Assembly: GCA_003598065.1 (NCBI GenBank)
Contig: QZKR01000028.1
Location: 1 to 64,000, forward strand
Length of the DNA: 64,000 bases
From: Myxococcales bacterium
GTDB taxonomy: Bacteria > Myxococcota_A > SURF-8
Direction of reading: 5' to 3'
Positions within the stretch are counted from its first letter, which is position 1. Each line of letters begins with the position of its first letter. The translations under genes were made by a program, and so were the position numbers. The notes beneath the pieces were generated by a model. That model made no database searches. It worked only from the letters and a program-made list of their open reading frames with translations, and was not told where the DNA came from. Positions 1 to 64,000 of this stretch are shown one piece after another.

Positions 1-103
1 CGTCGGAATAGACGGCGACCGTGGCGACGCCCATCTCGCGCGCCGTCCGCATGACGCGGATGGCGATCTCTCCCCGGTTGGCGATCAGGATTTTGCGGAA
101 CAT
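1..103 (-). CDS. Biotin carboxylase subunit of an acyl-CoA carboxylase (N-terminus only, runs off window)
   Basis: Reverse strand translates [34 protein letters not shown], the canonical biotin carboxylase N-terminus; directly downstream of the carboxyltransferase gene. Confidence 0.93.
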
Positions 104-111
104 GGCCGCTC

Positions 112-1734
112 CTACATGCGGAAAGTGCCGTGGCCCTGCTGGCGCGGCTCCAGCGGGCGATTGGCGGCCGCCGCCATGGCCAGGCCGACGACGTCGCGCG
201 TCTTGGCCGGGTCGAGGATGCCGTCGTCCCAGAGGTTCGCCGTGCTGTAATAGGCGTTGCCTTCCTTATCGGCCGTTTCGATGATCGGCTGGCGGATCGC
301 CGCCACGAATTCCTCGGGCAAGGGTTGCTCGCCTTCGCGGGCGAGCTGATCGTTCTTGACCGTCACCAGCACGTCGGCCGCCTGTTCGCCGCCCATGACG
401 CCGATGCGCGCGTTCGGCCACATCCACAGGAAACGCGGCGAATAGGCGCGGCCGCACATGCCGTAGTTGCCCGCGCCGAAGCTGGCGCCGAGAATGACCG
501 TGAACTTCGGCGTCGTGGCCGTGGCCACGGCGTTGACCATCTTGTGGCCGTCCTTGGTGATGCCGCCGCGCTCGTACTCGCGGCCGATGATGTAGCCGTT
601 GATGTTCTGCAAAAACAACAGCGGAATGCCCTGGCGGTCGCAGAGCTGGATGAACTGCGTCGCCTTCAGCGAGCTTTCGGAAAAGAGCACGCCGTTGTTG
701 CCCAGGATGCCGAACAGGTAGCCGTGGATGTGGGCCCAGCCGCAGACGAGCGTCGGGCCATAGAGTTGCTTGAATTCCTGGAATTCCGAGCCGTCCACCA
801 TGCGCGCGAGGACTTCCCGGACATCGTAGGCGGTGGAAAGCTTTTCCGGCACGATGCCGTAAATTTCCTTCGCACCGTAGAGCGGGTCTTTCGGCTCGCG
901 CATCGGAAAATCGCCCTTGCGGGCGGGCGGCAGCATTTCGACGATCTCGCGCACGATCTCGATGGCCTGGGCGTCGTCCTCGGCGATGTAATCCGATACG
1001 CCCGATTCCGCGCAGTGCACCATCGCGCCGCCGAGCTCCTCCGCCGTCACTTCCTCGCCCGTCGCGGCGCGCACCAGCGGCGGTCCGCCGAGAAAAATCG
1101 CGCCCGTGCCCTTGACGTGCACGACGTGATCCGACATCGCCGGGATATAGGCCCCGCCGGCCGTGCACAGCCCCATCACCGCCGTGATCTGCGGCAGGTT
1201 CATCTTGGACATGATCGCCTGGTTGTAGAAGATGCGGCCGCCGTCGTCCACGTCGGGGAAGATCTCCGACTGCATCGGCAGAAAGGCCCCGCCGGAATCG
1301 ACGAGGTTGATCGTCGGCAGGCGGTTTTCCATGGCGATGGTTTGCAGGCGCAGGCTCTTCTTGACGCCCAGCGGATAGACCGTGCCGCCCTTGATCATCG
1401 GGTCGCTGGCGTGGATGGCGACCTCGCGCCCGCACACCAGGCCGATGCCGCTGCGCGCACCGGCGCCGTGGACGCCGCCGTCGTACATGCCCCGCGCCGC
1501 CAAGGGCGCGATCTCCAGCCAGGGCGTGTTGCGGTCCAGCAGACGGTCGAGCCGCTCCTGAACGGTGAGCTTGCCCAGCTCGCGGTTGCGGGCGATCGCT
1601 TTCTCGGAGCGCTGCTCGCGCGCTTTTTTCAATTCCGCGCGCAAATCGGCGACGAGCTTTTCCATCGCGGCGTAATTCGCCTTGTAGCTTGCGCTGCCGG
1701 TATCGATTCTGGATTCGATGATGGGCATCCTCAA
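112..1734 (-). CDS. Acyl-CoA carboxylase carboxyltransferase (methylcrotonyl-CoA carboxylase beta type)
   Basis: 540 aa; MCC-beta/propionyl-CoA carboxylase-like motifs ([67 protein letters not shown]). Confidence 0.93.
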
Positions 1735-2858
1735 ACCTCGTAGCGGATCAGCAGATCCTTGGCGATGCGTTCCTTGGCGGCGGCCGTATCCGTGCCGGCG
1801 ATGCCGATGTATTGGGCGTCGCGCAAGGCCCGCGCAAACAGGCTGCCGCCCGCGAAACCGTCCGCCCCCGCGATCTGCAAGGCTTCGCGGGCGACCGCGG
1901 CGGCGGTGTCGGCGCAGAACGCCTTGGCGGCGCGGCCGATCGTATGGGCTTCGGGGTCTTTCACCGCTCGCAGCCAGATCGCCCGCAGCGCCAGGAGTTC
2001 GGCCGTCTGAACCAGGGCCAGCAACTCGGCGATGGTGTAGCGTACATGTTGATCGGCCATGCGCGGCTTGCCCGTCGCGCCCGCTTCGCCGGCATACGTC
2101 TTGATCGCCTCGAAGACGCTCTTCATCAGCCCGGCCGCCGCCACGGCCAGACCCAGGTCATTGGTGGCGGCGAGGCTGTCGATCAGCCGCGAGCCGTCGA
2201 AAGGCCCCAGGGCGCGGGAGGCGCTCACCGGCGTAGCGTTGAACCTCATCTTGGCGAAGGCGACGCCATTGACGCCCGCACTCTCGGTGCGTTCGCCGAT
2301 GACCACGCTGACGTCGTTCGCCTTGATCAGCAGAATAAACGGTTTGTCCTCGACGGAGGTCTCGACGGCCAGCCAGTCGGCCACGGGAGCGTTCACCACG
2401 AAGCTGGTTTCGCCGTTCAGCAGAAAGCCGCCGCCGCTTCGCGAAGCCGAAAGCGCCAGCGGGGAACGGGCGGCGTCCAGCAGCGTAACGGCGGCCAGCG
2501 CCTCGCCGCGCATGATCGGATCGAGGATGACGGACTTGACGTCGGCGTTGGCGTATTTTTTCACCGTACGGGCGAACAGTCGCGTTTTCTGCAACGCGAT
2601 CGCCAGCGAGAAGGAGGCGCGGGCCGTCTCCATTTCCATCAGCGCCAGGGCCAGCGCGTTCTCCTCGCCGTAATCGCCGAGCGCCAGCGTCCAATAACCG
2701 GCTTGAACCAGCGGCTTGAGGAGGTCGAGGGTGAGGGCTTTCAATTCCGGCGGCTGGGCCGTTTCCAGTCGCGCGAACGCCGTCGCCTCCCGCCGCCGAA
2801 AGGCCTCGGCCGCCTTGGCCTGCATTTCATTTTGAAGGGGAGTGGGATCGAAGTTCAT
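1731..2858 (-). CDS. Divergent acyl-CoA dehydrogenase family protein
   Basis: 375 aa with acyl-CoA dehydrogenase architecture (ALQIAGADGFAGGSLFARALRDAQYIGIAGTDTAAAKERIAKDLL); stop overlaps the carboxyltransferase start. Confidence 0.82.
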   Translation of the reverse strand: MNFDPTPLQNEMQAKAAEAFRRREATAFARLETAQPPELKALTLDLLKPLVQAGYWTLALGDYGEENALALALMEMETARASFSLAIALQKTRLFARTVKKYANADVKSVILDPIMRGEALAAVTLLDAARSPLALSASRSGGGFLLNGETSFVVNAPVADWLAVETSVEDKPFILLIKANDVSVVIGERTESAGVNGVAFAKMRFNATPVSASRALGPFDGSRLIDSLAATNDLGLAVAAAGLMKSVFEAIKTYAGEAGATGKPRMADQHVRYTIAELLALVQTAELLALRAIWLRAVKDPEAHTIGRAAKAFCADTAAAVAREALQIAGADGFAGGSLFARALRDAQYIGIAGTDTAAAKERIAKDLLIRYEV

Positions 2859-2868
2859 GGCTTGCCTC

Positions 2869-4011
2869 TCACATGAGCTTGGAGATGATCATTTTCTGAA
2901 TGTCGGACGTGCCGCCGCCGATCGGCGCCAGCCGGCTGTCGCGGAAGACGCGCTCGACATCGTACTCGTGGCAGTAGCCGTAGCCGCCGTGCAGCACCAG
3001 CGCGTCGTTGAGCGGCGCCAGCGCCCAATCGGCCACGAACAGCTTCGCCACGGCCGCCTCCAGGTGGTTGAGCGGCTTGCCCTGATCTTTGCACCAGGCG
3101 ATGCGGTAGACAAGCGTCCGCGCCGCCTCGCTGAAAATCTTCAAATTCGCCAGCTTGTGCTGGATCGCCTTGAATTCGGCGATGGGCCGGCCGAACTGCT
3201 CCCGCTCCTGGGCGTAACGGGTGGAACGCTCGATCACGAACTGGATGCTGCCGAGCAGCGGCGCGAGCAGGGCGCTGCGGTCCCATTCGACGGTCTGCAT
3301 CGCCATCAGGAAGCCCGCGCCCTCGAAGCCGAGGAGGTTTTCTGTCGGCACGAAGCAGTCTTCGAGCACGAGTTCCGAGGTGGGCGAGGTGCGGCAGCCC
3401 AGCTTGTGCAGGTTGCGGCTGGCGGAGAAGCCCGGCATGCCTTTCTCGACGATGAAGGCCGACATGCCGGCGTGGCCGCCCTTGGGATCCGTCTTGGCGT
3501 AAATGACGGCGACGTCGGCGATCGAGCCGTTGGTGATGAACATTTTGGAGCCGTTGAGCCGATAGCCGCCGTCCACCTTGTCCGCCCGGGTGCGGAGGGC
3601 CACCACGTCCGATCCCGCCCCCGGCTCGGTTAGCGCCATGCAGCCGATCCATTCGCCGCTGGCGAGCCTGGGCACGTATTTCCGCTTCTGCGCTTCCGTG
3701 CCGTTCTGGAAAATCGTGTCCATGCAGAGGAAAGTATGCGCGCCGTAGCTCAGCGTCAGCCCGCCGTCGATGCCGGCCTCGCCTAATGCTTCGCCGGCCA
3801 GCACGCAGGTCATGACGTCCGTGCCGCTGCCGCCGTATTCCTCCGGCAGATGCAGGCCGAAGAGGCCGAACTCGCCGAGCTTTTTCCAGGCGTCGAAATC
3901 GAAGGCCGAGCGGAAGTCCTGGTCCTGCACGCGGGGCGCGATTTCGTTGAGCGCGAAACGTCGGACCCGGTCCTTGAAATCCAGCTGTTCATTGGTGAGG
4001 CGGAAATCCAT
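2869..4011 (-). CDS. Acyl-CoA dehydrogenase
   Basis: 380 aa; CMALTEPGAGSDVVALRTRA, HGGYGYCHEYDVERVFRDSRLAPIGGGTSDIQKM. Confidence 0.95.
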   Translation of the reverse strand: MDFRLTNEQLDFKDRVRRFALNEIAPRVQDQDFRSAFDFDAWKKLGEFGLFGLHLPEEYGGSGTDVMTCVLAGEALGEAGIDGGLTLSYGAHTFLCMDTIFQNGTEAQKRKYVPRLASGEWIGCMALTEPGAGSDVVALRTRADKVDGGYRLNGSKMFITNGSIADVAVIYAKTDPKGGHAGMSAFIVEKGMPGFSASRNLHKLGCRTSPTSELVLEDCFVPTENLLGFEGAGFLMAMQTVEWDRSALLAPLLGSIQFVIERSTRYAQEREQFGRPIAEFKAIQHKLANLKIFSEAARTLVYRIAWCKDQGKPLNHLEAAVAKLFVADWALAPLNDALVLHGGYGYCHEYDVERVFRDSRLAPIGGGTSDIQKMIISKLM

Positions 4012-4038
4012 ATCGCATCTCCCTTTGCGCCGGACGAG

Positions 4039-4656
4039 CTAAGCCGGCCGTGCGCCGTTCATGAAGACGGTCATCATGCCGTCGATCAGCCGATTGCGCG
4101 CCGGTTCGCCGTGCAAGGGCTGGTTGTCGAGCACCATCGCGGAGAGCAGCGCTTCCAGCCCCCCGAGGTAAAGGTAGGTCAGGTGACCGGGCTTCACGTC
4201 GGCGCGCAATTCGCCGCGCTTCTGGGCGGCGGTCATCATCCGTTCGACGCGGCCGATGAAGGCCTTGAAGGTTTTCAACCGTTGCGGCGACAGACTCGAC
4301 GTCGAACGGGAGGTTTCGGCGATGAACACGTGCACCGAGTCGGGATCGGCGGCGTATTCGTCGAGCAGGTAGCCGAACAGGCCGCGCAGCTTGTCGGCGA
4401 TGGGGCTGGAATCGCGGTCGAAGGCGTCGAGGCGATCGAACAGCCGCGTCCACCATTGCTCCAGGATGGCGTTGAAAATATCTTCCTTGCTGCGGAAGTA
4501 GTGGTAGGCCAATCCATAGGAGACGCCCGCCCGGCGGGCGATGTCGGCCATGCGGGCCCCCTCGCGACCACGGGCGCGAATCTCCGCGCAGGCGGCTTGC
4601 AAAATAGCCTGCTCTCGCCCTCCGTTGGCCGGCTGGTCTTTGGCGCGCTTCGGCAT
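4039..4656 (-). CDS. TetR family transcriptional regulator
   Basis: N-terminal HTH (ARMADIARRAGVSYGLAYHYFRSKEDIFNAI); first gene of the catabolic operon. Confidence 0.93.
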   Translation of the reverse strand: MPKRAKDQPANGGREQAILQAACAEIRARGREGARMADIARRAGVSYGLAYHYFRSKEDIFNAILEQWWTRLFDRLDAFDRDSSPIADKLRGLFGYLLDEYAADPDSVHVFIAETSRSTSSLSPQRLKTFKAFIGRVERMMTAAQKRGELRADVKPGHLTYLYLGGLEALLSAMVLDNQPLHGEPARNRLIDGMMTVFMNGARPA

Positions 4657-4699
4657 CGGAGCCTCGTTTTCGATTGAACCACGCCCAACGTGTCACGAG

Positions 4700-4719
4700 T
4701 TGATTGATTTGTCAATCAA
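4700..4719. promoter_or_regulatory. Perfect inverted repeat TTGATTGA-TTTG-TCAATCAA upstream of tetR; candidate operator
   Basis: 8-4-8 perfect palindrome about 44 nt upstream of the tetR start codon. Confidence 0.6.
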
Positions 4720-4728
4720 TTTGGAGGG

Positions 4729-4769
4729 GAAGGGGAAAATGCCTGGAGCAGGTTGGAAAACCTGCTCCA
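4729..4769. repeat. Palindromic intergenic repeat, copy 1 (GAAGGGGAAAATGCC-TGGAGCAGGTT-GGAA-AACCTGCTCCA)
   Basis: 11-bp perfect arms with 4-nt loop; near-identical element with the same flank at 60485-60525. Confidence 0.8.
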
Positions 4770-4812
4770 GCATCCACTACACCTTTGCTTGTTGGTCAAC
4801 GAATAATCGGTC

Positions 4813-7248
4813 TCAGTCCAGCACCACGCCCCACTCGACGGCCGTGAAACCCTGACGGGTCATGGGGGCGATGGCAGGGGCGAGCAGCGGCCGCGCCGAC
4901 GTCTCCGGGGAGATCACGAACCACAGCCTGAACAACGAGTCCGGCGCGGGTTCGATGAAGAGTTCGGCCAGCGGGTCGAGGATCTGCGCCGCGCTCAACG
5001 GATAGACGGCGTAGAACGGCGCGAGCGGCAGATGCACGCTCCAGTAATCGACGAAGTCGGCGGTTTCGGCCGGCGTGAAGCCGTAAGCCGTAAGCGTCTG
5101 GTCGAAGAATTCCGCCACGTCGGCGGCGGGCACGGCCCAGCCTTCCGCGAGCGGGAAGCGGTGCGGGATCTCGGCTTCATAAAAGAGGTAGCGGTACTGC
5201 CCGTCGATCAGGCCGTCCGGCGACACCGTGACCTGCCAGCCCTGACCGTATTCCGGGATCGACTGCGTGACCTCGCAGGTCCAGCAGAGCCCGAGCGTCA
5301 CCGACACCTCGGTCGTCTGCGTGGGGTACAGGTAAAGGTTCGGCTTGTCCGCCATCGCCTCGGTGGTGATGGTGAAATCGACGATCGTCTCCTGCCTCGC
5401 GAAAACTTGCACGGCGCCGCGCTGGTCGCCTGTCTCCCAAGCGTTTCGTTGGGCGGACATCCTGTAGAGGCCGGGCGAGAGCGTGAACGAATAAGCCCCC
5501 TGGTCGTCCACCGTGGCCTCGGCGATCAATTCGTCGTTCTGTATGACGGTGACGGTCGCGCCCACAGCCGGGCCGATCCAGACCGGATCAGGGTTCATTC
5601 CGTCGTATTCTTCAAGATTCACCGTTCCCCTGACCGAGCCCATCTCCGAGAGCGCCCCCGCAACCTGCTGGTATTGAACAATGGCGCGCGAGACGTCGCG
5701 CGGACGCGGATCCAAAAACAGCGGCAGCATCTCCGCTGTATGGCTGTCGGGCCAGAGGTAAATCACGAAAGCTCCGTTCCTGTAGCCGGGCTGCAGGAAA
5801 AAGGCGTCGTTGGAATACAGGCCGAAGAAGACGTCGCGCCAGGCGTTCATGAAAACGTTCACTTCGTCCGGATAAAGCCCCGCCGCCGCCAGTTCGGCGG
5901 CCAGCTCATCGGCCAGTCCGCTCCAGCCCGCCGGGATTTCGACGGGCATCCATTCCTCATTGGATGTCAGATGGTGAAGCGCCAGATGCTGCACGGTGGG
6001 CGCTTGGTCGCCGGGGCCGATGGCATCCACTTTGCCCCAGGCGAGATCGGCGGCGGTGACGGGGCAGAAGGTCGGATCCATGCACTCGCCTTGCGTGTTC
6101 CGATAGAGCAGAAGAACCGGCCCCAGCGGCACGTCGCTGTTGTTGGCGAGCGTGAAGGTGACGGAATCGCCGGACTCGTCCATGACGAATTGCGCATCGA
6201 GCGGCGGGATGTAGGTGGCCAACTCGCCGGTGTAGAAGAGCAGCTTGGAAACGACGCCATCAGCGCTGAGACAGTCCGCGTCCGGCACGACCCAGGCGGG
6301 GAGCTGGTAAATCTCGCGGTCTTCCGGATCGAACTCGTCGAGGCCCGGCTGCGGCGTGGGCGTGGTCTCGCACTCGCCTTGCGTGACGTCGATATCGCTC
6401 CACCAGATCGTCGGGCCGTTCGGCCGCTCGGGCCAGGTTTCCGTCGTGCCGCCCGAGGCGAAGTGCACGCCCACGTCCAGCGTCATGGGCTGATCGGCGT
6501 AGATGTAGATCACCGGCTTGGCCGGCATCGCGCCCCAGTAGCGGGGCGAACCGGCCGCAACCTCCGAACCGCCGGCCAGATGCGGCAGGTTCACCCCCCA
6601 CTCGTGCAGGGTGTAAGGCTCGACGGACAGGACTTCGCAGGTTCCGCCGCACTCGGGATGCGTGGCTTGCAGCGGCTTGCAGTAGCCTTCCAATGTGCAT
6701 TCGAAATCGGACATGCATTCATAATCGCCGATGCCAATGCACATCATCGTGCCGCCGACGTTCTGGCAGGTGCTGCACGGCGGGCAGTCCTCGGAGAAAC
6801 GGCATTCCCCCTCGAAGTCGTAGTCCATGTCGCCGTCGGGCTGGTCGCCGTCCGGCTCGGAGGGGCAGGTTCCGAATGAGCCGTCGGGGTACTCGCAGGG
6901 CAGGCCTCCCGGGCAGCCGGCATTGGTGCAGCAGTATATAACGGGTGATTCGTCGAAGGGACCGTCATCGCACGCTTGGGTCTCGGTGCAGACCCAGCCT
7001 TGCGGGCAATCGCAGAGACTTTGACATTGAGCTTCGTCGCCGTCCGGCAGGTCTCCATCCGTTGAATCGCCATCCGGAAAATCGCCGTCCGGCAGGTCGC
7101 CGTCCGTCGCATCTCCGTCCGTCGCCTCGTCGCCATCCGCCTCTTGGCTGTCGCCATCGGCGAAGGTCAGCGTTTTCTCCTCTACGCAACCAAAACCCGC
7201 GAGGAACAAAAGCACGGCAACCCAGATTCCCACCCATCGGATAGCCAT
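4813..7248 (-). CDS. Lipoprotein with N-terminal DGD-repeat tract, Cys-rich segment and two KPxxYxYxxQ-type regions
   Basis: MAIRWVGIWVAVLLFLAGFGC lipobox then DGDSQEADGDEATDGDATDGDLPDGDFPDGDSTDGDLPDGD; start chosen at 7248 within ORF 4813..7326. Confidence 0.85.
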   Translation of the reverse strand: MAIRWVGIWVAVLLFLAGFGCVEEKTLTFADGDSQEADGDEATDGDATDGDLPDGDFPDGDSTDGDLPDGDEAQCQSLCDCPQGWVCTETQACDDGPFDESPVIYCCTNAGCPGGLPCEYPDGSFGTCPSEPDGDQPDGDMDYDFEGECRFSEDCPPCSTCQNVGGTMMCIGIGDYECMSDFECTLEGYCKPLQATHPECGGTCEVLSVEPYTLHEWGVNLPHLAGGSEVAAGSPRYWGAMPAKPVIYIYADQPMTLDVGVHFASGGTTETWPERPNGPTIWWSDIDVTQGECETTPTPQPGLDEFDPEDREIYQLPAWVVPDADCLSADGVVSKLLFYTGELATYIPPLDAQFVMDESGDSVTFTLANNSDVPLGPVLLLYRNTQGECMDPTFCPVTAADLAWGKVDAIGPGDQAPTVQHLALHHLTSNEEWMPVEIPAGWSGLADELAAELAAAGLYPDEVNVFMNAWRDVFFGLYSNDAFFLQPGYRNGAFVIYLWPDSHTAEMLPLFLDPRPRDVSRAIVQYQQVAGALSEMGSVRGTVNLEEYDGMNPDPVWIGPAVGATVTVIQNDELIAEATVDDQGAYSFTLSPGLYRMSAQRNAWETGDQRGAVQVFARQETIVDFTITTEAMADKPNLYLYPTQTTEVSVTLGLCWTCEVTQSIPEYGQGWQVTVSPDGLIDGQYRYLFYEAEIPHRFPLAEGWAVPAADVAEFFDQTLTAYGFTPAETADFVDYWSVHLPLAPFYAVYPLSAAQILDPLAELFIEPAPDSLFRLWFVISPETSARPLLAPAIAPMTRQGFTAVEWGVVLD

Positions 7249-7420
7249 GGCGGCGTCTCCTCTCTTTTGGTCCCAATATTGATCGCGACACCTGCGGATG
7301 ATCAGTGCAAAATTTCGGCCAATCACCCGACCGGAAAACCTTTTTCAATCCGCGAGCTTGCCGAACAGGGACGTCAAAGTGCTGTAAAGCGATGTTTACA
7401 TCCGAACGACGCCTGTCCGA

Positions 7421-9142
7421 CTAAGGCGCGTCCATCGAGCCGATGGCGTCGTGGACGCCGTCGTGCGCATAGACTTTTATGTAGCAGCTTCGCGCCGAGA
7501 AAGAACGGAATTCCTCTGGAATTTCCAAACGGGCGCTGAATGCGCCGCCGGCGTCCACGGGGACTTCCGCGCCGACCAGCACTTTGTCCACGGCCTTTTC
7601 CCAGTTGCGCTGGACGGTGGCTTCGTCGGGGGCGTAGGGATCGACCTCCTCCAGTTCGTGCAGCATCACCGTTCGCTTCACTTCCAGCGTCACGAAGGCC
7701 GTCCCCTCGCTCACGTCGGGGGCCACGCCTTCCACCGTGAATACGCCGTCCGCCACGGAGCCTTCGGTGACGCCCGGCTCGAAGACGATCCGGCCACGGG
7801 GCAGATTGAGCGCCGTCGCCGGGTCGCCGAGCAGGTTGTAAAGGTCGAGGTGCTCGTAACGCAGCATCTCCTGTTCCTCGCGCGGGACGCCGCTGGTCTC
7901 CGCGCCGTTATCGACGATGCGGCGGATGTCGTCGTCGTTTTCGATCGCCTGATGCTTGGCGATGAACACGGCCTCGCCGATCGTCGGCGGCTGGGCGTCG
8001 AGGATGGCGCGCTGCAATTCGTAAGGCAATATTGCGTTGCCGTAAGGGTGCGTCGTGCTCGACCCGGCGAACGAGACGAGCGCGCCGTCCGTTTTCCAAA
8101 TGATCGCCTCGGCGATCGAATCCATGTCGGAGGCGAAATCGCCGTTGCCGCAGGCGAAGAAGAAGGAGAACGGCAAGCGGTGTCCGCAATGCACGGCCGC
8201 GAGGTTTTCCGCTTCCAAGCCGTCCGTGCCGTCCGTGCTGCCGTGGCCGATATAAACGGAAAAGAGATTACCCTGATTGAACAACTCGACAATTTTCGGC
8301 TCGATGGGCGTGTAGTAGTAGGCGCTGGCGGGATTGCCATAGACGCCGAAAACGTCGAAGGCATGGTTCAGTTCTTCCAGAGCCATGAAGGTGACCATCT
8401 CGATCATGCCGTCGATCTGCTCGCCGAAGCCGGCCTCGCCGGCCCAGAGCATGAAACGGCGGTTCCAGAGGCCCGTCTCGTAGCTCGACTCATGGGTCTG
8501 GACTTTGCTCAAGTAAGCGCGGACCTGCTCCGGCGTGCGCGCCGGAAGGCGGCCGACCACGGCGTCGGGGATGCGGTCGTCGTCAAGATCGCCGTAGGTG
8601 TTGTCGGTGTAGCAGTCGCCGGTGGAGCTATAGCAATCGATAACGGGGACCTGCTCGGCCGTCTGCGCCTCCCAGGGCGGCAGGGCGTCGCCGATCAAGA
8701 GCAGAAACACGGGCCGCTCGCTGGGATTGTTCGCCTGGGCCGTTTCGACCAAACCCTGCACGGCATTGAGCAGCGACGCCGAGTCGTCGGCGTCGTCCGT
8801 CAGGTCGGAGATCGCGAAGCTCTCCACGGCGTAGCCCGTACCGCTCCGGTAGTCGGCGTAATCGGCGGCGGCTTCGGCCAGGCTGTCCGCCGCGACGATC
8901 ACATAAGGAACGAACGGCGCAACTTCCTGCTCCTCGTCGCCATCGGGTTGGGCGTCCGGTTCGGCGTCCGGCTCGGCGTCGCCGTCGCTCCGGTCGCCGT
9001 CCGGCGCATCGCCGTCGAGGCCGTCGCTCTCGCCGTCGCCGTCCGAGTTTTGGGACTCCGCGCCGCCGTTTGTCTCTCCGCAGGCGAGAACGAGAAGCGC
9101 CAAAATCGCCGCCGCCGCCAGACATCCGCGTTTCATGGGCAA
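7421..9142 (-). CDS. DGD-repeat lipoprotein with peptidase C25 (gingipain-like) domain
   Basis: Lipobox LALLVLAC; DGD tract; C25-like His and Cys motifs YIGHGSTDG and FFFACGNGDF. Confidence 0.85.
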   Translation of the reverse strand: MPMKRGCLAAAAILALLVLACGETNGGAESQNSDGDGESDGLDGDAPDGDRSDGDAEPDAEPDAQPDGDEEQEVAPFVPYVIVAADSLAEAAADYADYRSGTGYAVESFAISDLTDDADDSASLLNAVQGLVETAQANNPSERPVFLLLIGDALPPWEAQTAEQVPVIDCYSSTGDCYTDNTYGDLDDDRIPDAVVGRLPARTPEQVRAYLSKVQTHESSYETGLWNRRFMLWAGEAGFGEQIDGMIEMVTFMALEELNHAFDVFGVYGNPASAYYYTPIEPKIVELFNQGNLFSVYIGHGSTDGTDGLEAENLAAVHCGHRLPFSFFFACGNGDFASDMDSIAEAIIWKTDGALVSFAGSSTTHPYGNAILPYELQRAILDAQPPTIGEAVFIAKHQAIENDDDIRRIVDNGAETSGVPREEQEMLRYEHLDLYNLLGDPATALNLPRGRIVFEPGVTEGSVADGVFTVEGVAPDVSEGTAFVTLEVKRTVMLHELEEVDPYAPDEATVQRNWEKAVDKVLVGAEVPVDAGGAFSARLEIPEEFRSFSARSCYIKVYAHDGVHDAIGSMDAP

Positions 9143-9321
9143 CCTCGAAAAAGCAAGCCTCGTCTCCCAAGAGACCTTGGCGCACCGATTGGAGAATTCG
9201 ACACGAGAAAAGACGCCCCACGGTTGAATTCAAAATACATGCCAAACGGTGTTTTGCCAACCCTGGACTTGGCGATGAACTTTCCCGGTCTTTTCAAGCC
9301 GTTGCCGAGGCGGCGAAAACG

Positions 9322-9339
9322 CGAACCGCCTGCGGTTCG
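9322..9339. repeat. Short palindrome CGAACCGC-CT-GCGGTTCG
   Basis: 8-2-8 perfect inverted repeat in the divergent intergenic region 9143-9470. Confidence 0.5.
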
Positions 9340-9470
9340 AGAAAAGAGTCTCTAAACTGTCAAGGTGGATTGACGGGGAGGTCGGAGAAAGCCTGCTTGT
9401 ATTCATCGTTGCCAGCAAGTAGCATGGGATCGCTATCAAGCCGCATTCTTTCGGGAAAAGCGAGGGGCGG

Positions 9471-11105
9471 TTGGAGAGATTCGGAAACGCCGTTGCGGGT
9501 CCTGCCCGTTCCCAGGCCGGAGGGTTTGGTTCGTGGGTCCTGTTCTTTACAGGACTGGTTCTGCTCTCCTTCATCCTTTACTTCCGCGTGATCGCCTACC
9601 CCTACTTGTACGACGACTGGGCGGTGTTGAAAAACGCCGCCGCGCAGACGCCGATGGACTATCTGGCCCAGGTGTTTTCACCCGAGGGGAAAGTGCTTTA
9701 TCGGCCGCTGGGCCTGCTCTACATGTTCGCCGTGCAGCGCCTCTTCGGCGACAATCCCGTCCCCTTCCATCTGGCGGCCCTGGTTCTGCACGCCGCCAAC
9801 GCCCTGCTGACGGCGCTGGTCGTGAACCGCCTGTTTGGAGAACGCCGGCTGGCTTGTGCGGCGGGGCTGGTTTATCTCGGAGCATTTTCCGCACATCTGG
9901 TCCCGCTGCTCTGGCTGAGCGGGATTTTCGATTTGGGAGGAACGTTCCTTTCGCTATTGGCGCTGCTTTTCTTTTTGCAGGGTCGGGCGCTTCCCGCCGC
10001 CGCCGCCTTGCTGGCGGCATTGTTTTTCAAGGAATCGAGCCTGTTGACGCCGGCGGTTATGGCGGCTTGCGGACTGGTTTTGCCGGATGGAACGAGTCCA
10101 ACGCCGCTTCGGTTCCGGGAAATCGGCGAGCGGGTCGCGCCCTCGGCGGCGATCGCCGTCGCCTTCGCCGCGCTCAAACTATTCGGACAATCGCCGTTCG
10201 CGCTGTCCGAAGGGCACCCCTATTACTTGGCGTTGCAGCCGCGTTCGATGGGCGTCAACCTGCTGCGCTATGCGACGTGGGGAGTTCAGGCGCTTCTCCC
10301 GCCCTTCGCGGTTCTCGCGCCCGAGACGGCGAAAGCGGCGGCGGGCGCGGCCGTCGGCGCGGGCGTGCTTGTGCTGGCGTATTCGCTTGCGCGGATGCGG
10401 CGTTATTTCAAAGGGCCGCAGCGGCTTGGCCCGGCGACGGATCGAAGAGAGTGGGCCTTGTGGGCCTGGGTTCTGCTCGGGCTTGCGCCGGTGCTTCCCC
10501 TGCCCAATCATGCGTTTCGCTACTATCTCGTGTTTTCGTTGCCTGCGCTGGCCGCGATCGCCCTGCTCTGGGCTCGAAGGGGCCTGACCGGCTGTCGGAT
10601 TCGGAGTGAACGGCAGCCGACGTGGCTTCTCGTTCTGGCCCTGCTGCACGTATCGTCCGCCGTTGCTTTCCTGCCCGTCTTCGATGCCCGCGCCTGCGGC
10701 CTCGCCGAGCACCAGGAAGCCACGTTCGTCTGTCAGGGCAAAAGGGTGGCCATGGCCAGGGAAGCCTTGCGGCAAGCCTTCTTGGGCGAACGGCGTCTCC
10801 CGGAGCGCTCGGCGATCGTGTTCGACCGACTCGACGTCTGGGCTTTTCATCGGAATGCGGGGCCTCGGCTTTGGCTGTCGGACGAAAGCCTGGAAGTATA
10901 CGCCCTGGAGGAAATCAAAAGGGACGCGTCCGGATTGTACGTGCAAGACGTGGCGCGGGATCAGGTGGAAGCTCATTATCTGAAGCCGGCGGGGGCGGAA
11001 AAACGCTATTTGGATCCCCGGCGCACGTTTCTGTTTCGCTTCGGCGACCATCCATCGCCTCGGGTGGAGGAAGCCGCCCTGCCTGTCGAGATCGGGCCGC
11101 CTTAA
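9471..11105 (+). CDS. Polytopic membrane protein, GT-C glycosyltransferase-like
   Basis: 544 aa, many TM segments; YLYDDWAVLKNAA...VLYRPLGLLYMFAVQRLFG...HLAALVLHAANALL resembles GT-C N-termini; TTG start. Confidence 0.7.
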   Translation: MERFGNAVAGPARSQAGGFGSWVLFFTGLVLLSFILYFRVIAYPYLYDDWAVLKNAAAQTPMDYLAQVFSPEGKVLYRPLGLLYMFAVQRLFGDNPVPFHLAALVLHAANALLTALVVNRLFGERRLACAAGLVYLGAFSAHLVPLLWLSGIFDLGGTFLSLLALLFFLQGRALPAAAALLAALFFKESSLLTPAVMAACGLVLPDGTSPTPLRFREIGERVAPSAAIAVAFAALKLFGQSPFALSEGHPYYLALQPRSMGVNLLRYATWGVQALLPPFAVLAPETAKAAAGAAVGAGVLVLAYSLARMRRYFKGPQRLGPATDRREWALWAWVLLGLAPVLPLPNHAFRYYLVFSLPALAAIALLWARRGLTGCRIRSERQPTWLLVLALLHVSSAVAFLPVFDARACGLAEHQEATFVCQGKRVAMAREALRQAFLGERRLPERSAIVFDRLDVWAFHRNAGPRLWLSDESLEVYALEEIKRDASGLYVQDVARDQVEAHYLKPAGAEKRYLDPRRTFLFRFGDHPSPRVEEAALPVEIGPP

Positions 11106-11213
11106 GCTCCTGCAAATTCAGCGCTAACCTTGTCTCAGAGCCTCCTTTAATTCTCTTTGTCGTCCGGTTGGCCATCGGTTAAGATCGAGTTAATTTCAAA
11201 TAAGGAGATCCCC

Positions 11214-12944
11214 ATGCTCCAGCGTTTCACTTGGGCGGTCGCTCTTGCTGTCGGTCTGGCGCTTGCCGCCGCGCCCGAGGTTTCCGCCGAGCCGCGCTAC
11301 AGCGCCGACGGTTCGCAGGTGTTCTGGTTCGTCCAGATCTCCGATACGCACGTCTCGACTTTCTTCAACAGCGACTATGACGACCGCCTGCTCTGGGCCT
11401 TGGGCGAAGGCGTGCAGACGGTGGGGCCGTGGTTCGTCGTCGTCACCGGAGACCTCACCGACTCCACCGACGGCGTGGTCTACGGCACGGGCCCGCACCT
11501 TGTCGAATGGCAGGAATACCGCAGCCTCCTCGCCCAGGCAGGGGTGGCGGAGGATTTCTATTTCGACCTGCCCGGCAACCACGACGCTTACGGCGACGGC
11601 CAGTTGCGTTTTTACCGCCAGAATGCGCTTTCTCCTTCAGCCTACCTCTCGACGCAGCCCTACTGGGCGGTCGATATGCCTTACGGCCAGTTCAATTTCT
11701 TCGGCGCGGCCGACCCGGCCAACGACGGTCTGCAATGGCCCTGGGACAACGACCAGTTCACCGACGAGGAAATGAACGAATTGGAAACGAACCTCGCCTG
11801 GCTGGGCGAGGCGGATTTCGCCATGGCCTTCGGCCACCACGACTTCGCCGGGGTGGCCAATTCCGAGCGCTTCCTCACCATCCTGCTCGCCGCAGGCGCG
11901 ACCTATTACGCCCACGGCCACGAGCACGATCTGGGCGCGCGCCTGGACTCCGACGGCGTGCTGCGCTTCCGCATCGATTCGCTCGGGCAGAGCACGGACA
12001 ACCACTTCGCCGTTTACGCCCTGGACGACGGCGCGCTCTCGACGACGGCCGTTTCCGGCGCCTCGCCCTGGCCGTTGATCGTCGTCACCGCGCCCGTGGC
12101 GGCGCGCTACGACTTCACCGGCCGCAACGCCGAAGACCGCTCGGGGCGGCTTCCCGACGGCCGCCTCGGCCAGCGGGCCCGCGCCGACGAGACCCCCGTG
12201 GACAATCCCCACGCGCCGGGCGTGCCGCGCCAGTGCGCGCAGGCGCCGTTGCGGGCGCTCGTTTTCGACAAGGGCGGCGTGGTTTCCGTGCGCTTCCGCA
12301 TCGACGGCGGCGAGTGGCGGCCGATGAGCGAGCGGGGCGGCGCGCCGGAGCAGTGGCGGGCCCGTTTCGACGCGACGCCGCTTGCCGACGGGCTGCACGC
12401 GCTGTCCGTGGAGGCGCAGGGGACGCAGACCGTCGCCGAAACGATCCAGTTCCGCGTCGTCGATCTCCCTTGCGACATCGGCGAAGAGGATGCCGACGAG
12501 CCGCTGGAACAGGGGCGGGTCCGCAGGCTGTTTAACGAAACGGACGGCGACGCGCCCGATGGAGACGTTCCCGACGGCGATATTCCGGACGGCGACGTTT
12601 CGGATGGCGACCTGCCCGATGGCGACGAGGATTTTGAGACCGCCGACGGCGATGTCGGCGATGGCGACGAGCCAACGCCCGCCGATGGCGATGAAATTCC
12701 CGACGGCGACGAAGAAGCATCGCCACCCGATGCGACGGACGGCGATGCTCCGGGCGACGGCGATCCGATCATCGAGGTTCCGGACGGCGACCACAACTCG
12801 ATCATCCCGCCCGAAACCGGCGACGACGGGGCCGGTTCCGGTGGCTGTGCGGCGACGACCGCCGCCCCCTGGGCATGGGCGCTGTTTGCGGCGTTGGCCA
12901 TGGCGAGGGGCAGGCGGAAACGGCAAGCGTCCGGGGAAATATAA
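11214..12944 (+). CDS. Secreted metallophosphoesterase with C-terminal DGD-repeat tract and MYXO-CTERM-like anchor
   Basis: Signal peptide MLQRFTWAVALAVGLALAAAPEVSA; metallophosphoesterase motifs QISDTHVS, GDLTD, GNHD, GHEHD; DGD tract about 12535-12795; C-terminus GSGGCAATTAAPWAWALFAALAMARGRRKR. Confidence 0.87.
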   Translation: MLQRFTWAVALAVGLALAAAPEVSAEPRYSADGSQVFWFVQISDTHVSTFFNSDYDDRLLWALGEGVQTVGPWFVVVTGDLTDSTDGVVYGTGPHLVEWQEYRSLLAQAGVAEDFYFDLPGNHDAYGDGQLRFYRQNALSPSAYLSTQPYWAVDMPYGQFNFFGAADPANDGLQWPWDNDQFTDEEMNELETNLAWLGEADFAMAFGHHDFAGVANSERFLTILLAAGATYYAHGHEHDLGARLDSDGVLRFRIDSLGQSTDNHFAVYALDDGALSTTAVSGASPWPLIVVTAPVAARYDFTGRNAEDRSGRLPDGRLGQRARADETPVDNPHAPGVPRQCAQAPLRALVFDKGGVVSVRFRIDGGEWRPMSERGGAPEQWRARFDATPLADGLHALSVEAQGTQTVAETIQFRVVDLPCDIGEEDADEPLEQGRVRRLFNETDGDAPDGDVPDGDIPDGDVSDGDLPDGDEDFETADGDVGDGDEPTPADGDEIPDGDEEASPPDATDGDAPGDGDPIIEVPDGDHNSIIPPETGDDGAGSGGCAATTAAPWAWALFAALAMARGRRKRQASGEI

Positions 12945-12946
12945 AA

Positions 12947-12980
12947 AAAACGGGGCAAGGCGTGAGCCCTGCCCCGTTTT
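12947..12980. terminator. Bidirectional intrinsic terminator
   Basis: AAAACGGGGCA...TGCCCCGTTTT hairpin between convergent genes. Confidence 0.85.
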
Positions 12981-13017
12981 GGAGCTAGCTTAGGTTTGCG
13001 GTCGAAGCCGCTGGTCC

Positions 13018-13302
13018 TTAGTAGCGCCGTCCCCGCCCGCCGCCGTCGCGACGCGGCTCCCTTTCCTGGGCGACGCTGACCTTGATGGTCCGCCCGTCCA
13101 GATCTTTGCCATCCATCGCCAGCGCCTTCTCGGCATCCGCCTGGTTGGCGAAGGTCACGAAACCGAAGCCGCGGCTGCGGCCAGTCTCGCGATCGGTGAT
13201 GACCTTGGCCTCCTCGATCTGGCCGAAGGGCGCGAAAGCCCTCTCCAAACCAGCATTGTCCGTGTTCCAGGAGAGGCCGCCGACGTAAAGTTTGTTCTGC
13301 AT
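13018..13302 (-). CDS. RRM-type RNA-binding protein with Arg/Gly-rich tail
   Basis: KLYVGGLSWNTDNAGLERAFAPFG (RNP2) and GRSRGFGFVTFA (RNP1). Confidence 0.96.
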   Translation of the reverse strand: MQNKLYVGGLSWNTDNAGLERAFAPFGQIEEAKVITDRETGRSRGFGFVTFANQADAEKALAMDGKDLDGRTIKVSVAQEREPRRDGGGRGRRY

Positions 13303-13580
13303 GCAAGGATCCTTTCTGAAAGTGAGGCCGAGCCCCAGGACTATTCCCGATAAGGCGATGCTGGCGAATTGCGGTGGATGTTTTCGAGAGGCGTGTCTGA
13401 AGACATGACCGATAATCGCAAAGCCATCACCATGGGCTCGATCCGTATTTATTCGAAAAATAAAGGCAAAGCAAGAAAAAAATGACTGCCGCGCTCGGGA
13501 AACCGAGGCGCCGCCATTTTCGGCGTTTCCGGTCCCGCCCCCTGCCGTTCGGATCGCGGTTTTGCTTTCCCCGCCGGCGG

Positions 13581-14951
13581 TTAGGGGGATTCCTTCAAGA
13601 GCGGGTCGTACTCGCCCACCGCTTTGTTCAGGGTCAGCGCGTTGAGGTCGTGCTGGAGCTTCTCCATGATCAGGCCGACCCGAGCGTTGCCGAGCTGCGT
13701 CCGCGCGGCGAGCACGTCGAGGCTCGTCGCCAGGCCGATTTCGTATTGACGCGTCACGAGGTGGTGCGTTTCCTCGGCGAGCCGCGCCTGTTCCCCGGCC
13801 ATCTCCACGTTGCGCCGGCTTTTCGCCAGCTCGCGCAGATTCGTGTCCACTTCCTGGCGGATGTTCAAATCAAGCTGACGGGAGTTGTTGGCCGCCTCGC
13901 GGATCTTCGAATCGCGCTCGTACAACTCGGCGATGCGCAGACCGCCGTCCAGGAGATCCCATTTCGCTCCGAAGATCAGCCGCCAGCTATCGTGCTCGCC
14001 GGAGAAACCGGCCGCCGAGTCCCACATCCAGTTGTAAGTGACGTCGAAAGTCGGGACCCACTTGACCCAGGTATCGATTTTCTCGCGCTGGGTCATCTCT
14101 TCGGCAAGATGCGCGGCCCGCAGGTCGAGCCGGTCCGTAAGCGCTTTCTCGATCAGCGCATTCCGCCCGTCCTGGACGGCGGCCACGGGCTCGGGGACGG
14201 CCGTCTCATAAGGCTCTTTCACGCCGATGAGGTAGCTTAGGGCCGTCTTCGCCAGGGCGTGAGCGTCCTGGGCGTTTTTCAACTGCTTTTCCTGCTCCTT
14301 CACGTCCAATTCGGCCCGCAAAAGATCGATCTTCGTCGCCTGGCCCACGTCGAGCCGCGCCCGGCTTAGACGCAGGAACTCTCGGGCGTTCTCAAGGTTC
14401 TGCTCGGCCGCCTTCACCATTTCCTTCGCGGAGTTTATCTGATAGTAGGCGCTGGCGACGGCGAACAGAAGGTCGCTCTTCTGGTGCCGGCCCGAGGCGC
14501 GGGCGAAATCCTCGTTGTCGTAGGCGTTTTTCAAGAGCGGGATCGAGCGGGCGTTGAAGATCGCCATGTTGGCCGTAAAGCCGACATTCTGCCCCCAGCG
14601 TTCCTGGATCACGCTCTCCGACAGCGGCAGATCGCCGCCGGCGAGCAGGTCCGCCGGATCGACGTTCGTCAGGTCGGGGAACTCGATAGCGACTTTCTTG
14701 TCGTTGAGCGTCACCGAACCGTCGGCGCTGAAACTCGGCAGAAGCATCGCCCAGGCTTTGTAGATCAGCATCTCCGACTGGTAAATGCGCTCGCCGACGT
14801 TCTGGATCGACGGATTGAATTGCAAAGCCAGCTTGCGGGCCTGCTCCAGGGTGACGACCGGCCCGTTTTCCTGGGCGAACAAAGCGCCCGCAGGAGCGGC
14901 CGCGACGGCCGCCGCCAGGATGAACGCCGAGACGACGCGAAGCGTTTTCAT
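13581..14951 (-). CDS. TolC family outer membrane efflux protein
   Basis: 456 aa, signal peptide, TolC-like coiled-coil repeats; downstream of RND pump. Confidence 0.9.
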   Translation of the reverse strand: MKTLRVVSAFILAAAVAAAPAGALFAQENGPVVTLEQARKLALQFNPSIQNVGERIYQSEMLIYKAWAMLLPSFSADGSVTLNDKKVAIEFPDLTNVDPADLLAGGDLPLSESVIQERWGQNVGFTANMAIFNARSIPLLKNAYDNEDFARASGRHQKSDLLFAVASAYYQINSAKEMVKAAEQNLENAREFLRLSRARLDVGQATKIDLLRAELDVKEQEKQLKNAQDAHALAKTALSYLIGVKEPYETAVPEPVAAVQDGRNALIEKALTDRLDLRAAHLAEEMTQREKIDTWVKWVPTFDVTYNWMWDSAAGFSGEHDSWRLIFGAKWDLLDGGLRIAELYERDSKIREAANNSRQLDLNIRQEVDTNLRELAKSRRNVEMAGEQARLAEETHHLVTRQYEIGLATSLDVLAARTQLGNARVGLIMEKLQHDLNALTLNKAVGEYDPLLKESP

Positions 14952-14967
14952 TTCCGCTTCTCCTTTC

Positions 14968-17900
14968 CTATTTCGAGGCCGCGCCGAAGCGCGAGCCGAA
15001 CCGCGTCTTGACCCAGTCGATCATTTGCACCTGGAAGAGATACATCACCGGCACCATGATCAGCGTGAGAACCGTGGTGAACGAGAGCCCGAAGATCACC
15101 GCCCGGGCGAAGGGTCCCCACCATTCGATGGTCGAGGATCCGAAATCGACCGCGAAATTCTTGAAGTCGATGTTGACGCCCAGCGCCAGGGGCAGCATGC
15201 CCAGGATGGTGGTGATCGCCGTGAGCAAAACGGGCCTGAAGCGCGTCATGCCGGCGCGCACCAGGGCCTCGAAGACGGGCATCCCCCGCTGGCGAATGAG
15301 GATGTTGCAGTAATCGATCAATACGATGGCGTTGTTGACGGCCACGCCGGCCAGCGAGATCACCGCCATGCCGGTCATGATGATGCTGAACTTGTCCTGG
15401 GAGAGCACGAGGCCGAACATCACGCCGATCAGCGACATGACCACCGAACCCATGATGATCGTCGGCTGGAGGAAGGAATCGAACTGGGCGATGAGCACCA
15501 TCAGAATAAGGAAGACGCCGATGAAAAAAGCTTCGCTCAAGAAGGCGGCGGCCTTCTGCTGCTCTTCGCTTTCGCCGCTGTAATAGATCGAATAACCCGC
15601 CGGCAGCGGAACCTTGGCGGAGATCAGCGCCACGACCTCCGGCATGATCTCCGCCGAGCTGCGGCCCGACACCTCCGCCGAGACGAGCACCGTGCGCTTC
15701 TGGTCGATATGGTTGATGCTGCCCAGGCCGCCCGTCGTCTCCACATGCGCCACGTCCCGCAGCGGGATGATGACGTCGTCCTCGCCTTTCACCTTGATGT
15801 TCAGCAGGTCGTCGATCGACTTGCGGTAATCGGCGTCGTAGCGCACGACGATGTCGTATTCCTCGTCGCCCTCGCGCAGCACCGACGCCTCCGCGCCGTT
15901 GACCGCCGTGCGCACCGCCTGGCTGATGACGGCCGTGTTGACCTTGCGCAGCATCGCCTTCTCGCGGTCAACGTCGATGCGGATCTCGGGCTTGCCGCCC
16001 TCGTAGTCGTCCTTGATGTCCACGACGTTCGGCGCCGTCTGCAGAAGCTCCTTCACCTGCCGGGCCAGGCCGTTCAGAATGTCGTAATTATCGCCGCTGA
16101 TCTCCACGGACACCGGCGCGCCGGTGGGCGGACCATGCTCCTCCACGTCAACGCGGAATTCGGCGCCGATGAGCCCTTTGAGCCTTTCTCGGATGGCGGT
16201 GATTGTGTCCCAGGTGGAACGGGGACGTTCGTGGCGGTCCTTGAATTCCAGATCGGCCACGGCGATGTTGGGCGAGCCGCCGAAAGAGAAAGCGCTGCCG
16301 CTGAAGCCGACGTTGGCCACCGTGACTTCCGTATTGTCGTCGCCGACGGTGATCGCTTCCACCTGCTTCACCATCTCGTCGGTGGTGGCGAGGGCCGTTC
16401 CTTGCGGCGCTTTGATCGACACTTGAGCCCGGTCGGGCGTGGTGGTGGGGAACAGCTCCACGCCCGCGCCGAACAGGCCCATGGCGACGAGCGCCAGAAC
16501 CAGCAAGACGTTGCTGGAGGCCACCATCGTTTTCGGGCGCCTGAGCGACCAGATGAGAAACGCCTTGTAGCCTTTCAGGAGCCAGTGGCGCGCCTCGCCG
16601 CTGTCATCGACGAGCGCGCGGCTGCCCTTGGTGCTTAAAAATCCGTGCGCCACGACGGGATTGATGACGAGCGCGACGAACAGCGAGGCGACCAGCACGA
16701 TGATGACGGTCTTCGGCAGGTAGCTCATGAACTCGCCCATGACGTCGGGCCAGAAGACCATCGGCACGAAGGCCATGACCGTCGTCAGGGTCGATGTAGC
16801 CACGGGCCAGGCGACTTCCTTCGTCGCGTCCAGGGCGGCCTGCCAGCGAGACTTGCCCTCCGCGACATGGCGATAGATGTTCTCCACCACGACGATCGAA
16901 TTGTCCACCAGCATGCCCAGGGCGAGGATGAGCGAGAAGAGAACGACCATGTTCAGCGTGATGCCGAATATCCGCAGAACGATGAAGGTCAGAAGCATCG
17001 ACAGCGGAATGGCGATGGCCACGAATGTCGCATTGCGCAGTCCCATGGTGATGAAAAGAATGCCGATGACGAGGATCAGGCCGCTGATAATGCTGTTCTC
17101 CAGGTCGGAGACCATGTCCTTGACCATCTTGCTCTCGTCCTGGCGAATGGCGATCCGCGTGCCGGCGGGAAAGGTCGGCTCCATCTCCTTCAGGATCTCG
17201 CGGACCTTGTCGGCGATGGCGACGATGTTTTCGCCGGCGCGCTTCTTCACGCGCAGCGTCACGCCCTCTACGCCGTTGGCGCGGCTGATCGTGGTGCGCT
17301 CCTCGAAACCGTCCACCACCCGCCCGATGTCGCGCAGTTTGATCGGCCGTCCCTCCGGCGCCTTGACAACAATATCCTCCATCAGCGCCACGTTCTGATA
17401 CTCGCCGGGGATGCGCACCGCATATTTACTCTGGCCCAGGTCCAGGCTGCCGGCCGGCGTGGTCAGGTGTTCCTCCTGAATGCGGTTGATGACGTCGCCG
17501 ACGCCGAGCTTGTAATATTCGAGCCGCGCCGGGTCGAGATAGATCTGGATCTCGCGCGTGATGCCGCCGGTGAGATCGACGCCGAGTACGCCTGGAACCT
17601 GCTCGATGCGGTCTTTCACGTCGTCGGAGAGGTTTTTCACCTTCGCCAGACCATAATCGCCGGAGAGGTTGATCAGCATCATCGGGAACTCGGAAACGTT
17701 GATCTCGATCAGCACCGGCTCCTCGGCGTCATGGGGCAGATCGGGCTTGGCTTTGTCAACCTTGTCGCGCACCTTCTGATAGGCGTCGTCCATATCGACG
17801 TCGCTCTCCAGCTCGATCTGCACGATCGACGCCGATTCGGCGCTCGACGAGGTGAGCTTCTTGACGTCCTTGAGTTCCTTGACTTCGCGCTCGATGATGT

Positions 17901-18093
17901 TGGTGACGAGCTTCTCCATGTCCTCCGGGGCCACGCCGGGGTAGAGCGTCTGCACCAGGATGATGGGGATCTCCACGTCCGGCGCGGCCTCCAGCGGCAG
18001 GGCGCGGTAGGCGACGATGCCCGCCAGCGCGATGAAGGCGATCAGGACGTAGATCGTGCTTTTGAATTTCAGGGCCAGTTCGGTGATGTGCAT
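14968..18093 (-). CDS. RND efflux transporter permease (AcrB/MexB-like)
   Basis: 1041 aa; LPLEAAPDVEIPIILVQTLYPGVAPEDMEKLVTNIIE, GMLVDNSIVVVENIYRH. Confidence 0.96.
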   Translation of the reverse strand: MHITELALKFKSTIYVLIAFIALAGIVAYRALPLEAAPDVEIPIILVQTLYPGVAPEDMEKLVTNIIEREVKELKDVKKLTSSSAESASIVQIELESDVDMDDAYQKVRDKVDKAKPDLPHDAEEPVLIEINVSEFPMMLINLSGDYGLAKVKNLSDDVKDRIEQVPGVLGVDLTGGITREIQIYLDPARLEYYKLGVGDVINRIQEEHLTTPAGSLDLGQSKYAVRIPGEYQNVALMEDIVVKAPEGRPIKLRDIGRVVDGFEERTTISRANGVEGVTLRVKKRAGENIVAIADKVREILKEMEPTFPAGTRIAIRQDESKMVKDMVSDLENSIISGLILVIGILFITMGLRNATFVAIAIPLSMLLTFIVLRIFGITLNMVVLFSLILALGMLVDNSIVVVENIYRHVAEGKSRWQAALDATKEVAWPVATSTLTTVMAFVPMVFWPDVMGEFMSYLPKTVIIVLVASLFVALVINPVVAHGFLSTKGSRALVDDSGEARHWLLKGYKAFLIWSLRRPKTMVASSNVLLVLALVAMGLFGAGVELFPTTTPDRAQVSIKAPQGTALATTDEMVKQVEAITVGDDNTEVTVANVGFSGSAFSFGGSPNIAVADLEFKDRHERPRSTWDTITAIRERLKGLIGAEFRVDVEEHGPPTGAPVSVEISGDNYDILNGLARQVKELLQTAPNVVDIKDDYEGGKPEIRIDVDREKAMLRKVNTAVISQAVRTAVNGAEASVLREGDEEYDIVVRYDADYRKSIDDLLNIKVKGEDDVIIPLRDVAHVETTGGLGSINHIDQKRTVLVSAEVSGRSSAEIMPEVVALISAKVPLPAGYSIYYSGESEEQQKAAAFLSEAFFIGVFLILMVLIAQFDSFLQPTIIMGSVVMSLIGVMFGLVLSQDKFSIIMTGMAVISLAGVAVNNAIVLIDYCNILIRQRGMPVFEALVRAGMTRFRPVLLTAITTILGMLPLALGVNIDFKNFAVDFGSSTIEWWGPFARAVIFGLSFTTVLTLIMVPVMYLFQVQMIDWVKTRFGSRFGAASK

Positions 18094-18180
18094 GGAAATT
18101 TCTCCCTCGCCCGGCGCGGCGACTTGCGCCGGACCCGCAGACCCACAGCCCCAGAAAGCGAGTTGACTTTTTGGAAGCGG

Positions 18181-19230
18181 CTAATTCGTGACGGCGGTCA
18201 CCGGGTGGCCATCGACGAGTTGCCGCTGACCGACGACGATCACGAGATCGCCTTCCTTGACGCCCTCGGTGAGCACGACGCGGTCGCCGGTGGTGGGACC
18301 GAGCTTCACCTCGCGTTTGCGGGCGATGCCGTTGTCGTCCACGAAGATGCTGCGTTGGCTGGCTTCCTCGATCACCACGTCCTGCCTGAAGACCACGACG
18401 TCCTTGTGCGTCCGCGCGCCGATGCGCAGTGTGGCGGCCATGCCGACCATGATCTGGTAGTCGGGGTTATCGACGTTGACGCGCACCTGGAAGGTCCGGC
18501 TCAGCGGGTCGGCGGCGGGCAGGACGACGTGGATGACGCCGTCGAAATCCTGGTTTAAAGCGTCGATCTTCACTTTGACCGGCGCGCCGCGCTTCACGGC
18601 GGCGACCTGCGTCTCCGGGGCCTGCGCCTCGATGACGATCGTCCGGTAATCGACGAGCATGAAAATCGGCGAGCCGGGGCCGACGTACTCACCGGCCTCG
18701 ACGAATTTGCGGGCCACGATGCCGTCGCTGGCGGCGGCGACGACGCTTTTGTCGAAGTTGACCTTGGCGATCCGCAGTCCGGCGCGGGCCTGGATCATCG
18801 CCGACTCAGCCTCGTCGATCTGTTGCTGGCTGGCCAGTTCCTCGCCGCGCAAGGTCTTGAACCGGTTGAAGGTTTTCTCGGCCAGGTCGTAGTTGGCCTG
18901 GGCCTGGTCGGCCTGCGCCTTGAGCATCTCGTAATTGATGCGGGCCAACACTTGGCCTTTCTTGATGCGATCGCCCAGATCGGCTTCCAGGTATTCCACC
19001 CGGCCCGGCGTTTCCGCTGCGTAGGTGACGGTCTTATCGGCCGCAGTATGTCCTGAAAGGGTAATAAATTCAGTGAATTCCGTAAGCGCCGCCGGTTGGA
19101 CCTTGACATTTACCGGTTTGGCTTCCGGCTTCGCCGCCGGCTCCTGGGAATGAGCCGGCGAGCAACCGGTTGCAAACGCGGCGAGACCCAATGCCAGGAT
19201 CAGCATCATGATCGGGGTGGTAACTTTCAT
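18181..19230 (-). CDS. RND efflux periplasmic adaptor (membrane fusion protein, lipoprotein)
   Basis: Lipobox AAFATGC; VEYLEADLGDRIKKGQVLARIN; no DGD tract. Confidence 0.94.
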   Translation of the reverse strand: MKVTTPIMMLILALGLAAFATGCSPAHSQEPAAKPEAKPVNVKVQPAALTEFTEFITLSGHTAADKTVTYAAETPGRVEYLEADLGDRIKKGQVLARINYEMLKAQADQAQANYDLAEKTFNRFKTLRGEELASQQQIDEAESAMIQARAGLRIAKVNFDKSVVAAASDGIVARKFVEAGEYVGPGSPIFMLVDYRTIVIEAQAPETQVAAVKRGAPVKVKIDALNQDFDGVIHVVLPAADPLSRTFQVRVNVDNPDYQIMVGMAATLRIGARTHKDVVVFRQDVVIEEASQRSIFVDDNGIARKREVKLGPTTGDRVVLTEGVKEGDLVIVVGQRQLVDGHPVTAVTN

Positions 19231-19681
19231 GGCTAACTCCGTTCCTCAACTCCGCCCGAACCATCTCACAACGTCCGCTCTTCAAGCAAGCCTTGTGCCA
19301 GAAACCGGATACAGAAAAAAGCTTTAAATTTCAATAATTACAAACATCTCACGACGTCGCGCGCCCTCCCCGGAATGTCAAGTAAGCCGGTCAAATTGGT
19401 ACTGAAGCCGTGTTAACATTCTGAAATGTCAGGACGAATTTCGTCAGCGTACCAAAATGAGGCAGGTTGCTTTATCGCGGTTGTAAACATCCTCACGTCG
19501 GATGGCAAACGACTGCTCGCCAAGCTGCCTCTTCTTAGAGAGAGCATGCCCAGCGGATATTTCCGACAGACGGCGGTTTTACGCTTGCGACAGGGCGATG
19601 TCCAGTGAAAAAAAAGCGAGGACATCGCGGCTGACAACTCTATGGCATTAAGCCAAGTGGAGTTCCAACCGCTGAGGGGAT

Positions 19682-20881
19682 TTACTCCCCTTCATGCACG
19701 GCGCAGGCGTCCTGCATTGCAGCCGGCAGGGCGTCGGCGAAGGGCGTGTCCACCGTCCCGTAGGGATGCGCCTTGAAAAAGGCATAGATCCAGGGGGACA
19801 GCGGGGTAGGGTAGACGTGCCCGTCGTAGTCGTGCGTGCAGGCGACGACGTCATGGCCCATCCCGGTGAGGTAATCGATCGACGCCTGGCCGGTCGCCGC
19901 AAAATCGAAGGTCATCAGCACCAGACTGTACGTATCGCCCTTCGTTCCCCAGACAAGCAACGCTGGAAACTTATTTTCGCCCGCGTAGGGTGTCCACTCG
20001 GCGCACATGCCGATGACGCAGGCCGTTTGCGCGGGATCGGAGAAATAGGCTCCGGAGAACGCCGCGACCGAGGCGAAAAGATCGGGATAGGCCACGGCGC
20101 AAAGATTGGCCATGAACGCCCCCGCCGAGAAACCGGCGGCGTGGATATGATTGACATCAACGGGAAAAGCTTCCTGGAGACAGGCCAGAAGATCGCCGAC
20201 GAAGGCCGCATCGACGTTGGCGTCGGGATTCTGATCGTCGTAGACCAGCGAATCCCAATCGAAGGCCACTTTGCCCGGCGGGAAGAGGCCGAGCGATTCG
20301 GGGACGATGCCGATGAACGGAAAGTCGGGCTTGTTGACGTTGGAACGGACCTGAAAGGCCGTCACCCAGTCGGCCATGTTGCCGCCCGACCCGTAGAAGA
20401 AAAACAGCACCGGCAAGGGCTCCTCGACCGTATCGATATCATCAGGGAGGACAAGTGTGAAATTGCGGGTTTTCCCAGCCGAGGAAAAGCCTTGGTTCAC
20501 GCCTTCCTGAAGGTCGTAGCCGAACGAATCGCAGCGCCAGCTGGTCGGTGTGTCGCCATCCGGCACATCGCCATCGAGGATGTCGCCATCCGGGATGTCC
20601 CCATCGGGGACGTCGCCATCGGGAATTTCCGGTTCCTCCGTGATGTCGCCGTCGTCAACAATTTCGTCGTCGTTGTCGCCATCCGTGGGCTCATCGCCGT
20701 CGGCAGGCGCGTCGCCGTCGGGAAGCGGCTGGTCGTCGCCGTCCGAGAGGGGCAGGTCTCCGTCGGCGCCGGCGTCGCCGTCGGCGTCGAACAACGGCAC
20801 GTCATCGTCGGAAGCGCCCCCGCTGCAAGCGGTGAGAAGCGAGATGCAGGACAGCAACACAAGGATGAGCCCGCGCGGCAT
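19682..20881 (-). CDS. DGD-repeat lipoprotein with PHB-depolymerase/esterase-like alpha/beta hydrolase domain
   Basis: Lipobox ISLLTAC; long DGD tract; YDLQEGVNQGFSSAGKTRNFTLVLPDDI, IHAAGFSAGAFMANLCAVAYPDLFASVAAFSG nucleophile elbow. Confidence 0.87.
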   Translation of the reverse strand: MPRGLILVLLSCISLLTACSGGASDDDVPLFDADGDAGADGDLPLSDGDDQPLPDGDAPADGDEPTDGDNDDEIVDDGDITEEPEIPDGDVPDGDIPDGDILDGDVPDGDTPTSWRCDSFGYDLQEGVNQGFSSAGKTRNFTLVLPDDIDTVEEPLPVLFFFYGSGGNMADWVTAFQVRSNVNKPDFPFIGIVPESLGLFPPGKVAFDWDSLVYDDQNPDANVDAAFVGDLLACLQEAFPVDVNHIHAAGFSAGAFMANLCAVAYPDLFASVAAFSGAYFSDPAQTACVIGMCAEWTPYAGENKFPALLVWGTKGDTYSLVLMTFDFAATGQASIDYLTGMGHDVVACTHDYDGHVYPTPLSPWIYAFFKAHPYGTVDTPFADALPAAMQDACAVHEGE

Positions 20882-21061
20882 GGCGACCTCCGATGAATTG
20901 AATTTTAGGCAGTATATCGCCTTTCTCGCTGGCAGGCAATCTGACGCATTGCGACACGGTTGACAGCGCCCCGCTTGCCGACCGATAATCGCTTCGCTTC
21001 AGAGAACTCCGCAGCATTGATGGTCGGTCCTGGTTTTCAACCGCGCGCCGAGGAGGACGTC

Positions 21062-22201
21062 ATGGCGAAAAAGGGCAAGGGAAAGAAAAGCGGTTTCGCG
21101 TTCTGCGTGCTCGGCGGCTGCGCCAAGATGGCCGTGCCGGCGCTGAAGGCGTTCGCCGAAGAGCCCGACGTGGAGCGCGTCCTGCTTGCCGACCGCGACG
21201 CCGAAGGGGCGCACGAACTGGCCCGCGCCTACGGAGCGAAGTTCTCCGCCGCCGAGCTGGACGCCACGGACGGCAAGGCCGTCGCCGAACTCGTGGAGGG
21301 CTTCGACGCGGCTCTGGGCTACATCGGTCCCTTTTACCATTTCGAAGCGCCCATCGCGCAGGCGTGCATCGACGCGGGGACGCCGTACCTCTCGATCGCC
21401 GACGATTTCGACGCTTACCTCGCCGTGGAGAAACTGCACGAGGCGGCGAAGGCGGCGGGCGTCGTCGTGATTACGGGCTTAGGCAACTCGCCGGGGATCA
21501 CCAATCTGCTGGCCAAGAAGGGCTACCTGTCGATGGACGCGCCGGAGCGGATCAACGTCCACTGGACGGGCGGCAGCGACGAGGAGGTGGGCCCGGCGAA
21601 CGTGCGGCATGTGATGCACATCTTCGAAGGCGAGACGCTGCAATGGATCGACGGCCGCGAAGCTTATGTGAAAACGGGCCGCGGCGCGAAGACGGTGGAG
21701 TTTCCCGCGCCGATCGGCGTGCACACCGTCTACTACACCGGCCATGCCGAAAGCGTCTCCTTGCCGCGCAACCTCAAGGGGCTCAAGGAAGTGACCCTGC
21801 ACGGCGGCATCCAGCCGAACTGGGTGGCGCTATTGGCGCGGACCTTCGGCGACCTGGGCCTGACGACGACGCACAAGCGCCGCGAGATCGTGGCCCGGCT
21901 GCTCGCGCCGGCGATGAACGTTTTCACGCTGGGCGGCGCGGCCGACAAATCGGTGTTCCGCATCGACGTCTACGGGACGCACAAGGGCAGGCCGCGGCAC
22001 CACTTCTACACCGGCGTGGGACCGATCGCCGAAATCACCTCCTTTCCGCTCGTCGAAGGGGCGCTGGCCGTGGCGCGCGGCGAGATCGGCAAGCCGGGCG
22101 TCTTCGCCGCCGAGGCGGCCATCGATCCCGACAGCTTCCTGCCCCGCCTCGCCAAGCGCGGCGTGAAGCTCATGTACTACGAGGGCGTGGGCGAAGGCTG
22201 A
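21062..22201 (+). CDS. Saccharopine dehydrogenase family protein
   Basis: Rossmann-type N-terminus FCVLGGCAKMAVPALKAFAEEPDVERVLLADRD; GLGNSPGITNLLAKKG; AGGAGG RBS upstream. Confidence 0.87.
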   Translation: MAKKGKGKKSGFAFCVLGGCAKMAVPALKAFAEEPDVERVLLADRDAEGAHELARAYGAKFSAAELDATDGKAVAELVEGFDAALGYIGPFYHFEAPIAQACIDAGTPYLSIADDFDAYLAVEKLHEAAKAAGVVVITGLGNSPGITNLLAKKGYLSMDAPERINVHWTGGSDEEVGPANVRHVMHIFEGETLQWIDGREAYVKTGRGAKTVEFPAPIGVHTVYYTGHAESVSLPRNLKGLKEVTLHGGIQPNWVALLARTFGDLGLTTTHKRREIVARLLAPAMNVFTLGGAADKSVFRIDVYGTHKGRPRHHFYTGVGPIAEITSFPLVEGALAVARGEIGKPGVFAAEAAIDPDSFLPRLAKRGVKLMYYEGVGEG

Positions 22202-22244
22202 ACGCGTGGCGCGGCGAAAAGAAAAAAGTATAACACTTTTCGGG

Positions 22245-22850
22245 TCATGAAGCGCCGCCCGTCTCCGGATACTCCGGCTTCACCCAGGCGCGGCGGTTGA
22301 AGACGTTCGCCGCCGCTGTCGCGCCGTCTTTGAGCGCCGCTTCCACGGCGTCCGCCCCCTTCGCCACCCATTCGTCAAGCAGCGCCTGCTCCGGCGGGTA
22401 AAACGACTTGAGCACGAAGTCCACCACCGGCTCGCCGAAGCGCGGCCGGCCCACGCCCATGCGGACGCGCGTGAAGGCGTCGGAGCCGAGCTGGCCGATC
22501 GCCGAGCGGATGCCCTTGTGGCCGGCGTCGCCGCCGCCGGCGCGCACCTTCATCACGCCGAAGTCCAGGTCCACGTCGTCGTGAATGACGATCAGGTCCT
22601 CGAAGGCAAGCTTGTAAAAAGCCAGCGCCTCCTGGATCGCCTGGCCACTGAGGTTCATGTAGGTGGTGGGCTTGAGCAAAAGCACGCGCTCGCCGGCGAT
22701 CGAGGCGTCGGCGGCCTGGGCGCGGAAACGCCCCCTGAACGCCGACGCCGCATGTCGCCGGGCCAGTTCGTCGGCCACCCTAAAGCCGATGTTGTGGCGG
22801 GTGGACGCGTACCGCTCGCCCGGATTGCCGAGACCCGCGACGATTTTCAC
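22245..22850 (-). CDS. pth: Peptidyl-tRNA hydrolase
   Basis: MKIVAGLGNPGERYASTRHNIGFRVADELA; KPTTYMNLSGQA; HDDVDLDFG. Confidence 0.98.
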   Translation of the reverse strand: MKIVAGLGNPGERYASTRHNIGFRVADELARRHAASAFRGRFRAQAADASIAGERVLLLKPTTYMNLSGQAIQEALAFYKLAFEDLIVIHDDVDLDFGVMKVRAGGGDAGHKGIRSAIGQLGSDAFTRVRMGVGRPRFGEPVVDFVLKSFYPPEQALLDEWVAKGADAVEAALKDGATAAANVFNRRAWVKPEYPETGGAS

Positions 22851-22876
22851 GGGGACTCACTCCGTCGCGGCCCGGC

Positions 22877-23545
22877 TCACTCCGACTTGGCCGACTTGGC
22901 CGACTTGGCCGGAGCGGCCGATTCCGCGGCCGGTTGACCCTCGGCCGGAACGGCGGCCGCCTCGGCGGCTTCAACGGGCTTCTCCTCCACGACGCGCGTC
23001 ACCTTGATCTGGGCGATGGGGAGACTCGCCGGATCGCGGAAGGTCACGCCTTTGATCTCCGCCAGGTCGCCGATCGTCTTTTTGTCGCCGATTTCCAGCT
23101 CGGTCACGTCCAGCGTGATCACTTCCGGCACATCCTCGGGCAGGCAGTTGACCTTCAGCACGCGGCGCGGCTGATGCAGCGTGCCGCCCTTGACCACGCC
23201 AATGGAGCGGCCGGTCAGGGTGAGCGGCACGTCGAAGTCGATCTTCTGGCCTTCGGTGACGGCGTAAAAATCGACGTGGATCACGTCCTCGTTCACCGAG
23301 TTGAACTGAATGTCCTGCAGCACGACTTTGTAGTGTTTTCCCTCGACGTCGAGGTCCAGAAGCGTGTTGCGCTTGTGGGGCGTGCTGACCGCTTTCTTCA
23401 GGTCGTCGGGCTTGATGTAGACCGGCAGCGGCTCCACATGGCGGCCGTAGATCACCGCCGGCACGTTTTCGTTGCGGCGCGCTTGCCGTCCGGCGACCTT
23501 GCCGAAGCTCGTCCGGTTCTGCGCATTCAGGGTAACGGGCTGCAT
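22877..23545 (-). CDS. rplY: 50S ribosomal protein L25/general stress protein Ctc
   Basis: RTSFGKVAGRQARRNENVPAVIYG; HVDFYAV; synteny with prs and pth. Confidence 0.96.
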   Translation of the reverse strand: MQPVTLNAQNRTSFGKVAGRQARRNENVPAVIYGRHVEPLPVYIKPDDLKKAVSTPHKRNTLLDLDVEGKHYKVVLQDIQFNSVNEDVIHVDFYAVTEGQKIDFDVPLTLTGRSIGVVKGGTLHQPRRVLKVNCLPEDVPEVITLDVTELEIGDKKTIGDLAEIKGVTFRDPASLPIAQIKVTRVVEEKPVEAAEAAAVPAEGQPAAESAAPAKSAKSAKSE

Positions 23546-23584
23546 GGCGTTCCTCCTAAGTCGGCTCTCACCCGGTGACGCAGG

Positions 23585-24568
23585 CTAGAGCGGGAACAGT
23601 TCACTGATGGACTCATTCGTCACCAAGCGGCGGATCACCTCCGCCAATAGCTGAGCCACCGAAACCACGACGATTTTTTTGCAGTTGCGCGCGTCCTCGC
23701 GCAACGGAACCGTATCCGTGACGATCAGCCGCTCGATCGGCGATTTTTCGATGCGCTCGATGGCGTTGCCCGACAGCACGGGATGCGTGGCGCAGGCCCA
23801 GACCTTGCGCGCCCCGAACTTGTGAATCGCCGTCGCCGCCTTGGTCAGGCTGCCCGCCGTGTCCACCATGTCGTCGAGGATGACCGCGTCCTTGCCGTTG
23901 ACTTCGCCGACGACGTTCATCACCTCGGAAATGTTGGCCTCCGGACGGCGCTTGTCGATGATGGCGATCGAGGCGTCGAGCTGGCGCGCGAACATGCGCG
24001 TGCGCTCCGCGCCGCCCGTGTCCGGACTCACCATGACGATCGTCGATTTCTGCGTCTGCGGATCGTAACAGAATTTCCAGAGATGTTCTTTCAGGAAGGA
24101 GACGAGCACTTTCTCGCCGTACAGGTTATCGACGGCGAAATTGAAAAATCCCTGGATCTGGTTGGCGTGCAGGTCGATGGAGATCATGCGCCGCGCGCCC
24201 GCCCCCTGGATGAGATCGGCCACCAGCTTCGCCGTGATCGGCGTGCGCGGCGCGGCCTTGCGGTCCTGGCGGGCGTAGCCGTAGTAGGGAATGACGGCGG
24301 TGATCGAGGCGGCGGAGGCGCGCCGGGCGGCGTCGCACATGATGAGCAGTTCCATCAAGTGGTCGTTTACCGGCGGGCAGGTGGACTGGATGATGAACAC
24401 GTCGCGGTTGCGGATGTTGTCGAGGATCTTGACGTTCACCTCGCCGTCGGCGAAGCGGCCCACTTCGGCCTGGCAGAGCGGCAGATTGAGGTACTTGCAG
24501 ATGTTTTCCGCCAGCGGCCGGTTGGCGTTGCCCGAGAAGATGCGGATGTTGTCGAACGATTTGTACAT
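23585..24568 (-). CDS. prs: Ribose-phosphate pyrophosphokinase
   Basis: FSGNANRPLAENICKYL, DVFIIQSTCPPVNDHLMELLIMCDAARRASAASITAVIPYYGYARQDRK. Confidence 0.98.
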   Translation of the reverse strand: MYKSFDNIRIFSGNANRPLAENICKYLNLPLCQAEVGRFADGEVNVKILDNIRNRDVFIIQSTCPPVNDHLMELLIMCDAARRASAASITAVIPYYGYARQDRKAAPRTPITAKLVADLIQGAGARRMISIDLHANQIQGFFNFAVDNLYGEKVLVSFLKEHLWKFCYDPQTQKSTIVMVSPDTGGAERTRMFARQLDASIAIIDKRRPEANISEVMNVVGEVNGKDAVILDDMVDTAGSLTKAATAIHKFGARKVWACATHPVLSGNAIERIEKSPIERLIVTDTVPLREDARNCKKIVVVSVAQLLAEVIRRLVTNESISELFPL

Positions 24569-24663
24569 GGATCTGCTCCCACCTGCGAATCGCTCTAGCC
24601 CACGATGCCCGAAACAAACCCGCCGGACCCTTGCGGGCGCCGGCGAGTCATCTTAGCGTGAAG

Positions 24664-24738
24664 TGGTTGGGGTGGCAGGATTCGAACCTGCGAATGCTGG
24701 AACCAAAATCCAGTGTCTTTCCACTTGACGACACCCCA
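24664..24738 (-). tRNA. tRNA-Gln (anticodon TTG), CCA encoded
   Basis: Reverse strand TGGGGTGTCGTCAAGTGGAAAGACACTGGATTTTGGTTCCAGCATTCGCAGGTTCGAATCCTGCCACCCCAACCA; 7-bp acceptor stem, anticodon loop TTTTGGT. Confidence 0.96.
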
Positions 24739-24789
24739 GTTCATCTCCTACCGATGAAGGGCGGGGCCTACCGCTTCATCGGCGCCGCC

Positions 24790-25107
24790 TTAACGCTCCA
24801 TTTCCTCGTATTCGGCTTCCGCCTCGGCGGGAGCCCTGCGCCCGGCGGGCTGGGTCTTTTGCAGCTCGCGGTAGGCGTCGAGGATCACCGTTTCCATTTT
24901 GTCGCGACACTCGCTGTTGAGCGGATGGGCGATGTCGCGGAACGTCCCGTCCTTCCGTTTCTTGCTCGGCATGGCCACGAACAGCCCGGTGTTGCCGTTG
25001 ATGACCTTCAAGTCCCGAACGATGAAGCAATGATCGAAGGTGATGGTCACATACGCTTTCAGGCGCTCTTCATTGACGGGGAAGACTTTGACTTCGGTGA
25101 TTTCCAT
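24790..25107 (-). CDS. spoVG: Septation protein SpoVG family
   Basis: MEITEVKVFPVNEERLKAYVTITFDHCFIVRDLKVINGNTGLFVAMPSKKRKDGTFRDIAHPLN. Confidence 0.97.
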   Translation of the reverse strand: MEITEVKVFPVNEERLKAYVTITFDHCFIVRDLKVINGNTGLFVAMPSKKRKDGTFRDIAHPLNSECRDKMETVILDAYRELQKTQPAGRRAPAEAEAEYEEMER

Positions 25108-25118
25108 GATACTTCTCC

Positions 25119-26009
25119 TCACCCAACAAAATTGGACGCCGCCCAAAATGTCCAGCTCGTCCATTCTGAAGCCAGGCGGTCCTTCGCATCTTGAGCCTGC
25201 TCGTTTCGGTCGAAGAGACCGTAGATCGTCGGACCGCTCCCCGTCATCATGGCTGCCTGCGCGCCGCACTCGACCAGCGCGCCTTTCATCTCTGAAAGAA
25301 CCGGGTGCTTCCGAAAGGTCACTGCTTCCAGATCGTTGCAAAGGACCTGGATAATTTCCTTTAGGTCCGTGAAGCGCCTGCCTCTCTTAGCATCGTTGCC
25401 TACATTTGTCAACATTTCGCTGGACGTCGCTTCGTAGGCCCAGCGAGTCGATACTTCGAACCCCGGGTTGGCTAAAAGGATTGCTATTTTAGGCAGTTCG
25501 ACGGCTTCGACAACGATTTCGCCAATCCCCTCCACCCAGCAGGGCAGGTGTGTATAGCAGGCCGCTACATCGGCTCCGATCCGCCACGTTTCGTTGAGCA
25601 GGCCCGCCTCGGCCAGGGACCGGCCATGCCGCTCTTCGAGCAGGCGCAGCACAGTCGCCGCATCGGCGCTTCCGCCGCCGAGCCCCGCGCCAAGGGGGAT
25701 GCGCTTGCGGAGAGCGATGTCCGCGCCTTGTTCGCCCGGCGGAATATCGAATTGGCGGAAGAACCAGCGCGCCGCTTTGATGATGAGGTTGTCATCGGTT
25801 TCCAACCGCGGCAGAGCCGGGCAATGGACGATCAGGCGGCCGTCGTCGCGCGGCGCGAGGACGATTTCGTCCGTCAGATCGATCGGCAGGACAAGCGACT
25901 CGATAAGGTGGTAACCATCGTCGCGTTTCCCGGTTATGCGCAGATGCAAATTGATCTTCCCCGGGGCGATTCCCCGAAGGCTGCGCTGCTCGTCTGACGT
26001 GGACGTCAT
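25119..26009 (-). CDS. ispE: 4-diphosphocytidyl-2-C-methyl-D-erythritol kinase
   Basis: GKINLHLRITGKRDDGYHLIESLVLPIDL; KRIPLGAGLGGGSADAATVL. Confidence 0.97.
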   Translation of the reverse strand: MTSTSDEQRSLRGIAPGKINLHLRITGKRDDGYHLIESLVLPIDLTDEIVLAPRDDGRLIVHCPALPRLETDDNLIIKAARWFFRQFDIPPGEQGADIALRKRIPLGAGLGGGSADAATVLRLLEERHGRSLAEAGLLNETWRIGADVAACYTHLPCWVEGIGEIVVEAVELPKIAILLANPGFEVSTRWAYEATSSEMLTNVGNDAKRGRRFTDLKEIIQVLCNDLEAVTFRKHPVLSEMKGALVECGAQAAMMTGSGPTIYGLFDRNEQAQDAKDRLASEWTSWTFWAASNFVG

Positions 26010-26269
26010 TCAACTACTGCTTGTTGAAGTTTCGTCGGTGCACCATGTTTCCCGGACTCACCAATAACCCAGGCGCGCCCCAAAATCAATAAATAATTGC
26101 TATTTAGTTTTTATTTACGCGAGAGACAATAGAAATCCCGGATCTCGGCAAAAATAATTGCCCCCGCCCGGACAGTCGGGTAACATTAGCAGATGAGTCG
26201 GAGACCGGACTCGAAAAAAAACTCGCCCGCTTGTTTCCATGGCCGACGATGATGAGGAGTAGCAGTCGC

Positions 26270-29200
26270 ATGATACGCCACATTCTGGTTTTTGCTATTT
26301 TTGCCCTGGTTCTCGCCCTTCTGTCGAGTTGCGCGGGTTGTACGTCCGGAACAGGCGCAACCGATGGCGATGTCGGAGAAAACGAGGGGCCGTGTCCGAC
26401 AGGACTGGAATTTATCGCCGGCGCCTGTCAATGCCCCCCCGGTGACTCCGAGTGCTGCATGACCAGCGAAACCTGCGATGCGGGCAAAATTTGCAGTGAA
26501 GAAATCCACGTATGCGTCGGCGTCGATGGCGACATCGACGGCGACGACATCATCCCGGAAGACGGCGATGACTGCGAGGGAGATGACTGCTTCGAAGAGG
26601 ACGGCGATTACTGCGAGGGAGAAGACTGCATCGAAGAGGACGGAGATACGGACGGCGATGGCGACGACGAGCCGCCTCCCGATGGCGACTGCGAAGGCGG
26701 AGATTGCGAGCCGGAGGAAGAGCCGATCGAGCCGGAGTGCCCGGCGGCCTACGGCCTGGACGCCTTGTTGAACGGGATCGACACGCTGCCCTGCTTCCGC
26801 CCGCTGACGGTGATCGAGGAGGCGTCCAGCCACGATCGCTCCGGCGGCGACGGCGATTGCAGCAGCAGCCTTTACACGGAGAACGGCGAGAGGGTGCTGA
26901 TGGACAGCAAGCGGCCGGGCTGCTTGTATCGCATGTGGTTCGGGAGCACGAACCAGATCGACGGCTACTCGCTGAAGTTCTACTTCGACGGCGAGTCGCA
27001 GCCGCTCATCAACAAAAACGTCCAGCAATTTTTCACCGATGGCGTCCCGCCGTTCGTCTATCCCCTGGTGGGCGAGGTGAACGGCAGCTTCTACGACGGC
27101 TATTACAGCTACGTGCCGATCTGCTACAAGGAAGGGCTGAAGGTCACGATGACCGGTCAGAACCGGTGTTACCAGATGACCTACCACACCTACGCCGACG
27201 CGCAGGGGCTTGTCCCCTTCAGCATGGACATGGACGTATCCCCCGTGATCGATTTCTACCTGAACGCCCTGGGCACGGACCCGAAACCCGCCTCCAGTTC
27301 CGATAGTACGCCCGCCAATCCCTGGGAACTGGCGGCCGGGCAGCAGAGGCCGGTGCTGGAGGATTACAACCCGCACACGATCAAGGCCATCTGGTTCAAC
27401 ATCACCTCCGCCGCCGACACGGACGTGCTGGAGAACGTCTTCATCGATATCTTTTTCGACGGCAAAACGACCGAGCCCGCCGTCTCCGCGCCGCTCGGCC
27501 TGTTTTTCGGCTCGGGTTTCGGCGAACAGCCCTATAAAAGTCTGTTGCAGGGCAGGGACGACGAGGGCGCGTTCTATCTCTATTATCCGATGCCTTACTG
27601 GGAAGAAGCGATCGTGAAGGTGCGCAATGAATCGGCTTCGACCATCCTTTTCGAAACGCAATTCCTGCTCGGCGAGAACCCCTACCCCCGGACGGCGGGA
27701 CACTTCCACGCCAAATACGCCGCCAAGGAGCATCAGGACGACGGCGTTGACTACAAGGCCCTGGTCGCCTCCGGCAAGGGGCATATAGCCGGCATCACGA
27801 TGGCGATGGAGAGTTACGGCCTGAACAAGGCGTTCCTTGCCGGCGACGACCGGATTTACATGGACGGTCAGGGCTCGCCCAATATTTACGGCACCGGGAC
27901 CGACAACTTCTTCAACGGGGCGAATCTCTTCCAGAGCGGCGTCTACGAAAATCCGCTGTTCTCATTGTGGACCAACGGCGGCAACCCGGTTTACCAGTAT
28001 ACGGGCCGCCGCTTGTTCCTGGGCGATCTTGTGACCTTCGACCGTTCGCTGATCTTTGGTTTCGAACACGGCGACGATCTGGATGAAGAAGACGACAACA
28101 CCGCCGACGCCAAATACCGTTCGCTGGCCTTCTATTACTACACTTGCCTGGAGGGTTTGGCGCTCACCGATTTCCTCGACGTGTTCAGCATCCAGGACGA
28201 GCAACTCCACACCTTCAGTTGCGAATTGGAAGATGATACCAGTTTGCATTATAAAAAGAAGGGCAAGTATGAAGGCGAGGGCGACAAGGTCGAGTTCGAA
28301 GATTCCGGCCGCGCCATCACGGGCCTCAACCAGAACAAGGGAACCTGCTCCGGTGCTTTTGCTATCGATGCGAAGAACGAGGGCGTGCGGCTGGTGCGGA
28401 TGCTGAACCATTCAGGCGGGTTATCCCCCTCGGGTTCCGATCTGTACCAGGACGCCATCGTCAAGGTGGATGGGGTGGAAGTGGGTCACTGGTACACGCC
28501 GGGAGTCAACCTGACGAAGATATGGAAGGACAGCAGCTTCGATATTCCGCCGGCGTTCACCCATGGCAAGTCGAGCATTCGCATTACGTTCGAATACGCC
28601 GACGGCCTCCCGTGGACCATTTACAAGCTGTGGGTCTACTCCTTCCTGCCGCCCTCCGGGCTTTCCGAGGGACCGGGGCAGGTGACGGCGATCAACGAAC
28701 CGACGATGGTGGGCATCAATCCCTGCCTGTCGTGGTCGCCGCCCTTGGGTGTGCCGCCGACCTACTATCACATCTACCGCTCAAGCGAGAATGGTTTCTT
28801 CGACTGCAACGACGATTCGCGCGTGGGGACGGTGACGGAGCCGGAATGGTGCGACGAGAGTCAGCTCAACGCCCAGAGCACCTACTGGTATCGCATCCAG
28901 GCGGAGGACTGCACGGGGGCGCGCGGCCCCTGCTCCGTGTCGAAAGAAGTGCATACCGGCCTGCCGCCGTTCTGCTTCGAAGCGGAGGATACTTATAATA
29001 AGGATTTGTCCGTTCCCGACTCCTGCGTTGTTCAACATCGCGGCGAGCCATACTCCAACGGGAAAGTGCTCTATTGCGAATCGGATGGCGCTGGCAGTCG
29101 TTTCGTTTTAACCACAGAGGTTCCATTCACCGGTAACTATCGCGTCATGGTCGAAGCGTTGCGTGGACCCATGATGGGTAAATGGGTAATATACCTCGAC

Positions 29201-29446
29201 AGCCAGCAACAAAGCGATCCGGCGCATCCCGAACTTACGAATCCATTCAATGGATTCTCCATCCTCCCCGAGGGGCAGGTGGAGCCGGCGGGTCCGATCA
29301 GTTTTGGTGAGCGCTACTTGAACGTTGAGACGCCTACTCATTCTTTCCAGTTCCGTGTCCAAGGCAAAGATGAGGCGTCTACCAGCTATGATCTGGCCAT
29401 CGACCGGATCTGCCTGCTGGGGGTTGAGAGCGAAGCTGGACGTTAG
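26270..29446 (+). CDS. Large DGD/Cys-repeat lipoprotein with DUF2961 (GH172-like) domain, FnIII-like and C-terminal beta-sandwich regions
   Basis: Lipobox LALLSSC; acidic DGD tract containing DCEGDDCFEEDGDYCEGEDCIEEDGD; SSHDRSGGDGD...GCLYRMWF resembles DUF2961; start at 26270 within ORF 26231..29446. Confidence 0.82.
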   Translation: MIRHILVFAIFALVLALLSSCAGCTSGTGATDGDVGENEGPCPTGLEFIAGACQCPPGDSECCMTSETCDAGKICSEEIHVCVGVDGDIDGDDIIPEDGDDCEGDDCFEEDGDYCEGEDCIEEDGDTDGDGDDEPPPDGDCEGGDCEPEEEPIEPECPAAYGLDALLNGIDTLPCFRPLTVIEEASSHDRSGGDGDCSSSLYTENGERVLMDSKRPGCLYRMWFGSTNQIDGYSLKFYFDGESQPLINKNVQQFFTDGVPPFVYPLVGEVNGSFYDGYYSYVPICYKEGLKVTMTGQNRCYQMTYHTYADAQGLVPFSMDMDVSPVIDFYLNALGTDPKPASSSDSTPANPWELAAGQQRPVLEDYNPHTIKAIWFNITSAADTDVLENVFIDIFFDGKTTEPAVSAPLGLFFGSGFGEQPYKSLLQGRDDEGAFYLYYPMPYWEEAIVKVRNESASTILFETQFLLGENPYPRTAGHFHAKYAAKEHQDDGVDYKALVASGKGHIAGITMAMESYGLNKAFLAGDDRIYMDGQGSPNIYGTGTDNFFNGANLFQSGVYENPLFSLWTNGGNPVYQYTGRRLFLGDLVTFDRSLIFGFEHGDDLDEEDDNTADAKYRSLAFYYYTCLEGLALTDFLDVFSIQDEQLHTFSCELEDDTSLHYKKKGKYEGEGDKVEFEDSGRAITGLNQNKGTCSGAFAIDAKNEGVRLVRMLNHSGGLSPSGSDLYQDAIVKVDGVEVGHWYTPGVNLTKIWKDSSFDIPPAFTHGKSSIRITFEYADGLPWTIYKLWVYSFLPPSGLSEGPGQVTAINEPTMVGINPCLSWSPPLGVPPTYYHIYRSSENGFFDCNDDSRVGTVTEPEWCDESQLNAQSTYWYRIQAEDCTGARGPCSVSKEVHTGLPPFCFEAEDTYNKDLSVPDSCVVQHRGEPYSNGKVLYCESDGAGSRFVLTTEVPFTGNYRVMVEALRGPMMGKWVIYLDSQQQSDPAHPELTNPFNGFSILPEGQVEPAGPISFGERYLNVETPTHSFQFRVQGKDEASTSYDLAIDRICLLGVESEAGR

Positions 29447-29465
29447 ACCCATTCCGCTATAGACG

Positions 29466-29491
29466 AACGCCCCGGCTTTGGCCGGGGCGTT
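29466..29491. terminator. Intrinsic terminator between convergent genes
   Basis: AACGCCCCGGC-TTTG-GCCGGGGCGTT followed by TT. Confidence 0.85.
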
Positions 29492-29516
29492 TTCGTTTTG
29501 TGGGTGCGGGGACGAG

Positions 29517-30761
29517 TCAAGCTTTTCGCAGGTTCTCGATAATCGCCTGGCCGAAGCCCGAGCAGGAAACGAGCGTCGAGCCGGGCATGAGGCGTTCGAG
29601 GTCGTAGGTGACGCGCCGCTGTTTGATCGTCTCGCCGATCGCCTCGCGGATCGCCGTCGCCGCTTCCGTCCAGCCCATGTAATCCAGCATCATGCAGGCG
29701 GAAAGCAAGAGCGAACCGGGATTCACCTTGTCCTGTCCGGCGTACTTCGGCGCGCTGCCGTGCGTGGCCTCGAAGACGCCGACGCCGTCGCCGACGTTGC
29801 CGCCGGGGGCCATGCCCAAACCGCCGATCTGCGCCGCGCCGGCGTCGGAGAGATAATCGCCGTTGAGGTTCGTCGTCAGAATGACGCTGTACTCCGCCGG
29901 GCGCAAAAGAAGCTGCTGGAACATCGAGTCGGCGATGCGGTCCTTGATGACGATCTTGCCTTCCGTCGGCCTCCGCTCGGCGATGATCTCCGTTTCCTTC
30001 ACCACCAGGTCGCGGTAGACGCGCGTGAAGTAGTCGTAGGCCCAGTTGCGGAAAGCCCCTTCCGTGTATTTCTGGATGTTGCCCTTGTGGACGATGGTGA
30101 TCGACGGCCGCTTCATGGCGATGGCGTGGCGGATCGCCGCTTCGCTGATGCGTTCCGTGGCGTGGCGGCTCATCGGCTTGATGCCGATGGCGCTTTCCGG
30201 CGCGAGTTGCACGCCCTGCGTCTCGTGGACCAGGTCGATGAAACGGCGCGCGGCGTCGCTTTCGGCGGCATACTCGACGCCGAGATAGATGTCCTCGGTA
30301 TTCTCGCGGAAGATGACGATGTCGAGATCCTCCGGGCGCAGAACGGGCGAGGGCAGCCCCCGAATCCACTTCACCGGCCGCACGCAGGCGTAAAGATCGA
30401 GCGCCTGACGGATGGCGACGTTGAGCGAACGATGGCCCTCGCCGACGGGCGTCGTCAAGGGGCCCTTGATCGCCACGCGGTAGTCGCGGATCGCCTGCAA
30501 CGCCTCCTCCGGCAACGAGGAGCCGAATTCCTTCAACGCCGCTTCGCCGACGGGCAGCTTCATCCAATGAAGGTGTCGCCTGCCGGCGTAGAGCGTCTCC
30601 ACGGCGGCGTCCACGACGCGCTTCATCACCGGCGTGATGTCCGCGCCGGTGCCGTCGCCCTCGATAAAGGGGATGATCGGATTGTCGGGCGCCCGCAACT
30701 CGCCGTCCCGCCAGACGATTTTCTCGCCCTCGGCGGGGATTTTCAGTTTTGCGACGCCCAT
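29517..30761 (-). CDS. icd: Isocitrate dehydrogenase (NADP-type)
   Basis: IIPFIEGDGTGADITPVMKRVVDAAVE; NTEDIYLGVEY; ATHGSAPKYAGQDKVNPGSLLLS; start at 30761 within a longer ORF. Confidence 0.96.
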   Translation of the reverse strand: MGVAKLKIPAEGEKIVWRDGELRAPDNPIIPFIEGDGTGADITPVMKRVVDAAVETLYAGRRHLHWMKLPVGEAALKEFGSSLPEEALQAIRDYRVAIKGPLTTPVGEGHRSLNVAIRQALDLYACVRPVKWIRGLPSPVLRPEDLDIVIFRENTEDIYLGVEYAAESDAARRFIDLVHETQGVQLAPESAIGIKPMSRHATERISEAAIRHAIAMKRPSITIVHKGNIQKYTEGAFRNWAYDYFTRVYRDLVVKETEIIAERRPTEGKIVIKDRIADSMFQQLLLRPAEYSVILTTNLNGDYLSDAGAAQIGGLGMAPGGNVGDGVGVFEATHGSAPKYAGQDKVNPGSLLLSACMMLDYMGWTEAATAIREAIGETIKQRRVTYDLERLMPGSTLVSCSGFGQAIIENLRKA

Positions 30762-30995
30762 GGATACCTCCCCTATATACTCATCCACGCAAGCAACATG
30801 ATGCCTTTTCGGCCACGCCGCCGCGTTCGCCGCCCCCTCCCCTGCACGAAAAGATCGTTTCCAAGGGAGAATTATGCCAGAACTTTCCCCGTTCACCAAG
30901 GCGTTAACGACGTAAAATCACAAGGCTTGCGTTCGCTGAAAGATTGTGTAACCTCCCAACAGTCGGCGACATCCCGGCGACGGAGGTGCAAGAGC

Positions 30996-32393
30996 ATGGA
31001 ATCCTTTGATGTAGCAATCATTGGCGCGGGGCCCGGCGGCTACGTGGCGGCGATCCGCGCCGCGCAGAACGGCCTGAAAGTCGCGCTGGTGGAGAAGGAC
31101 GCGCGGCTGGGCGGGACCTGCCTCAACGTCGGCTGCATTCCCTCCAAGGCGCTTTTGGAATCGAGCGAGGTGTTCTACGTCGCCGCGCATGAAGCGGCGG
31201 CGCACGGCGTCCGCCTCGCTCCGCCGGAACTGGAGCTGCCGACGATGCTGGCGCGCAAACGGACGATCGTCGAGGAGCTTACCGCCGGATTGGCGCTGAT
31301 AATGAAACGCCATAAGGTGACCGTCGTTTCGGGATCGGGCCGCCTGACGGGACCGGGGCGGGTGGAGGTCGAAACAGCGCAAGGGCCGCGCACGCTGGAG
31401 GCGAAACATCTCGTTCTCGCCACGGGCAGCGAGCCGACGCCGCTTGCCGACCTGCCTTTCGACGGCCGACGTGTCGTCAGTTCGACCGAAGCGCTGAGCT
31501 TCGAGGCCGTTCCGCCGCGTCTCGCCGTGATCGGGGCCGGGGCGGTGGGGCTGGAGTTGGGCAGCGTCTGGCGGCGGCTCGGCGCGCAAGTGACGGTTAT
31601 CGAACTGTTGCCGCAGATCGTCCCCTTCGCCGACAAGCAATTGGCCAAAGCACTGGAGAAGAGTCTGCGCGACCTGGGGCTGGAGTTTCGCCTGAAGACG
31701 AAGCTTGTCGGCGCGGAGCTGCGCGACGACGGCGTGACGCTGCATTTGCTGGACGCGAAGCAGCAGCCGGAGATGCTCGCCGCCGACCGCGTGCTGGTCG
31801 CCGTCGGCCGCCGGCCATTTGCGAAGGGGCTGGGCCTGGAGGCGCTCGGCGTGGCGACCGACGAACGCGGACGCGTCAAGGTGAACGGGGAGTTGCAGAC
31901 AAACGTCCCCGGCGTGTGGGCGATCGGCGACCTCGTCGCCGGGCCGATGCTGGCGCACAAGGCGGAGGAAGAGGGCATCGCCGTCGCCGACCGCATCGCC
32001 GGCAGGCCGGCGCACATCAACTACGACGCCGTGCCGGCGGTGGTCTACACCGCGCCGGAACTGGCGCAGGCGGGGTTGACGGAGGATCAGGCGCGCGAAC
32101 GCGGCATCGACTGCCAGGCGGGCAAGTTCTATTTCCAGAGCAACGGCCGCGCGAAAACGATGGGCCAGACCGACGGGCTGGTGAAGGTGGTGGCCGAGGC
32201 GGCGACGGGGAAACTCTTAGGCGTGCATATCGTCGGTCCCCATGCCTCCGATCTCATCGCCGAGGCGGCGCTGGCCCTGGAGCTTGGCGCGACCGCTCAG
32301 GATCTGGCCCGCACCTGCCACGCCCACCCGACGCTGGCCGAGGCGCTGAAAGAGGCGGCGCTCGCCGTCGATCGGCGCAGCATCCATGGCTAG
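30996..32393 (+). CDS. lpdA: Dihydrolipoyl dehydrogenase
   Basis: DVAIIGAGPGGYVAAIRAAQNGLKVALVEK; GGTCLNVGCIPSKALL; C-terminal HAHPTLAEALKEAAL. Confidence 0.97.
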   Translation: MESFDVAIIGAGPGGYVAAIRAAQNGLKVALVEKDARLGGTCLNVGCIPSKALLESSEVFYVAAHEAAAHGVRLAPPELELPTMLARKRTIVEELTAGLALIMKRHKVTVVSGSGRLTGPGRVEVETAQGPRTLEAKHLVLATGSEPTPLADLPFDGRRVVSSTEALSFEAVPPRLAVIGAGAVGLELGSVWRRLGAQVTVIELLPQIVPFADKQLAKALEKSLRDLGLEFRLKTKLVGAELRDDGVTLHLLDAKQQPEMLAADRVLVAVGRRPFAKGLGLEALGVATDERGRVKVNGELQTNVPGVWAIGDLVAGPMLAHKAEEEGIAVADRIAGRPAHINYDAVPAVVYTAPELAQAGLTEDQARERGIDCQAGKFYFQSNGRAKTMGQTDGLVKVVAEAATGKLLGVHIVGPHASDLIAEAALALELGATAQDLARTCHAHPTLAEALKEAALAVDRRSIHG

Positions 32394-32409
32394 GCGAAAC
32401 GGGTCCGGA

Positions 32410-33144
32410 TCAGCCGCGCAGGCCTTCCGCTTCGATGACGGCGTTTTCAGAAGCAGGATCGAAGGCGGGACGAACCAGGGCGCGGGCGAGCGTCGCGGCG
32501 TCGATGGAGGCGTACCGCGTCTTGAGCGACGAGAGGCCGAGCGCCCCGAGCGCGGTCAAGCCGGCGTCGATGACGCGCCCGGCGAAAAGCTCCAGCGGGC
32601 GTTTGTCCTCGCGGTCGGGGCCGGTGATGATCCCCGGCCGCGCGACGACGAAGGGCAGGCCGCTTTCCCGAACCGTCTGCTCGGCTCTGGTTCGCGCGCG
32701 CATGTAAGCGCCTTTCGCCGTCGGTCCCGCCCCCATCGCCGACAGATAGACGAGGCGCGGACGTATCCCCGCCACGCGGGCGGCGTCAACCAGCAAAGCC
32801 GTCAGGCCGTAGTCGATCGTTTCGTAGGAGGCGGCGGCCGGGTCGCCGCCGGCGCGGCCCAGGGCCTGCATGCGGCGGCGCGTCGTGCCGATAAGGATAA
32901 ACATCGCGTCCGGCTTCAGGGCGGCGAGCGTTCGCGTCATGGCCTCGCGTTCCCACGGCGTGGCGTCGGTCTCTGCGCCCAGCGCGGCGAACCGTTCGCG
33001 CCATGCTTCCAACTGCGGTGAATCCGAACGGACATGGGCGACGACCCCGGCGTTTCGTGCCCTCAATTCGCGCACGACGGCCTGCCCCACGTAGCCTGTC
33101 GCGCCGGCGACGAAGGCGGAAGGCGAGTCGGCAAAAGCGGACAT
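32410..33144 (-). CDS. NAD(P)-binding SDR/NmrA-like family protein
   Basis: SAFVAGATGYVGQAVVRELRARNAGVVAHVRSDSP Rossmann motif; 244 aa. Confidence 0.85.
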   Translation of the reverse strand: MSAFADSPSAFVAGATGYVGQAVVRELRARNAGVVAHVRSDSPQLEAWRERFAALGAETDATPWEREAMTRTLAALKPDAMFILIGTTRRRMQALGRAGGDPAAASYETIDYGLTALLVDAARVAGIRPRLVYLSAMGAGPTAKGAYMRARTRAEQTVRESGLPFVVARPGIITGPDREDKRPLELFAGRVIDAGLTALGALGLSSLKTRYASIDAATLARALVRPAFDPASENAVIEAEGLRG

Positions 33145-33146
33145 CG

Positions 33147-34292
33147 TTACACCATCCGTTCCGGCCGGCCGGAGGCCGCCTCGCGACGCCCGGTGGTGAG
33201 GATGCGGTAGCCCCAGTCGAGGCGCACGAACGCCACGAGCAAGAGCAGAATCAGCACGAGCACGAACGTCACGACCAGCGTGCTGTGAACCTCCCGGAAG
33301 AATATTTTCCCCTGGCCGACCAGCGGCATCACCTGCGGCTGAGTCGGCAGGCCGAAGCGCATCGCCAGTTCGTCGATCCTCGTGAGATGGACGACGGGGA
33401 CGCCTTCCTCCACGAAGCGGGTCATGATCGAATCGATCTCGGTCGCGCCCTTCGGCGCTTCGCGGTTGATGCCCGGCTTGAACGCCGATTTGCCCACCTT
33501 GGTGCCCACCGAGGTCGTGCCGCCGCCGACGTTGATGTAGGCCTTGATTTCCTTGTCGCCGGCGTGCATGCGATAAAGGGCCATGCGCCGCTCGACGCTG
33601 TCCGTGTAGTCCTTCACTTCCAGGTAGGGAACGCCCGAGCGCACGATCGCGTCGTCGATCGCTTTTCGGCCGAATTTCGTAAGCCCCAGGCCGCGGTCGT
33701 CGATGCCGCCGCGGCTGATCGCCACCGAACGGTAGGGGAAAAACCGTTTTTCGAACAGCAGCCGCTCCATGTCGGGCCACATGAACGACGGCAGATTCGC
33801 TCCCCATTGCGACGAACCGCCCGAGGAGATGATGATCGGCTCCAGCTTCAGCGTGGCGAGCGCGGAGAGCACGGTGACGTTGATCGCCGGGAAGGAGCCG
33901 GAGAGGCCCACGGCGACGACGTCGCCTTCTTCGACGGGGGCGCGTTTCAGCAATTGGACGATCACCGCCGCGAAGTTGGGGTTGGCCGACGTCTGCTTGG
34001 CCGGCAGATGGCCGGGGTTGGTGGTGACGGGCGTGAGCAGTTCGCCGATGAGACCGGATTTGGCGGGATCGGACTCCGGGTCGCTCGGCAGGTTGAGCCG
34101 CAGCCGCTCGGCTTTGATCGCGTTGAAGGCGTCCTGCGCCAGTTTGGACGCCTTGATTTTCTCCGCGTAGTAGGGCTGCTTCTCCTGGACGGTGTAGTTC
34201 TCCGCCGCAATCAACCCGATCACGGCCACGAAGGCGACCACCCACAACAGCCGCAGGGAAATTCGCGTCGGCCGCCAGTAGAGTTTTTTCAT
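33147..34292 (-). CDS. Poly-gamma-glutamate system protein (PgsW-like)
   Basis: Membrane-anchored at both ends; located directly after pgsB/pgsC-like genes; VGLSGSFPAINVTVLSALATLKLEPIIISSGGSSQWGAN. Confidence 0.75.
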   Translation of the reverse strand: MKKLYWRPTRISLRLLWVVAFVAVIGLIAAENYTVQEKQPYYAEKIKASKLAQDAFNAIKAERLRLNLPSDPESDPAKSGLIGELLTPVTTNPGHLPAKQTSANPNFAAVIVQLLKRAPVEEGDVVAVGLSGSFPAINVTVLSALATLKLEPIIISSGGSSQWGANLPSFMWPDMERLLFEKRFFPYRSVAISRGGIDDRGLGLTKFGRKAIDDAIVRSGVPYLEVKDYTDSVERRMALYRMHAGDKEIKAYINVGGGTTSVGTKVGKSAFKPGINREAPKGATEIDSIMTRFVEEGVPVVHLTRIDELAMRFGLPTQPQVMPLVGQGKIFFREVHSTLVVTFVLVLILLLLVAFVRLDWGYRILTTGRREAASGRPERMV

Positions 34293-34735
34293 GCCAGCAA
34301 CTCCGTTCCGACGACAAGAATCAGCACGAGCCGCACGATGCAGGCGACGATGGTCAGCGAGGCCAGAGTCTGCATCACGCCCTGACGGTCCATCCACAGC
34401 GCGATCAGGCCGGGAATGATGTAGCCGATCACGTCGTAGGAGAACGGCTGAAGGCCCGGGACGTCGCGCATCAGCATGCCGATGACGTAGCCGATGAGGA
34501 TCATCAGGGCCGTGCGCCGCCGCCCGTAGACGATGAGGAAGGAGGACAGCGCCCGCACCACGCCGAAGGTGGCGAAGCCGGCGATCAGCGTGGCCGCCAC
34601 GTCCAGCGGCTGATTCAGGTAGAGCGCGACGTAGCCGGGAACGATCATGCCGCCGGTGGCGATGCCGAACAGCTCGGTGAACAGCAGGCCGACGGCGAGG
34701 CCGATGCCGATGGCGAGCGGCAGCAGTTCATACAT
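34289..34735 (-). CDS. pgsC: Poly-gamma-glutamate biosynthesis protein PgsC/CapC
   Basis: 148 aa membrane protein with GLLFTELFGIATGGMIVPGYVALYLNQPLDVAATLIAGFATF. Confidence 0.9.
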   Translation of the reverse strand: MYELLPLAIGIGLAVGLLFTELFGIATGGMIVPGYVALYLNQPLDVAATLIAGFATFGVVRALSSFLIVYGRRRTALMILIGYVIGMLMRDVPGLQPFSYDVIGYIIPGLIALWMDRQGVMQTLASLTIVACIVRLVLILVVGTELLA

Positions 34736-35925
34736 CAACGCACCTCCAGCGAGCGGTTCTTGAAATAGCGGACGAGATCGAGGCCCGGCCCGCCGATGTT
34801 GCCCATGCCGACGACGAGCGTCGAGCGGCCGCAGACCTCCAGCACGCGCTCGAAGATTTCGTCGGCGCCGCTGCTTTCCACCTGGACGAACAGTTCCGGC
34901 CCCACGCCGAGGTTGGCCGCGAGTCGTGCGAAGAGATAGGCGCCCGTGCCGATCAGCACCACCTTGTCCGCCTCGCGCCAATAGTCGCCGTCGCGGACGA
35001 GCTGCGCCGTGCGGCTCGGACGGTCGGCGCGCAGGTTGAAGATGCCGACGACGCGGTCCACGTCGTGGTAGCGTTTGCGGGCGTAACGCCAGATGCGCTC
35101 CGTCGAGTGCGGATCGTTGGCGGCGAAGCCGTTGACGAAGACGATCCGCCGTCCGAAGAAGTGGACGACGTGCTCGGAGAGCGCGCCCGGGTCGGGGTTG
35201 GCCTTCCACATACCCTTGATCGCCGCCTGGCGCGGGATCTTGAATTCCTCGGTGAGCTTCAGGACCAGGGCGACGTTTTCCTTGTGTTCGGTGTAGCTGA
35301 AGCCCGACATCTCCATGTCGGAGACGGCTTCGATCTCTTCGGCGGTCGTCGCGACGAGCCTCGTCTTACGGTCGTCGCAGGCCTCCTTCAGCACGTCGAG
35401 GTGCTTTTGCTCGGCGGTGTAAAGGACGCCGCCGACGGGAACCATGCCGGCGAGCGCGCGGGCCACGTCGGCGTCGGTGGGGCCCATCACGTCGAGGTGA
35501 TCCGGCCGGGCGTTGGTGATGACGCCGTGCGTGGCGCGCACGAGCATGCGCTCGGCCACCCAATGCAGATAGGGCTGGAGCGCCATGCACTCGACCACCA
35601 GCGCTTTCGCTCCCGCTTCGACAGCGGCGTCAACGATGCGCTTCTGTTCGATGATATTCGCGCCGGTCGGCCGGTAGACGGGAATCTCGCGGAAATCCGG
35701 CATGATCATCCGCGCCAGCGTGCCCGTCGTTTTGGCGGCGGCGGGAATGCCCGCGTCGTTCAGGGCGGCGGCGATCAGCCGCGTCACGCTCGATTTGCCG
35801 CGCGTGCCGCTGACGTGAATGCGGATGGGTACACGAGAGAGATTGCGGAAATGCGCCGCCCGTTCCACGAGCCCCAGGCCCGCGAGTCCGCCTGCGAGAA
35901 TGGCCAGTATGTCGATGCCCAGCAT
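34735..35925 (-). CDS. pgsB: Poly-gamma-glutamate synthase PgsB/CapB
   Basis: HVSGTRGKSSVTRLIAAAL P-loop; VITNARPDHLDVMGPT; TGATG overlap with pgsC. Confidence 0.92.
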   Translation of the reverse strand: MLGIDILAILAGGLAGLGLVERAAHFRNLSRVPIRIHVSGTRGKSSVTRLIAAALNDAGIPAAAKTTGTLARMIMPDFREIPVYRPTGANIIEQKRIVDAAVEAGAKALVVECMALQPYLHWVAERMLVRATHGVITNARPDHLDVMGPTDADVARALAGMVPVGGVLYTAEQKHLDVLKEACDDRKTRLVATTAEEIEAVSDMEMSGFSYTEHKENVALVLKLTEEFKIPRQAAIKGMWKANPDPGALSEHVVHFFGRRIVFVNGFAANDPHSTERIWRYARKRYHDVDRVVGIFNLRADRPSRTAQLVRDGDYWREADKVVLIGTGAYLFARLAANLGVGPELFVQVESSGADEIFERVLEVCGRSTLVVGMGNIGGPGLDLVRYFKNRSLEVR

Positions 35926-35965
35926 GGTGCGTCCGCCCCGGCCCTTAAACGCGCGCCGCATCGTA

Positions 35966-36013
35966 ATAAAAAAGCAGGGAGACAGCCGAATCGGGTGTTC
36001 GCCGTCTCCCTGC
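35966..36013 (-). terminator. Intrinsic terminator downstream of HU gene
   Basis: On minus strand GCAGGGAGAC...GTCTCCCTGC followed by TTTTTTATT. Confidence 0.8.
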
Positions 36014-36170
36014 TCGTTCGGCCCGATTTTGTTAGGCCAATGGAGCGCGGGTCGCCCGGACCGTCGCCGTTTCGGCTTGCGCCTGCAGTTCCGGCGGCAC
36101 TATACGACAAGCGCCGCTCGAAATCCAGGCCAAAGAAAACGCCGCGGCCGGACGATCCTTGCGGGGGAAC

Positions 36171-36476
36171 TTACTTCTTCTTCGCCGGGATGATCGTCTC
36201 CTGGAACGCCTTGGCCAGCCGCATCTTGACGACCGTCTTCGCCGGGATCTTGATTTCCTGGCCGGTGGCCGGGTTGCGGCCGATGCGGGCTTTGCGCTTG
36301 GAGAGCGTCAGTTTGCCGATGCCGGGCACCGTGAACGAACCGACCTTCTTCGTTTCGCCCGCGGAGAGATCCACCAACTCGTCGAGAATCGACGCCGCGT
36401 TGGCCTTGGTCAGGCCGAACTTCTGGGCGAAATGGGAAACGATCTGCGCTTTGGTCATGGGTTTCTTCTCGGCCAT
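36171..36476 (-). CDS. HU family DNA-binding protein
   Basis: MTKAQIVSHFAQKFGLTKANAASILDELVDLSAGETKKVGSFTVPGIGKLTLSKRKARIGRNPATGQEIKIPAKTVVKMRLAKAF. Confidence 0.96.
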   Translation of the reverse strand: MAEKKPMTKAQIVSHFAQKFGLTKANAASILDELVDLSAGETKKVGSFTVPGIGKLTLSKRKARIGRNPATGQEIKIPAKTVVKMRLAKAFQETIIPAKKK

Positions 36477-36818
36477 GGTCCTATCCTCCGTCAATGGTTT
36501 GTATGGTCATCCATCCGGATGCTCGCGCATCCGGGCCCTCAAGTCCCAAGCGTGTATTTTCAACGGGTCGCCCCAAACACCTGTTTTTCGCCGCCGCCGG
36601 GCGGGCCTCGTCGGTCCGCGTGAGCTACGCGCATACCCCGTTTGCAGCGCGAATCTGGACGGATTGTAGCGAAACGTTTTTCTTTTGCAACAAGGAAATG
36701 CTGATTTTAGGCGGTTTTTTTCATACTGGAGCGCGCAAAGCCCCGTCAAATAAGGCTTTCAGAAGCGGCGAGCGATTCATAATGTATTGAATACATTCGC
36801 TTTTCGCGAACGCCGGCC

Positions 36819-37403
36819 TCAACCGGGAAACCGGCCGAAACGCGCCAGGACGCCCGGTATATCGGGCTTCGGATGCCCTGGAGGCTTGCAGAATTTGCCC
36901 GCCTCGTCGAAGAAGCCGCCCTTCGCCTTGGCCAGATTGTTGGCGTGCACGACGTGCAGAATCGAGGCCAGAGGCAGGCCGAGCGCCCGGGCGAAATCGA
37001 CGGTGCGGCCGATGGCCTGGAGAATCGCGCGGGAAAGCGCGGCGATGTCGCGTGCGGCTTTCATTTCGGCGATGCGCGCCACGACGGCCGACAGCTCTTC
37101 GTGCAGCGCCGCGTCGTCGAGCAGCGGCCGCGCCGGGTAATCCTCGATCGCCAGATCGATCGCGACGCCGGCGTCGTAGGCGAGTTGGTTGGTCACCACG
37201 ATCAGGTCCGAAATTGCGTCGGCGAGTTCGACCACATCCCGCGCGGCGGCGGCGCGGGAAAGTTCGGCGTACTCTTCATCGACGAGCGCGAAGTCGCGCA
37301 CGAGCACGCGCGGCGCGGGAAAAGCCGGCGGCGCAATTTCCGGAAAGCGCATCACCTCGCGCGGGAACCGGCTGATCGTCGATACGGTGAACGTCTCGCC
37401 CAT
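36819..37403 (-). CDS. MazG/PRA-PH-like NTP pyrophosphohydrolase family protein
   Basis: FALVDEEYAELSRAAAARDVVELADAISDLIVVTNQLAYDAGV EExxE...ExxD pattern; HVVHANNLAKA; AGGAGG RBS. Confidence 0.7.
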   Translation of the reverse strand: MGETFTVSTISRFPREVMRFPEIAPPAFPAPRVLVRDFALVDEEYAELSRAAAARDVVELADAISDLIVVTNQLAYDAGVAIDLAIEDYPARPLLDDAALHEELSAVVARIAEMKAARDIAALSRAILQAIGRTVDFARALGLPLASILHVVHANNLAKAKGGFFDEAGKFCKPPGHPKPDIPGVLARFGRFPG

Positions 37404-37450
37404 CGCTCCTCCTGCGGTGCAAAAATCCATTCAGTGTAATTTGATTCGCT

Positions 37451-38890
37451 TCACGGGCAGTCCTGGACGATCTCGGCGCGGAAACCCTCGATCATCACCA
37501 CGAGCGGGTCGCCGACGGCCGAACCGTCGAAGCCCGGCGAGGTGGCGATGCCCACGCCGTCCATGGCGGAGACGAGATCCTCCAGCGCGGCGTCGTAGTG
37601 GGCGTCGGCGAGGCAGAGGCCGGCGTGGGCGTCGAACATCGATCCGCCTTCGTAGACGCAGAAGCCGTCCGTCAGCGCGCAGAACTGGTTCACCATCTGT
37701 TCGTTTTTGCGATCCAGGTCCGCGTCCAGGAAAAATTCGTCCAGCCGCGCGTCGGTGACCATCAGGATCAGCCATTCGGCGACGAGGTCGCGGATCGCCG
37801 GCATCCCGCCCAGCCGGTTGAAGTAGACCAGCGCGCCGTCGGGATCGGAAACGACGTCGGCGCGCGCGGCTTCGAAAATCGCCATCAACTCATCGCCCGG
37901 CAGATCGGCGTCGAACGACTCGCTGTGCGCGATACCGCGGCGGTCCATGGCGGCGGCGAGATCTTCCAGGTAGGCGTCGAACATGGCGTTGGTGATCGCC
38001 ATCTGTTCGTGGGCCGGACCCAACGGCGAGCCGAAGTAGGTGCAGCCGCCGCCCGCCGCATGGCAGATCCAGCTATACAGGAGGTTGTTCATAGTGGGAA
38101 CGTCGGCGTGCGCGAAGAGCCAGCCGATGCGCTCGTCCTCGACCGCCTGATTGGTGAACTCGGCGATCAGCGCGCGGATGCCGGCCTCGCCGCCGAGTTC
38201 GACGAACAGCGGATACTCGCAATGCGGCGCATCGCCCCACCCGACGCAGACGCCGCCCTGGCCGGCGCAGTTCTCGATGACGGTCCAGCGCATGCAGCCG
38301 TGCTCGTCCCGGCCGCAGCGGCTAAGAGCGTCGCCTTCGCAGGACAGATCGCCGGTCCCGCAATCGGCGCTGTCGCACTCGAAAAATTCGTCCTCGGGGA
38401 AAAGCTCCCTGGTGTCGATCTCCATTTCGTCGTCGCCGTCGGTTTCAATGTCGTCGTCCGTCCCGTCGAGGTCGTCGAGTTCGTCGTCGCCGTCCGGGCC
38501 ATCGTCGTCCGTCGCGTCGCCGTCCGACGCCTCGCCATCGCTTTCCTCGCCGTCCGAGACGTCGCCATCGGCCTCCGCGTCGCCGTCCGGCTGCGCTTCG
38601 CATTTCCCCTGCGCCGTGCAACGTTCGCCGCCGGCGCAGGCCCCGCAGGATTGACCGCAGAGCGGGTCGGGACCGCAGACGCGCTCCCCGCAGTTCGGCC
38701 AGCAGAGGCATTGGCAGGCCTCCCAGCCCGAACCGTCCTGGCGGCAAAGCTGCGCGCCGGTCTGCCCGCCGCCGCAGTCGCAACCCTGCTGCGCGCCCGG
38801 CTCGCAGACGTTCTCTTGGCCTCCGCCGCCGCAGCCGGTCAGCGCCAACAGCGCCGCCGCTATGCCGATGAGGAAAGCTTGCGCGCGCAT
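37451..38890 (-). CDS. DGD-repeat lipoprotein with two tandem truncated-haemoglobin-like domains
   Basis: Lipobox LLALTGC; Cys-rich segment; DGD tract; LFVELGGEAGIRALIAEFTNQAVEDERIGWLFAHAD and VYFNRLGGMPAIRDLVAEWLILMVTDARLDEFFLDAD trHb-like repeats. Confidence 0.82.
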   Translation of the reverse strand: MRAQAFLIGIAAALLALTGCGGGGQENVCEPGAQQGCDCGGGQTGAQLCRQDGSGWEACQCLCWPNCGERVCGPDPLCGQSCGACAGGERCTAQGKCEAQPDGDAEADGDVSDGEESDGEASDGDATDDDGPDGDDELDDLDGTDDDIETDGDDEMEIDTRELFPEDEFFECDSADCGTGDLSCEGDALSRCGRDEHGCMRWTVIENCAGQGGVCVGWGDAPHCEYPLFVELGGEAGIRALIAEFTNQAVEDERIGWLFAHADVPTMNNLLYSWICHAAGGGCTYFGSPLGPAHEQMAITNAMFDAYLEDLAAAMDRRGIAHSESFDADLPGDELMAIFEAARADVVSDPDGALVYFNRLGGMPAIRDLVAEWLILMVTDARLDEFFLDADLDRKNEQMVNQFCALTDGFCVYEGGSMFDAHAGLCLADAHYDAALEDLVSAMDGVGIATSPGFDGSAVGDPLVVMIEGFRAEIVQDCP

Positions 38891-38966
38891 GGCGACTCTC
38901 TCCCGTTGCCGAATGTTCCATTCACAAGAGGATTGTTTCATCAAACGGCGGGTTTGGCAAGCGGGG

Positions 38967-39048
38967 GATTTAGTGGTGATTTAGTGGGCGATTTAGTGGG
39001 TTTCGCGACTTCGACCGCCCGACCTTCGCGCGCCGAGGCGTACAGGGC
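38967..39048. repeat. Three copies of GATTTAGTGG plus 43-bp duplicate of the 3' end of the Gfo/Idh gene
   Basis: 39006-39048 matches 40258-40300 with 2 mismatches in 43 nt; GATTTAGTGG at 38967, 38978, 38990. Confidence 0.85.
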
Positions 39049-39242
39049 TCGGAATGAGGTTTTCAACAACCTGTCAAGGTTTACCTGATGGGCGCTTGTA
39101 TGATATAGATTCCCCGGGCTGAATGGCTCAACCCGCAACCGCGGACGAAAGCGCCTCGGGTTTCCAGAAATTGAAGGCCGATCAGAGTCCGTAAGGAGAA
39201 CTGGCGTACAGCGACGACCTTCTTGGCATAAGGAGTAGACTC

Positions 39243-40157
39243 ATGCTGCGTCGTGGATCGGTTCTGGATCTCATTGGCAAGACCCCTATGCTCTCGATCT
39301 CCTCCGATTACTCCCACCCCATCTTTGCCAAGGCGGAGTTTCTGAACCCAGGCGGCTCGATCAAGGACAGGATCGCCTTGCATTTGATCGTCTGCGCCGA
39401 GAAAGAGGGAAAACTTAAGCCCGGCTCGATCATCGTCGAGGCGACCAGCGGAAACACCGGGATCGGCGTCGCCTTGGTCGGGGTTCAGAAGGGATATAAA
39501 GTCGTCATCGTCATGCCCGAGTCGATGAGCGAGGAGCGTAAAAAAATCATTCGCGCGCTGGGGGCGGAACTGGTGCCCACGCCCACCAGCAAGAGCATCC
39601 AAGGCGCGGTGGACAAGGCCGCCGATTTGGCCGTTCGAAACCGGGACGCCTGGCTGGTGGACCAGTTCAACAATCCCCACAATCCGGAGGTGCACTACCA
39701 AACCACGGGGCCCGAGATCTGGGAGCAGATGGAGGGGGTCGTGGACGCCTTCGTGGCGGGCGTCGGCAGCGGCGGGACCTTGCAGGGTGTCGGCAAATTT
39801 CTGAAGGAGAAGAATCCGAAGCTCAAGCTTGTCGCCGTCGAGCCGGAGGGCGCATCCGCCCTTCTGCAACAGGAGCCGGGTTTGCACAAACTGCATCAAA
39901 TCCAGGGCATCGGCGACGGCTTCATCCCGGCGGTGCTCGACACCTCGATGATCGACGAGGTGATTTGCGTCTCCGACGACGATGCGATCCACCAGACCCG
40001 TCTGCTGGCGCGCAAACAAGGCCTGTTGGTGGGCACCTCCTCGGGGGCCAATGTCTGGGCGGCGCGCAAGGTGTTCGAAGAACTGGGTCCCAATGCAAAG
40101 GTCGTGACGGTCTTGCCCGACCGCGCCGAGCGCTACTTCTCCACCGCGCTCATCTAA
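39243..40157 (+). CDS. cysK: Cysteine synthase (O-acetylserine sulfhydrylase)
   Basis: LDLIGKTPM; NPGGSIKDRIA; VEATSGNTGIGVA; GVGSGGTLQGVGKFLKEKNP; GTSSGAN. Confidence 0.95.
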   Translation: MLRRGSVLDLIGKTPMLSISSDYSHPIFAKAEFLNPGGSIKDRIALHLIVCAEKEGKLKPGSIIVEATSGNTGIGVALVGVQKGYKVVIVMPESMSEERKKIIRALGAELVPTPTSKSIQGAVDKAADLAVRNRDAWLVDQFNNPHNPEVHYQTTGPEIWEQMEGVVDAFVAGVGSGGTLQGVGKFLKEKNPKLKLVAVEPEGASALLQQEPGLHKLHQIQGIGDGFIPAVLDTSMIDEVICVSDDDAIHQTRLLARKQGLLVGTSSGANVWAARKVFEELGPNAKVVTVLPDRAERYFSTALI

Positions 40158-40246
40158 ATTGTAGCTTGCCAAAACAGGATCGGGAGTGATTTCGGCTGCG
40201 GGTTGGCGCAAGCCATGGCGCGCATCAAGCCGGCCCCGATGTCCTT

Positions 40247-41236
40247 TTAGCGTCTCCCGACTTCGACGGCCCGGCCTTCGCGCGCCGAGGCGTACAGGGC
40301 GTCGATGACGTCCATGTTGGCGACGGCGTCGTCCACGCCCCAACGCGGCGCGCGGTCCTCCCGCAACGCCCGCGCGAAGTCGTCGGCTTCCAGGCCGTAG
40401 ATATTGCCGCCGGCCGTGCGGATCGTTTCCGTACCGGCGTCGGTGATCAGCGTTACATCGACGCCTTCGGCGTAAGGATGCCAGGGCCGCTCGGTGACGA
40501 GAACGCCGGCCGCGCCGACAATCTCCGCTCGCTGCCTTTTCTGCGCCGCGAAGCTGGCGACGAACTCGGCGAAGACGCCGTCCGCGAACTCCATCATGCC
40601 GACGAACGTCTCATCGACGGCGGCGCGGCGGGCGAAGCCGGAAACGCGCCGCGGTTCGCCGCCGGCGATCAACCGCGACAAATTGACGCCGTAGCAGCCG
40701 AGATCCATGAGCACGCCGCCGGCCAGGGCCGGATCGGCTTGAACGATCGTCGGGTCGCGAAGCAGGTAGGTGAAGGTGGAGGAAATCGACGCCAGCCGCC
40801 CGAGCCGGCCCGAGCGCAGGTAATCGAGCGCCAGGTCGTAGAGCGGGTGGAAGCGGTACATGAACGCCTCGGCCACGGCGAGCCCGGTTTCGCGCGCCAT
40901 TTTCGCTACCTGGCGCGCTTCGGCGGCGTCGGCGGCGAACGGCTTTTCGCAGAGCACCGGCAGGCCGGCGCGAAGCGCGCGGATCGTCCATTCGGCGTGC
41001 AGGCTGTTGGGCAGCGGATTGTAGATCGCATCGACGACGCCGGCGCGCAGCAGTTCGTCGTAGGAACCGTAGGCGTGCGGAATGCCGTTTTGCTCGGCCC
41101 AGGCGCGCGCCTTGGCGTAGTCGCGGCTGGCGATGGCCGCCACCTCGCCGGTCTCGCCTTCCCCGATGCCCTTGATAAGCTGGCGCGCGATCTTGGCGCA
41201 GCCCAGAATGCCCCAGCGGATCTTTTTCATTTTCAT
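40247..41236 (-). CDS. Gfo/Idh/MocA family oxidoreductase
   Basis: IRWGILGCAKIARQLIKGIGE; YNPLPNSLHAEWTIRALRAGLPVLCEKPFA. Confidence 0.96.
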   Translation of the reverse strand: MKMKKIRWGILGCAKIARQLIKGIGEGETGEVAAIASRDYAKARAWAEQNGIPHAYGSYDELLRAGVVDAIYNPLPNSLHAEWTIRALRAGLPVLCEKPFAADAAEARQVAKMARETGLAVAEAFMYRFHPLYDLALDYLRSGRLGRLASISSTFTYLLRDPTIVQADPALAGGVLMDLGCYGVNLSRLIAGGEPRRVSGFARRAAVDETFVGMMEFADGVFAEFVASFAAQKRQRAEIVGAAGVLVTERPWHPYAEGVDVTLITDAGTETIRTAGGNIYGLEADDFARALREDRAPRWGVDDAVANMDVIDALYASAREGRAVEVGRR

Positions 41237-41240
41237 GGCC

Positions 41241-41957
41241 TCACGGATTATTCGCCGGCGGCTGCACGTCGCCCGCTCTCAGCGCCACGTCGAAGCGGCC
41301 ATTGTCGCCAAGCACGCCAGCCGGCCCGTCAAGTTCGGCGGCGGTTTGCGGCAGCGGTGCGGAAAAAACTTCTTTGCCGTCCGCCGCCACCTTCAGATTT
41401 TCATCGACGATGAAGGCGGCCAGATTATGCAGGCCGTCTTTTTCGATAGTCGGCGCCGCCGCCGTTCCGAGCGACGTTTCGCCGACGTCGCCGCACAGCC
41501 AGCGCGTGCGTTTGCCGGGGTTGCGCTTCAGCCGGGCTTCGATTCTGGATTCAGGCGCGATCGTCCAGACCACGAAAATCCCGTTGCAGGCGTCGTCGGT
41601 GCGCAAGGACAAACCGACCTGAGGACTTATGTCTGGGCCGTCGCCGCCGATAGAACCCCGGTAACGAAAGCTCAGCACCGCCGCCGTGTCGCCGCTTTTT
41701 TTTCGCACGGCGCGCCATGTCGGCGCGTCGATCCGCAAGAAGCCTCGCGGGCCCTCGACGCGTTCGCCGGCGGTCACGGTGAAGCCTTCCGCATCGACAA
41801 TCTTTAGCGTGGCCGGCGGAAACGTCGTCGGAATCGCGTCGGATGGCAGGGGGTGCAACTCGGCGCAGGCGAAAAGCGCGAATGCAGCCGGCAGGGCGAG
41901 CGCCGCCAAGACCCACGGCGCTCCCGTTGATTTAAAGTGCAAGCGTTCTCTGGCCAA
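41241..41957 (-). CDS. Putative lipoprotein, function unknown (no DGD tract)
   Basis: AAFALFAC lipobox-like signal; beta-rich 238 aa protein. Confidence 0.65.
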   Translation of the reverse strand: MARERLHFKSTGAPWVLAALALPAAFALFACAELHPLPSDAIPTTFPPATLKIVDAEGFTVTAGERVEGPRGFLRIDAPTWRAVRKKSGDTAAVLSFRYRGSIGGDGPDISPQVGLSLRTDDACNGIFVVWTIAPESRIEARLKRNPGKRTRWLCGDVGETSLGTAAAPTIEKDGLHNLAAFIVDENLKVAADGKEVFSAPLPQTAAELDGPAGVLGDNGRFDVALRAGDVQPPANNP

Positions 41958-42085
41958 CCGTCGCCTCGTTTGTTTTTTCCCGATTCTCCGGCGTTTCCGA
42001 TCGCGCTCATTGAACCACAGGGCAGGCCGTTTGGCCAGTGGCGTTCTGGACGGAGAGCGGCAGGCAAGATTCGGCCGGGCTGCAA

Positions 42086-42118
42086 AAAGCCGCGCCCCGG
42101 GGATAACCCCGGGGCGCG
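42086..42118 (-). terminator. Intrinsic terminator downstream of DGD lipoprotein gene 42154..43293
   Basis: Perfect 12-bp stem CGCGCCCCGGGG-ATAA-CCCCGGGGCGCG, T-run on minus strand. Confidence 0.88.
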
Positions 42119-42153
42119 GAGAGTCGCGGAAGCTTCGACGAAATCAGAGTAAG

Positions 42154-43293
42154 TCAACGCGCCGGCGTCACGATGACGATGGGGCAGTTGACGAGCGCCG
42201 CGCCCTCGACCAGCAGCGCCGCGTCCAGGGCGTCCGTGATGTTCATCACCTCGGCGAAGTCGGCGTTGTCGTAGATGTTCACGTCCCACAGCGGCGAGTA
42301 AGGGGCGTCCGTCGGGATCGTCTGAACGACGTTGTGCGTCTGATCCGAGCCTTCTTCGGTGACGAAACCGGAGGCCGGGCCGCTGGCCGGATTCTCCGGG
42401 TCGGGATTGATGTTGAAGGTCACGTAGATGTCGGAGACCGGCGTCTGGCCGCCGTCCAGCATCAGGTCCTTCTCCACGAAATTGAAGTAGCTCACGACCT
42501 TGCCCTTGTACCAGCCGCGGGTCAGACCCGTGTCGCCGTCGCCGAAGCGCTTGGTGGCTGTCGAGCCTTCGGGCACGATGGGACAGTTGACGACAATGTC
42601 GGTTCCCTCGATGTCGAAGCCCTTCTCCTGGATCTCGGTCAGACTGGTGACGGTGTTGGCGACGTAATCGGCGGGGACGGCGACCTTCTGGACGTTCCAG
42701 AAGTCGTTGTAGCCGGCGTCTCCGGGGATGACGTCAACGATGTTGAGCTGGCCCTCGACGGGCATGTCCTCGCCTTCGCGGAAAAGAGCGAAGATGGGGG
42801 CGGGGGTCCGGCTCATGACGTCGAAGTTGTAGTACTCCACTTTCTCGCCGCTGGGCCCGAGGCCCTTGGTGATGAAAGGTCCCTGGTCGAAGTCGATGGG
42901 TTGATTCGGTCCGGGCAGACCGTTCTCGGGCGTGCGGACCATCAGGGTTCCGGCCGCTTCGCTGAAGCGGTCGATCATCGCCTTCTCGGCGGTGTCGGGA
43001 TCCTTCGGTACGTCGCCGTCGGTCGTGTCGCCGTCGGTCGTGTCGCCGTCGGTCGTGTCGCCGTCGGTCGTGTCGCCGTCGGTCATATCGCCGTCAGGCG
43101 TGTCGCCGTCGGTCATGTCGCCGTCGGTCGTGTCGCCGTCGGTCATATCGCCGTCGCTTGCGTCGCCATCGCTCGCGTCGCCGTCTTCGGCCATATCGCC
43201 GTCCGTCGTACTATCCCCGTCCGATGTGTCGCAGGCGACAAGCGCCAGCACGGCGAACATCGGCAGCATCCATTGCAAAGCAAGTTTTCTCAT
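42154..43293 (-). CDS. DGD-repeat lipoprotein, mature domain of unknown function
   Basis: MRKLALQWMLPMFAVLALVAC lipobox then DGD(MT/TT/TP)DGD array; about 280 aa globular domain. Confidence 0.85.
   Translation of the reverse strand: MRKLALQWMLPMFAVLALVACDTSDGDSTTDGDMAEDGDASDGDASDGDMTDGDTTDGDMTDGDTPDGDMTDGDTTDGDTTDGDTTDGDTTDGDVPKDPDTAEKAMIDRFSEAAGTLMVRTPENGLPGPNQPIDFDQGPFITKGLGPSGEKVEYYNFDVMSRTPAPIFALFREGEDMPVEGQLNIVDVIPGDAGYNDFWNVQKVAVPADYVANTVTSLTEIQEKGFDIEGTDIVVNCPIVPEGSTATKRFGDGDTGLTRGWYKGKVVSYFNFVEKDLMLDGGQTPVSDIYVTFNINPDPENPASGPASGFVTEEGSDQTHNVVQTIPTDAPYSPLWDVNIYDNADFAEVMNITDALDAALLVEGAALVNCPIVIVTPAR
43013..43200. repeat. 15-bp minisatellite encoding the DGD tract
   Basis: Unit GGTCGTGTCGCCGTC, four identical consecutive copies at 43021-43080 followed by degenerate copies. 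Confidence 0.92.
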
Positions 43294-43516
43294 GGGTCGT
43301 CCTCCTCTATCCGAAAGTGTGTTTCGTCCTCGTGGCAGTCCCAAACCTCGTTAGCCCTTGCCTGAATTTCCGGCGGGCTTTTCGTACTCACCCTTGGATA
43401 CGGTGTGGGGGGAAGGACGGTTACAAAGGAAAGCAAGAATGTTTTAACGGCGTGATATTACACAATAATAAACGGATTATGGCTTCAGGCGCGGTGGCGG
43501 AAAGGCTGGGGAAATT

Positions 43517-44296
43517 TCAGTTTTGCCGTCGGCGCAACAGGATGTAGACGCCAAGCAGCGGCAACAGAACGGACGCGTGGCCGAGCGCCAAGTGGAAGGG
43601 ATCCGGGACCGGGCAATGGAGTTGCAGGGCGATGTTGCCCACGAGCGCCGCGGCGGCGACGGCGAAAAACGACCGGCGCGCCGAGCCCAACGAGCCGCGC
43701 TCCAGCGCCCAGAGAAGCCAGACGAACGGCAGGCCGCTGACCGTCCCGAAGATCAGGCAGGCAAGGGCCGCCTTGGGCGTGTGATCGTGAAACGCGGGAA
43801 CAAGCCATTCGCCCGTGTACGCGTGGGGCAGGAGGGCGAAGAGCCAAGGCATGAAAACGGCGACGACCGCCACGAGAAAAAGCGCCGTTCGCGACGGTTC
43901 GGGTTTGTAGAGCGGTCTTAAACCATATAAAAACAATGCGGCGGCGGCGGCGGCGAAGGCGGCGAGGGCGGCCGCCATGCGGCCGAGCGGATAGCGCCCG
44001 AAATCGGGACGCCGCATGAACAGCAGGACGAATACGCTGAGCGCCAGAAGCGCCAGGACGAGCAACCCTAGCCGCTTGCCGGTCGCCAGACTGCGCAAGC
44101 GGCTGGCAAGGCCGCGCTCCGCCTTCAGCCTGGCGTCCAAATCCCCTTTCAGGCGCGAAACCTCCGTCCCGGCGGTCTGCTCGCGCACGCGGGCCAGCAG
44201 ACGGGCCAGCGTCTCGCCCTCGGGACCGCCGGCGGCGCCGGGCGTCACGGGGGAGCGGTGGGATTTATCCTGATCCATAACCATCTTCGCTTCCAT
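43517..44296 (-). CDS. Putative anti-sigma factor, NrsF/DUF1109-like membrane protein
   Basis: Six or so TM segments; HCPVPDPFHLALGHASVLLPLLGV; adjacent to ECF sigma gene on same strand. Confidence 0.72.
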   Translation of the reverse strand: MEAKMVMDQDKSHRSPVTPGAAGGPEGETLARLLARVREQTAGTEVSRLKGDLDARLKAERGLASRLRSLATGKRLGLLVLALLALSVFVLLFMRRPDFGRYPLGRMAAALAAFAAAAAALFLYGLRPLYKPEPSRTALFLVAVVAVFMPWLFALLPHAYTGEWLVPAFHDHTPKAALACLIFGTVSGLPFVWLLWALERGSLGSARRSFFAVAAAALVGNIALQLHCPVPDPFHLALGHASVLLPLLGVYILLRRRQN

Positions 44297-44364
44297 CCAA
44301 CGGCGTTCGGCCGCCTCGATTTCTCCTTACTATACATTATGCGCTCCCAGGCGGAGCAGTTACA

Positions 44365-44898
44365 TTATCCCGGCTCCAAATACTGCTTCAACTTCTCGTA
44401 GCCGCGATGGGCGCGGACTTTCACCGCGCTGAGCGACGCCCCCACCATCGCCGCGATTTCGGGGAAGCTGAAGCCTTCCATCCAATGCAGCGTGATGACT
44501 TCGCGCTGATCGTCGTTGAGTCTGCCCAAAGCCTCCTGGACGCGCCGCGCCTCGTCGTCATGCTCGATGTCGTGCGCCTCCACCGACGGTTCATGGCCGG
44601 TTTCCAAGTCCAGCGGCGTTTCCGGGCGGCGCTTCTGCCGGCGGAAATGTTCGCGCTTGAGGTTGATGGCGATGGTGAACAGCCAGGGTTTCAGCCGTGC
44701 ATCAAGTTTGAAGTCATGCCGCGCGCGGTGCAACTGGAGAAAAGTTTCCTGAACGAGATCGTGGGCGTCCGCCTCGCGCGGCAGCTGTCGGCGCATGACG
44801 CGCAGCAGGATGGGGGCGTAACGGGCGAACAGTTCGTCGAACGCCTCCGAATCGCCCGCCACGTAGGCGGCCATCAATGCTTCGTCGGTCCGGTCCAT
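44365..44898 (-). CDS. ECF-type RNA polymerase sigma factor
   Basis: DLVQETFLQLHRARHDF region 2; HWMEGFSFPEIAAMVGASLSAVKVRAHRGYEKLKQYL region 4. Confidence 0.95.
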   Translation of the reverse strand: MDRTDEALMAAYVAGDSEAFDELFARYAPILLRVMRRQLPREADAHDLVQETFLQLHRARHDFKLDARLKPWLFTIAINLKREHFRRQKRRPETPLDLETGHEPSVEAHDIEHDDEARRVQEALGRLNDDQREVITLHWMEGFSFPEIAAMVGASLSAVKVRAHRGYEKLKQYLEPG

Positions 44899-45122
44899 GG
44901 AACCCGCGCCTCAGCCCCGTCCGCTTGTCGAATGCGAAGCAGCTTATCGCGCGGCATGGGCGAAGGCAAAGAAAAAGGCCGTGCGGCGACGAATAAAACA
45001 TCGAAGGCGCGGCTCTGAATCCGCGCCGCAGCGGCTGGCGCGATTCAGGCCAATCGCTTGAGAACGGTCGGCGCATACGCTATGGTGCTCACGATCGGTC
45101 GGGCTTGGGAGGGTAAAAAATA

Positions 45123-47048
45123 GTGATCGGCACAGACCCTGCGCGCCGCCGTTTCGGACGCGGCCTGTTTACCGAACTTGCCGTTTTGGTGTGGGCGATC
45201 GGCGTCGCGGCGCTGATCCTCCACGCCGGACATTATCTGTTTTTCGTGGCCGACGATGCGTTGATCTCGCTACGCTACGCCGAGCGTCTGCTTGGCGGTC
45301 ATGGTCTGACCTGGACCGACGGCCCGCCGGTGGAGGGCTACTCCAACCTCCTGTGGATTCTGCTGTGCGCGGCGCTCGGGGCGATCGGAATCGACCTTAT
45401 CGATGCGGCGCGGGTGCTCGGGCTGGCCGGCGCGGCGGCGGCGCTCGGCGCAATCGTTTACGCCTACCGGCCGCAGAGTTGGCGGGGGCTCGCGCCGCCG
45501 CTCGTCGGCGTGCTGGTCTTGGCGCTTTCGGGTCCGATCGCCGTCTGGAGCATCGGCGGTTTGGAGCAGCCGCTGGTCGCCGCGCTTTGGGCCTGGAGCG
45601 TGGCGCTTATCCTTGAAGGACTGGACGATTCGCCGCCTCGGCCGCGCCGCGTCCTTTTGCCCGCCGTGCTGCTCGCGCTATTGGTGCTGACGCGCCCCGA
45701 CGCGCCCGTTCTCGTCGCGGCGCTGGCGGCGGCGCACCTGCTGGCCCATCGCACCACGCGTCAGGCGTGGATCTCGTCGGCCGTGCTGGCTTTCCTGCCT
45801 TTCCTCGCCTGGCTCGGACAACTCGGCTTCCGGCTCGTCTACTACGACGACTGGCTGCCGAACACGGCGCGGGTGAAGGTGGCGGTGACGGCGTCGCGCT
45901 GGCGGCTGGGAATGCAATACGCGGCGCAAATGTGGCCGAACTACACGGCGGTGCTGGCGCTGGCCCTGGGCGGCGCAGGCGCGGTTTGCTTCAACCGGCG
46001 GCCGCGCCGTCTTCTGATATTGGGTTTGCCGCTGATCGCTTGGGTCGTCTATGTCGTCGCCATCGGCGGCGATATTTTTCCCGCCCAGCGGCAGATGATC
46101 CCGGCGCTGATTATGCTGGCGTTTCTCGCCGCGGAACTCGGAACGTGGATCGGTCGGGGAAGCCGGCTGCGTCTGGCGGCGGGAACGCTCACCATGGCCG
46201 TCGGCTTGGGGCTGTATCTCGACGGCCAACTGAAGGATGGGGAAAATATCCGCGCCGTCACGGAGCGTTGGGAATGGGACGGCAAGGAAATCGGAGAAAT
46301 GCTGAGCGCCGCCTTCGGCGACAGGCAGCCTCTGCTCGCCGCCGACTCGGCCGGCTGTCTGCCCTATTTTTCCAAACTGCCGGCGATCGACATGCTGGGC
46401 CTTAATGACCGCCACATCGCCCGGCGCGACACGCGCGCCTTCGGGAAGGGGTATCCGGGGCACGAGCGCGGCGACGGCAAGTACGTGCTCGACCGCAAGC
46501 CCGACCTGGTGATCTTCGACAGCCCGCACGGGCGCGTCGATCCCAACAGACCGCCGAATTTCCCCGGCGGACGGGAGATGGTGAAGGACAAGCGCTTCGC
46601 CCGGTTCTACCGGCGCGCGATCTTCGAGACGCCCGACCCGCGCCGGGTGCGCTCGTGGATTTACGTGCGGGCCGAGGACGGCAAGCTGGGCGTCGAACGG
46701 ACGGACGACGCCGTGCGCGTGCCGGGCTATCTCGTCTCTTCCAGCCCTGAGTCCGTCGTGCGTCTGGACAAAAAAGGTCAGGCCGTGATGATCGTTACGC
46801 CCGGCAGACCGGCCTTGCTCGATCGCTTGCGGCTGCCGGCGGGAGAATGGAGAGTGGAAGTCGCGACGTCCTCCGGATCGGGCCGGCTCGTCGTGCGGGA
46901 AGCGGATAGCCAGGCGGTGCTGTTGGAGGCGGAAGGACAGGGACGATTCGTGTTGACGCCGGGAACGGAAAAAGCGGTCTCGCTCGAAATCGAAACTGTG
47001 GGCGAAAACCCCGTTGAAGTGCTGGAGATTGTGTTCAAGCGGCCATAA
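45123..47048 (+). CDS. Polytopic membrane protein, GT-C/AftB-like glycosyltransferase
   Basis: 641 aa; FFVADDALISLRYAERLLGGHGLTWTDGPPVEGYSNLLW; GTG start with GGAGG upstream. Confidence 0.78.
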   Translation: MIGTDPARRRFGRGLFTELAVLVWAIGVAALILHAGHYLFFVADDALISLRYAERLLGGHGLTWTDGPPVEGYSNLLWILLCAALGAIGIDLIDAARVLGLAGAAAALGAIVYAYRPQSWRGLAPPLVGVLVLALSGPIAVWSIGGLEQPLVAALWAWSVALILEGLDDSPPRPRRVLLPAVLLALLVLTRPDAPVLVAALAAAHLLAHRTTRQAWISSAVLAFLPFLAWLGQLGFRLVYYDDWLPNTARVKVAVTASRWRLGMQYAAQMWPNYTAVLALALGGAGAVCFNRRPRRLLILGLPLIAWVVYVVAIGGDIFPAQRQMIPALIMLAFLAAELGTWIGRGSRLRLAAGTLTMAVGLGLYLDGQLKDGENIRAVTERWEWDGKEIGEMLSAAFGDRQPLLAADSAGCLPYFSKLPAIDMLGLNDRHIARRDTRAFGKGYPGHERGDGKYVLDRKPDLVIFDSPHGRVDPNRPPNFPGGREMVKDKRFARFYRRAIFETPDPRRVRSWIYVRAEDGKLGVERTDDAVRVPGYLVSSSPESVVRLDKKGQAVMIVTPGRPALLDRLRLPAGEWRVEVATSSGSGRLVVREADSQAVLLEAEGQGRFVLTPGTEKAVSLEIETVGENPVEVLEIVFKRP

Positions 47049-47173
47049 GACACCCCGCGATGGTCGAGCCTGATAAATTTCATAGCGATTAAGTCGGATT
47101 TAATTTACCGTGCGCAAAGGTGTCGTGTAGTTACTGTTTTCATCATTGCTTCGATCACTGCGGAGGCGCCGCC

Positions 47174-48349
47174 ATGTCCCGCTCCATGTCTCTGTCTGGT
47201 GCGTTCTATCTCTCTATTTTCGTCCTGCTGCTGACCGCCTGCGGCACGGATGGCACAACCGGCGGCCCGCCGGATTTCGTGAATGACGGCGATTCCGCCG
47301 ACGATGGCGACGCGCCCGACGGCGATCTCTCCGATGGCGATTTATCGGACGGCGACCTAGCGGACGGAGATGTTGCCGACGGTGATATGCCCGATGGCGA
47401 TGCGGCCGACGGTGATGTTCCAGACGGTGATGAAAGCGATGGCGACGCACCCGACGGCGACGCCCCGGACGGCGATGAAAACGACGGCGATGCGCCGGAT
47501 GGCGATGTAAGCGATGGAGACACGACTGACGGCGACGTCCCGGACGGCGACACAACCGATGGCGATGTTGCGGATGGCGACGACGATCAGTCCGGCTTCC
47601 ATCCCGCCGGTTGGGCCAATCCGGCGCAGCACGGGGCCGCGTTCAAACTCGGCGAATCGGATTGCCGCAATTGCCACGGTCAAAACCTCGACGGCGGAGC
47701 GAGATCGTGCGACTCCTGCCATTCATCCGGCTGGCGCAACGACTGCGCCTTCTGCCACGGCGGCGCGGACAATCAAACCGGCGCGCCGCCCGTGGATCTG
47801 CGCGGCCGGACGGCGCGGGACGAAACGACGGTCGGCGCGCACACGACGCACGTAACCGCCGCCGGTCATCTGGCCTACGATTGCAGCCAGTGCCACGCGA
47901 AACCCGACGACGTGCTCTCCCCGGGGCATACGCTCGACGCCACGCCCGGCCAGGCGGAGCTTGTCTTCGCCGCCGGTCTGAGCCCGCAAGGCGTTTTCAA
48001 CGGCGACGCCGCCTGTTCCAGCCTCTACTGCCACGGCGACGGCCGCACGGCGGGAGCTTCGCCGGCCTTCACGGGAACGATCGATTCCTGCTCTACCTGT
48101 CACCCCTTCATGAGCAGCACGTCGGACGCCTGGGCGACGATGAGCGGCGACCACCGCAAGCACTTGCGCGAGGGAATCGCCTGTCACGAATGCCATGGGC
48201 CGGTGCTCAACGACGATGAGACGATCAAGGCCCCCGAGCTGCACGTCAACGGCCAGAAAAACGTGCTGCTTCCCAGCGGCGGCGTCTGGAACGGCAGCAA
48301 CTGCACCGTCGTCTGCCACGGCGAGACCCATTTCGCGCAAGGGTGGTAA
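47174..48349 (+). CDS. DGD-repeat multihaem c-type cytochrome lipoprotein
   Basis: Lipobox LLLTAC; very long DGD tract; CXXCH x6 (CRNCH, CDSCH, CAFCH, CSQCH, CSTCH, CHECH) plus CSSLYCH and CTVVCH. Confidence 0.9.
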   Translation: MSRSMSLSGAFYLSIFVLLLTACGTDGTTGGPPDFVNDGDSADDGDAPDGDLSDGDLSDGDLADGDVADGDMPDGDAADGDVPDGDESDGDAPDGDAPDGDENDGDAPDGDVSDGDTTDGDVPDGDTTDGDVADGDDDQSGFHPAGWANPAQHGAAFKLGESDCRNCHGQNLDGGARSCDSCHSSGWRNDCAFCHGGADNQTGAPPVDLRGRTARDETTVGAHTTHVTAAGHLAYDCSQCHAKPDDVLSPGHTLDATPGQAELVFAAGLSPQGVFNGDAACSSLYCHGDGRTAGASPAFTGTIDSCSTCHPFMSSTSDAWATMSGDHRKHLREGIACHECHGPVLNDDETIKAPELHVNGQKNVLLPSGGVWNGSNCTVVCHGETHFAQGW

Positions 48350-48532
48350 AAGGCAAAAAGCCCTCTTCTCTCCGCTAATCGGGCGCCAAAGCGTGAAAAA
48401 TTATTTGGCGGTTGGGCTAGGGAGCCTTTCCGCCATTTTCCTTTCTCATTTGACAGCTCCGCCATCGTCCCGGTAAGTTCTGCCTGCCGGCCCGGACCGG
48501 TTCATGTCGCCCTTCCACTCAAGGAGCCTGCC

Positions 48533-51500
48533 ATGTACGCTTGTCGTAACCAAGGCAATCGCGGAACAGCCTTCCGTTTCGGTGTCGTTTTTTTCGCCAT
48601 CTTCCTTCTTGCCGCGTGCGAGACGCAGGTGACCAACGGCGACGAAGGCGACGGCGACGTTTCCGATCTCTGCGGCAACGACCACAAAGACGAAGGCGAG
48701 GTCTGCGACGGTCTCGACCTTGCCGGTCAAGGCTGCGAAGCGCAGGGCTTCGGCCCGGGCCTCCTGGCCTGCCGGCCCGACTGCACGGGTTTCGACACTT
48801 CCACCTGCTCGCCCGCCACGACCTGCGGCAACGATTTCATCGACATGGGCGAATTCTGCGACGGCATGGACTTGGGCGGCCAGTCCTGCGTGACGCTGGG
48901 TTTCGGCCCCGGCGCGCTGTCCTGCAAACTCGATTGCCTCGACTACGACCGCAGCCAGTGCCGCGCCCCCGTGACCTGCGGCAACGGCCGGCGCGACGGC
49001 GCGGAGCTGTGCGACGACGGCGACCTGAACGGCGCGACCTGCCAGACGCTCGGCTTCGGCGGCGGCGAACTCGCCTGTCTGGACAACTGCGGCGACTACG
49101 ACACGAGCGGCTGCGCCGCGTCCCTCCGCTGCGGCAACGGCGAGATCGACGCGGGCGAAACCTGCGACGAAACAGCCCTCGCCGGCCAGACCTGCGAGAG
49201 CTTGGGCTTCGGCGCGGGCGCGCTCGCCTGCCAGACCGACTGCAAGGACTTCGACCGCAGAGGCTGCGGCGCGCCCCTCACCTGCGGCAACGGCGGGGGC
49301 GATGGCGTCGAGGTATGCGACGGCGAGGATCTGGACGGCAAGACCTGCGTCGATCTGGGGTTCACCGGCGGCGAGCTGGCCTGCAACGGGCAATGCACCG
49401 CCTTCGACACCTCCGGATGCACGTCGGGCTGCACGCCCGAATGCGGCGAGCGCGAGTGCGGCCCCGATCCCGTCTGCGGCGAAAGCTGCGGCGACTGCGA
49501 CGAATACTCCACTTGCGACGAGGCCGGCCAGTGCGTCGAAATCTGCAATCTGGATCCGATCGACGCCGACCGGACGCTGACGATCGATCTGAAAACGGCG
49601 GACGTCGTCGCGACGTTCACGCTTGACGGCGAAACGATGCCCGACAACAGCCAAAGCAACGCCCGCGGCTATCTTGTCTTTTCCCGCATCGACAGCGGCG
49701 GCCAGTATTGGGTGGGCGTCGGCGACAAAGGCCAGGCCAGAATAGAAGCGACGATCTTCACCGGCGTCTACGATTTGTTCTTCGAGGGCGGCGGCGAGGA
49801 TTACCAGGACGTCCTTCCCGATCAGAAGATCCTTCTGGAACGCGGCCGGAGCTTTTCGGCCGACGAAACGCTGTCCTTCGATCTCAAGACTATCCGCGTC
49901 TCGGGCGATGTGACGCTGAACGGCCGGACAATGCCCGACAACGATAATTCCAACGAGCGCGGTTACCTGGTGTTCGGCAACCGCGGCACGGGCGACGCCT
50001 ACTGGCTGGGGATCGGCGCCACGGGCGCGGCGCATTACTCGAAGGTCTTTTTCGCCGCCAATTACGACGTGCATTTTTCCGGCGCCGACGAGGACTATCA
50101 AGACGTGCTGCCGGAACAGCGCATCGTGCTGTTTCGCGAGCGGAGCCTGACGCGCGACGCGACGCTGGACGCGGATCTCAAGACCGTCCGCATCGACGGC
50201 GACGTGACGCTCAACGGCCAGGCGATGCCCGACAGCGGCGGCTCCTACGATCGCGGCTGGGTGGTGTTTTCGATTCCGGAAACGGGAAATTCCTACTGGG
50301 TGGGCGTGGGTGCGAACAATGCCGCCGCCTACGAAGCGACCGTCTTCGCCGAAACCTATACTATTCTCTTCGCCGGCGGCGACGACGATTATCAGGACGT
50401 GCTCCCCTATCAGCGGCTGCAGATCGCTGCCGGCCGCGCCTTGACGAGCAACCAGCGGTTCGATATCGACCTGAAAACGGTGCGCGTCAGCGGAACGTTC
50501 ACGCTCGATGGCGAACGGATGCCGGACAGTTCGAACTCCTATGATCGCGGCTACGCGGTATTCACCGGCGCCACGACCGGCTGGTATCACAATATCGGCA
50601 TTGGTGCGAGCGGCCCGGCCTCCTTCGACGAGCGGCTGTTCGCCGACACCTACGACGTTGTCTTCAGTTCCACGGACGACGACTATCAGACCGTTCTCCC
50701 CTATCTGAAAACGCGCGTCGCGAAGGCGCTGGCGCTCAATGCGGATCGCAACCTCTCCTACGATCTGAGGACGGTCCAGATCAGCGGCGCGATCACGCTC
50801 GACGGGCAGACGATGCCCGACAATGGTCTCTCCTCCAACGGGCGCGGCTCCCTGGGCTTTCGTTCGCGGAACGCCGATTCCACGCTATGGCTCAGCATCC
50901 CCGCCACGGGCGCGGCTGTTTACTCGACGGCGCTGTTCGCCGGCGACTACGACATCCTCTATTCGCCGTGGGACCGCGACTACCAGGATGTGACGCCGCT
51001 GGCCAACGTGCAGAGCGGCCGCGCCGTGACGTTCGACGGCAATACGATGCGGAACATCGATCTGACGACGCACCGGCTGTCGCTCACGCTTACCTTGAAC
51101 GGCCAGACGATGCCCGGCAACGGCTCCGAAAACGACCGGGGCAGCCTGGGGCTGACGATGAAGGAGACGGGCGACACCGACTGGCAGGCCGTCGGGATTC
51201 GCGGCGCGGCGAAAATCGACGATCCCGTTTTCGAGGGCGCGTACGACGTGAGGTTTTCGGCTTATGACGCCGACTATCAGAACGTGCTGCCGCCGCAGGA
51301 TATTCTGCTGAAAACGGGCTGCTTCCGCATGGAAAATTGCGAGCTCAATCCGGCCGACCTCAGCGGCGCATGGTACGCCATCCCCTCCGCGCCTTGGTGG
51401 ACGCCGGTGTCTTTGGCGCTCGTCCAAAACGCAGACGGCGCCATAGAAGGCGCCTTCTACAGTTCCGGTTATACCGGCATCGTCTTCAACGGCCGGCGCG

Positions 51501-51655
51501 AGGGAGACAAGGCCAGCTTCGAATTCCAACCTTACTGCCTGGTGCATACGGAAGGGACGTTGTTGAACGGCTGCATGATGACGGGTACGATGGAGGCGCG
51601 CAACTGCGCGAGCACCGTTCCCTTCAGTCAGTTCGTGGCCTTCCGGCTGGAATAG
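48533..51655 (+). CDS. Large lipoprotein with five Myxococcus-type Cys-rich repeats and six tandem ~97-aa repeats
   Basis: Lipobox FLLAAC then NGDEGDGD; repeated CGNxxxDxGExCDGxxLxGxxCxxLGFGxGxLxCxxxCxxxDxxxC; six copies of TLxGxxMPDN...RGxxxF...YWxGxGxxGxA...DYQDVLP. Confidence 0.88.
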   Translation: MYACRNQGNRGTAFRFGVVFFAIFLLAACETQVTNGDEGDGDVSDLCGNDHKDEGEVCDGLDLAGQGCEAQGFGPGLLACRPDCTGFDTSTCSPATTCGNDFIDMGEFCDGMDLGGQSCVTLGFGPGALSCKLDCLDYDRSQCRAPVTCGNGRRDGAELCDDGDLNGATCQTLGFGGGELACLDNCGDYDTSGCAASLRCGNGEIDAGETCDETALAGQTCESLGFGAGALACQTDCKDFDRRGCGAPLTCGNGGGDGVEVCDGEDLDGKTCVDLGFTGGELACNGQCTAFDTSGCTSGCTPECGERECGPDPVCGESCGDCDEYSTCDEAGQCVEICNLDPIDADRTLTIDLKTADVVATFTLDGETMPDNSQSNARGYLVFSRIDSGGQYWVGVGDKGQARIEATIFTGVYDLFFEGGGEDYQDVLPDQKILLERGRSFSADETLSFDLKTIRVSGDVTLNGRTMPDNDNSNERGYLVFGNRGTGDAYWLGIGATGAAHYSKVFFAANYDVHFSGADEDYQDVLPEQRIVLFRERSLTRDATLDADLKTVRIDGDVTLNGQAMPDSGGSYDRGWVVFSIPETGNSYWVGVGANNAAAYEATVFAETYTILFAGGDDDYQDVLPYQRLQIAAGRALTSNQRFDIDLKTVRVSGTFTLDGERMPDSSNSYDRGYAVFTGATTGWYHNIGIGASGPASFDERLFADTYDVVFSSTDDDYQTVLPYLKTRVAKALALNADRNLSYDLRTVQISGAITLDGQTMPDNGLSSNGRGSLGFRSRNADSTLWLSIPATGAAVYSTALFAGDYDILYSPWDRDYQDVTPLANVQSGRAVTFDGNTMRNIDLTTHRLSLTLTLNGQTMPGNGSENDRGSLGLTMKETGDTDWQAVGIRGAAKIDDPVFEGAYDVRFSAYDADYQNVLPPQDILLKTGCFRMENCELNPADLSGAWYAIPSAPWWTPVSLALVQNADGAIEGAFYSSGYTGIVFNGRREGDKASFEFQPYCLVHTEGTLLNGCMMTGTMEARNCASTVPFSQFVAFRLE

Positions 51656-51893
51656 CGATACGGCCGGTCCTCAGTCGAACTTTACAGTCTGACAAAAAAT
51701 ACCGAAAAAAAAGACACTTCTTGAAAACCGGCGAATGATTAATTCCCGACAAACGCGGCTGGAGCGGCATTGGCTCGGGATTTGCTTGCATTTTTCTCCA
51801 GGCGTGCAAATAAAAGTCGCAGGCCGCCATCGGATTTACTTCACGGCATGATCGGGGAAGCGAGGGGCGCAGCGCCTCGCAAAGGAAAATAGC

Positions 51894-53414
51894 GTGCGCT
51901 GGAGAAGAGCGAACCTCGCGAAAGCCCGGTTACGAGCGGCGGAATTTCTTCCGTTGCTCCCGGACTGGGTCGGTGTCGGCGCGGCCGCCTGGTTTGTGCT
52001 GGCTTTTCTGATTCTTTCCCTGTTGCGCCTGTCCTATCCGTTCGACATGGAATGGGTCGAGGGCGCGATGGTGGATCAGGTGCGACGCCTGCTTGGCGGC
52101 CATTCGCTCTATGCGCCGCCATCCCTGGAGAACGTGCCCTTTCCCTACACGCCGCTCTACCTCTACCTCGGCGCGCTGCTTTCCCGTTTGCTGGGCGAGG
52201 GATATCCGCCTTTGCGACTGATTTCGATCGCTTCCACAATCGGCTGTTTTGTCCTGCTTTACGCCTTTGTGGCGCGCGAGACCGGGCGCAAGGTCGCCGG
52301 GCTGCTGGCCGCCGGCGCTTTCGCGGCGACGGTCAGGATGAACGCCTACTGGTTCGATCTGGCGCGGGTGGACATGCTGTTTATCGTGCTGATTTTCTGG
52401 GCCTCCTATATCGTTCGTTTCCATGCCCGGCCCTGGCCCTACCTGGCGGCGGGCGGGTTGATCGTCCTGGCTGTTCTCGCCAAACAGACCGCCCTCGGCC
52501 CCGCCGGCGCGCTGATTCTGTATGCCTTGCTGGACCGGCGTCCCGCCGCCTGGTATCTGCTGGGGGCGACCGCCGTCGGGCTGGCCGCCAGCTTGATTAT
52601 GCTGAATGCCGTTTACGGCGGCTGGTTTTGGTATTACACGGTGACCATTCCCGCTCATCACGGCCTGCTGGATTGGCGCCTACGCTACTTCTGGTCGAAC
52701 GACCTGCTGCGCTCGGTGGCTTTTCTTCTGGCGCTGGCGCTGCTGGCGATCGTCCGCCGCTTGCACGGGCCCGCCGCCTGGAGCGGGTTGTTTTACGGCT
52801 TGTTCGTGGCCGCCCTGCTCGTTTGCAGCTATCTGTCGCGCATCAAGTCGGGCGGAGCGAACAATACGCTGATTCCGCTGCACCTGGGCATGGCCCTGCT
52901 GGCCGGATTGGCGTTCGGGAGGCCGGGCGCGCCGCACGGCGACCCGGGCGACGAGCGATCCGCCATTCTGCCGCGTTTCGCCGTGCTGCTTCTGCTGCTG
53001 CATTTTGCCCAAGGGGCGTATGACCCGCGGTTGTTTCTTCCGCCCGAGGAAGCCCTGGCGGATGGGATGCGCGCCCTCCGCACCCTGCAGGGAATCGAGG
53101 GCGAGGTATGGGCGCCGCGCTATGGCAACTTGGCTTCGCGGCTGGGCAAGGGATTCGGGGCGCACGCCTCGCTCTTGGAAGATACGCTCAGGGAGCCGCA
53201 AACCGCCGAGGAAAATCGACGCCGGTTTTTACAGACGATCCAAGAGCGGCATTACGCCGCCATCGCGATCGACACGCGCGAGATCCCGAATTTCATGAAA
53301 TCGGAAATGCTCGCTCAATACGATCCCACCGGAGCGAAACTCCGCCTCATCATCTGGCAGAACGATTCGGGCTGGACCTTCACCGAAGAACAGGTATACG
53401 AACTCAAACCGTGA
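51894..53414 (+). CDS. Polytopic membrane protein, GT-C glycosyltransferase-like
   Basis: 506 aa; FDMEWVEGAMVDQVRRLLGGHSLYAPPSLENVPFPYTPLYLYLGALLSRLLGEGYPPLRLIS. Confidence 0.7.
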   Translation: MRWRRANLAKARLRAAEFLPLLPDWVGVGAAAWFVLAFLILSLLRLSYPFDMEWVEGAMVDQVRRLLGGHSLYAPPSLENVPFPYTPLYLYLGALLSRLLGEGYPPLRLISIASTIGCFVLLYAFVARETGRKVAGLLAAGAFAATVRMNAYWFDLARVDMLFIVLIFWASYIVRFHARPWPYLAAGGLIVLAVLAKQTALGPAGALILYALLDRRPAAWYLLGATAVGLAASLIMLNAVYGGWFWYYTVTIPAHHGLLDWRLRYFWSNDLLRSVAFLLALALLAIVRRLHGPAAWSGLFYGLFVAALLVCSYLSRIKSGGANNTLIPLHLGMALLAGLAFGRPGAPHGDPGDERSAILPRFAVLLLLLHFAQGAYDPRLFLPPEEALADGMRALRTLQGIEGEVWAPRYGNLASRLGKGFGAHASLLEDTLREPQTAEENRRRFLQTIQERHYAAIAIDTREIPNFMKSEMLAQYDPTGAKLRLIIWQNDSGWTFTEEQVYELKP

Positions 53415-53516
53415 TGGGAAAGGCCGGGATAGAAGTCGCCAAAGCGGGGATTTGCCCATTCCGGGCAGTTGTGGCACGCTGACTGCAATAAGCATCGCCC
53501 GGACAAGGTGAACACC

Positions 53517-53999
53517 ATGGCCTATCGCTTCTGTCCCCAATGCGGCCGGCCGCTCGCCGAGCGCGAGGAAAGCGGCCGCGTGCGTCTCGCCTGCCCCGAC
53601 CCGGCCTGCGGCTTCATTTACTACGACAATCCCTTGCCCGTTGTGGCGGCGATCGTCGAGCACGAAGGGAACGTGATCCTTGTGCGCAGCAAGGGCTGGC
53701 CGGAAAAACTTTTCGGACTGGTGACGGGCTTTCTGGAGCGCGACGAGTCGCCGGAGGAAGGCGTCTTGCGCGAGCTGCGCGAGGAATTGAATCTGGAAGG
53801 GGAGATCGTTTCGTTCGTCGGCGTTTATCCCTTCACGCCGCGCAATCAGGTGGTCATCGCCTACCATATCCGCGCAACGGGAAAGATCGCGCTTGGCGAG
53901 GAATTGGAGGCCTGCAAGGCCATCCCGCCCGAAAAGCTTCGACCCTGGCCGATGGGGACCGGTCTGGCGGTGCGTGACTGGCTCAAGGCTCGGGTTTAA
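53517..53999 (+). CDS. NUDIX hydrolase with N-terminal zinc ribbon
   Basis: FCPQCGRPL...CPDPACGFIYYDNP; Nudix box GFLERDESPEEGVLRELREELNLEG. Confidence 0.95.
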   Translation: MAYRFCPQCGRPLAEREESGRVRLACPDPACGFIYYDNPLPVVAAIVEHEGNVILVRSKGWPEKLFGLVTGFLERDESPEEGVLRELREELNLEGEIVSFVGVYPFTPRNQVVIAYHIRATGKIALGEELEACKAIPPEKLRPWPMGTGLAVRDWLKARV

Positions 54000-54271
54000 T
54001 GAAGATACCCGCCGGTGTCCGGCGGATTGTCGGACCTGTCAATCAAGCTTTACATCGATCAAGGAGAAAAGCGGCTGTAATCGGCCTCGATGGCGAGCCT
54101 TTTCGAGACCGTTTAGCGACTCTTGAAATTTTAAAATATCTTTTCTTATTATGCAGTTAAAGTCATTCCTGGTATTCGGCGGTGAATTCTAAGAAACGGT
54201 TGGCACACTGTTTGCGGATTGCATGACATGGAGTCGTGATTAGGGCAAAACAGGCAAAAGGGAGGTGTTCC

Positions 54272-55636
54272 ATGAAACGGACGCGCAGGGCGCTGCTGAC
54301 GCTCGCGATTATGCTTGGAGTATTGGCTTTGCTGGCAGGTTGCGAGACGACCCCGGATGACGCCGACGGCGACGCGGTCGAGGGCGACGGCGATGCGGAG
54401 GAAACCGACGGGGACGGCGACACCGCAGAGCAGGATGGCGACATGATGGATGGAGACGCCACGGATGGCGATGCCGCCGATGGCGACGCCACGGATGGCG
54501 ACGCCACGGACGGCGATGCTACGGATGGCGATGCCGCCGATGGCGACGCGACGGATGGCGACGCCGCCGACGGCGACGCGACGGATGGCGACGCCGCCGA
54601 CGGCGACGCGACGGATGGCGACGCCGCCGACGGCGATCTTGAAGACACGGATGGAGACGTTGAAACGGAACAGGTGGAAGACGACGGGGAGGAAGGCGAG
54701 ACGGCGCAGAACCTCGGGACCAATCCGCTATACAGCGAGTGCGGCGGTTTCCCGGTTTCGGGAGGGAAGGATATTGTCCCGCCTCAGGACGAAAACTGCC
54801 GTGATGAGCGCCTGATCTGGACGTACGACCCCGGCACGGAGACGATCAGCTTCCTCAATCAGAACATCTGGTTGAACTGCTGCGGCGAACATGAAATCAC
54901 GATCACCTACGAGGAAGCGGAGGGCGTTTACGTAATTCATGAAATCGACCGCCCCGAGGGGGAAGGAGGCCGTTGCGACTGCGATTGCTTCTTCGACATG
55001 GCGATCGACCTGCCCGGCATCGTTCCGGAAGTCGGGCGAGAAGAGCCGCCGCAGCCGGTCATTTTTATCCGCATCGAGCGGCAGGCCACCGACGAGGGCG
55101 TCGAGCCGGCGGTTGTCACGCAGGGCACGATTATGTACATGAACCTTTACGGCGACGTGCTGATCGAGGAAAATATCGGCTATTGCGACGAGCCGCAAGC
55201 GGTGGGCAGCAATCCGGCCCTCAGCGATTGCGGCGGCTTCCCGGGCGGGCGCAGCATAACTTCGGAATGTGAGGACGAGATGCTCTCCTGGAGCTACGAC
55301 GCCGAAAGCTTCACGGTCTCTTTCTTCAACATCAACGCGCATCTCAATTGCTGCGGCGACCACGCGATCGAAGTTTTCTACAACGGCGGCGACGGCCTTT
55401 TCACGATCCAGGAGACCGACGCTCCGGAAAACGGGTCGGATCGCTGTTTCTGCGAGTGCCTTTTCGATTTCGCCATCGACGTGGCGAACGTCTCGGGCAT
55501 GATGCCGGTCGAACTGCTGCGCGACGTCACCGACGACGATCAGCCGGCGCTTCCGCTTTGGTCTGGAACCATCGACCTCACGGAGGGGTATGGGGATATC
55601 CTGATCCAGGAAAATGCGGGCGAGTGCGATCCGTAA
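54272..55636 (+). CDS. DGD-repeat lipoprotein with two tandem Cys-rich domains of unknown function
   Basis: Lipobox LALLAGC; DGD array; duplicated CGGFP...LNCCGxHxI...IxExDxPE...RCxCxCxFDxAID; GGAGG RBS. Confidence 0.88.
   Translation: MKRTRRALLTLAIMLGVLALLAGCETTPDDADGDAVEGDGDAEETDGDGDTAEQDGDMMDGDATDGDAADGDATDGDATDGDATDGDAADGDATDGDAADGDATDGDAADGDATDGDAADGDLEDTDGDVETEQVEDDGEEGETAQNLGTNPLYSECGGFPVSGGKDIVPPQDENCRDERLIWTYDPGTETISFLNQNIWLNCCGEHEITITYEEAEGVYVIHEIDRPEGEGGRCDCDCFFDMAIDLPGIVPEVGREEPPQPVIFIRIERQATDEGVEPAVVTQGTIMYMNLYGDVLIEENIGYCDEPQAVGSNPALSDCGGFPGGRSITSECEDEMLSWSYDAESFTVSFFNINAHLNCCGDHAIEVFYNGGDGLFTIQETDAPENGSDRCFCECLFDFAIDVANVSGMMPVELLRDVTDDDQPALPLWSGTIDLTEGYGDILIQENAGECDP
54440..54645. 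repeat. 15/30-bp minisatellite encoding the DGD tract
   Basis: CGGCGACGCGACGGATGGCGACGCCGCCGA identical at 54571-54600 and 54601-54630; one mismatch at 54541-54570. Confidence 0.93.
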
Positions 55637-55660
55637 GCTAGCTGGCTTTGGTTGCAAAGG

Positions 55661-55688
55661 ACGGGCCGGGCGCAACCCGGCCCGTTTT
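55661..55688. terminator. Intrinsic terminator between convergent DGD lipoprotein genes
   Basis: ACGGGCCGGG-CGCAA-CCCGGCCCGT-TTT. Confidence 0.85.
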
Positions 55689-57529
55689 CATTCTCCCACC
55701 TTCGTCCACCGCCCCATCCAGTACGCGCCTCGGAAATCGACGCCGGGAAGCAGGGCCCCCGGACCGTCGCCGCCGTTGGGCTCGTAGGGATTGCTGCGCC
55801 ACTCGAAGTTGCTCGGCCGCCGGATCGCCTTGGGAACCGGCTGGTCGCAGACGGTCGAACCCTTGCGCCCGCCCTCGTTATAAACGTTCACCGTCGTTCC
55901 GTCGTTGAGCACGCAGACGCCGCTTTCCAGTTCCGCGTCGTCGCAGTTCTCGACCGGATAGGCGAAGTACGGCGGCTCGGGGAAGACGGAAAGCGTCTCC
56001 ACCGCGTCGGCCAGGGCGAGGGCGTCCGCCTCGCCGCCGGTCGCCGGGCCGTAGGCCGTGCCGTCCAGCATCGTCGAGATGACGACGAAATCGTAGAGCG
56101 CCATGTTGGCCCCGACGGGCGTGAAATCCTTGCCGGGGATGTCGTAGAGCTGGCTCCAGGCGGCCTCGCGGATCTTCTCCCGCGCCTCGGGATCCTTGAT
56201 GTAGCGGTAGGCGAGCCAGGCGGAGATCATCGCCATGTTGTAGTTCGAGTAGTTGGAGGACTTGTCCATGGCGATGTAGATCATGTCCTCCAGGGCGATC
56301 GTCGGCAGGCCGCGTTCGGCGATGAGCCGGTCGTACAGATAGGTCTCCTGCGCCGGATCGTCGGCGGCGTAGGTGTAGGCGGCGACGATGCCCAGGGCCA
56401 TCATGGCGTAGAAGCCGTTGTTGAAGCCCGGCGAGTAAAGATCGCGCTCGATGGAGTGCTCGTTGATGTAGCCGTGGAAGGTGATCCGCCCGTCGGCGTC
56501 GGGGAACTCCAGGTCGTAGCCGGACTCGCGCACCACCTGCAGCGCGGCGAGCACGCCCGAGGCGTCCTGACGGAGGCGCGCTTTCATTTCGTCCGAGAAA
56601 GCGGGATCGTCGCGGATGACTTCGTAGCCGATGGCGATGGCCAGCGCCCAGCCGAGCATCATGTCGCGGCTGCAGGAATCCTCCCAGTAATAGTCGGGAT
56701 ACTGGCCGCTGACGTCCTCGCGCCAGGCTCCGTTGTTTTTCTCCTCCGGCAGGGGATTTCCCTGCTCGTCGAACAGCGGCACGGGCACGACCGATTCGGC
56801 GAAACCCGGCACGCCCTTCTTGACGAAGCCGCGCGCCACGACGCCCGGCGCGCCGCCGACCGCGAAAGCGATGTGCATGGCGTCCAGCGAACGCTGCAAT
56901 TGCGCGCGGGCGACGTCCACCTCGCCGCAGTCGGCCCCTTCGCCGCGCAGGACCGAGTAGCGCATGGCGTCCGCCATGATGCCGAAGCCGGCGTAGAGTC
57001 CGGCCACCTTCTGCCAGCCGTCGATCGCCGACTCCGGCTCGGGTCCGCCGGAGAACGTCGCGAAGTCCCAGGAATCGTCCTCGCGCAGGAAGCGCGTCAG
57101 CAGATCGCGCTTCTCGACGCTGGTTTCCAGGACGGAGGCGTCTACATTGACCGCCATCGGCTTGGCGTTGAAGACGTGGAACTGCCGGTCGTACTGCCGC
57201 GCCAGATGGGCGAGCGTCGCGTCGTGGCCGTCCTCCAGCGGGCCGGGCAAAAGATGCGCGCCGCCGGGCTGATTCGTATCGCAGTCGGGCCAGGGCTCGG
57301 TATAGGGCGGCAGGTCGCGCCAGGCCGGCTGTTCCGGCTCGGCGTCTCCGTCCGTGTCGCCGTCCGTTTCGGCGGATTCTTGCTCATCGCCTTCGGACGC
57401 TTCATCCTCATCGCCATCGGCGGCGTCGCCGTCCGGGGTCGATTCCTCCTCGGCGCAACCGACGAAAAGCAGAATCAGCGCCAGGGCGGCCAGCGCGAGA
57501 AAAGGCCTCCAAAGCCGCGAGCAATTCAT
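55688..57529 (-). CDS. DGD-repeat lipoprotein with large, probably helical, domain of unknown function
   Basis: Lipobox LLFVGC; short DGD tract; 613 aa. Confidence 0.82.
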   Translation of the reverse strand: MNCSRLWRPFLALAALALILLFVGCAEEESTPDGDAADGDEDEASEGDEQESAETDGDTDGDAEPEQPAWRDLPPYTEPWPDCDTNQPGGAHLLPGPLEDGHDATLAHLARQYDRQFHVFNAKPMAVNVDASVLETSVEKRDLLTRFLREDDSWDFATFSGGPEPESAIDGWQKVAGLYAGFGIMADAMRYSVLRGEGADCGEVDVARAQLQRSLDAMHIAFAVGGAPGVVARGFVKKGVPGFAESVVPVPLFDEQGNPLPEEKNNGAWREDVSGQYPDYYWEDSCSRDMMLGWALAIAIGYEVIRDDPAFSDEMKARLRQDASGVLAALQVVRESGYDLEFPDADGRITFHGYINEHSIERDLYSPGFNNGFYAMMALGIVAAYTYAADDPAQETYLYDRLIAERGLPTIALEDMIYIAMDKSSNYSNYNMAMISAWLAYRYIKDPEAREKIREAAWSQLYDIPGKDFTPVGANMALYDFVVISTMLDGTAYGPATGGEADALALADAVETLSVFPEPPYFAYPVENCDDAELESGVCVLNDGTTVNVYNEGGRKGSTVCDQPVPKAIRRPSNFEWRSNPYEPNGGDGPGALLPGVDFRGAYWMGRWTKVGE

Positions 57530-57669
57530 GGCTTCATCCTCCGCAAGAATTCAGACACACAAGATCGACCATCGGCCAGAGTTTCGCAAACTCCGCGCCG
57601 CTTGGCAAGTTGACGATGGGAAATAGCTGCGGTTTGCCTCCTTGATGATGCTCTTCGTCCGGCGCTTAG

Positions 57670-57742
57670 CGCCTATCCCAATAAGGCGACGATCCTGGAC
57701 AAGGGGCTTAAGCCCCTTGTCTAGCCTATTTGAGATGGGCGC
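57670..57742. repeat. Compound palindrome: perfect 24-bp GACAAGGGGCTTAAGCCCCTTGTC flanked by imperfect inverted arms
   Basis: Central palindrome 57698-57721; arms gcgcctatcccaataaggc / gcctatttgagatgggcgc. Confidence 0.8.
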
Positions 57743-57825
57743 TTAATGGGAATTGCTGCGGCGCGGCCAAGTTTGCTATACTTTTTCATCCGCCAAGCCC
57801 TGTTTTTGGACGAGGAGGTCGGGTC

Positions 57826-59547
57826 ATGCAGTTTTCGCCAAAGTGGTCTCTATGGATTCTTGCCGGAGCGGCGATCGTTCTTTGCGCCTGCGGCTCGGTT
57901 GAGTCGGGGACGGACGGCGATTCTGGTCCCTATGCCGATGACGACTCGCTCTTTGATTGGGAACCGGACCTCGATCCGGGCGACCTGACCGATGACGAAC
58001 CCGACGGCGATCCGGCCGAAGACACCGACGCGGCGGATGCCGATTTGTCGGATGGCGACGAGGCCGACGGCGACCTGCCGACGGATGGCGATGCGACCGA
58101 TGGCGATACCCCTGACGGCGATACGGCCGACGGTGATCTTCCGGACGGCGACGACGACGCGGCGGAGCAGGTTGACGACGATATTTCCGAAGCGGTTGAG
58201 GACGTCGAAACGGCCGATGAATCGGACGAACCGCCGCTGGTCTGGGACGCGGGGTTGCTCCGCGACAAGCAGACGATCGGCTGCACATTTGAAAACCAGC
58301 GCACGGCGATGAAGGACGGCGTGCTGCTCGACCTCTGGGACGTGTCGTACATCTCCTACGAATCCATCGATTCCCAACTGCAGCCGATTCTCATCCGCGG
58401 CTTCGCCGCCAAGCCGGCGGGCGATTCCGGCCCCATGCCCGGCTTGGTCCTCGCCCATGGCCTCGGCGGCTGCACGAGCGAAAGCAACGCCCCGGGGCTG
58501 GCGGCGCTGACCGGTATGGCCGTTCTCGCCTATACGGGACCCGGCGGGTCGGGCGACGGCTGCGTGACGTCCGAAGGGCTGCCGGCGGGGCACGACAGCA
58601 GCCGGCGGCTGTTCGATACGATTCCCGACCCGCGCGGCTCGTGGTTCTGGGCCCACGCGGTCGCCGCGATGCGCGGTCTTACCTGCCTCTCCACGCGCCC
58701 CGAGGTGGACGATAACCGCCTTGGCATGACCGGCTTCTCCGCCGGCGGCGTCGTCACCCTGATTTCCGCCGCGGTTGATAGCCGCATCAAGGCCGCCGTG
58801 CCGCTTTCCGGTACGGGGGCATGGGACGTGGCCATGCAGTCGCCGGCGGCGTGGCAGTATGCGCTGCTGTCCCAGGCCGGGCTCACGACGTCCAGCCCCG
58901 AGTGGCGGGTGCTGCAAGCGGAGATCGTCCCGCACTCGCTTCTGCCGCGGACGCAGGCCAAGATCCTCATGACCAACGGCTCGACGGACGAGTTTTTCCC
59001 GCTTACGGCGCACGTGGCCACCTACGCCGCCATCCCCGGCGACGACAAGCGCACGGCGATCGCCGCCAACTTCGACCACGGCTGCTATTCCCTCACCGGC
59101 ATCGAGAGCGCGGCGAACATCGAGACCCGCGCCGAGCGGGTGGGGGCGGGCAACCAGCGCGCCTGGTTCAGGCACTGGTTCGGCACGGACGGCGACTATT
59201 CCTACTACCCCATGACGCCGGCGGTCAGCGTGACGCCGATCGGCGCGGCGATGTACGCTACGGCCGTCGTCGATAGCGGCGGCGGCAAGCTGAACGTGGA
59301 GAGCGTCAAGTTCTGGTGGAGCAACGACGACGCTTTCTACTTCGGCTCGGTGGATCTCACGGAATCCGGCGGCGGCCTGTGGGGCAAGGAAGTGCTCGCG
59401 ACGTTGCAGGCGAATACGGTCTACTTCGTCGAAGTGACCTACAAAACGCAGGACTGGTTTTTCCCGGAGCGCTTCATTCTCACGAGCGCGCCCGTCGTCC
59501 CGGCCAGTCCGGCGCCGCACATCCGCGACATCGTAAACTGCCTGTAG
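57826..59547 (+). CDS. DGD-repeat lipoprotein with alpha/beta hydrolase (dienelactone hydrolase/prolyl oligopeptidase-like) domain
   Basis: Lipobox IVLCAC; DGD tract; LGMTGFSAGGVVTLISAAVDSRIKAAVPLSG; start at 57826 within longer ORF. Confidence 0.87.
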   Translation: MQFSPKWSLWILAGAAIVLCACGSVESGTDGDSGPYADDDSLFDWEPDLDPGDLTDDEPDGDPAEDTDAADADLSDGDEADGDLPTDGDATDGDTPDGDTADGDLPDGDDDAAEQVDDDISEAVEDVETADESDEPPLVWDAGLLRDKQTIGCTFENQRTAMKDGVLLDLWDVSYISYESIDSQLQPILIRGFAAKPAGDSGPMPGLVLAHGLGGCTSESNAPGLAALTGMAVLAYTGPGGSGDGCVTSEGLPAGHDSSRRLFDTIPDPRGSWFWAHAVAAMRGLTCLSTRPEVDDNRLGMTGFSAGGVVTLISAAVDSRIKAAVPLSGTGAWDVAMQSPAAWQYALLSQAGLTTSSPEWRVLQAEIVPHSLLPRTQAKILMTNGSTDEFFPLTAHVATYAAIPGDDKRTAIAANFDHGCYSLTGIESAANIETRAERVGAGNQRAWFRHWFGTDGDYSYYPMTPAVSVTPIGAAMYATAVVDSGGGKLNVESVKFWWSNDDAFYFGSVDLTESGGGLWGKEVLATLQANTVYFVEVTYKTQDWFFPERFILTSAPVVPASPAPHIRDIVNCL

Positions 59548-59675
59548 CGCCTGTAGCGGAAGCCTTTCGTCGCGCCGAACGTTTCCGCCTCTTGCCCGTT
59601 TTCGCGGGATCGTGCTAGGGTGGCGCTGGTCAAAAGACGACGCGGCCGACTTTGGAAGCGACGCAGGAGGGGCGC

Positions 59676-60350
59676 ATGGAGATCATCACGCCGTCGGCGG
59701 TCATCGAGACGCCGGAAAGCCACATCGAGGATTACGCCAGACTGCTCGAACGCTTCGGCCGCACGAGCCATCCGACGGACGGCCCGATCAGCGACGAATC
59801 CGCCTCGGCCTTCCTGCGCCGCTACGCCATCGAACTCGGGCACGAATCGCTCCTGGAGCATTGCGTCGTCTCGGCGCGCTTCATCTGCGACCGCTCCGCC
59901 TCGCATCAGCTCGTGCGCCACCGCCTCGGCTCCTACACCCAGGAGTCGCAGCGCGTCTCCGATTACTCGGCTTCCGGCATCCGGGTGATCTGCCCGCCGA
60001 CGATCCGCCAGGACGCGGCGCGCTTCACGGCGTGGAAAGATGCGGTCGAACGGGCGGAGTCCGCCTATCGGACCCTGCTGGCCGCCGGCGCGCCGCCGGA
60101 AGACGCCCGCGCCGTGCTTCCCAACTGCACGAAGACGGAACTGGTGGCCACTTTCAATTTGCGTCAGTGGCGGCATGTCTTCATCCAGCGGGCGCTCAAT
60201 CCCCGCGCCCAGTGGCAGATCCGCGAATTGATGACCGATCTGCTCAAGCAGCTGGTGGGGCTGTTGCCGTCGGTGTTCGGCGATCTGCAGCAGAAGATTC
60301 TCTATCGGCTTGTTTTCGAGGATACGAAGAACATCCCGGCCAAGGACTGA
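59676..60350 (+). CDS. thyX: FAD-dependent thymidylate synthase ThyX
   Basis: RHRLGSYTQESQRVSDY (RHRxxSxxxxSxR motif); LPNCTKTELVATFNLRQWRHVFIQR. Confidence 0.95.
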   Translation: MEIITPSAVIETPESHIEDYARLLERFGRTSHPTDGPISDESASAFLRRYAIELGHESLLEHCVVSARFICDRSASHQLVRHRLGSYTQESQRVSDYSASGIRVICPPTIRQDAARFTAWKDAVERAESAYRTLLAAGAPPEDARAVLPNCTKTELVATFNLRQWRHVFIQRALNPRAQWQIRELMTDLLKQLVGLLPSVFGDLQQKILYRLVFEDTKNIPAKD

Positions 60351-60411
60351 GCCGCGCTCCGCGCCGCAGCAGGGTGGCGTCCACATCTCTCCGGTTGTTT
60401 TGTTTTAGATG

Positions 60412-60475
60412 TAGGATGGGCAATTGCCTTGCCCATCAAAAGATAAAGATGGGCATAACAAATGCCCATCCTACG
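60412..60475. repeat. Compound palindromic repeat GTAGGATGGGCA...TGCCCATCCTAC with two internal hairpins
   Basis: GATGGGCAATTGCCTTGCCCATC and GATGGGCATAACAAATGCCCATC nested in a 12-bp outer inverted repeat. Confidence 0.82.
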
Positions 60476-60484
60476 CAACTTACA

Positions 60485-60525
60485 GAAGGGGAAAACGCGT
60501 GGAGCAGGTTGAAAAACCTGCTCCA
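60485..60525. repeat. Palindromic intergenic repeat, copy 2 (GAAGGGGAAAACGCG-TGGAGCAGGTT-GAAA-AACCTGCTCCA)
   Basis: Matches element at 4729-4769 including left flank. Confidence 0.8.
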
Positions 60526-60554
60526 ACGAGGTGAATCGAACGGCCTTTTGCCGC

Positions 60555-61214
60555 TTATTCTTCCGCCGGTTGGGGAAACTTCGGGCTGGTGGAAAAGTCA
60601 TACTGGCCCTGCAACCCTTCCACGCCCTTCAGATCGACGTAATACCGCAGGTAATACACGGTTGCGCCGTCGGTGATCTTGAAATAGTAATAGGTCTGTT
60701 CCTCGACGTCGATGCGCTCTACGGCGTCGAAGGGGCCGACATAGGGCAGCGAACCGTTGTCGGCCGCCAGCCGCGACTTGCTCCACGCCGCCTGCACCTG
60801 CCGCGACAGGTCGCCGTATCCCAGTTCGAAGCCGTAAAACGTATAGCCGAGATTGGTGGCCGAGGTCGCCGACATCCGGTCGGCCACCGTCCGCCACGTC
60901 CCGTCGCCCGGCGCGCCGTCGTCCGTGTGCGCGGAGGGAGTAAGCGCGACGCCGCCGTCCTTGGGGAAAGCGGCCTCGCCGCTGAAGGTCTCCGCGTCGT
61001 CGATGGGTTCTTCGGCGTCGGCATCCGCCTCGTCGTCGCCGTCTTCGCCGGAGGCTTCCGCGTCGTCGTCCGTATCGCCGTCCAAGCCGTCGTCGTCGCC
61101 GTCCGCGCCGTCGCCGTCCGTGTCGATGTCCGTCTCGCCGCAAGCCGCCACAAGCGCGGCCGTCAAAACGAGGACTACCCACCAGCATCCGATAGCGCGC
61201 TTGAACATCGTCAA
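60555..61214 (-). CDS. DGD-repeat lipoprotein, small mature domain of unknown function
   Basis: Lipobox ALVAAC; TDGDGADGDDDGLDGDTDDD tract. Confidence 0.82.
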   Translation of the reverse strand: MTMFKRAIGCWWVVLVLTAALVAACGETDIDTDGDGADGDDDGLDGDTDDDAEASGEDGDDEADADAEEPIDDAETFSGEAAFPKDGGVALTPSAHTDDGAPGDGTWRTVADRMSATSATNLGYTFYGFELGYGDLSRQVQAAWSKSRLAADNGSLPYVGPFDAVERIDVEEQTYYYFKITDGATVYYLRYYVDLKGVEGLQGQYDFSTSPKFPQPAEE

Positions 61215-61328
61215 CCTCCATGATCCGAGCGGTCGTTTTGCTCAGCCGAAGTCGTCGCTTGCAGGGCGGTATTATACCACCAAGTTCGGTTTGGGAGGAA
61301 TTATGCGAATCGGCCGGAGCCGAAGGCG

Positions 61329-61363
61329 ACCGCGCCCGCTCCGGCAAGCGAAGCGGGCGCGGT
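61329..61363. terminator. Hairpin downstream of catalase gene
   Basis: Perfect 12-bp stem ACCGCGCCCGCT/AGCGGGCGCGGT with 11-nt loop; no clear T-run. Confidence 0.55.
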
Positions 61364-61402
61364 GGCTTGTTCTGGCGAAGTCAAATCAGAGCAGGCTTGC
61401 GG

Positions 61403-62914
61403 TCATTGAGCGGTCTGCCTGACCCGCTCTTCCTGCGACAGCGCGGCCAGCCGCTTGATGTCCTCGATATTCAATCCCAGCCCTTTGGCGACGCGCTCGC
61501 CGTACTCGGCGTCCGCCTTGTAGAAGAGCGCAGTCTGGCGGAGCTGGAGCCGCTTCCGTGCGTTTCCGAGATGAGCGACGATGTTGCCGACCAGCCGGGC
61601 GCGTTCCGCTTCGTTCATGACCTTGCGGAACAGGTCGCCCGCCTGAACGAAATCCACGTCGCCGGCCTTGTATTCGTAACGGGCCGCCATCCCGCCGACA
61701 TCGACGGGCGGCGCGGCGACGGCGGGGTCCGGCGTCGGGCCTCCGAAACTGTTCGGCCAGTAGTTGGGGCCGCCGCCGCCGTTCGCGTCGGAGCGCATGA
61801 AGCCGTCGCGCTGGTAGCTGTTCTCCTTGGCGGCCTTGGGCGAGTTGACGGGCAGCAGATGAAAATTGGGGCCGAGCCGGTGGCGGTGGGTGTCGTGGTA
61901 GCTGAACAGGCGGCCTTGCAGCAGCTTGTCCGGCGACGGCCCGATGCCGGGAACGAAGTTGCCGGGGGAAAAGGCCGACTGCTCCACCTCGGCGAAGTAA
62001 TTCTGCGGGTTGCGATCGAGGACCATTCGGCCGAAGGGCTGGAGCGGGAAATCCTTGTGCGGCCAGACCTTGGTGATGTCGAAGGGTTCGAAACGGTAGC
62101 TCTTCGCCTGTTCCGGCGTCATGATCTGCGCGTAAACCTTCCACGCCGGGGCATCCCCCTTGGCGATGCTTTGGAACAGGTCGCGGGTGGCGTGGTCCGG
62201 GTCTTCGCCGGCGAGCTTCGTCGCCTCTTCGCGGGTCAGGCTTTTGACGCCCTGCTCGGTCTTGAAGTGGATCTTCACCCACCAGTACTCGCCCTTGGCG
62301 TTGTACCACATGAAGGCGTGCCCGCTGAAGCCGTTCATGTGGCGGTAGCTGAACGGCGTGCCGCGATCCGAGAAGAGAACCGTGACCTGGTGGATCGATT
62401 CCGGAGTCAAGGACAGAAAATCCCAGACCATGTCCGGGTCCTTCAAGTTGCTGGCCGGGAGGCGTTTCTGCGTGTGGATGAAGTCCGGGAATTTCATCGC
62501 GTCGCGAATGAAGAAGACCGGCGTGTTGTTGCCGACGAAGTCGTAATTGCCTTCCTCGGTGTAGAACTTCACAGCGAAGCCGCGCGGATCGCGCTCGGAG
62601 TCGGCGGAGCCTTTTTCGCCGCCGACGGTGGAGAAGCGCGCGAACACCTCCGTGCGCTTGCCGACCTGGGAAAGGAATCTGGCGCGGGTGTACGTGGAAA
62701 GGTCGTGCGTGACCTCGAAGGTCCCGTAAGCCCCGGCCCCCTTGGCATGCACGACGCGTTCGGGGATGCGTTCGCGATCGAAATGGGCCAGCTTGTCCAG
62801 GAGGTGTATATCTTGGATGAGCGTCGGCCCCTTGTCGCCGGCGGTCAACGAATGCAGATCGTTGTCCACCGGCATTCCGGCGCTAGTGGTCAGGGTGTTC
62901 TTGTCCTTGGCCAT
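61403..62914 (-). CDS. katA: Monofunctional haem catalase
   Basis: [93 protein letters not shown]. Confidence 0.98.
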
Positions 62915-62932
62915 AACCGTTCTCCTTTCCAG

Positions 62933-63412
62933 TTACTTTGTTTTACGGCTAGTTCGGTTGCGTTCCTTCCGTTGCGCGCATCGCGAACACAAGCCCCGCA
63001 GCTCGACGTGCGCCGTCCGCACGAAGCCCATCGCCGCAACGTCTTTCGGCGGCGGCAAGGCATCGAACGCCGGATGATGGAAATCGCGGGCCAGACCGCA
63101 CTCCGTACACACGAAATGATGATGAGGGCTCATGTTCGCATCGAACCGCACCCGTTCCCGAGACAACCCCACGGCGCTGATCAGGCCGAGATCGACGAGC
63201 AGCCAGAGGGTGCGGTACACCGTGTCGAGCGAGACCGTTGGGAGGCGCTTGCGGACGCCGCGATGGATCGCCTCCGCGTCGGGGTGCTCGCCGCTTTTCG
63301 CCACTTCGCGGAAAATCTCCAGGCGCTGCATCGTCAGTTTCACGCGTGCGCTCCGGCACGTTTCCGTGAAGCGCTCGATCCTCCGACGAACTTCCTCCCG
63401 CTCCGTTTCCAT
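62933..63412 (-). CDS. perR: Fur family regulator, PerR-like
   Basis: RVKLTMQRLEIFREV; HPDAEAIHRGV; HHHFVCTECGLARDF and CSRC zinc site; adjacent to catalase. Confidence 0.87.
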   Translation of the reverse strand: METEREEVRRRIERFTETCRSARVKLTMQRLEIFREVAKSGEHPDAEAIHRGVRKRLPTVSLDTVYRTLWLLVDLGLISAVGLSRERVRFDANMSPHHHFVCTECGLARDFHHPAFDALPPPKDVAAMGFVRTAHVELRGLCSRCAQRKERNRTSRKTK

Positions 63413-63427
63413 TAAATGATTCCTAAG

Positions 63428-63442
63428 TAGTAATCATTACTA
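63428..63442. promoter_or_regulatory. PerR-box-like palindrome TAGTAAT-C-ATTACTA
   Basis: Perfect 7-1-7 inverted repeat 16 nt upstream of perR start; same architecture as the PerR box TTATAATnATTATAA. Confidence 0.78.
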
Positions 63443-63754
63443 AATAGGAAAAAACCATTAATTGAGTTGGATGTCAAGTCCTTTTTGAATCCGTAAAACT
63501 CTGCTGCGGAAAAATCTCGCTTCTCAAGGCGGTCGGAATGCCGCCTCGCGCCGAGTTCAGCGCCCGAAAGGGCCGTCAATATCAAAAGATTCGGGGCTTT
63601 TCGAATTTCTTGACCACGCCGAAGGGAAGGTTATACTTGCATGAACTTTTGGATCGCATTAAGATTAATCGACCGCCACGGCATCGGACCTTCTCTTGCG
63701 TCGATCCAAGAGCATGACGCCATTTCAATCAACTCGGTGAAGGAGCAGTCAGAC

Positions 63755-64000
63755 CATGTCGCACAGGGTGTCATTCCATGTATTAGTCGCATTGCTGCTG
63801 TCGTTCGGAGCGGCGGCGCTGCCCGCGCCCGCCTTCGCTCAAAGCCAGATCGCCGTGGTGCAGGATTTGTACAACAACGTTCTGCAATTCCCTAAAAGCG
63901 GCGCGCCGACGATGATGAACGCCGCCAAGGGATTTTACGCCTCGGGCAATCCGGACGATTTCGATTTCCTGTTCGTTTTCCTGCAGGGACAAGGGACGTT
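63755..64000 (+). CDS. Secreted protein of unknown function (partial, runs off window)
   Basis: Signal peptide MSHRVSFHVLVALLLSFGAAALPAPAFAQS; open to window end; absent from ORF track because it has no stop. Confidence 0.72.

Follow-up and report, generated by a model that had tools for sequence, protein, structure and literature searches.

Why do exported proteins with different domains in one bacterial genome share an acidic tract built on Asp-Gly-Asp (DGD), and what might this tract do for them? The question is posed by the window, by which we mean the whole 64,000-nucleotide stretch analysed here (G000:C3:1-64000), which lies within a 5.40-Mb, 183-contig Myxococcota MAG assembly of 94.6% completeness. 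A preliminary description of the window had listed 13 genes encoding such a tract and had offered three readings of it: a lineage-specific stalk, a surface-sorting signal modelled on the LES of Bacteroidetes lipoproteins, or a Ca2+-responsive tether.

DGD tracts in the window

All 13 open reading frames are present (Table 1), and 12 of them carry the tract, ten under a strict rule of at least three DGD with gaps of at most 14 aa and two in a looser form. The listing failed for the thirteenth, the gene at 48533, which has almost no tract: a single DGD near its N-terminus and Cys (NGDEGDGDVSD) is marginal at best. As described, a lipobox is present in 12 of the 13 proteins, the exception being encoded at 11214-12944, where a signal peptide is combined with a C-terminal MYXO-CTERM-like tail (GSGGC-hydrophobic-RGRRKR) that scores 18.8 bits with TIGR03901, just below the cut-off of 20. 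BLASTP comparison agreed with the earlier statement that the proteins share no homology, except for a 41-aa match between those encoded at 37451 and 48533. Among the domains of the window proteins are Peptidase_C25, metallophosphoesterase, esterase, DUF2961, globin, cytochrome c7 and AXE1; the domains joined to tracts are varied, and most are of kinds usual in extracellular proteins. In the tract at 26525-26689, Cys residues are placed regularly (DDCEGDDCFEEDGDYCEGEDCIEEDGD), and this tract could be a disulfide-stiffened stalk. The 153-bp tandem repeats at 48857-49385, which encode Cys-rich modules of the 48533-51655 protein, gave no match in Pfam or NCBIfam.

Table 1. Genes and DGD tracts of the window (positions in nucleotides).
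Feature	Position	Strand	Remarks
Lipoprotein, 811 aa, CarboxypepD_reg-like domain	4813..7248	-	second short tract 6829-6852
DGD tract of 4813 gene	7036..7158	-	8 DGD; 10 aa after lipobox Cys
Lipoprotein, Peptidase_C25 (gingipain-type) domain	7421..9136	-	E 8.4e-52
DGD tract of 7421 gene	8936..9043	-	5 DGD
Signal peptide, metallophosphoesterase, C-terminal tract, MYXO-CTERM-like tail	11214..12944	+	no lipobox
DGD tract of 11214 gene	12543..12791	+	13 DGD; before C-terminal anchor
Lipoprotein esterase	19682..20881	-	
DGD tract of 19682 gene	20552..20782	-	12 DGD
Lipoprotein with DUF2961	26270..29446	+	
DGD tract of 26270 gene	26525..26689	+	Cys-containing units; 39-bp tandem repeat inside
Lipoprotein, bacterial-type globin domain	37451..38890	-	loose tract 38486-38587, 5 DGD, first DGD ~82 aa after Cys
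Lipoprotein (DUF7482)	42154..43269	-	
DGD tract of 42154 gene	43012..43221	-	14 DGD; starts 4 aa after Cys; over 43012-43185, 11.6 copies of a 15-bp unit with 87% match, the most regular such array in the window
Lipoprotein, cytochrome c7-like domain	47186..48349	+	
DGD tract of 47186 gene	47285..47581	+	20 DGD
Lipoprotein, 153-bp Cys-rich repeats	48533..51655	+	no real tract
Lipoprotein, no known domain	54272..55636	+	
DGD tract of 54272 gene	54365..54658	+	19 DGD
Lipoprotein, loose N-terminal tract	55688..57529	-	loose tract 57344-57433, 4 DGD in first 40 aa after Cys
Lipoprotein, AXE1/alpha-beta hydrolase domain	57826..59547	+	tract 58051-58152
Short lipoprotein, no known domain	60555..61208	-	tract 61035-61118

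The tract is confined to anchored proteins

A survey of 2.38 Mb of the 5.40 Mb (44% of this MAG, with longer contigs favoured), in which 1,696 genes were called with our own codon-usage model, revealed a strict tract in 130 genes, or roughly one in thirteen. Extrapolation gives ~295 tract genes genome-wide, which bears out the earlier estimate of hundreds. When residues were shuffled within each protein, none of five rounds yielded a single tract gene, compared with the 130 observed, which excludes chance or composition as the origin of the tract; at the DNA level, a three-unit pattern has 198 matches in the genome and its reversed control has none. An island of tract genes was also rejected, as tract genes adjoin one another only slightly more often than expected (15 pairs observed versus 9.4 ± 2.8, or 12.0 ± 3.2 among exported genes).

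Anchor classes were assigned by regular expressions rather than SignalP, with odd cases inspected by eye, and this divided the 130 tract genes into 101 with a lipobox, 19 with a signal peptide and a MYXO-CTERM-like tail, and 10 others. Eight of these others have a lipobox-like Cys by eye, one has a C-terminal TM helix and one is ambiguous, and about 109 of the 130 encode lipoproteins. All 19 C-anchored tails fit the MYXO-CTERM architecture by eye (signal peptide, C-terminal Cys, TM helix and Arg cluster), and the seven genomic matches to TIGR03901 above its cut-off include several tract genes. Of the exported tract proteins, only that of G000:C11:46396-48033 has a plain C-terminal TM helix and lacks a Cys; its tract lies ~190 aa before the C-terminus.

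No real tract was detected in any of ~1,017 unexported genes, and nine tract genes that were first called signal-less turned out to be start miscalls or to lie at contig edges. The tract is likewise absent from all 171 soluble SPI proteins, setting aside two MYXO-CTERM tails and one C-terminal TM protein. The preliminary description had named an equal occurrence of the tract in cytoplasmic or periplasm-only proteins as the outcome that would speak against it; as far as sequence allows, the observed distribution favours that description. Its proposal that anchored proteins of many kinds share a lineage-specific stalk is well supported.

The tract follows the anchor

The tract of lipoproteins has no fixed position: it begins a median of 14 aa (quartiles 9 to 54 aa) downstream of the lipobox Cys, starting within 25 aa of this Cys in 59 of the 101 lipobox proteins and within 100 aa in 91. 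In the MYXO-CTERM-like proteins, it ends at a median of 18 aa before the tail Cys, a few of these distances being overestimated because a later Cys was picked. Gly/Ser-rich residues adjoin the Cys in both classes. In ~10% of tract lipoproteins, over 100 aa separate the tract from the Cys, and in some cases it lies near the C-terminus; the tract is therefore used between domains too, which counts against its being a stalk for the anchor.

Two pairs of paralogues differ in the end that carries the anchor. The window protein encoded at 55688-57529 is 31% identical over 533 columns to that of C41:16843-18804, yet the former is ordered Cys, tract, body and the latter body, tract, MYXO-CTERM. The same swap distinguishes C5:25597 from C31:9776 (28% over 524). 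Paralogues that change the anchor end also move the tract, which means that the tract follows the anchor and not a terminus. As judged from these alignments, such pairs separate a stalk that goes with the anchor from a signal that goes with the N-terminus. The N-terminal surface-sorting signal that had been modelled on the LES fares poorly here, given both the unfixed start of the tract behind the lipobox Cys and its C-terminal location in MYXO-CTERM-like proteins. Provided that the Cys of MYXO-CTERM carries a lipid, a tract just after the lipobox Cys and one just before the sorting Cys would yield mirror images of one mature order: lipid, Cys, Gly/Ser spacer, DGD tract and domain.

Selection acts on the composition of the tract

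The tracts consist of 38% Asp and 20% Gly, followed by Ala, Pro, Glu, Thr and Ser, with Lys and Arg together at 0.6% and a net charge of -0.44 per residue. By the charge-hydropathy line, all 130 tract segments (at least 15 aa) are classed as disordered, compared with 19 of 86 attached bodies, and we infer from this composition that the tracts are probably disordered. An AlphaFold2 model of one window protein, made from a single sequence, had a mean pLDDT of 37 throughout, which neither supports nor contradicts disorder. The "xxDGD pentapeptide" of the preliminary description was half right, in that successive DGDs are spaced by 5 in 224 cases but by 6 in 226, and spacings of 4, 7 and 8 also occur. 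Between the DGDs, Ala/Thr/Val are favoured, then Pro/Thr/Ala/Ser. Very long tracts occur in C58:10116-11417, with 31 DGD over 183 aa, and in G000:C10:53958-58541, with 38 DGD over 223 aa; the tract of the latter separates domains instead of adjoining the anchor.

Such a high content of Asp and Gly, together with 122 D-x-[DNS]-x-[DNS]-G hexapeptides in 144 tracts, could point to a Ca2+-responsive tether that stiffens upon Ca2+ binding. Full EF-loop-like patterns number only 23 in the same 144 tracts, however, and the variable spacing differs from the fixed DxDxDG-type loops of EF-hand-like Ca2+ repeats. Thrombospondin type 3 (TSP3), dockerin and RTX repeats all have fixed spacing. With few EF-loop patterns and no fixed period, a regular Ca2+ repeat was rejected, and the Ca2+ reading proposed earlier thus finds little support and is highly improbable; weak polyelectrolyte Ca2+ binding by the tract is possible.

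Tandem Repeats Finder identified 15/30-bp arrays in several tracts, one of them with an 87% match between copies, as would be expected if the tracts were mainly neutral minisatellites generated by 15-/18-bp slippage and tolerated in unconstrained linkers. However, codon spelling within long tracts is near random (176 distinct spellings versus 193 expected from random draws), which indicates that most arrays are old and that selection acts on the protein; recent slippage alone was rejected on this basis. A neutral origin, which we consider quite improbable, is also at odds with the lack of the tract in soluble exported proteins and with the recurrence of both flavour and position in a second genus and, in dialect form, in Enhygromyxa. 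It is the amino-acid flavour of the tract that is under selection, not its exact sequence or period.

Given that the tract goes with the anchor, occurs in anchored proteins only and has a constrained composition, a display stalk is the simplest reading. We put at roughly two in three the probability that the DGD tract serves throughout the genome as a standard stalk, acidic and probably disordered, between the anchoring Cys and a folded domain that is extracellular or belongs to the outer envelope. The sequence features suggest that the tract proteins are surface exposed and that the tract serves as a spacer. Counting against a stalk, 169 predicted lipoproteins have no strict tract, many of them with a looser acidic version. 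As a simple sequence rule, the tract could be used to predict the likely surface proteome of this uncultured lineage.

Export signals and sorting machinery

The tract itself could instead be a surface-export signal that resembles the LES but is usable from either end. In favour of this, it occurs only in anchored exported proteins, mostly near a lipidated or predicted-lipidated Cys at either end, and acidic residues are required in the Bacteroidetes LES (PMC5080379). It is also absent from the periplasmic-function lipoproteins checked, namely LptE, LemA, RlpA-like (DPBB+SPOR), PPIase, CsgG-like and Omp85/POTRA lipoproteins and two RND adaptor (HlyD) lipoproteins, an absence that counts for the stalk as well; the comparison is suggestive only, as these were picked among the least acidic entries of the list and the test was not blind. 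An export signal is nevertheless unlikely: the LES is position-critical near the Cys whereas the start of the tract is widely spread, Gly/Ser predominate directly behind the Cys with no fixed charged pattern, and MYXO-CTERM proteins already have a tag for sorting and a route through the T2SS. For M. xanthus, lipidation of the MYXO-CTERM Cys and export of the protein by the T2SS have been proposed (PMC11980579); of the T2SS, GspD is encoded here at C179:8026-9834 (E 1.6e-162).

LolA is also present in the genome, while the MrtX myxosortase model NF040593 gave no match in the genome search. The only Rce1/CPBP protease (PF02517) found in the genome, C48:4096-4665 (L254:4096-4665:+), matches several Mrt sorting-peptidase families, all below cut-off, and is a candidate myxosortase. 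Its gene adjoins that of a tract lipoprotein with 15 DGD (L254:4687-5760:-). We also regard as rather unlikely a direction-independent sorting code, in which a predicted lipidated Cys and a nearby polyanionic tract would be read by one export route. If such a code were true, both N-anchored lipoproteins and C-anchored MYXO-CTERM proteins would be sent to the surface, and tract-less lipoproteins would stay periplasmic.

Related tracts in other genomes

Three proteins of a sister genus in the same family (G001; L271, L277 and L283) share 46-60% identity with tract proteins of this genome and keep the tract beside the anchor, with a different tract sequence. The three-unit DNA pattern, with its 198 matches here, has 123 in Enhygromyxa salina SWB005, 92 in SWB007 and 55 in Myxococcales SB9155_S4_bin_12, compared with at most 8 in any of 283 other Myxococcota genomes. 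In the E. salina strains and SB9155_S4_bin_12, the tract takes the form GDGD(P/T/S) and stands behind a lipobox-like Cys at most of the loci inspected; E. salina lipoproteins with these linkers were observed at L049, L050, L077, L086, L091, L107, L108 and L123. Similar tracts in these genomes, and few elsewhere in the phylum, indicate that the habit recurs in the phylum while the exact dialect is local. Linkers sampled in four other Myxococcota genomes came from few lipoproteins, too small a sample to compare. The tract was rejected as a general bacterial feature, as 84,980 species genomes contain 102 six-unit stretches, mostly isolated, of which only 13 lie behind a lipobox by rule. No account of a DGD repeat in lipoproteins turned up in the collection of papers searched. 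As a named myxobacterium with strain genomes and a similar tract, E. salina is a possible test system for lipoprotein surface delivery in Myxococcota.

Comparison with known systems

The Bacteroidetes LES (C-X-K-(D/E)2-X) occupies fixed positions near the Cys, where position is critical (PMC5080379), and shares with the DGD tract the presence of acidic residues downstream of a lipidated Cys. The LES is a short, position-fixed K-(D/E)2 or SDDDD motif, whereas the DGD tract is farther off, long, variable and also C-terminal. Instead of K-(D/E)2, Q-A-(D/E)2 or SDDDD at about +2 to +6, residues +2 to +5 after the Cys are mainly Gly/Ser with no fixed charge pattern, and Lys is not among the common ones. 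Nor is the tract limited to the N-terminus of lipoproteins, being C-terminal in the 19 MYXO-CTERM-like proteins. Membership of the LES was therefore rejected on position and terminus, and the host belongs to Myxococcota, not Bacteroidetes.

A flexible linker between Cys and domain aids the trafficking of Lol-trafficked lipoproteins (PMC11784454), but such linkers are general and sequence-indifferent, whereas one compositional dialect dominates this genome. The E. salina linkers share a DGD-rich tract soon after a lipobox-like Cys, but have Gly before each DGD and belong to another lineage of the phylum. M. xanthus TraA, from the same phylum and with the same tail type, has a disordered region adjoining its MYXO-CTERM tail (PMC11980579); the passages on TraA mention no DGD repeat, and the tract type described here also stands behind N-terminal lipid anchors.

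The Ser-Asp repeat of staphylococcal MSCRAMMs (ClfA/ClfB/Sdr) is a flexible stalk that exposes a binding domain (PMC5717387) and, like the DGD tract, is a low-complexity acidic repeat between a domain and a surface anchor. The DGD tract matches a flexible acidic repeat running from anchor to domain in position and composition, its flexibility being read from composition only. The Ser-Asp stalk pairs SD repeats with LPXTG in a handful of proteins, whereas DGD repeats are paired here with a diderm lipid anchor or MYXO-CTERM in ~300 proteins and at both termini. By analogy with the Ser-Asp stalk of clumping factors, the DGD tract would probably act as a charged, extended spacer that holds its domain away from the crowded outer membrane.
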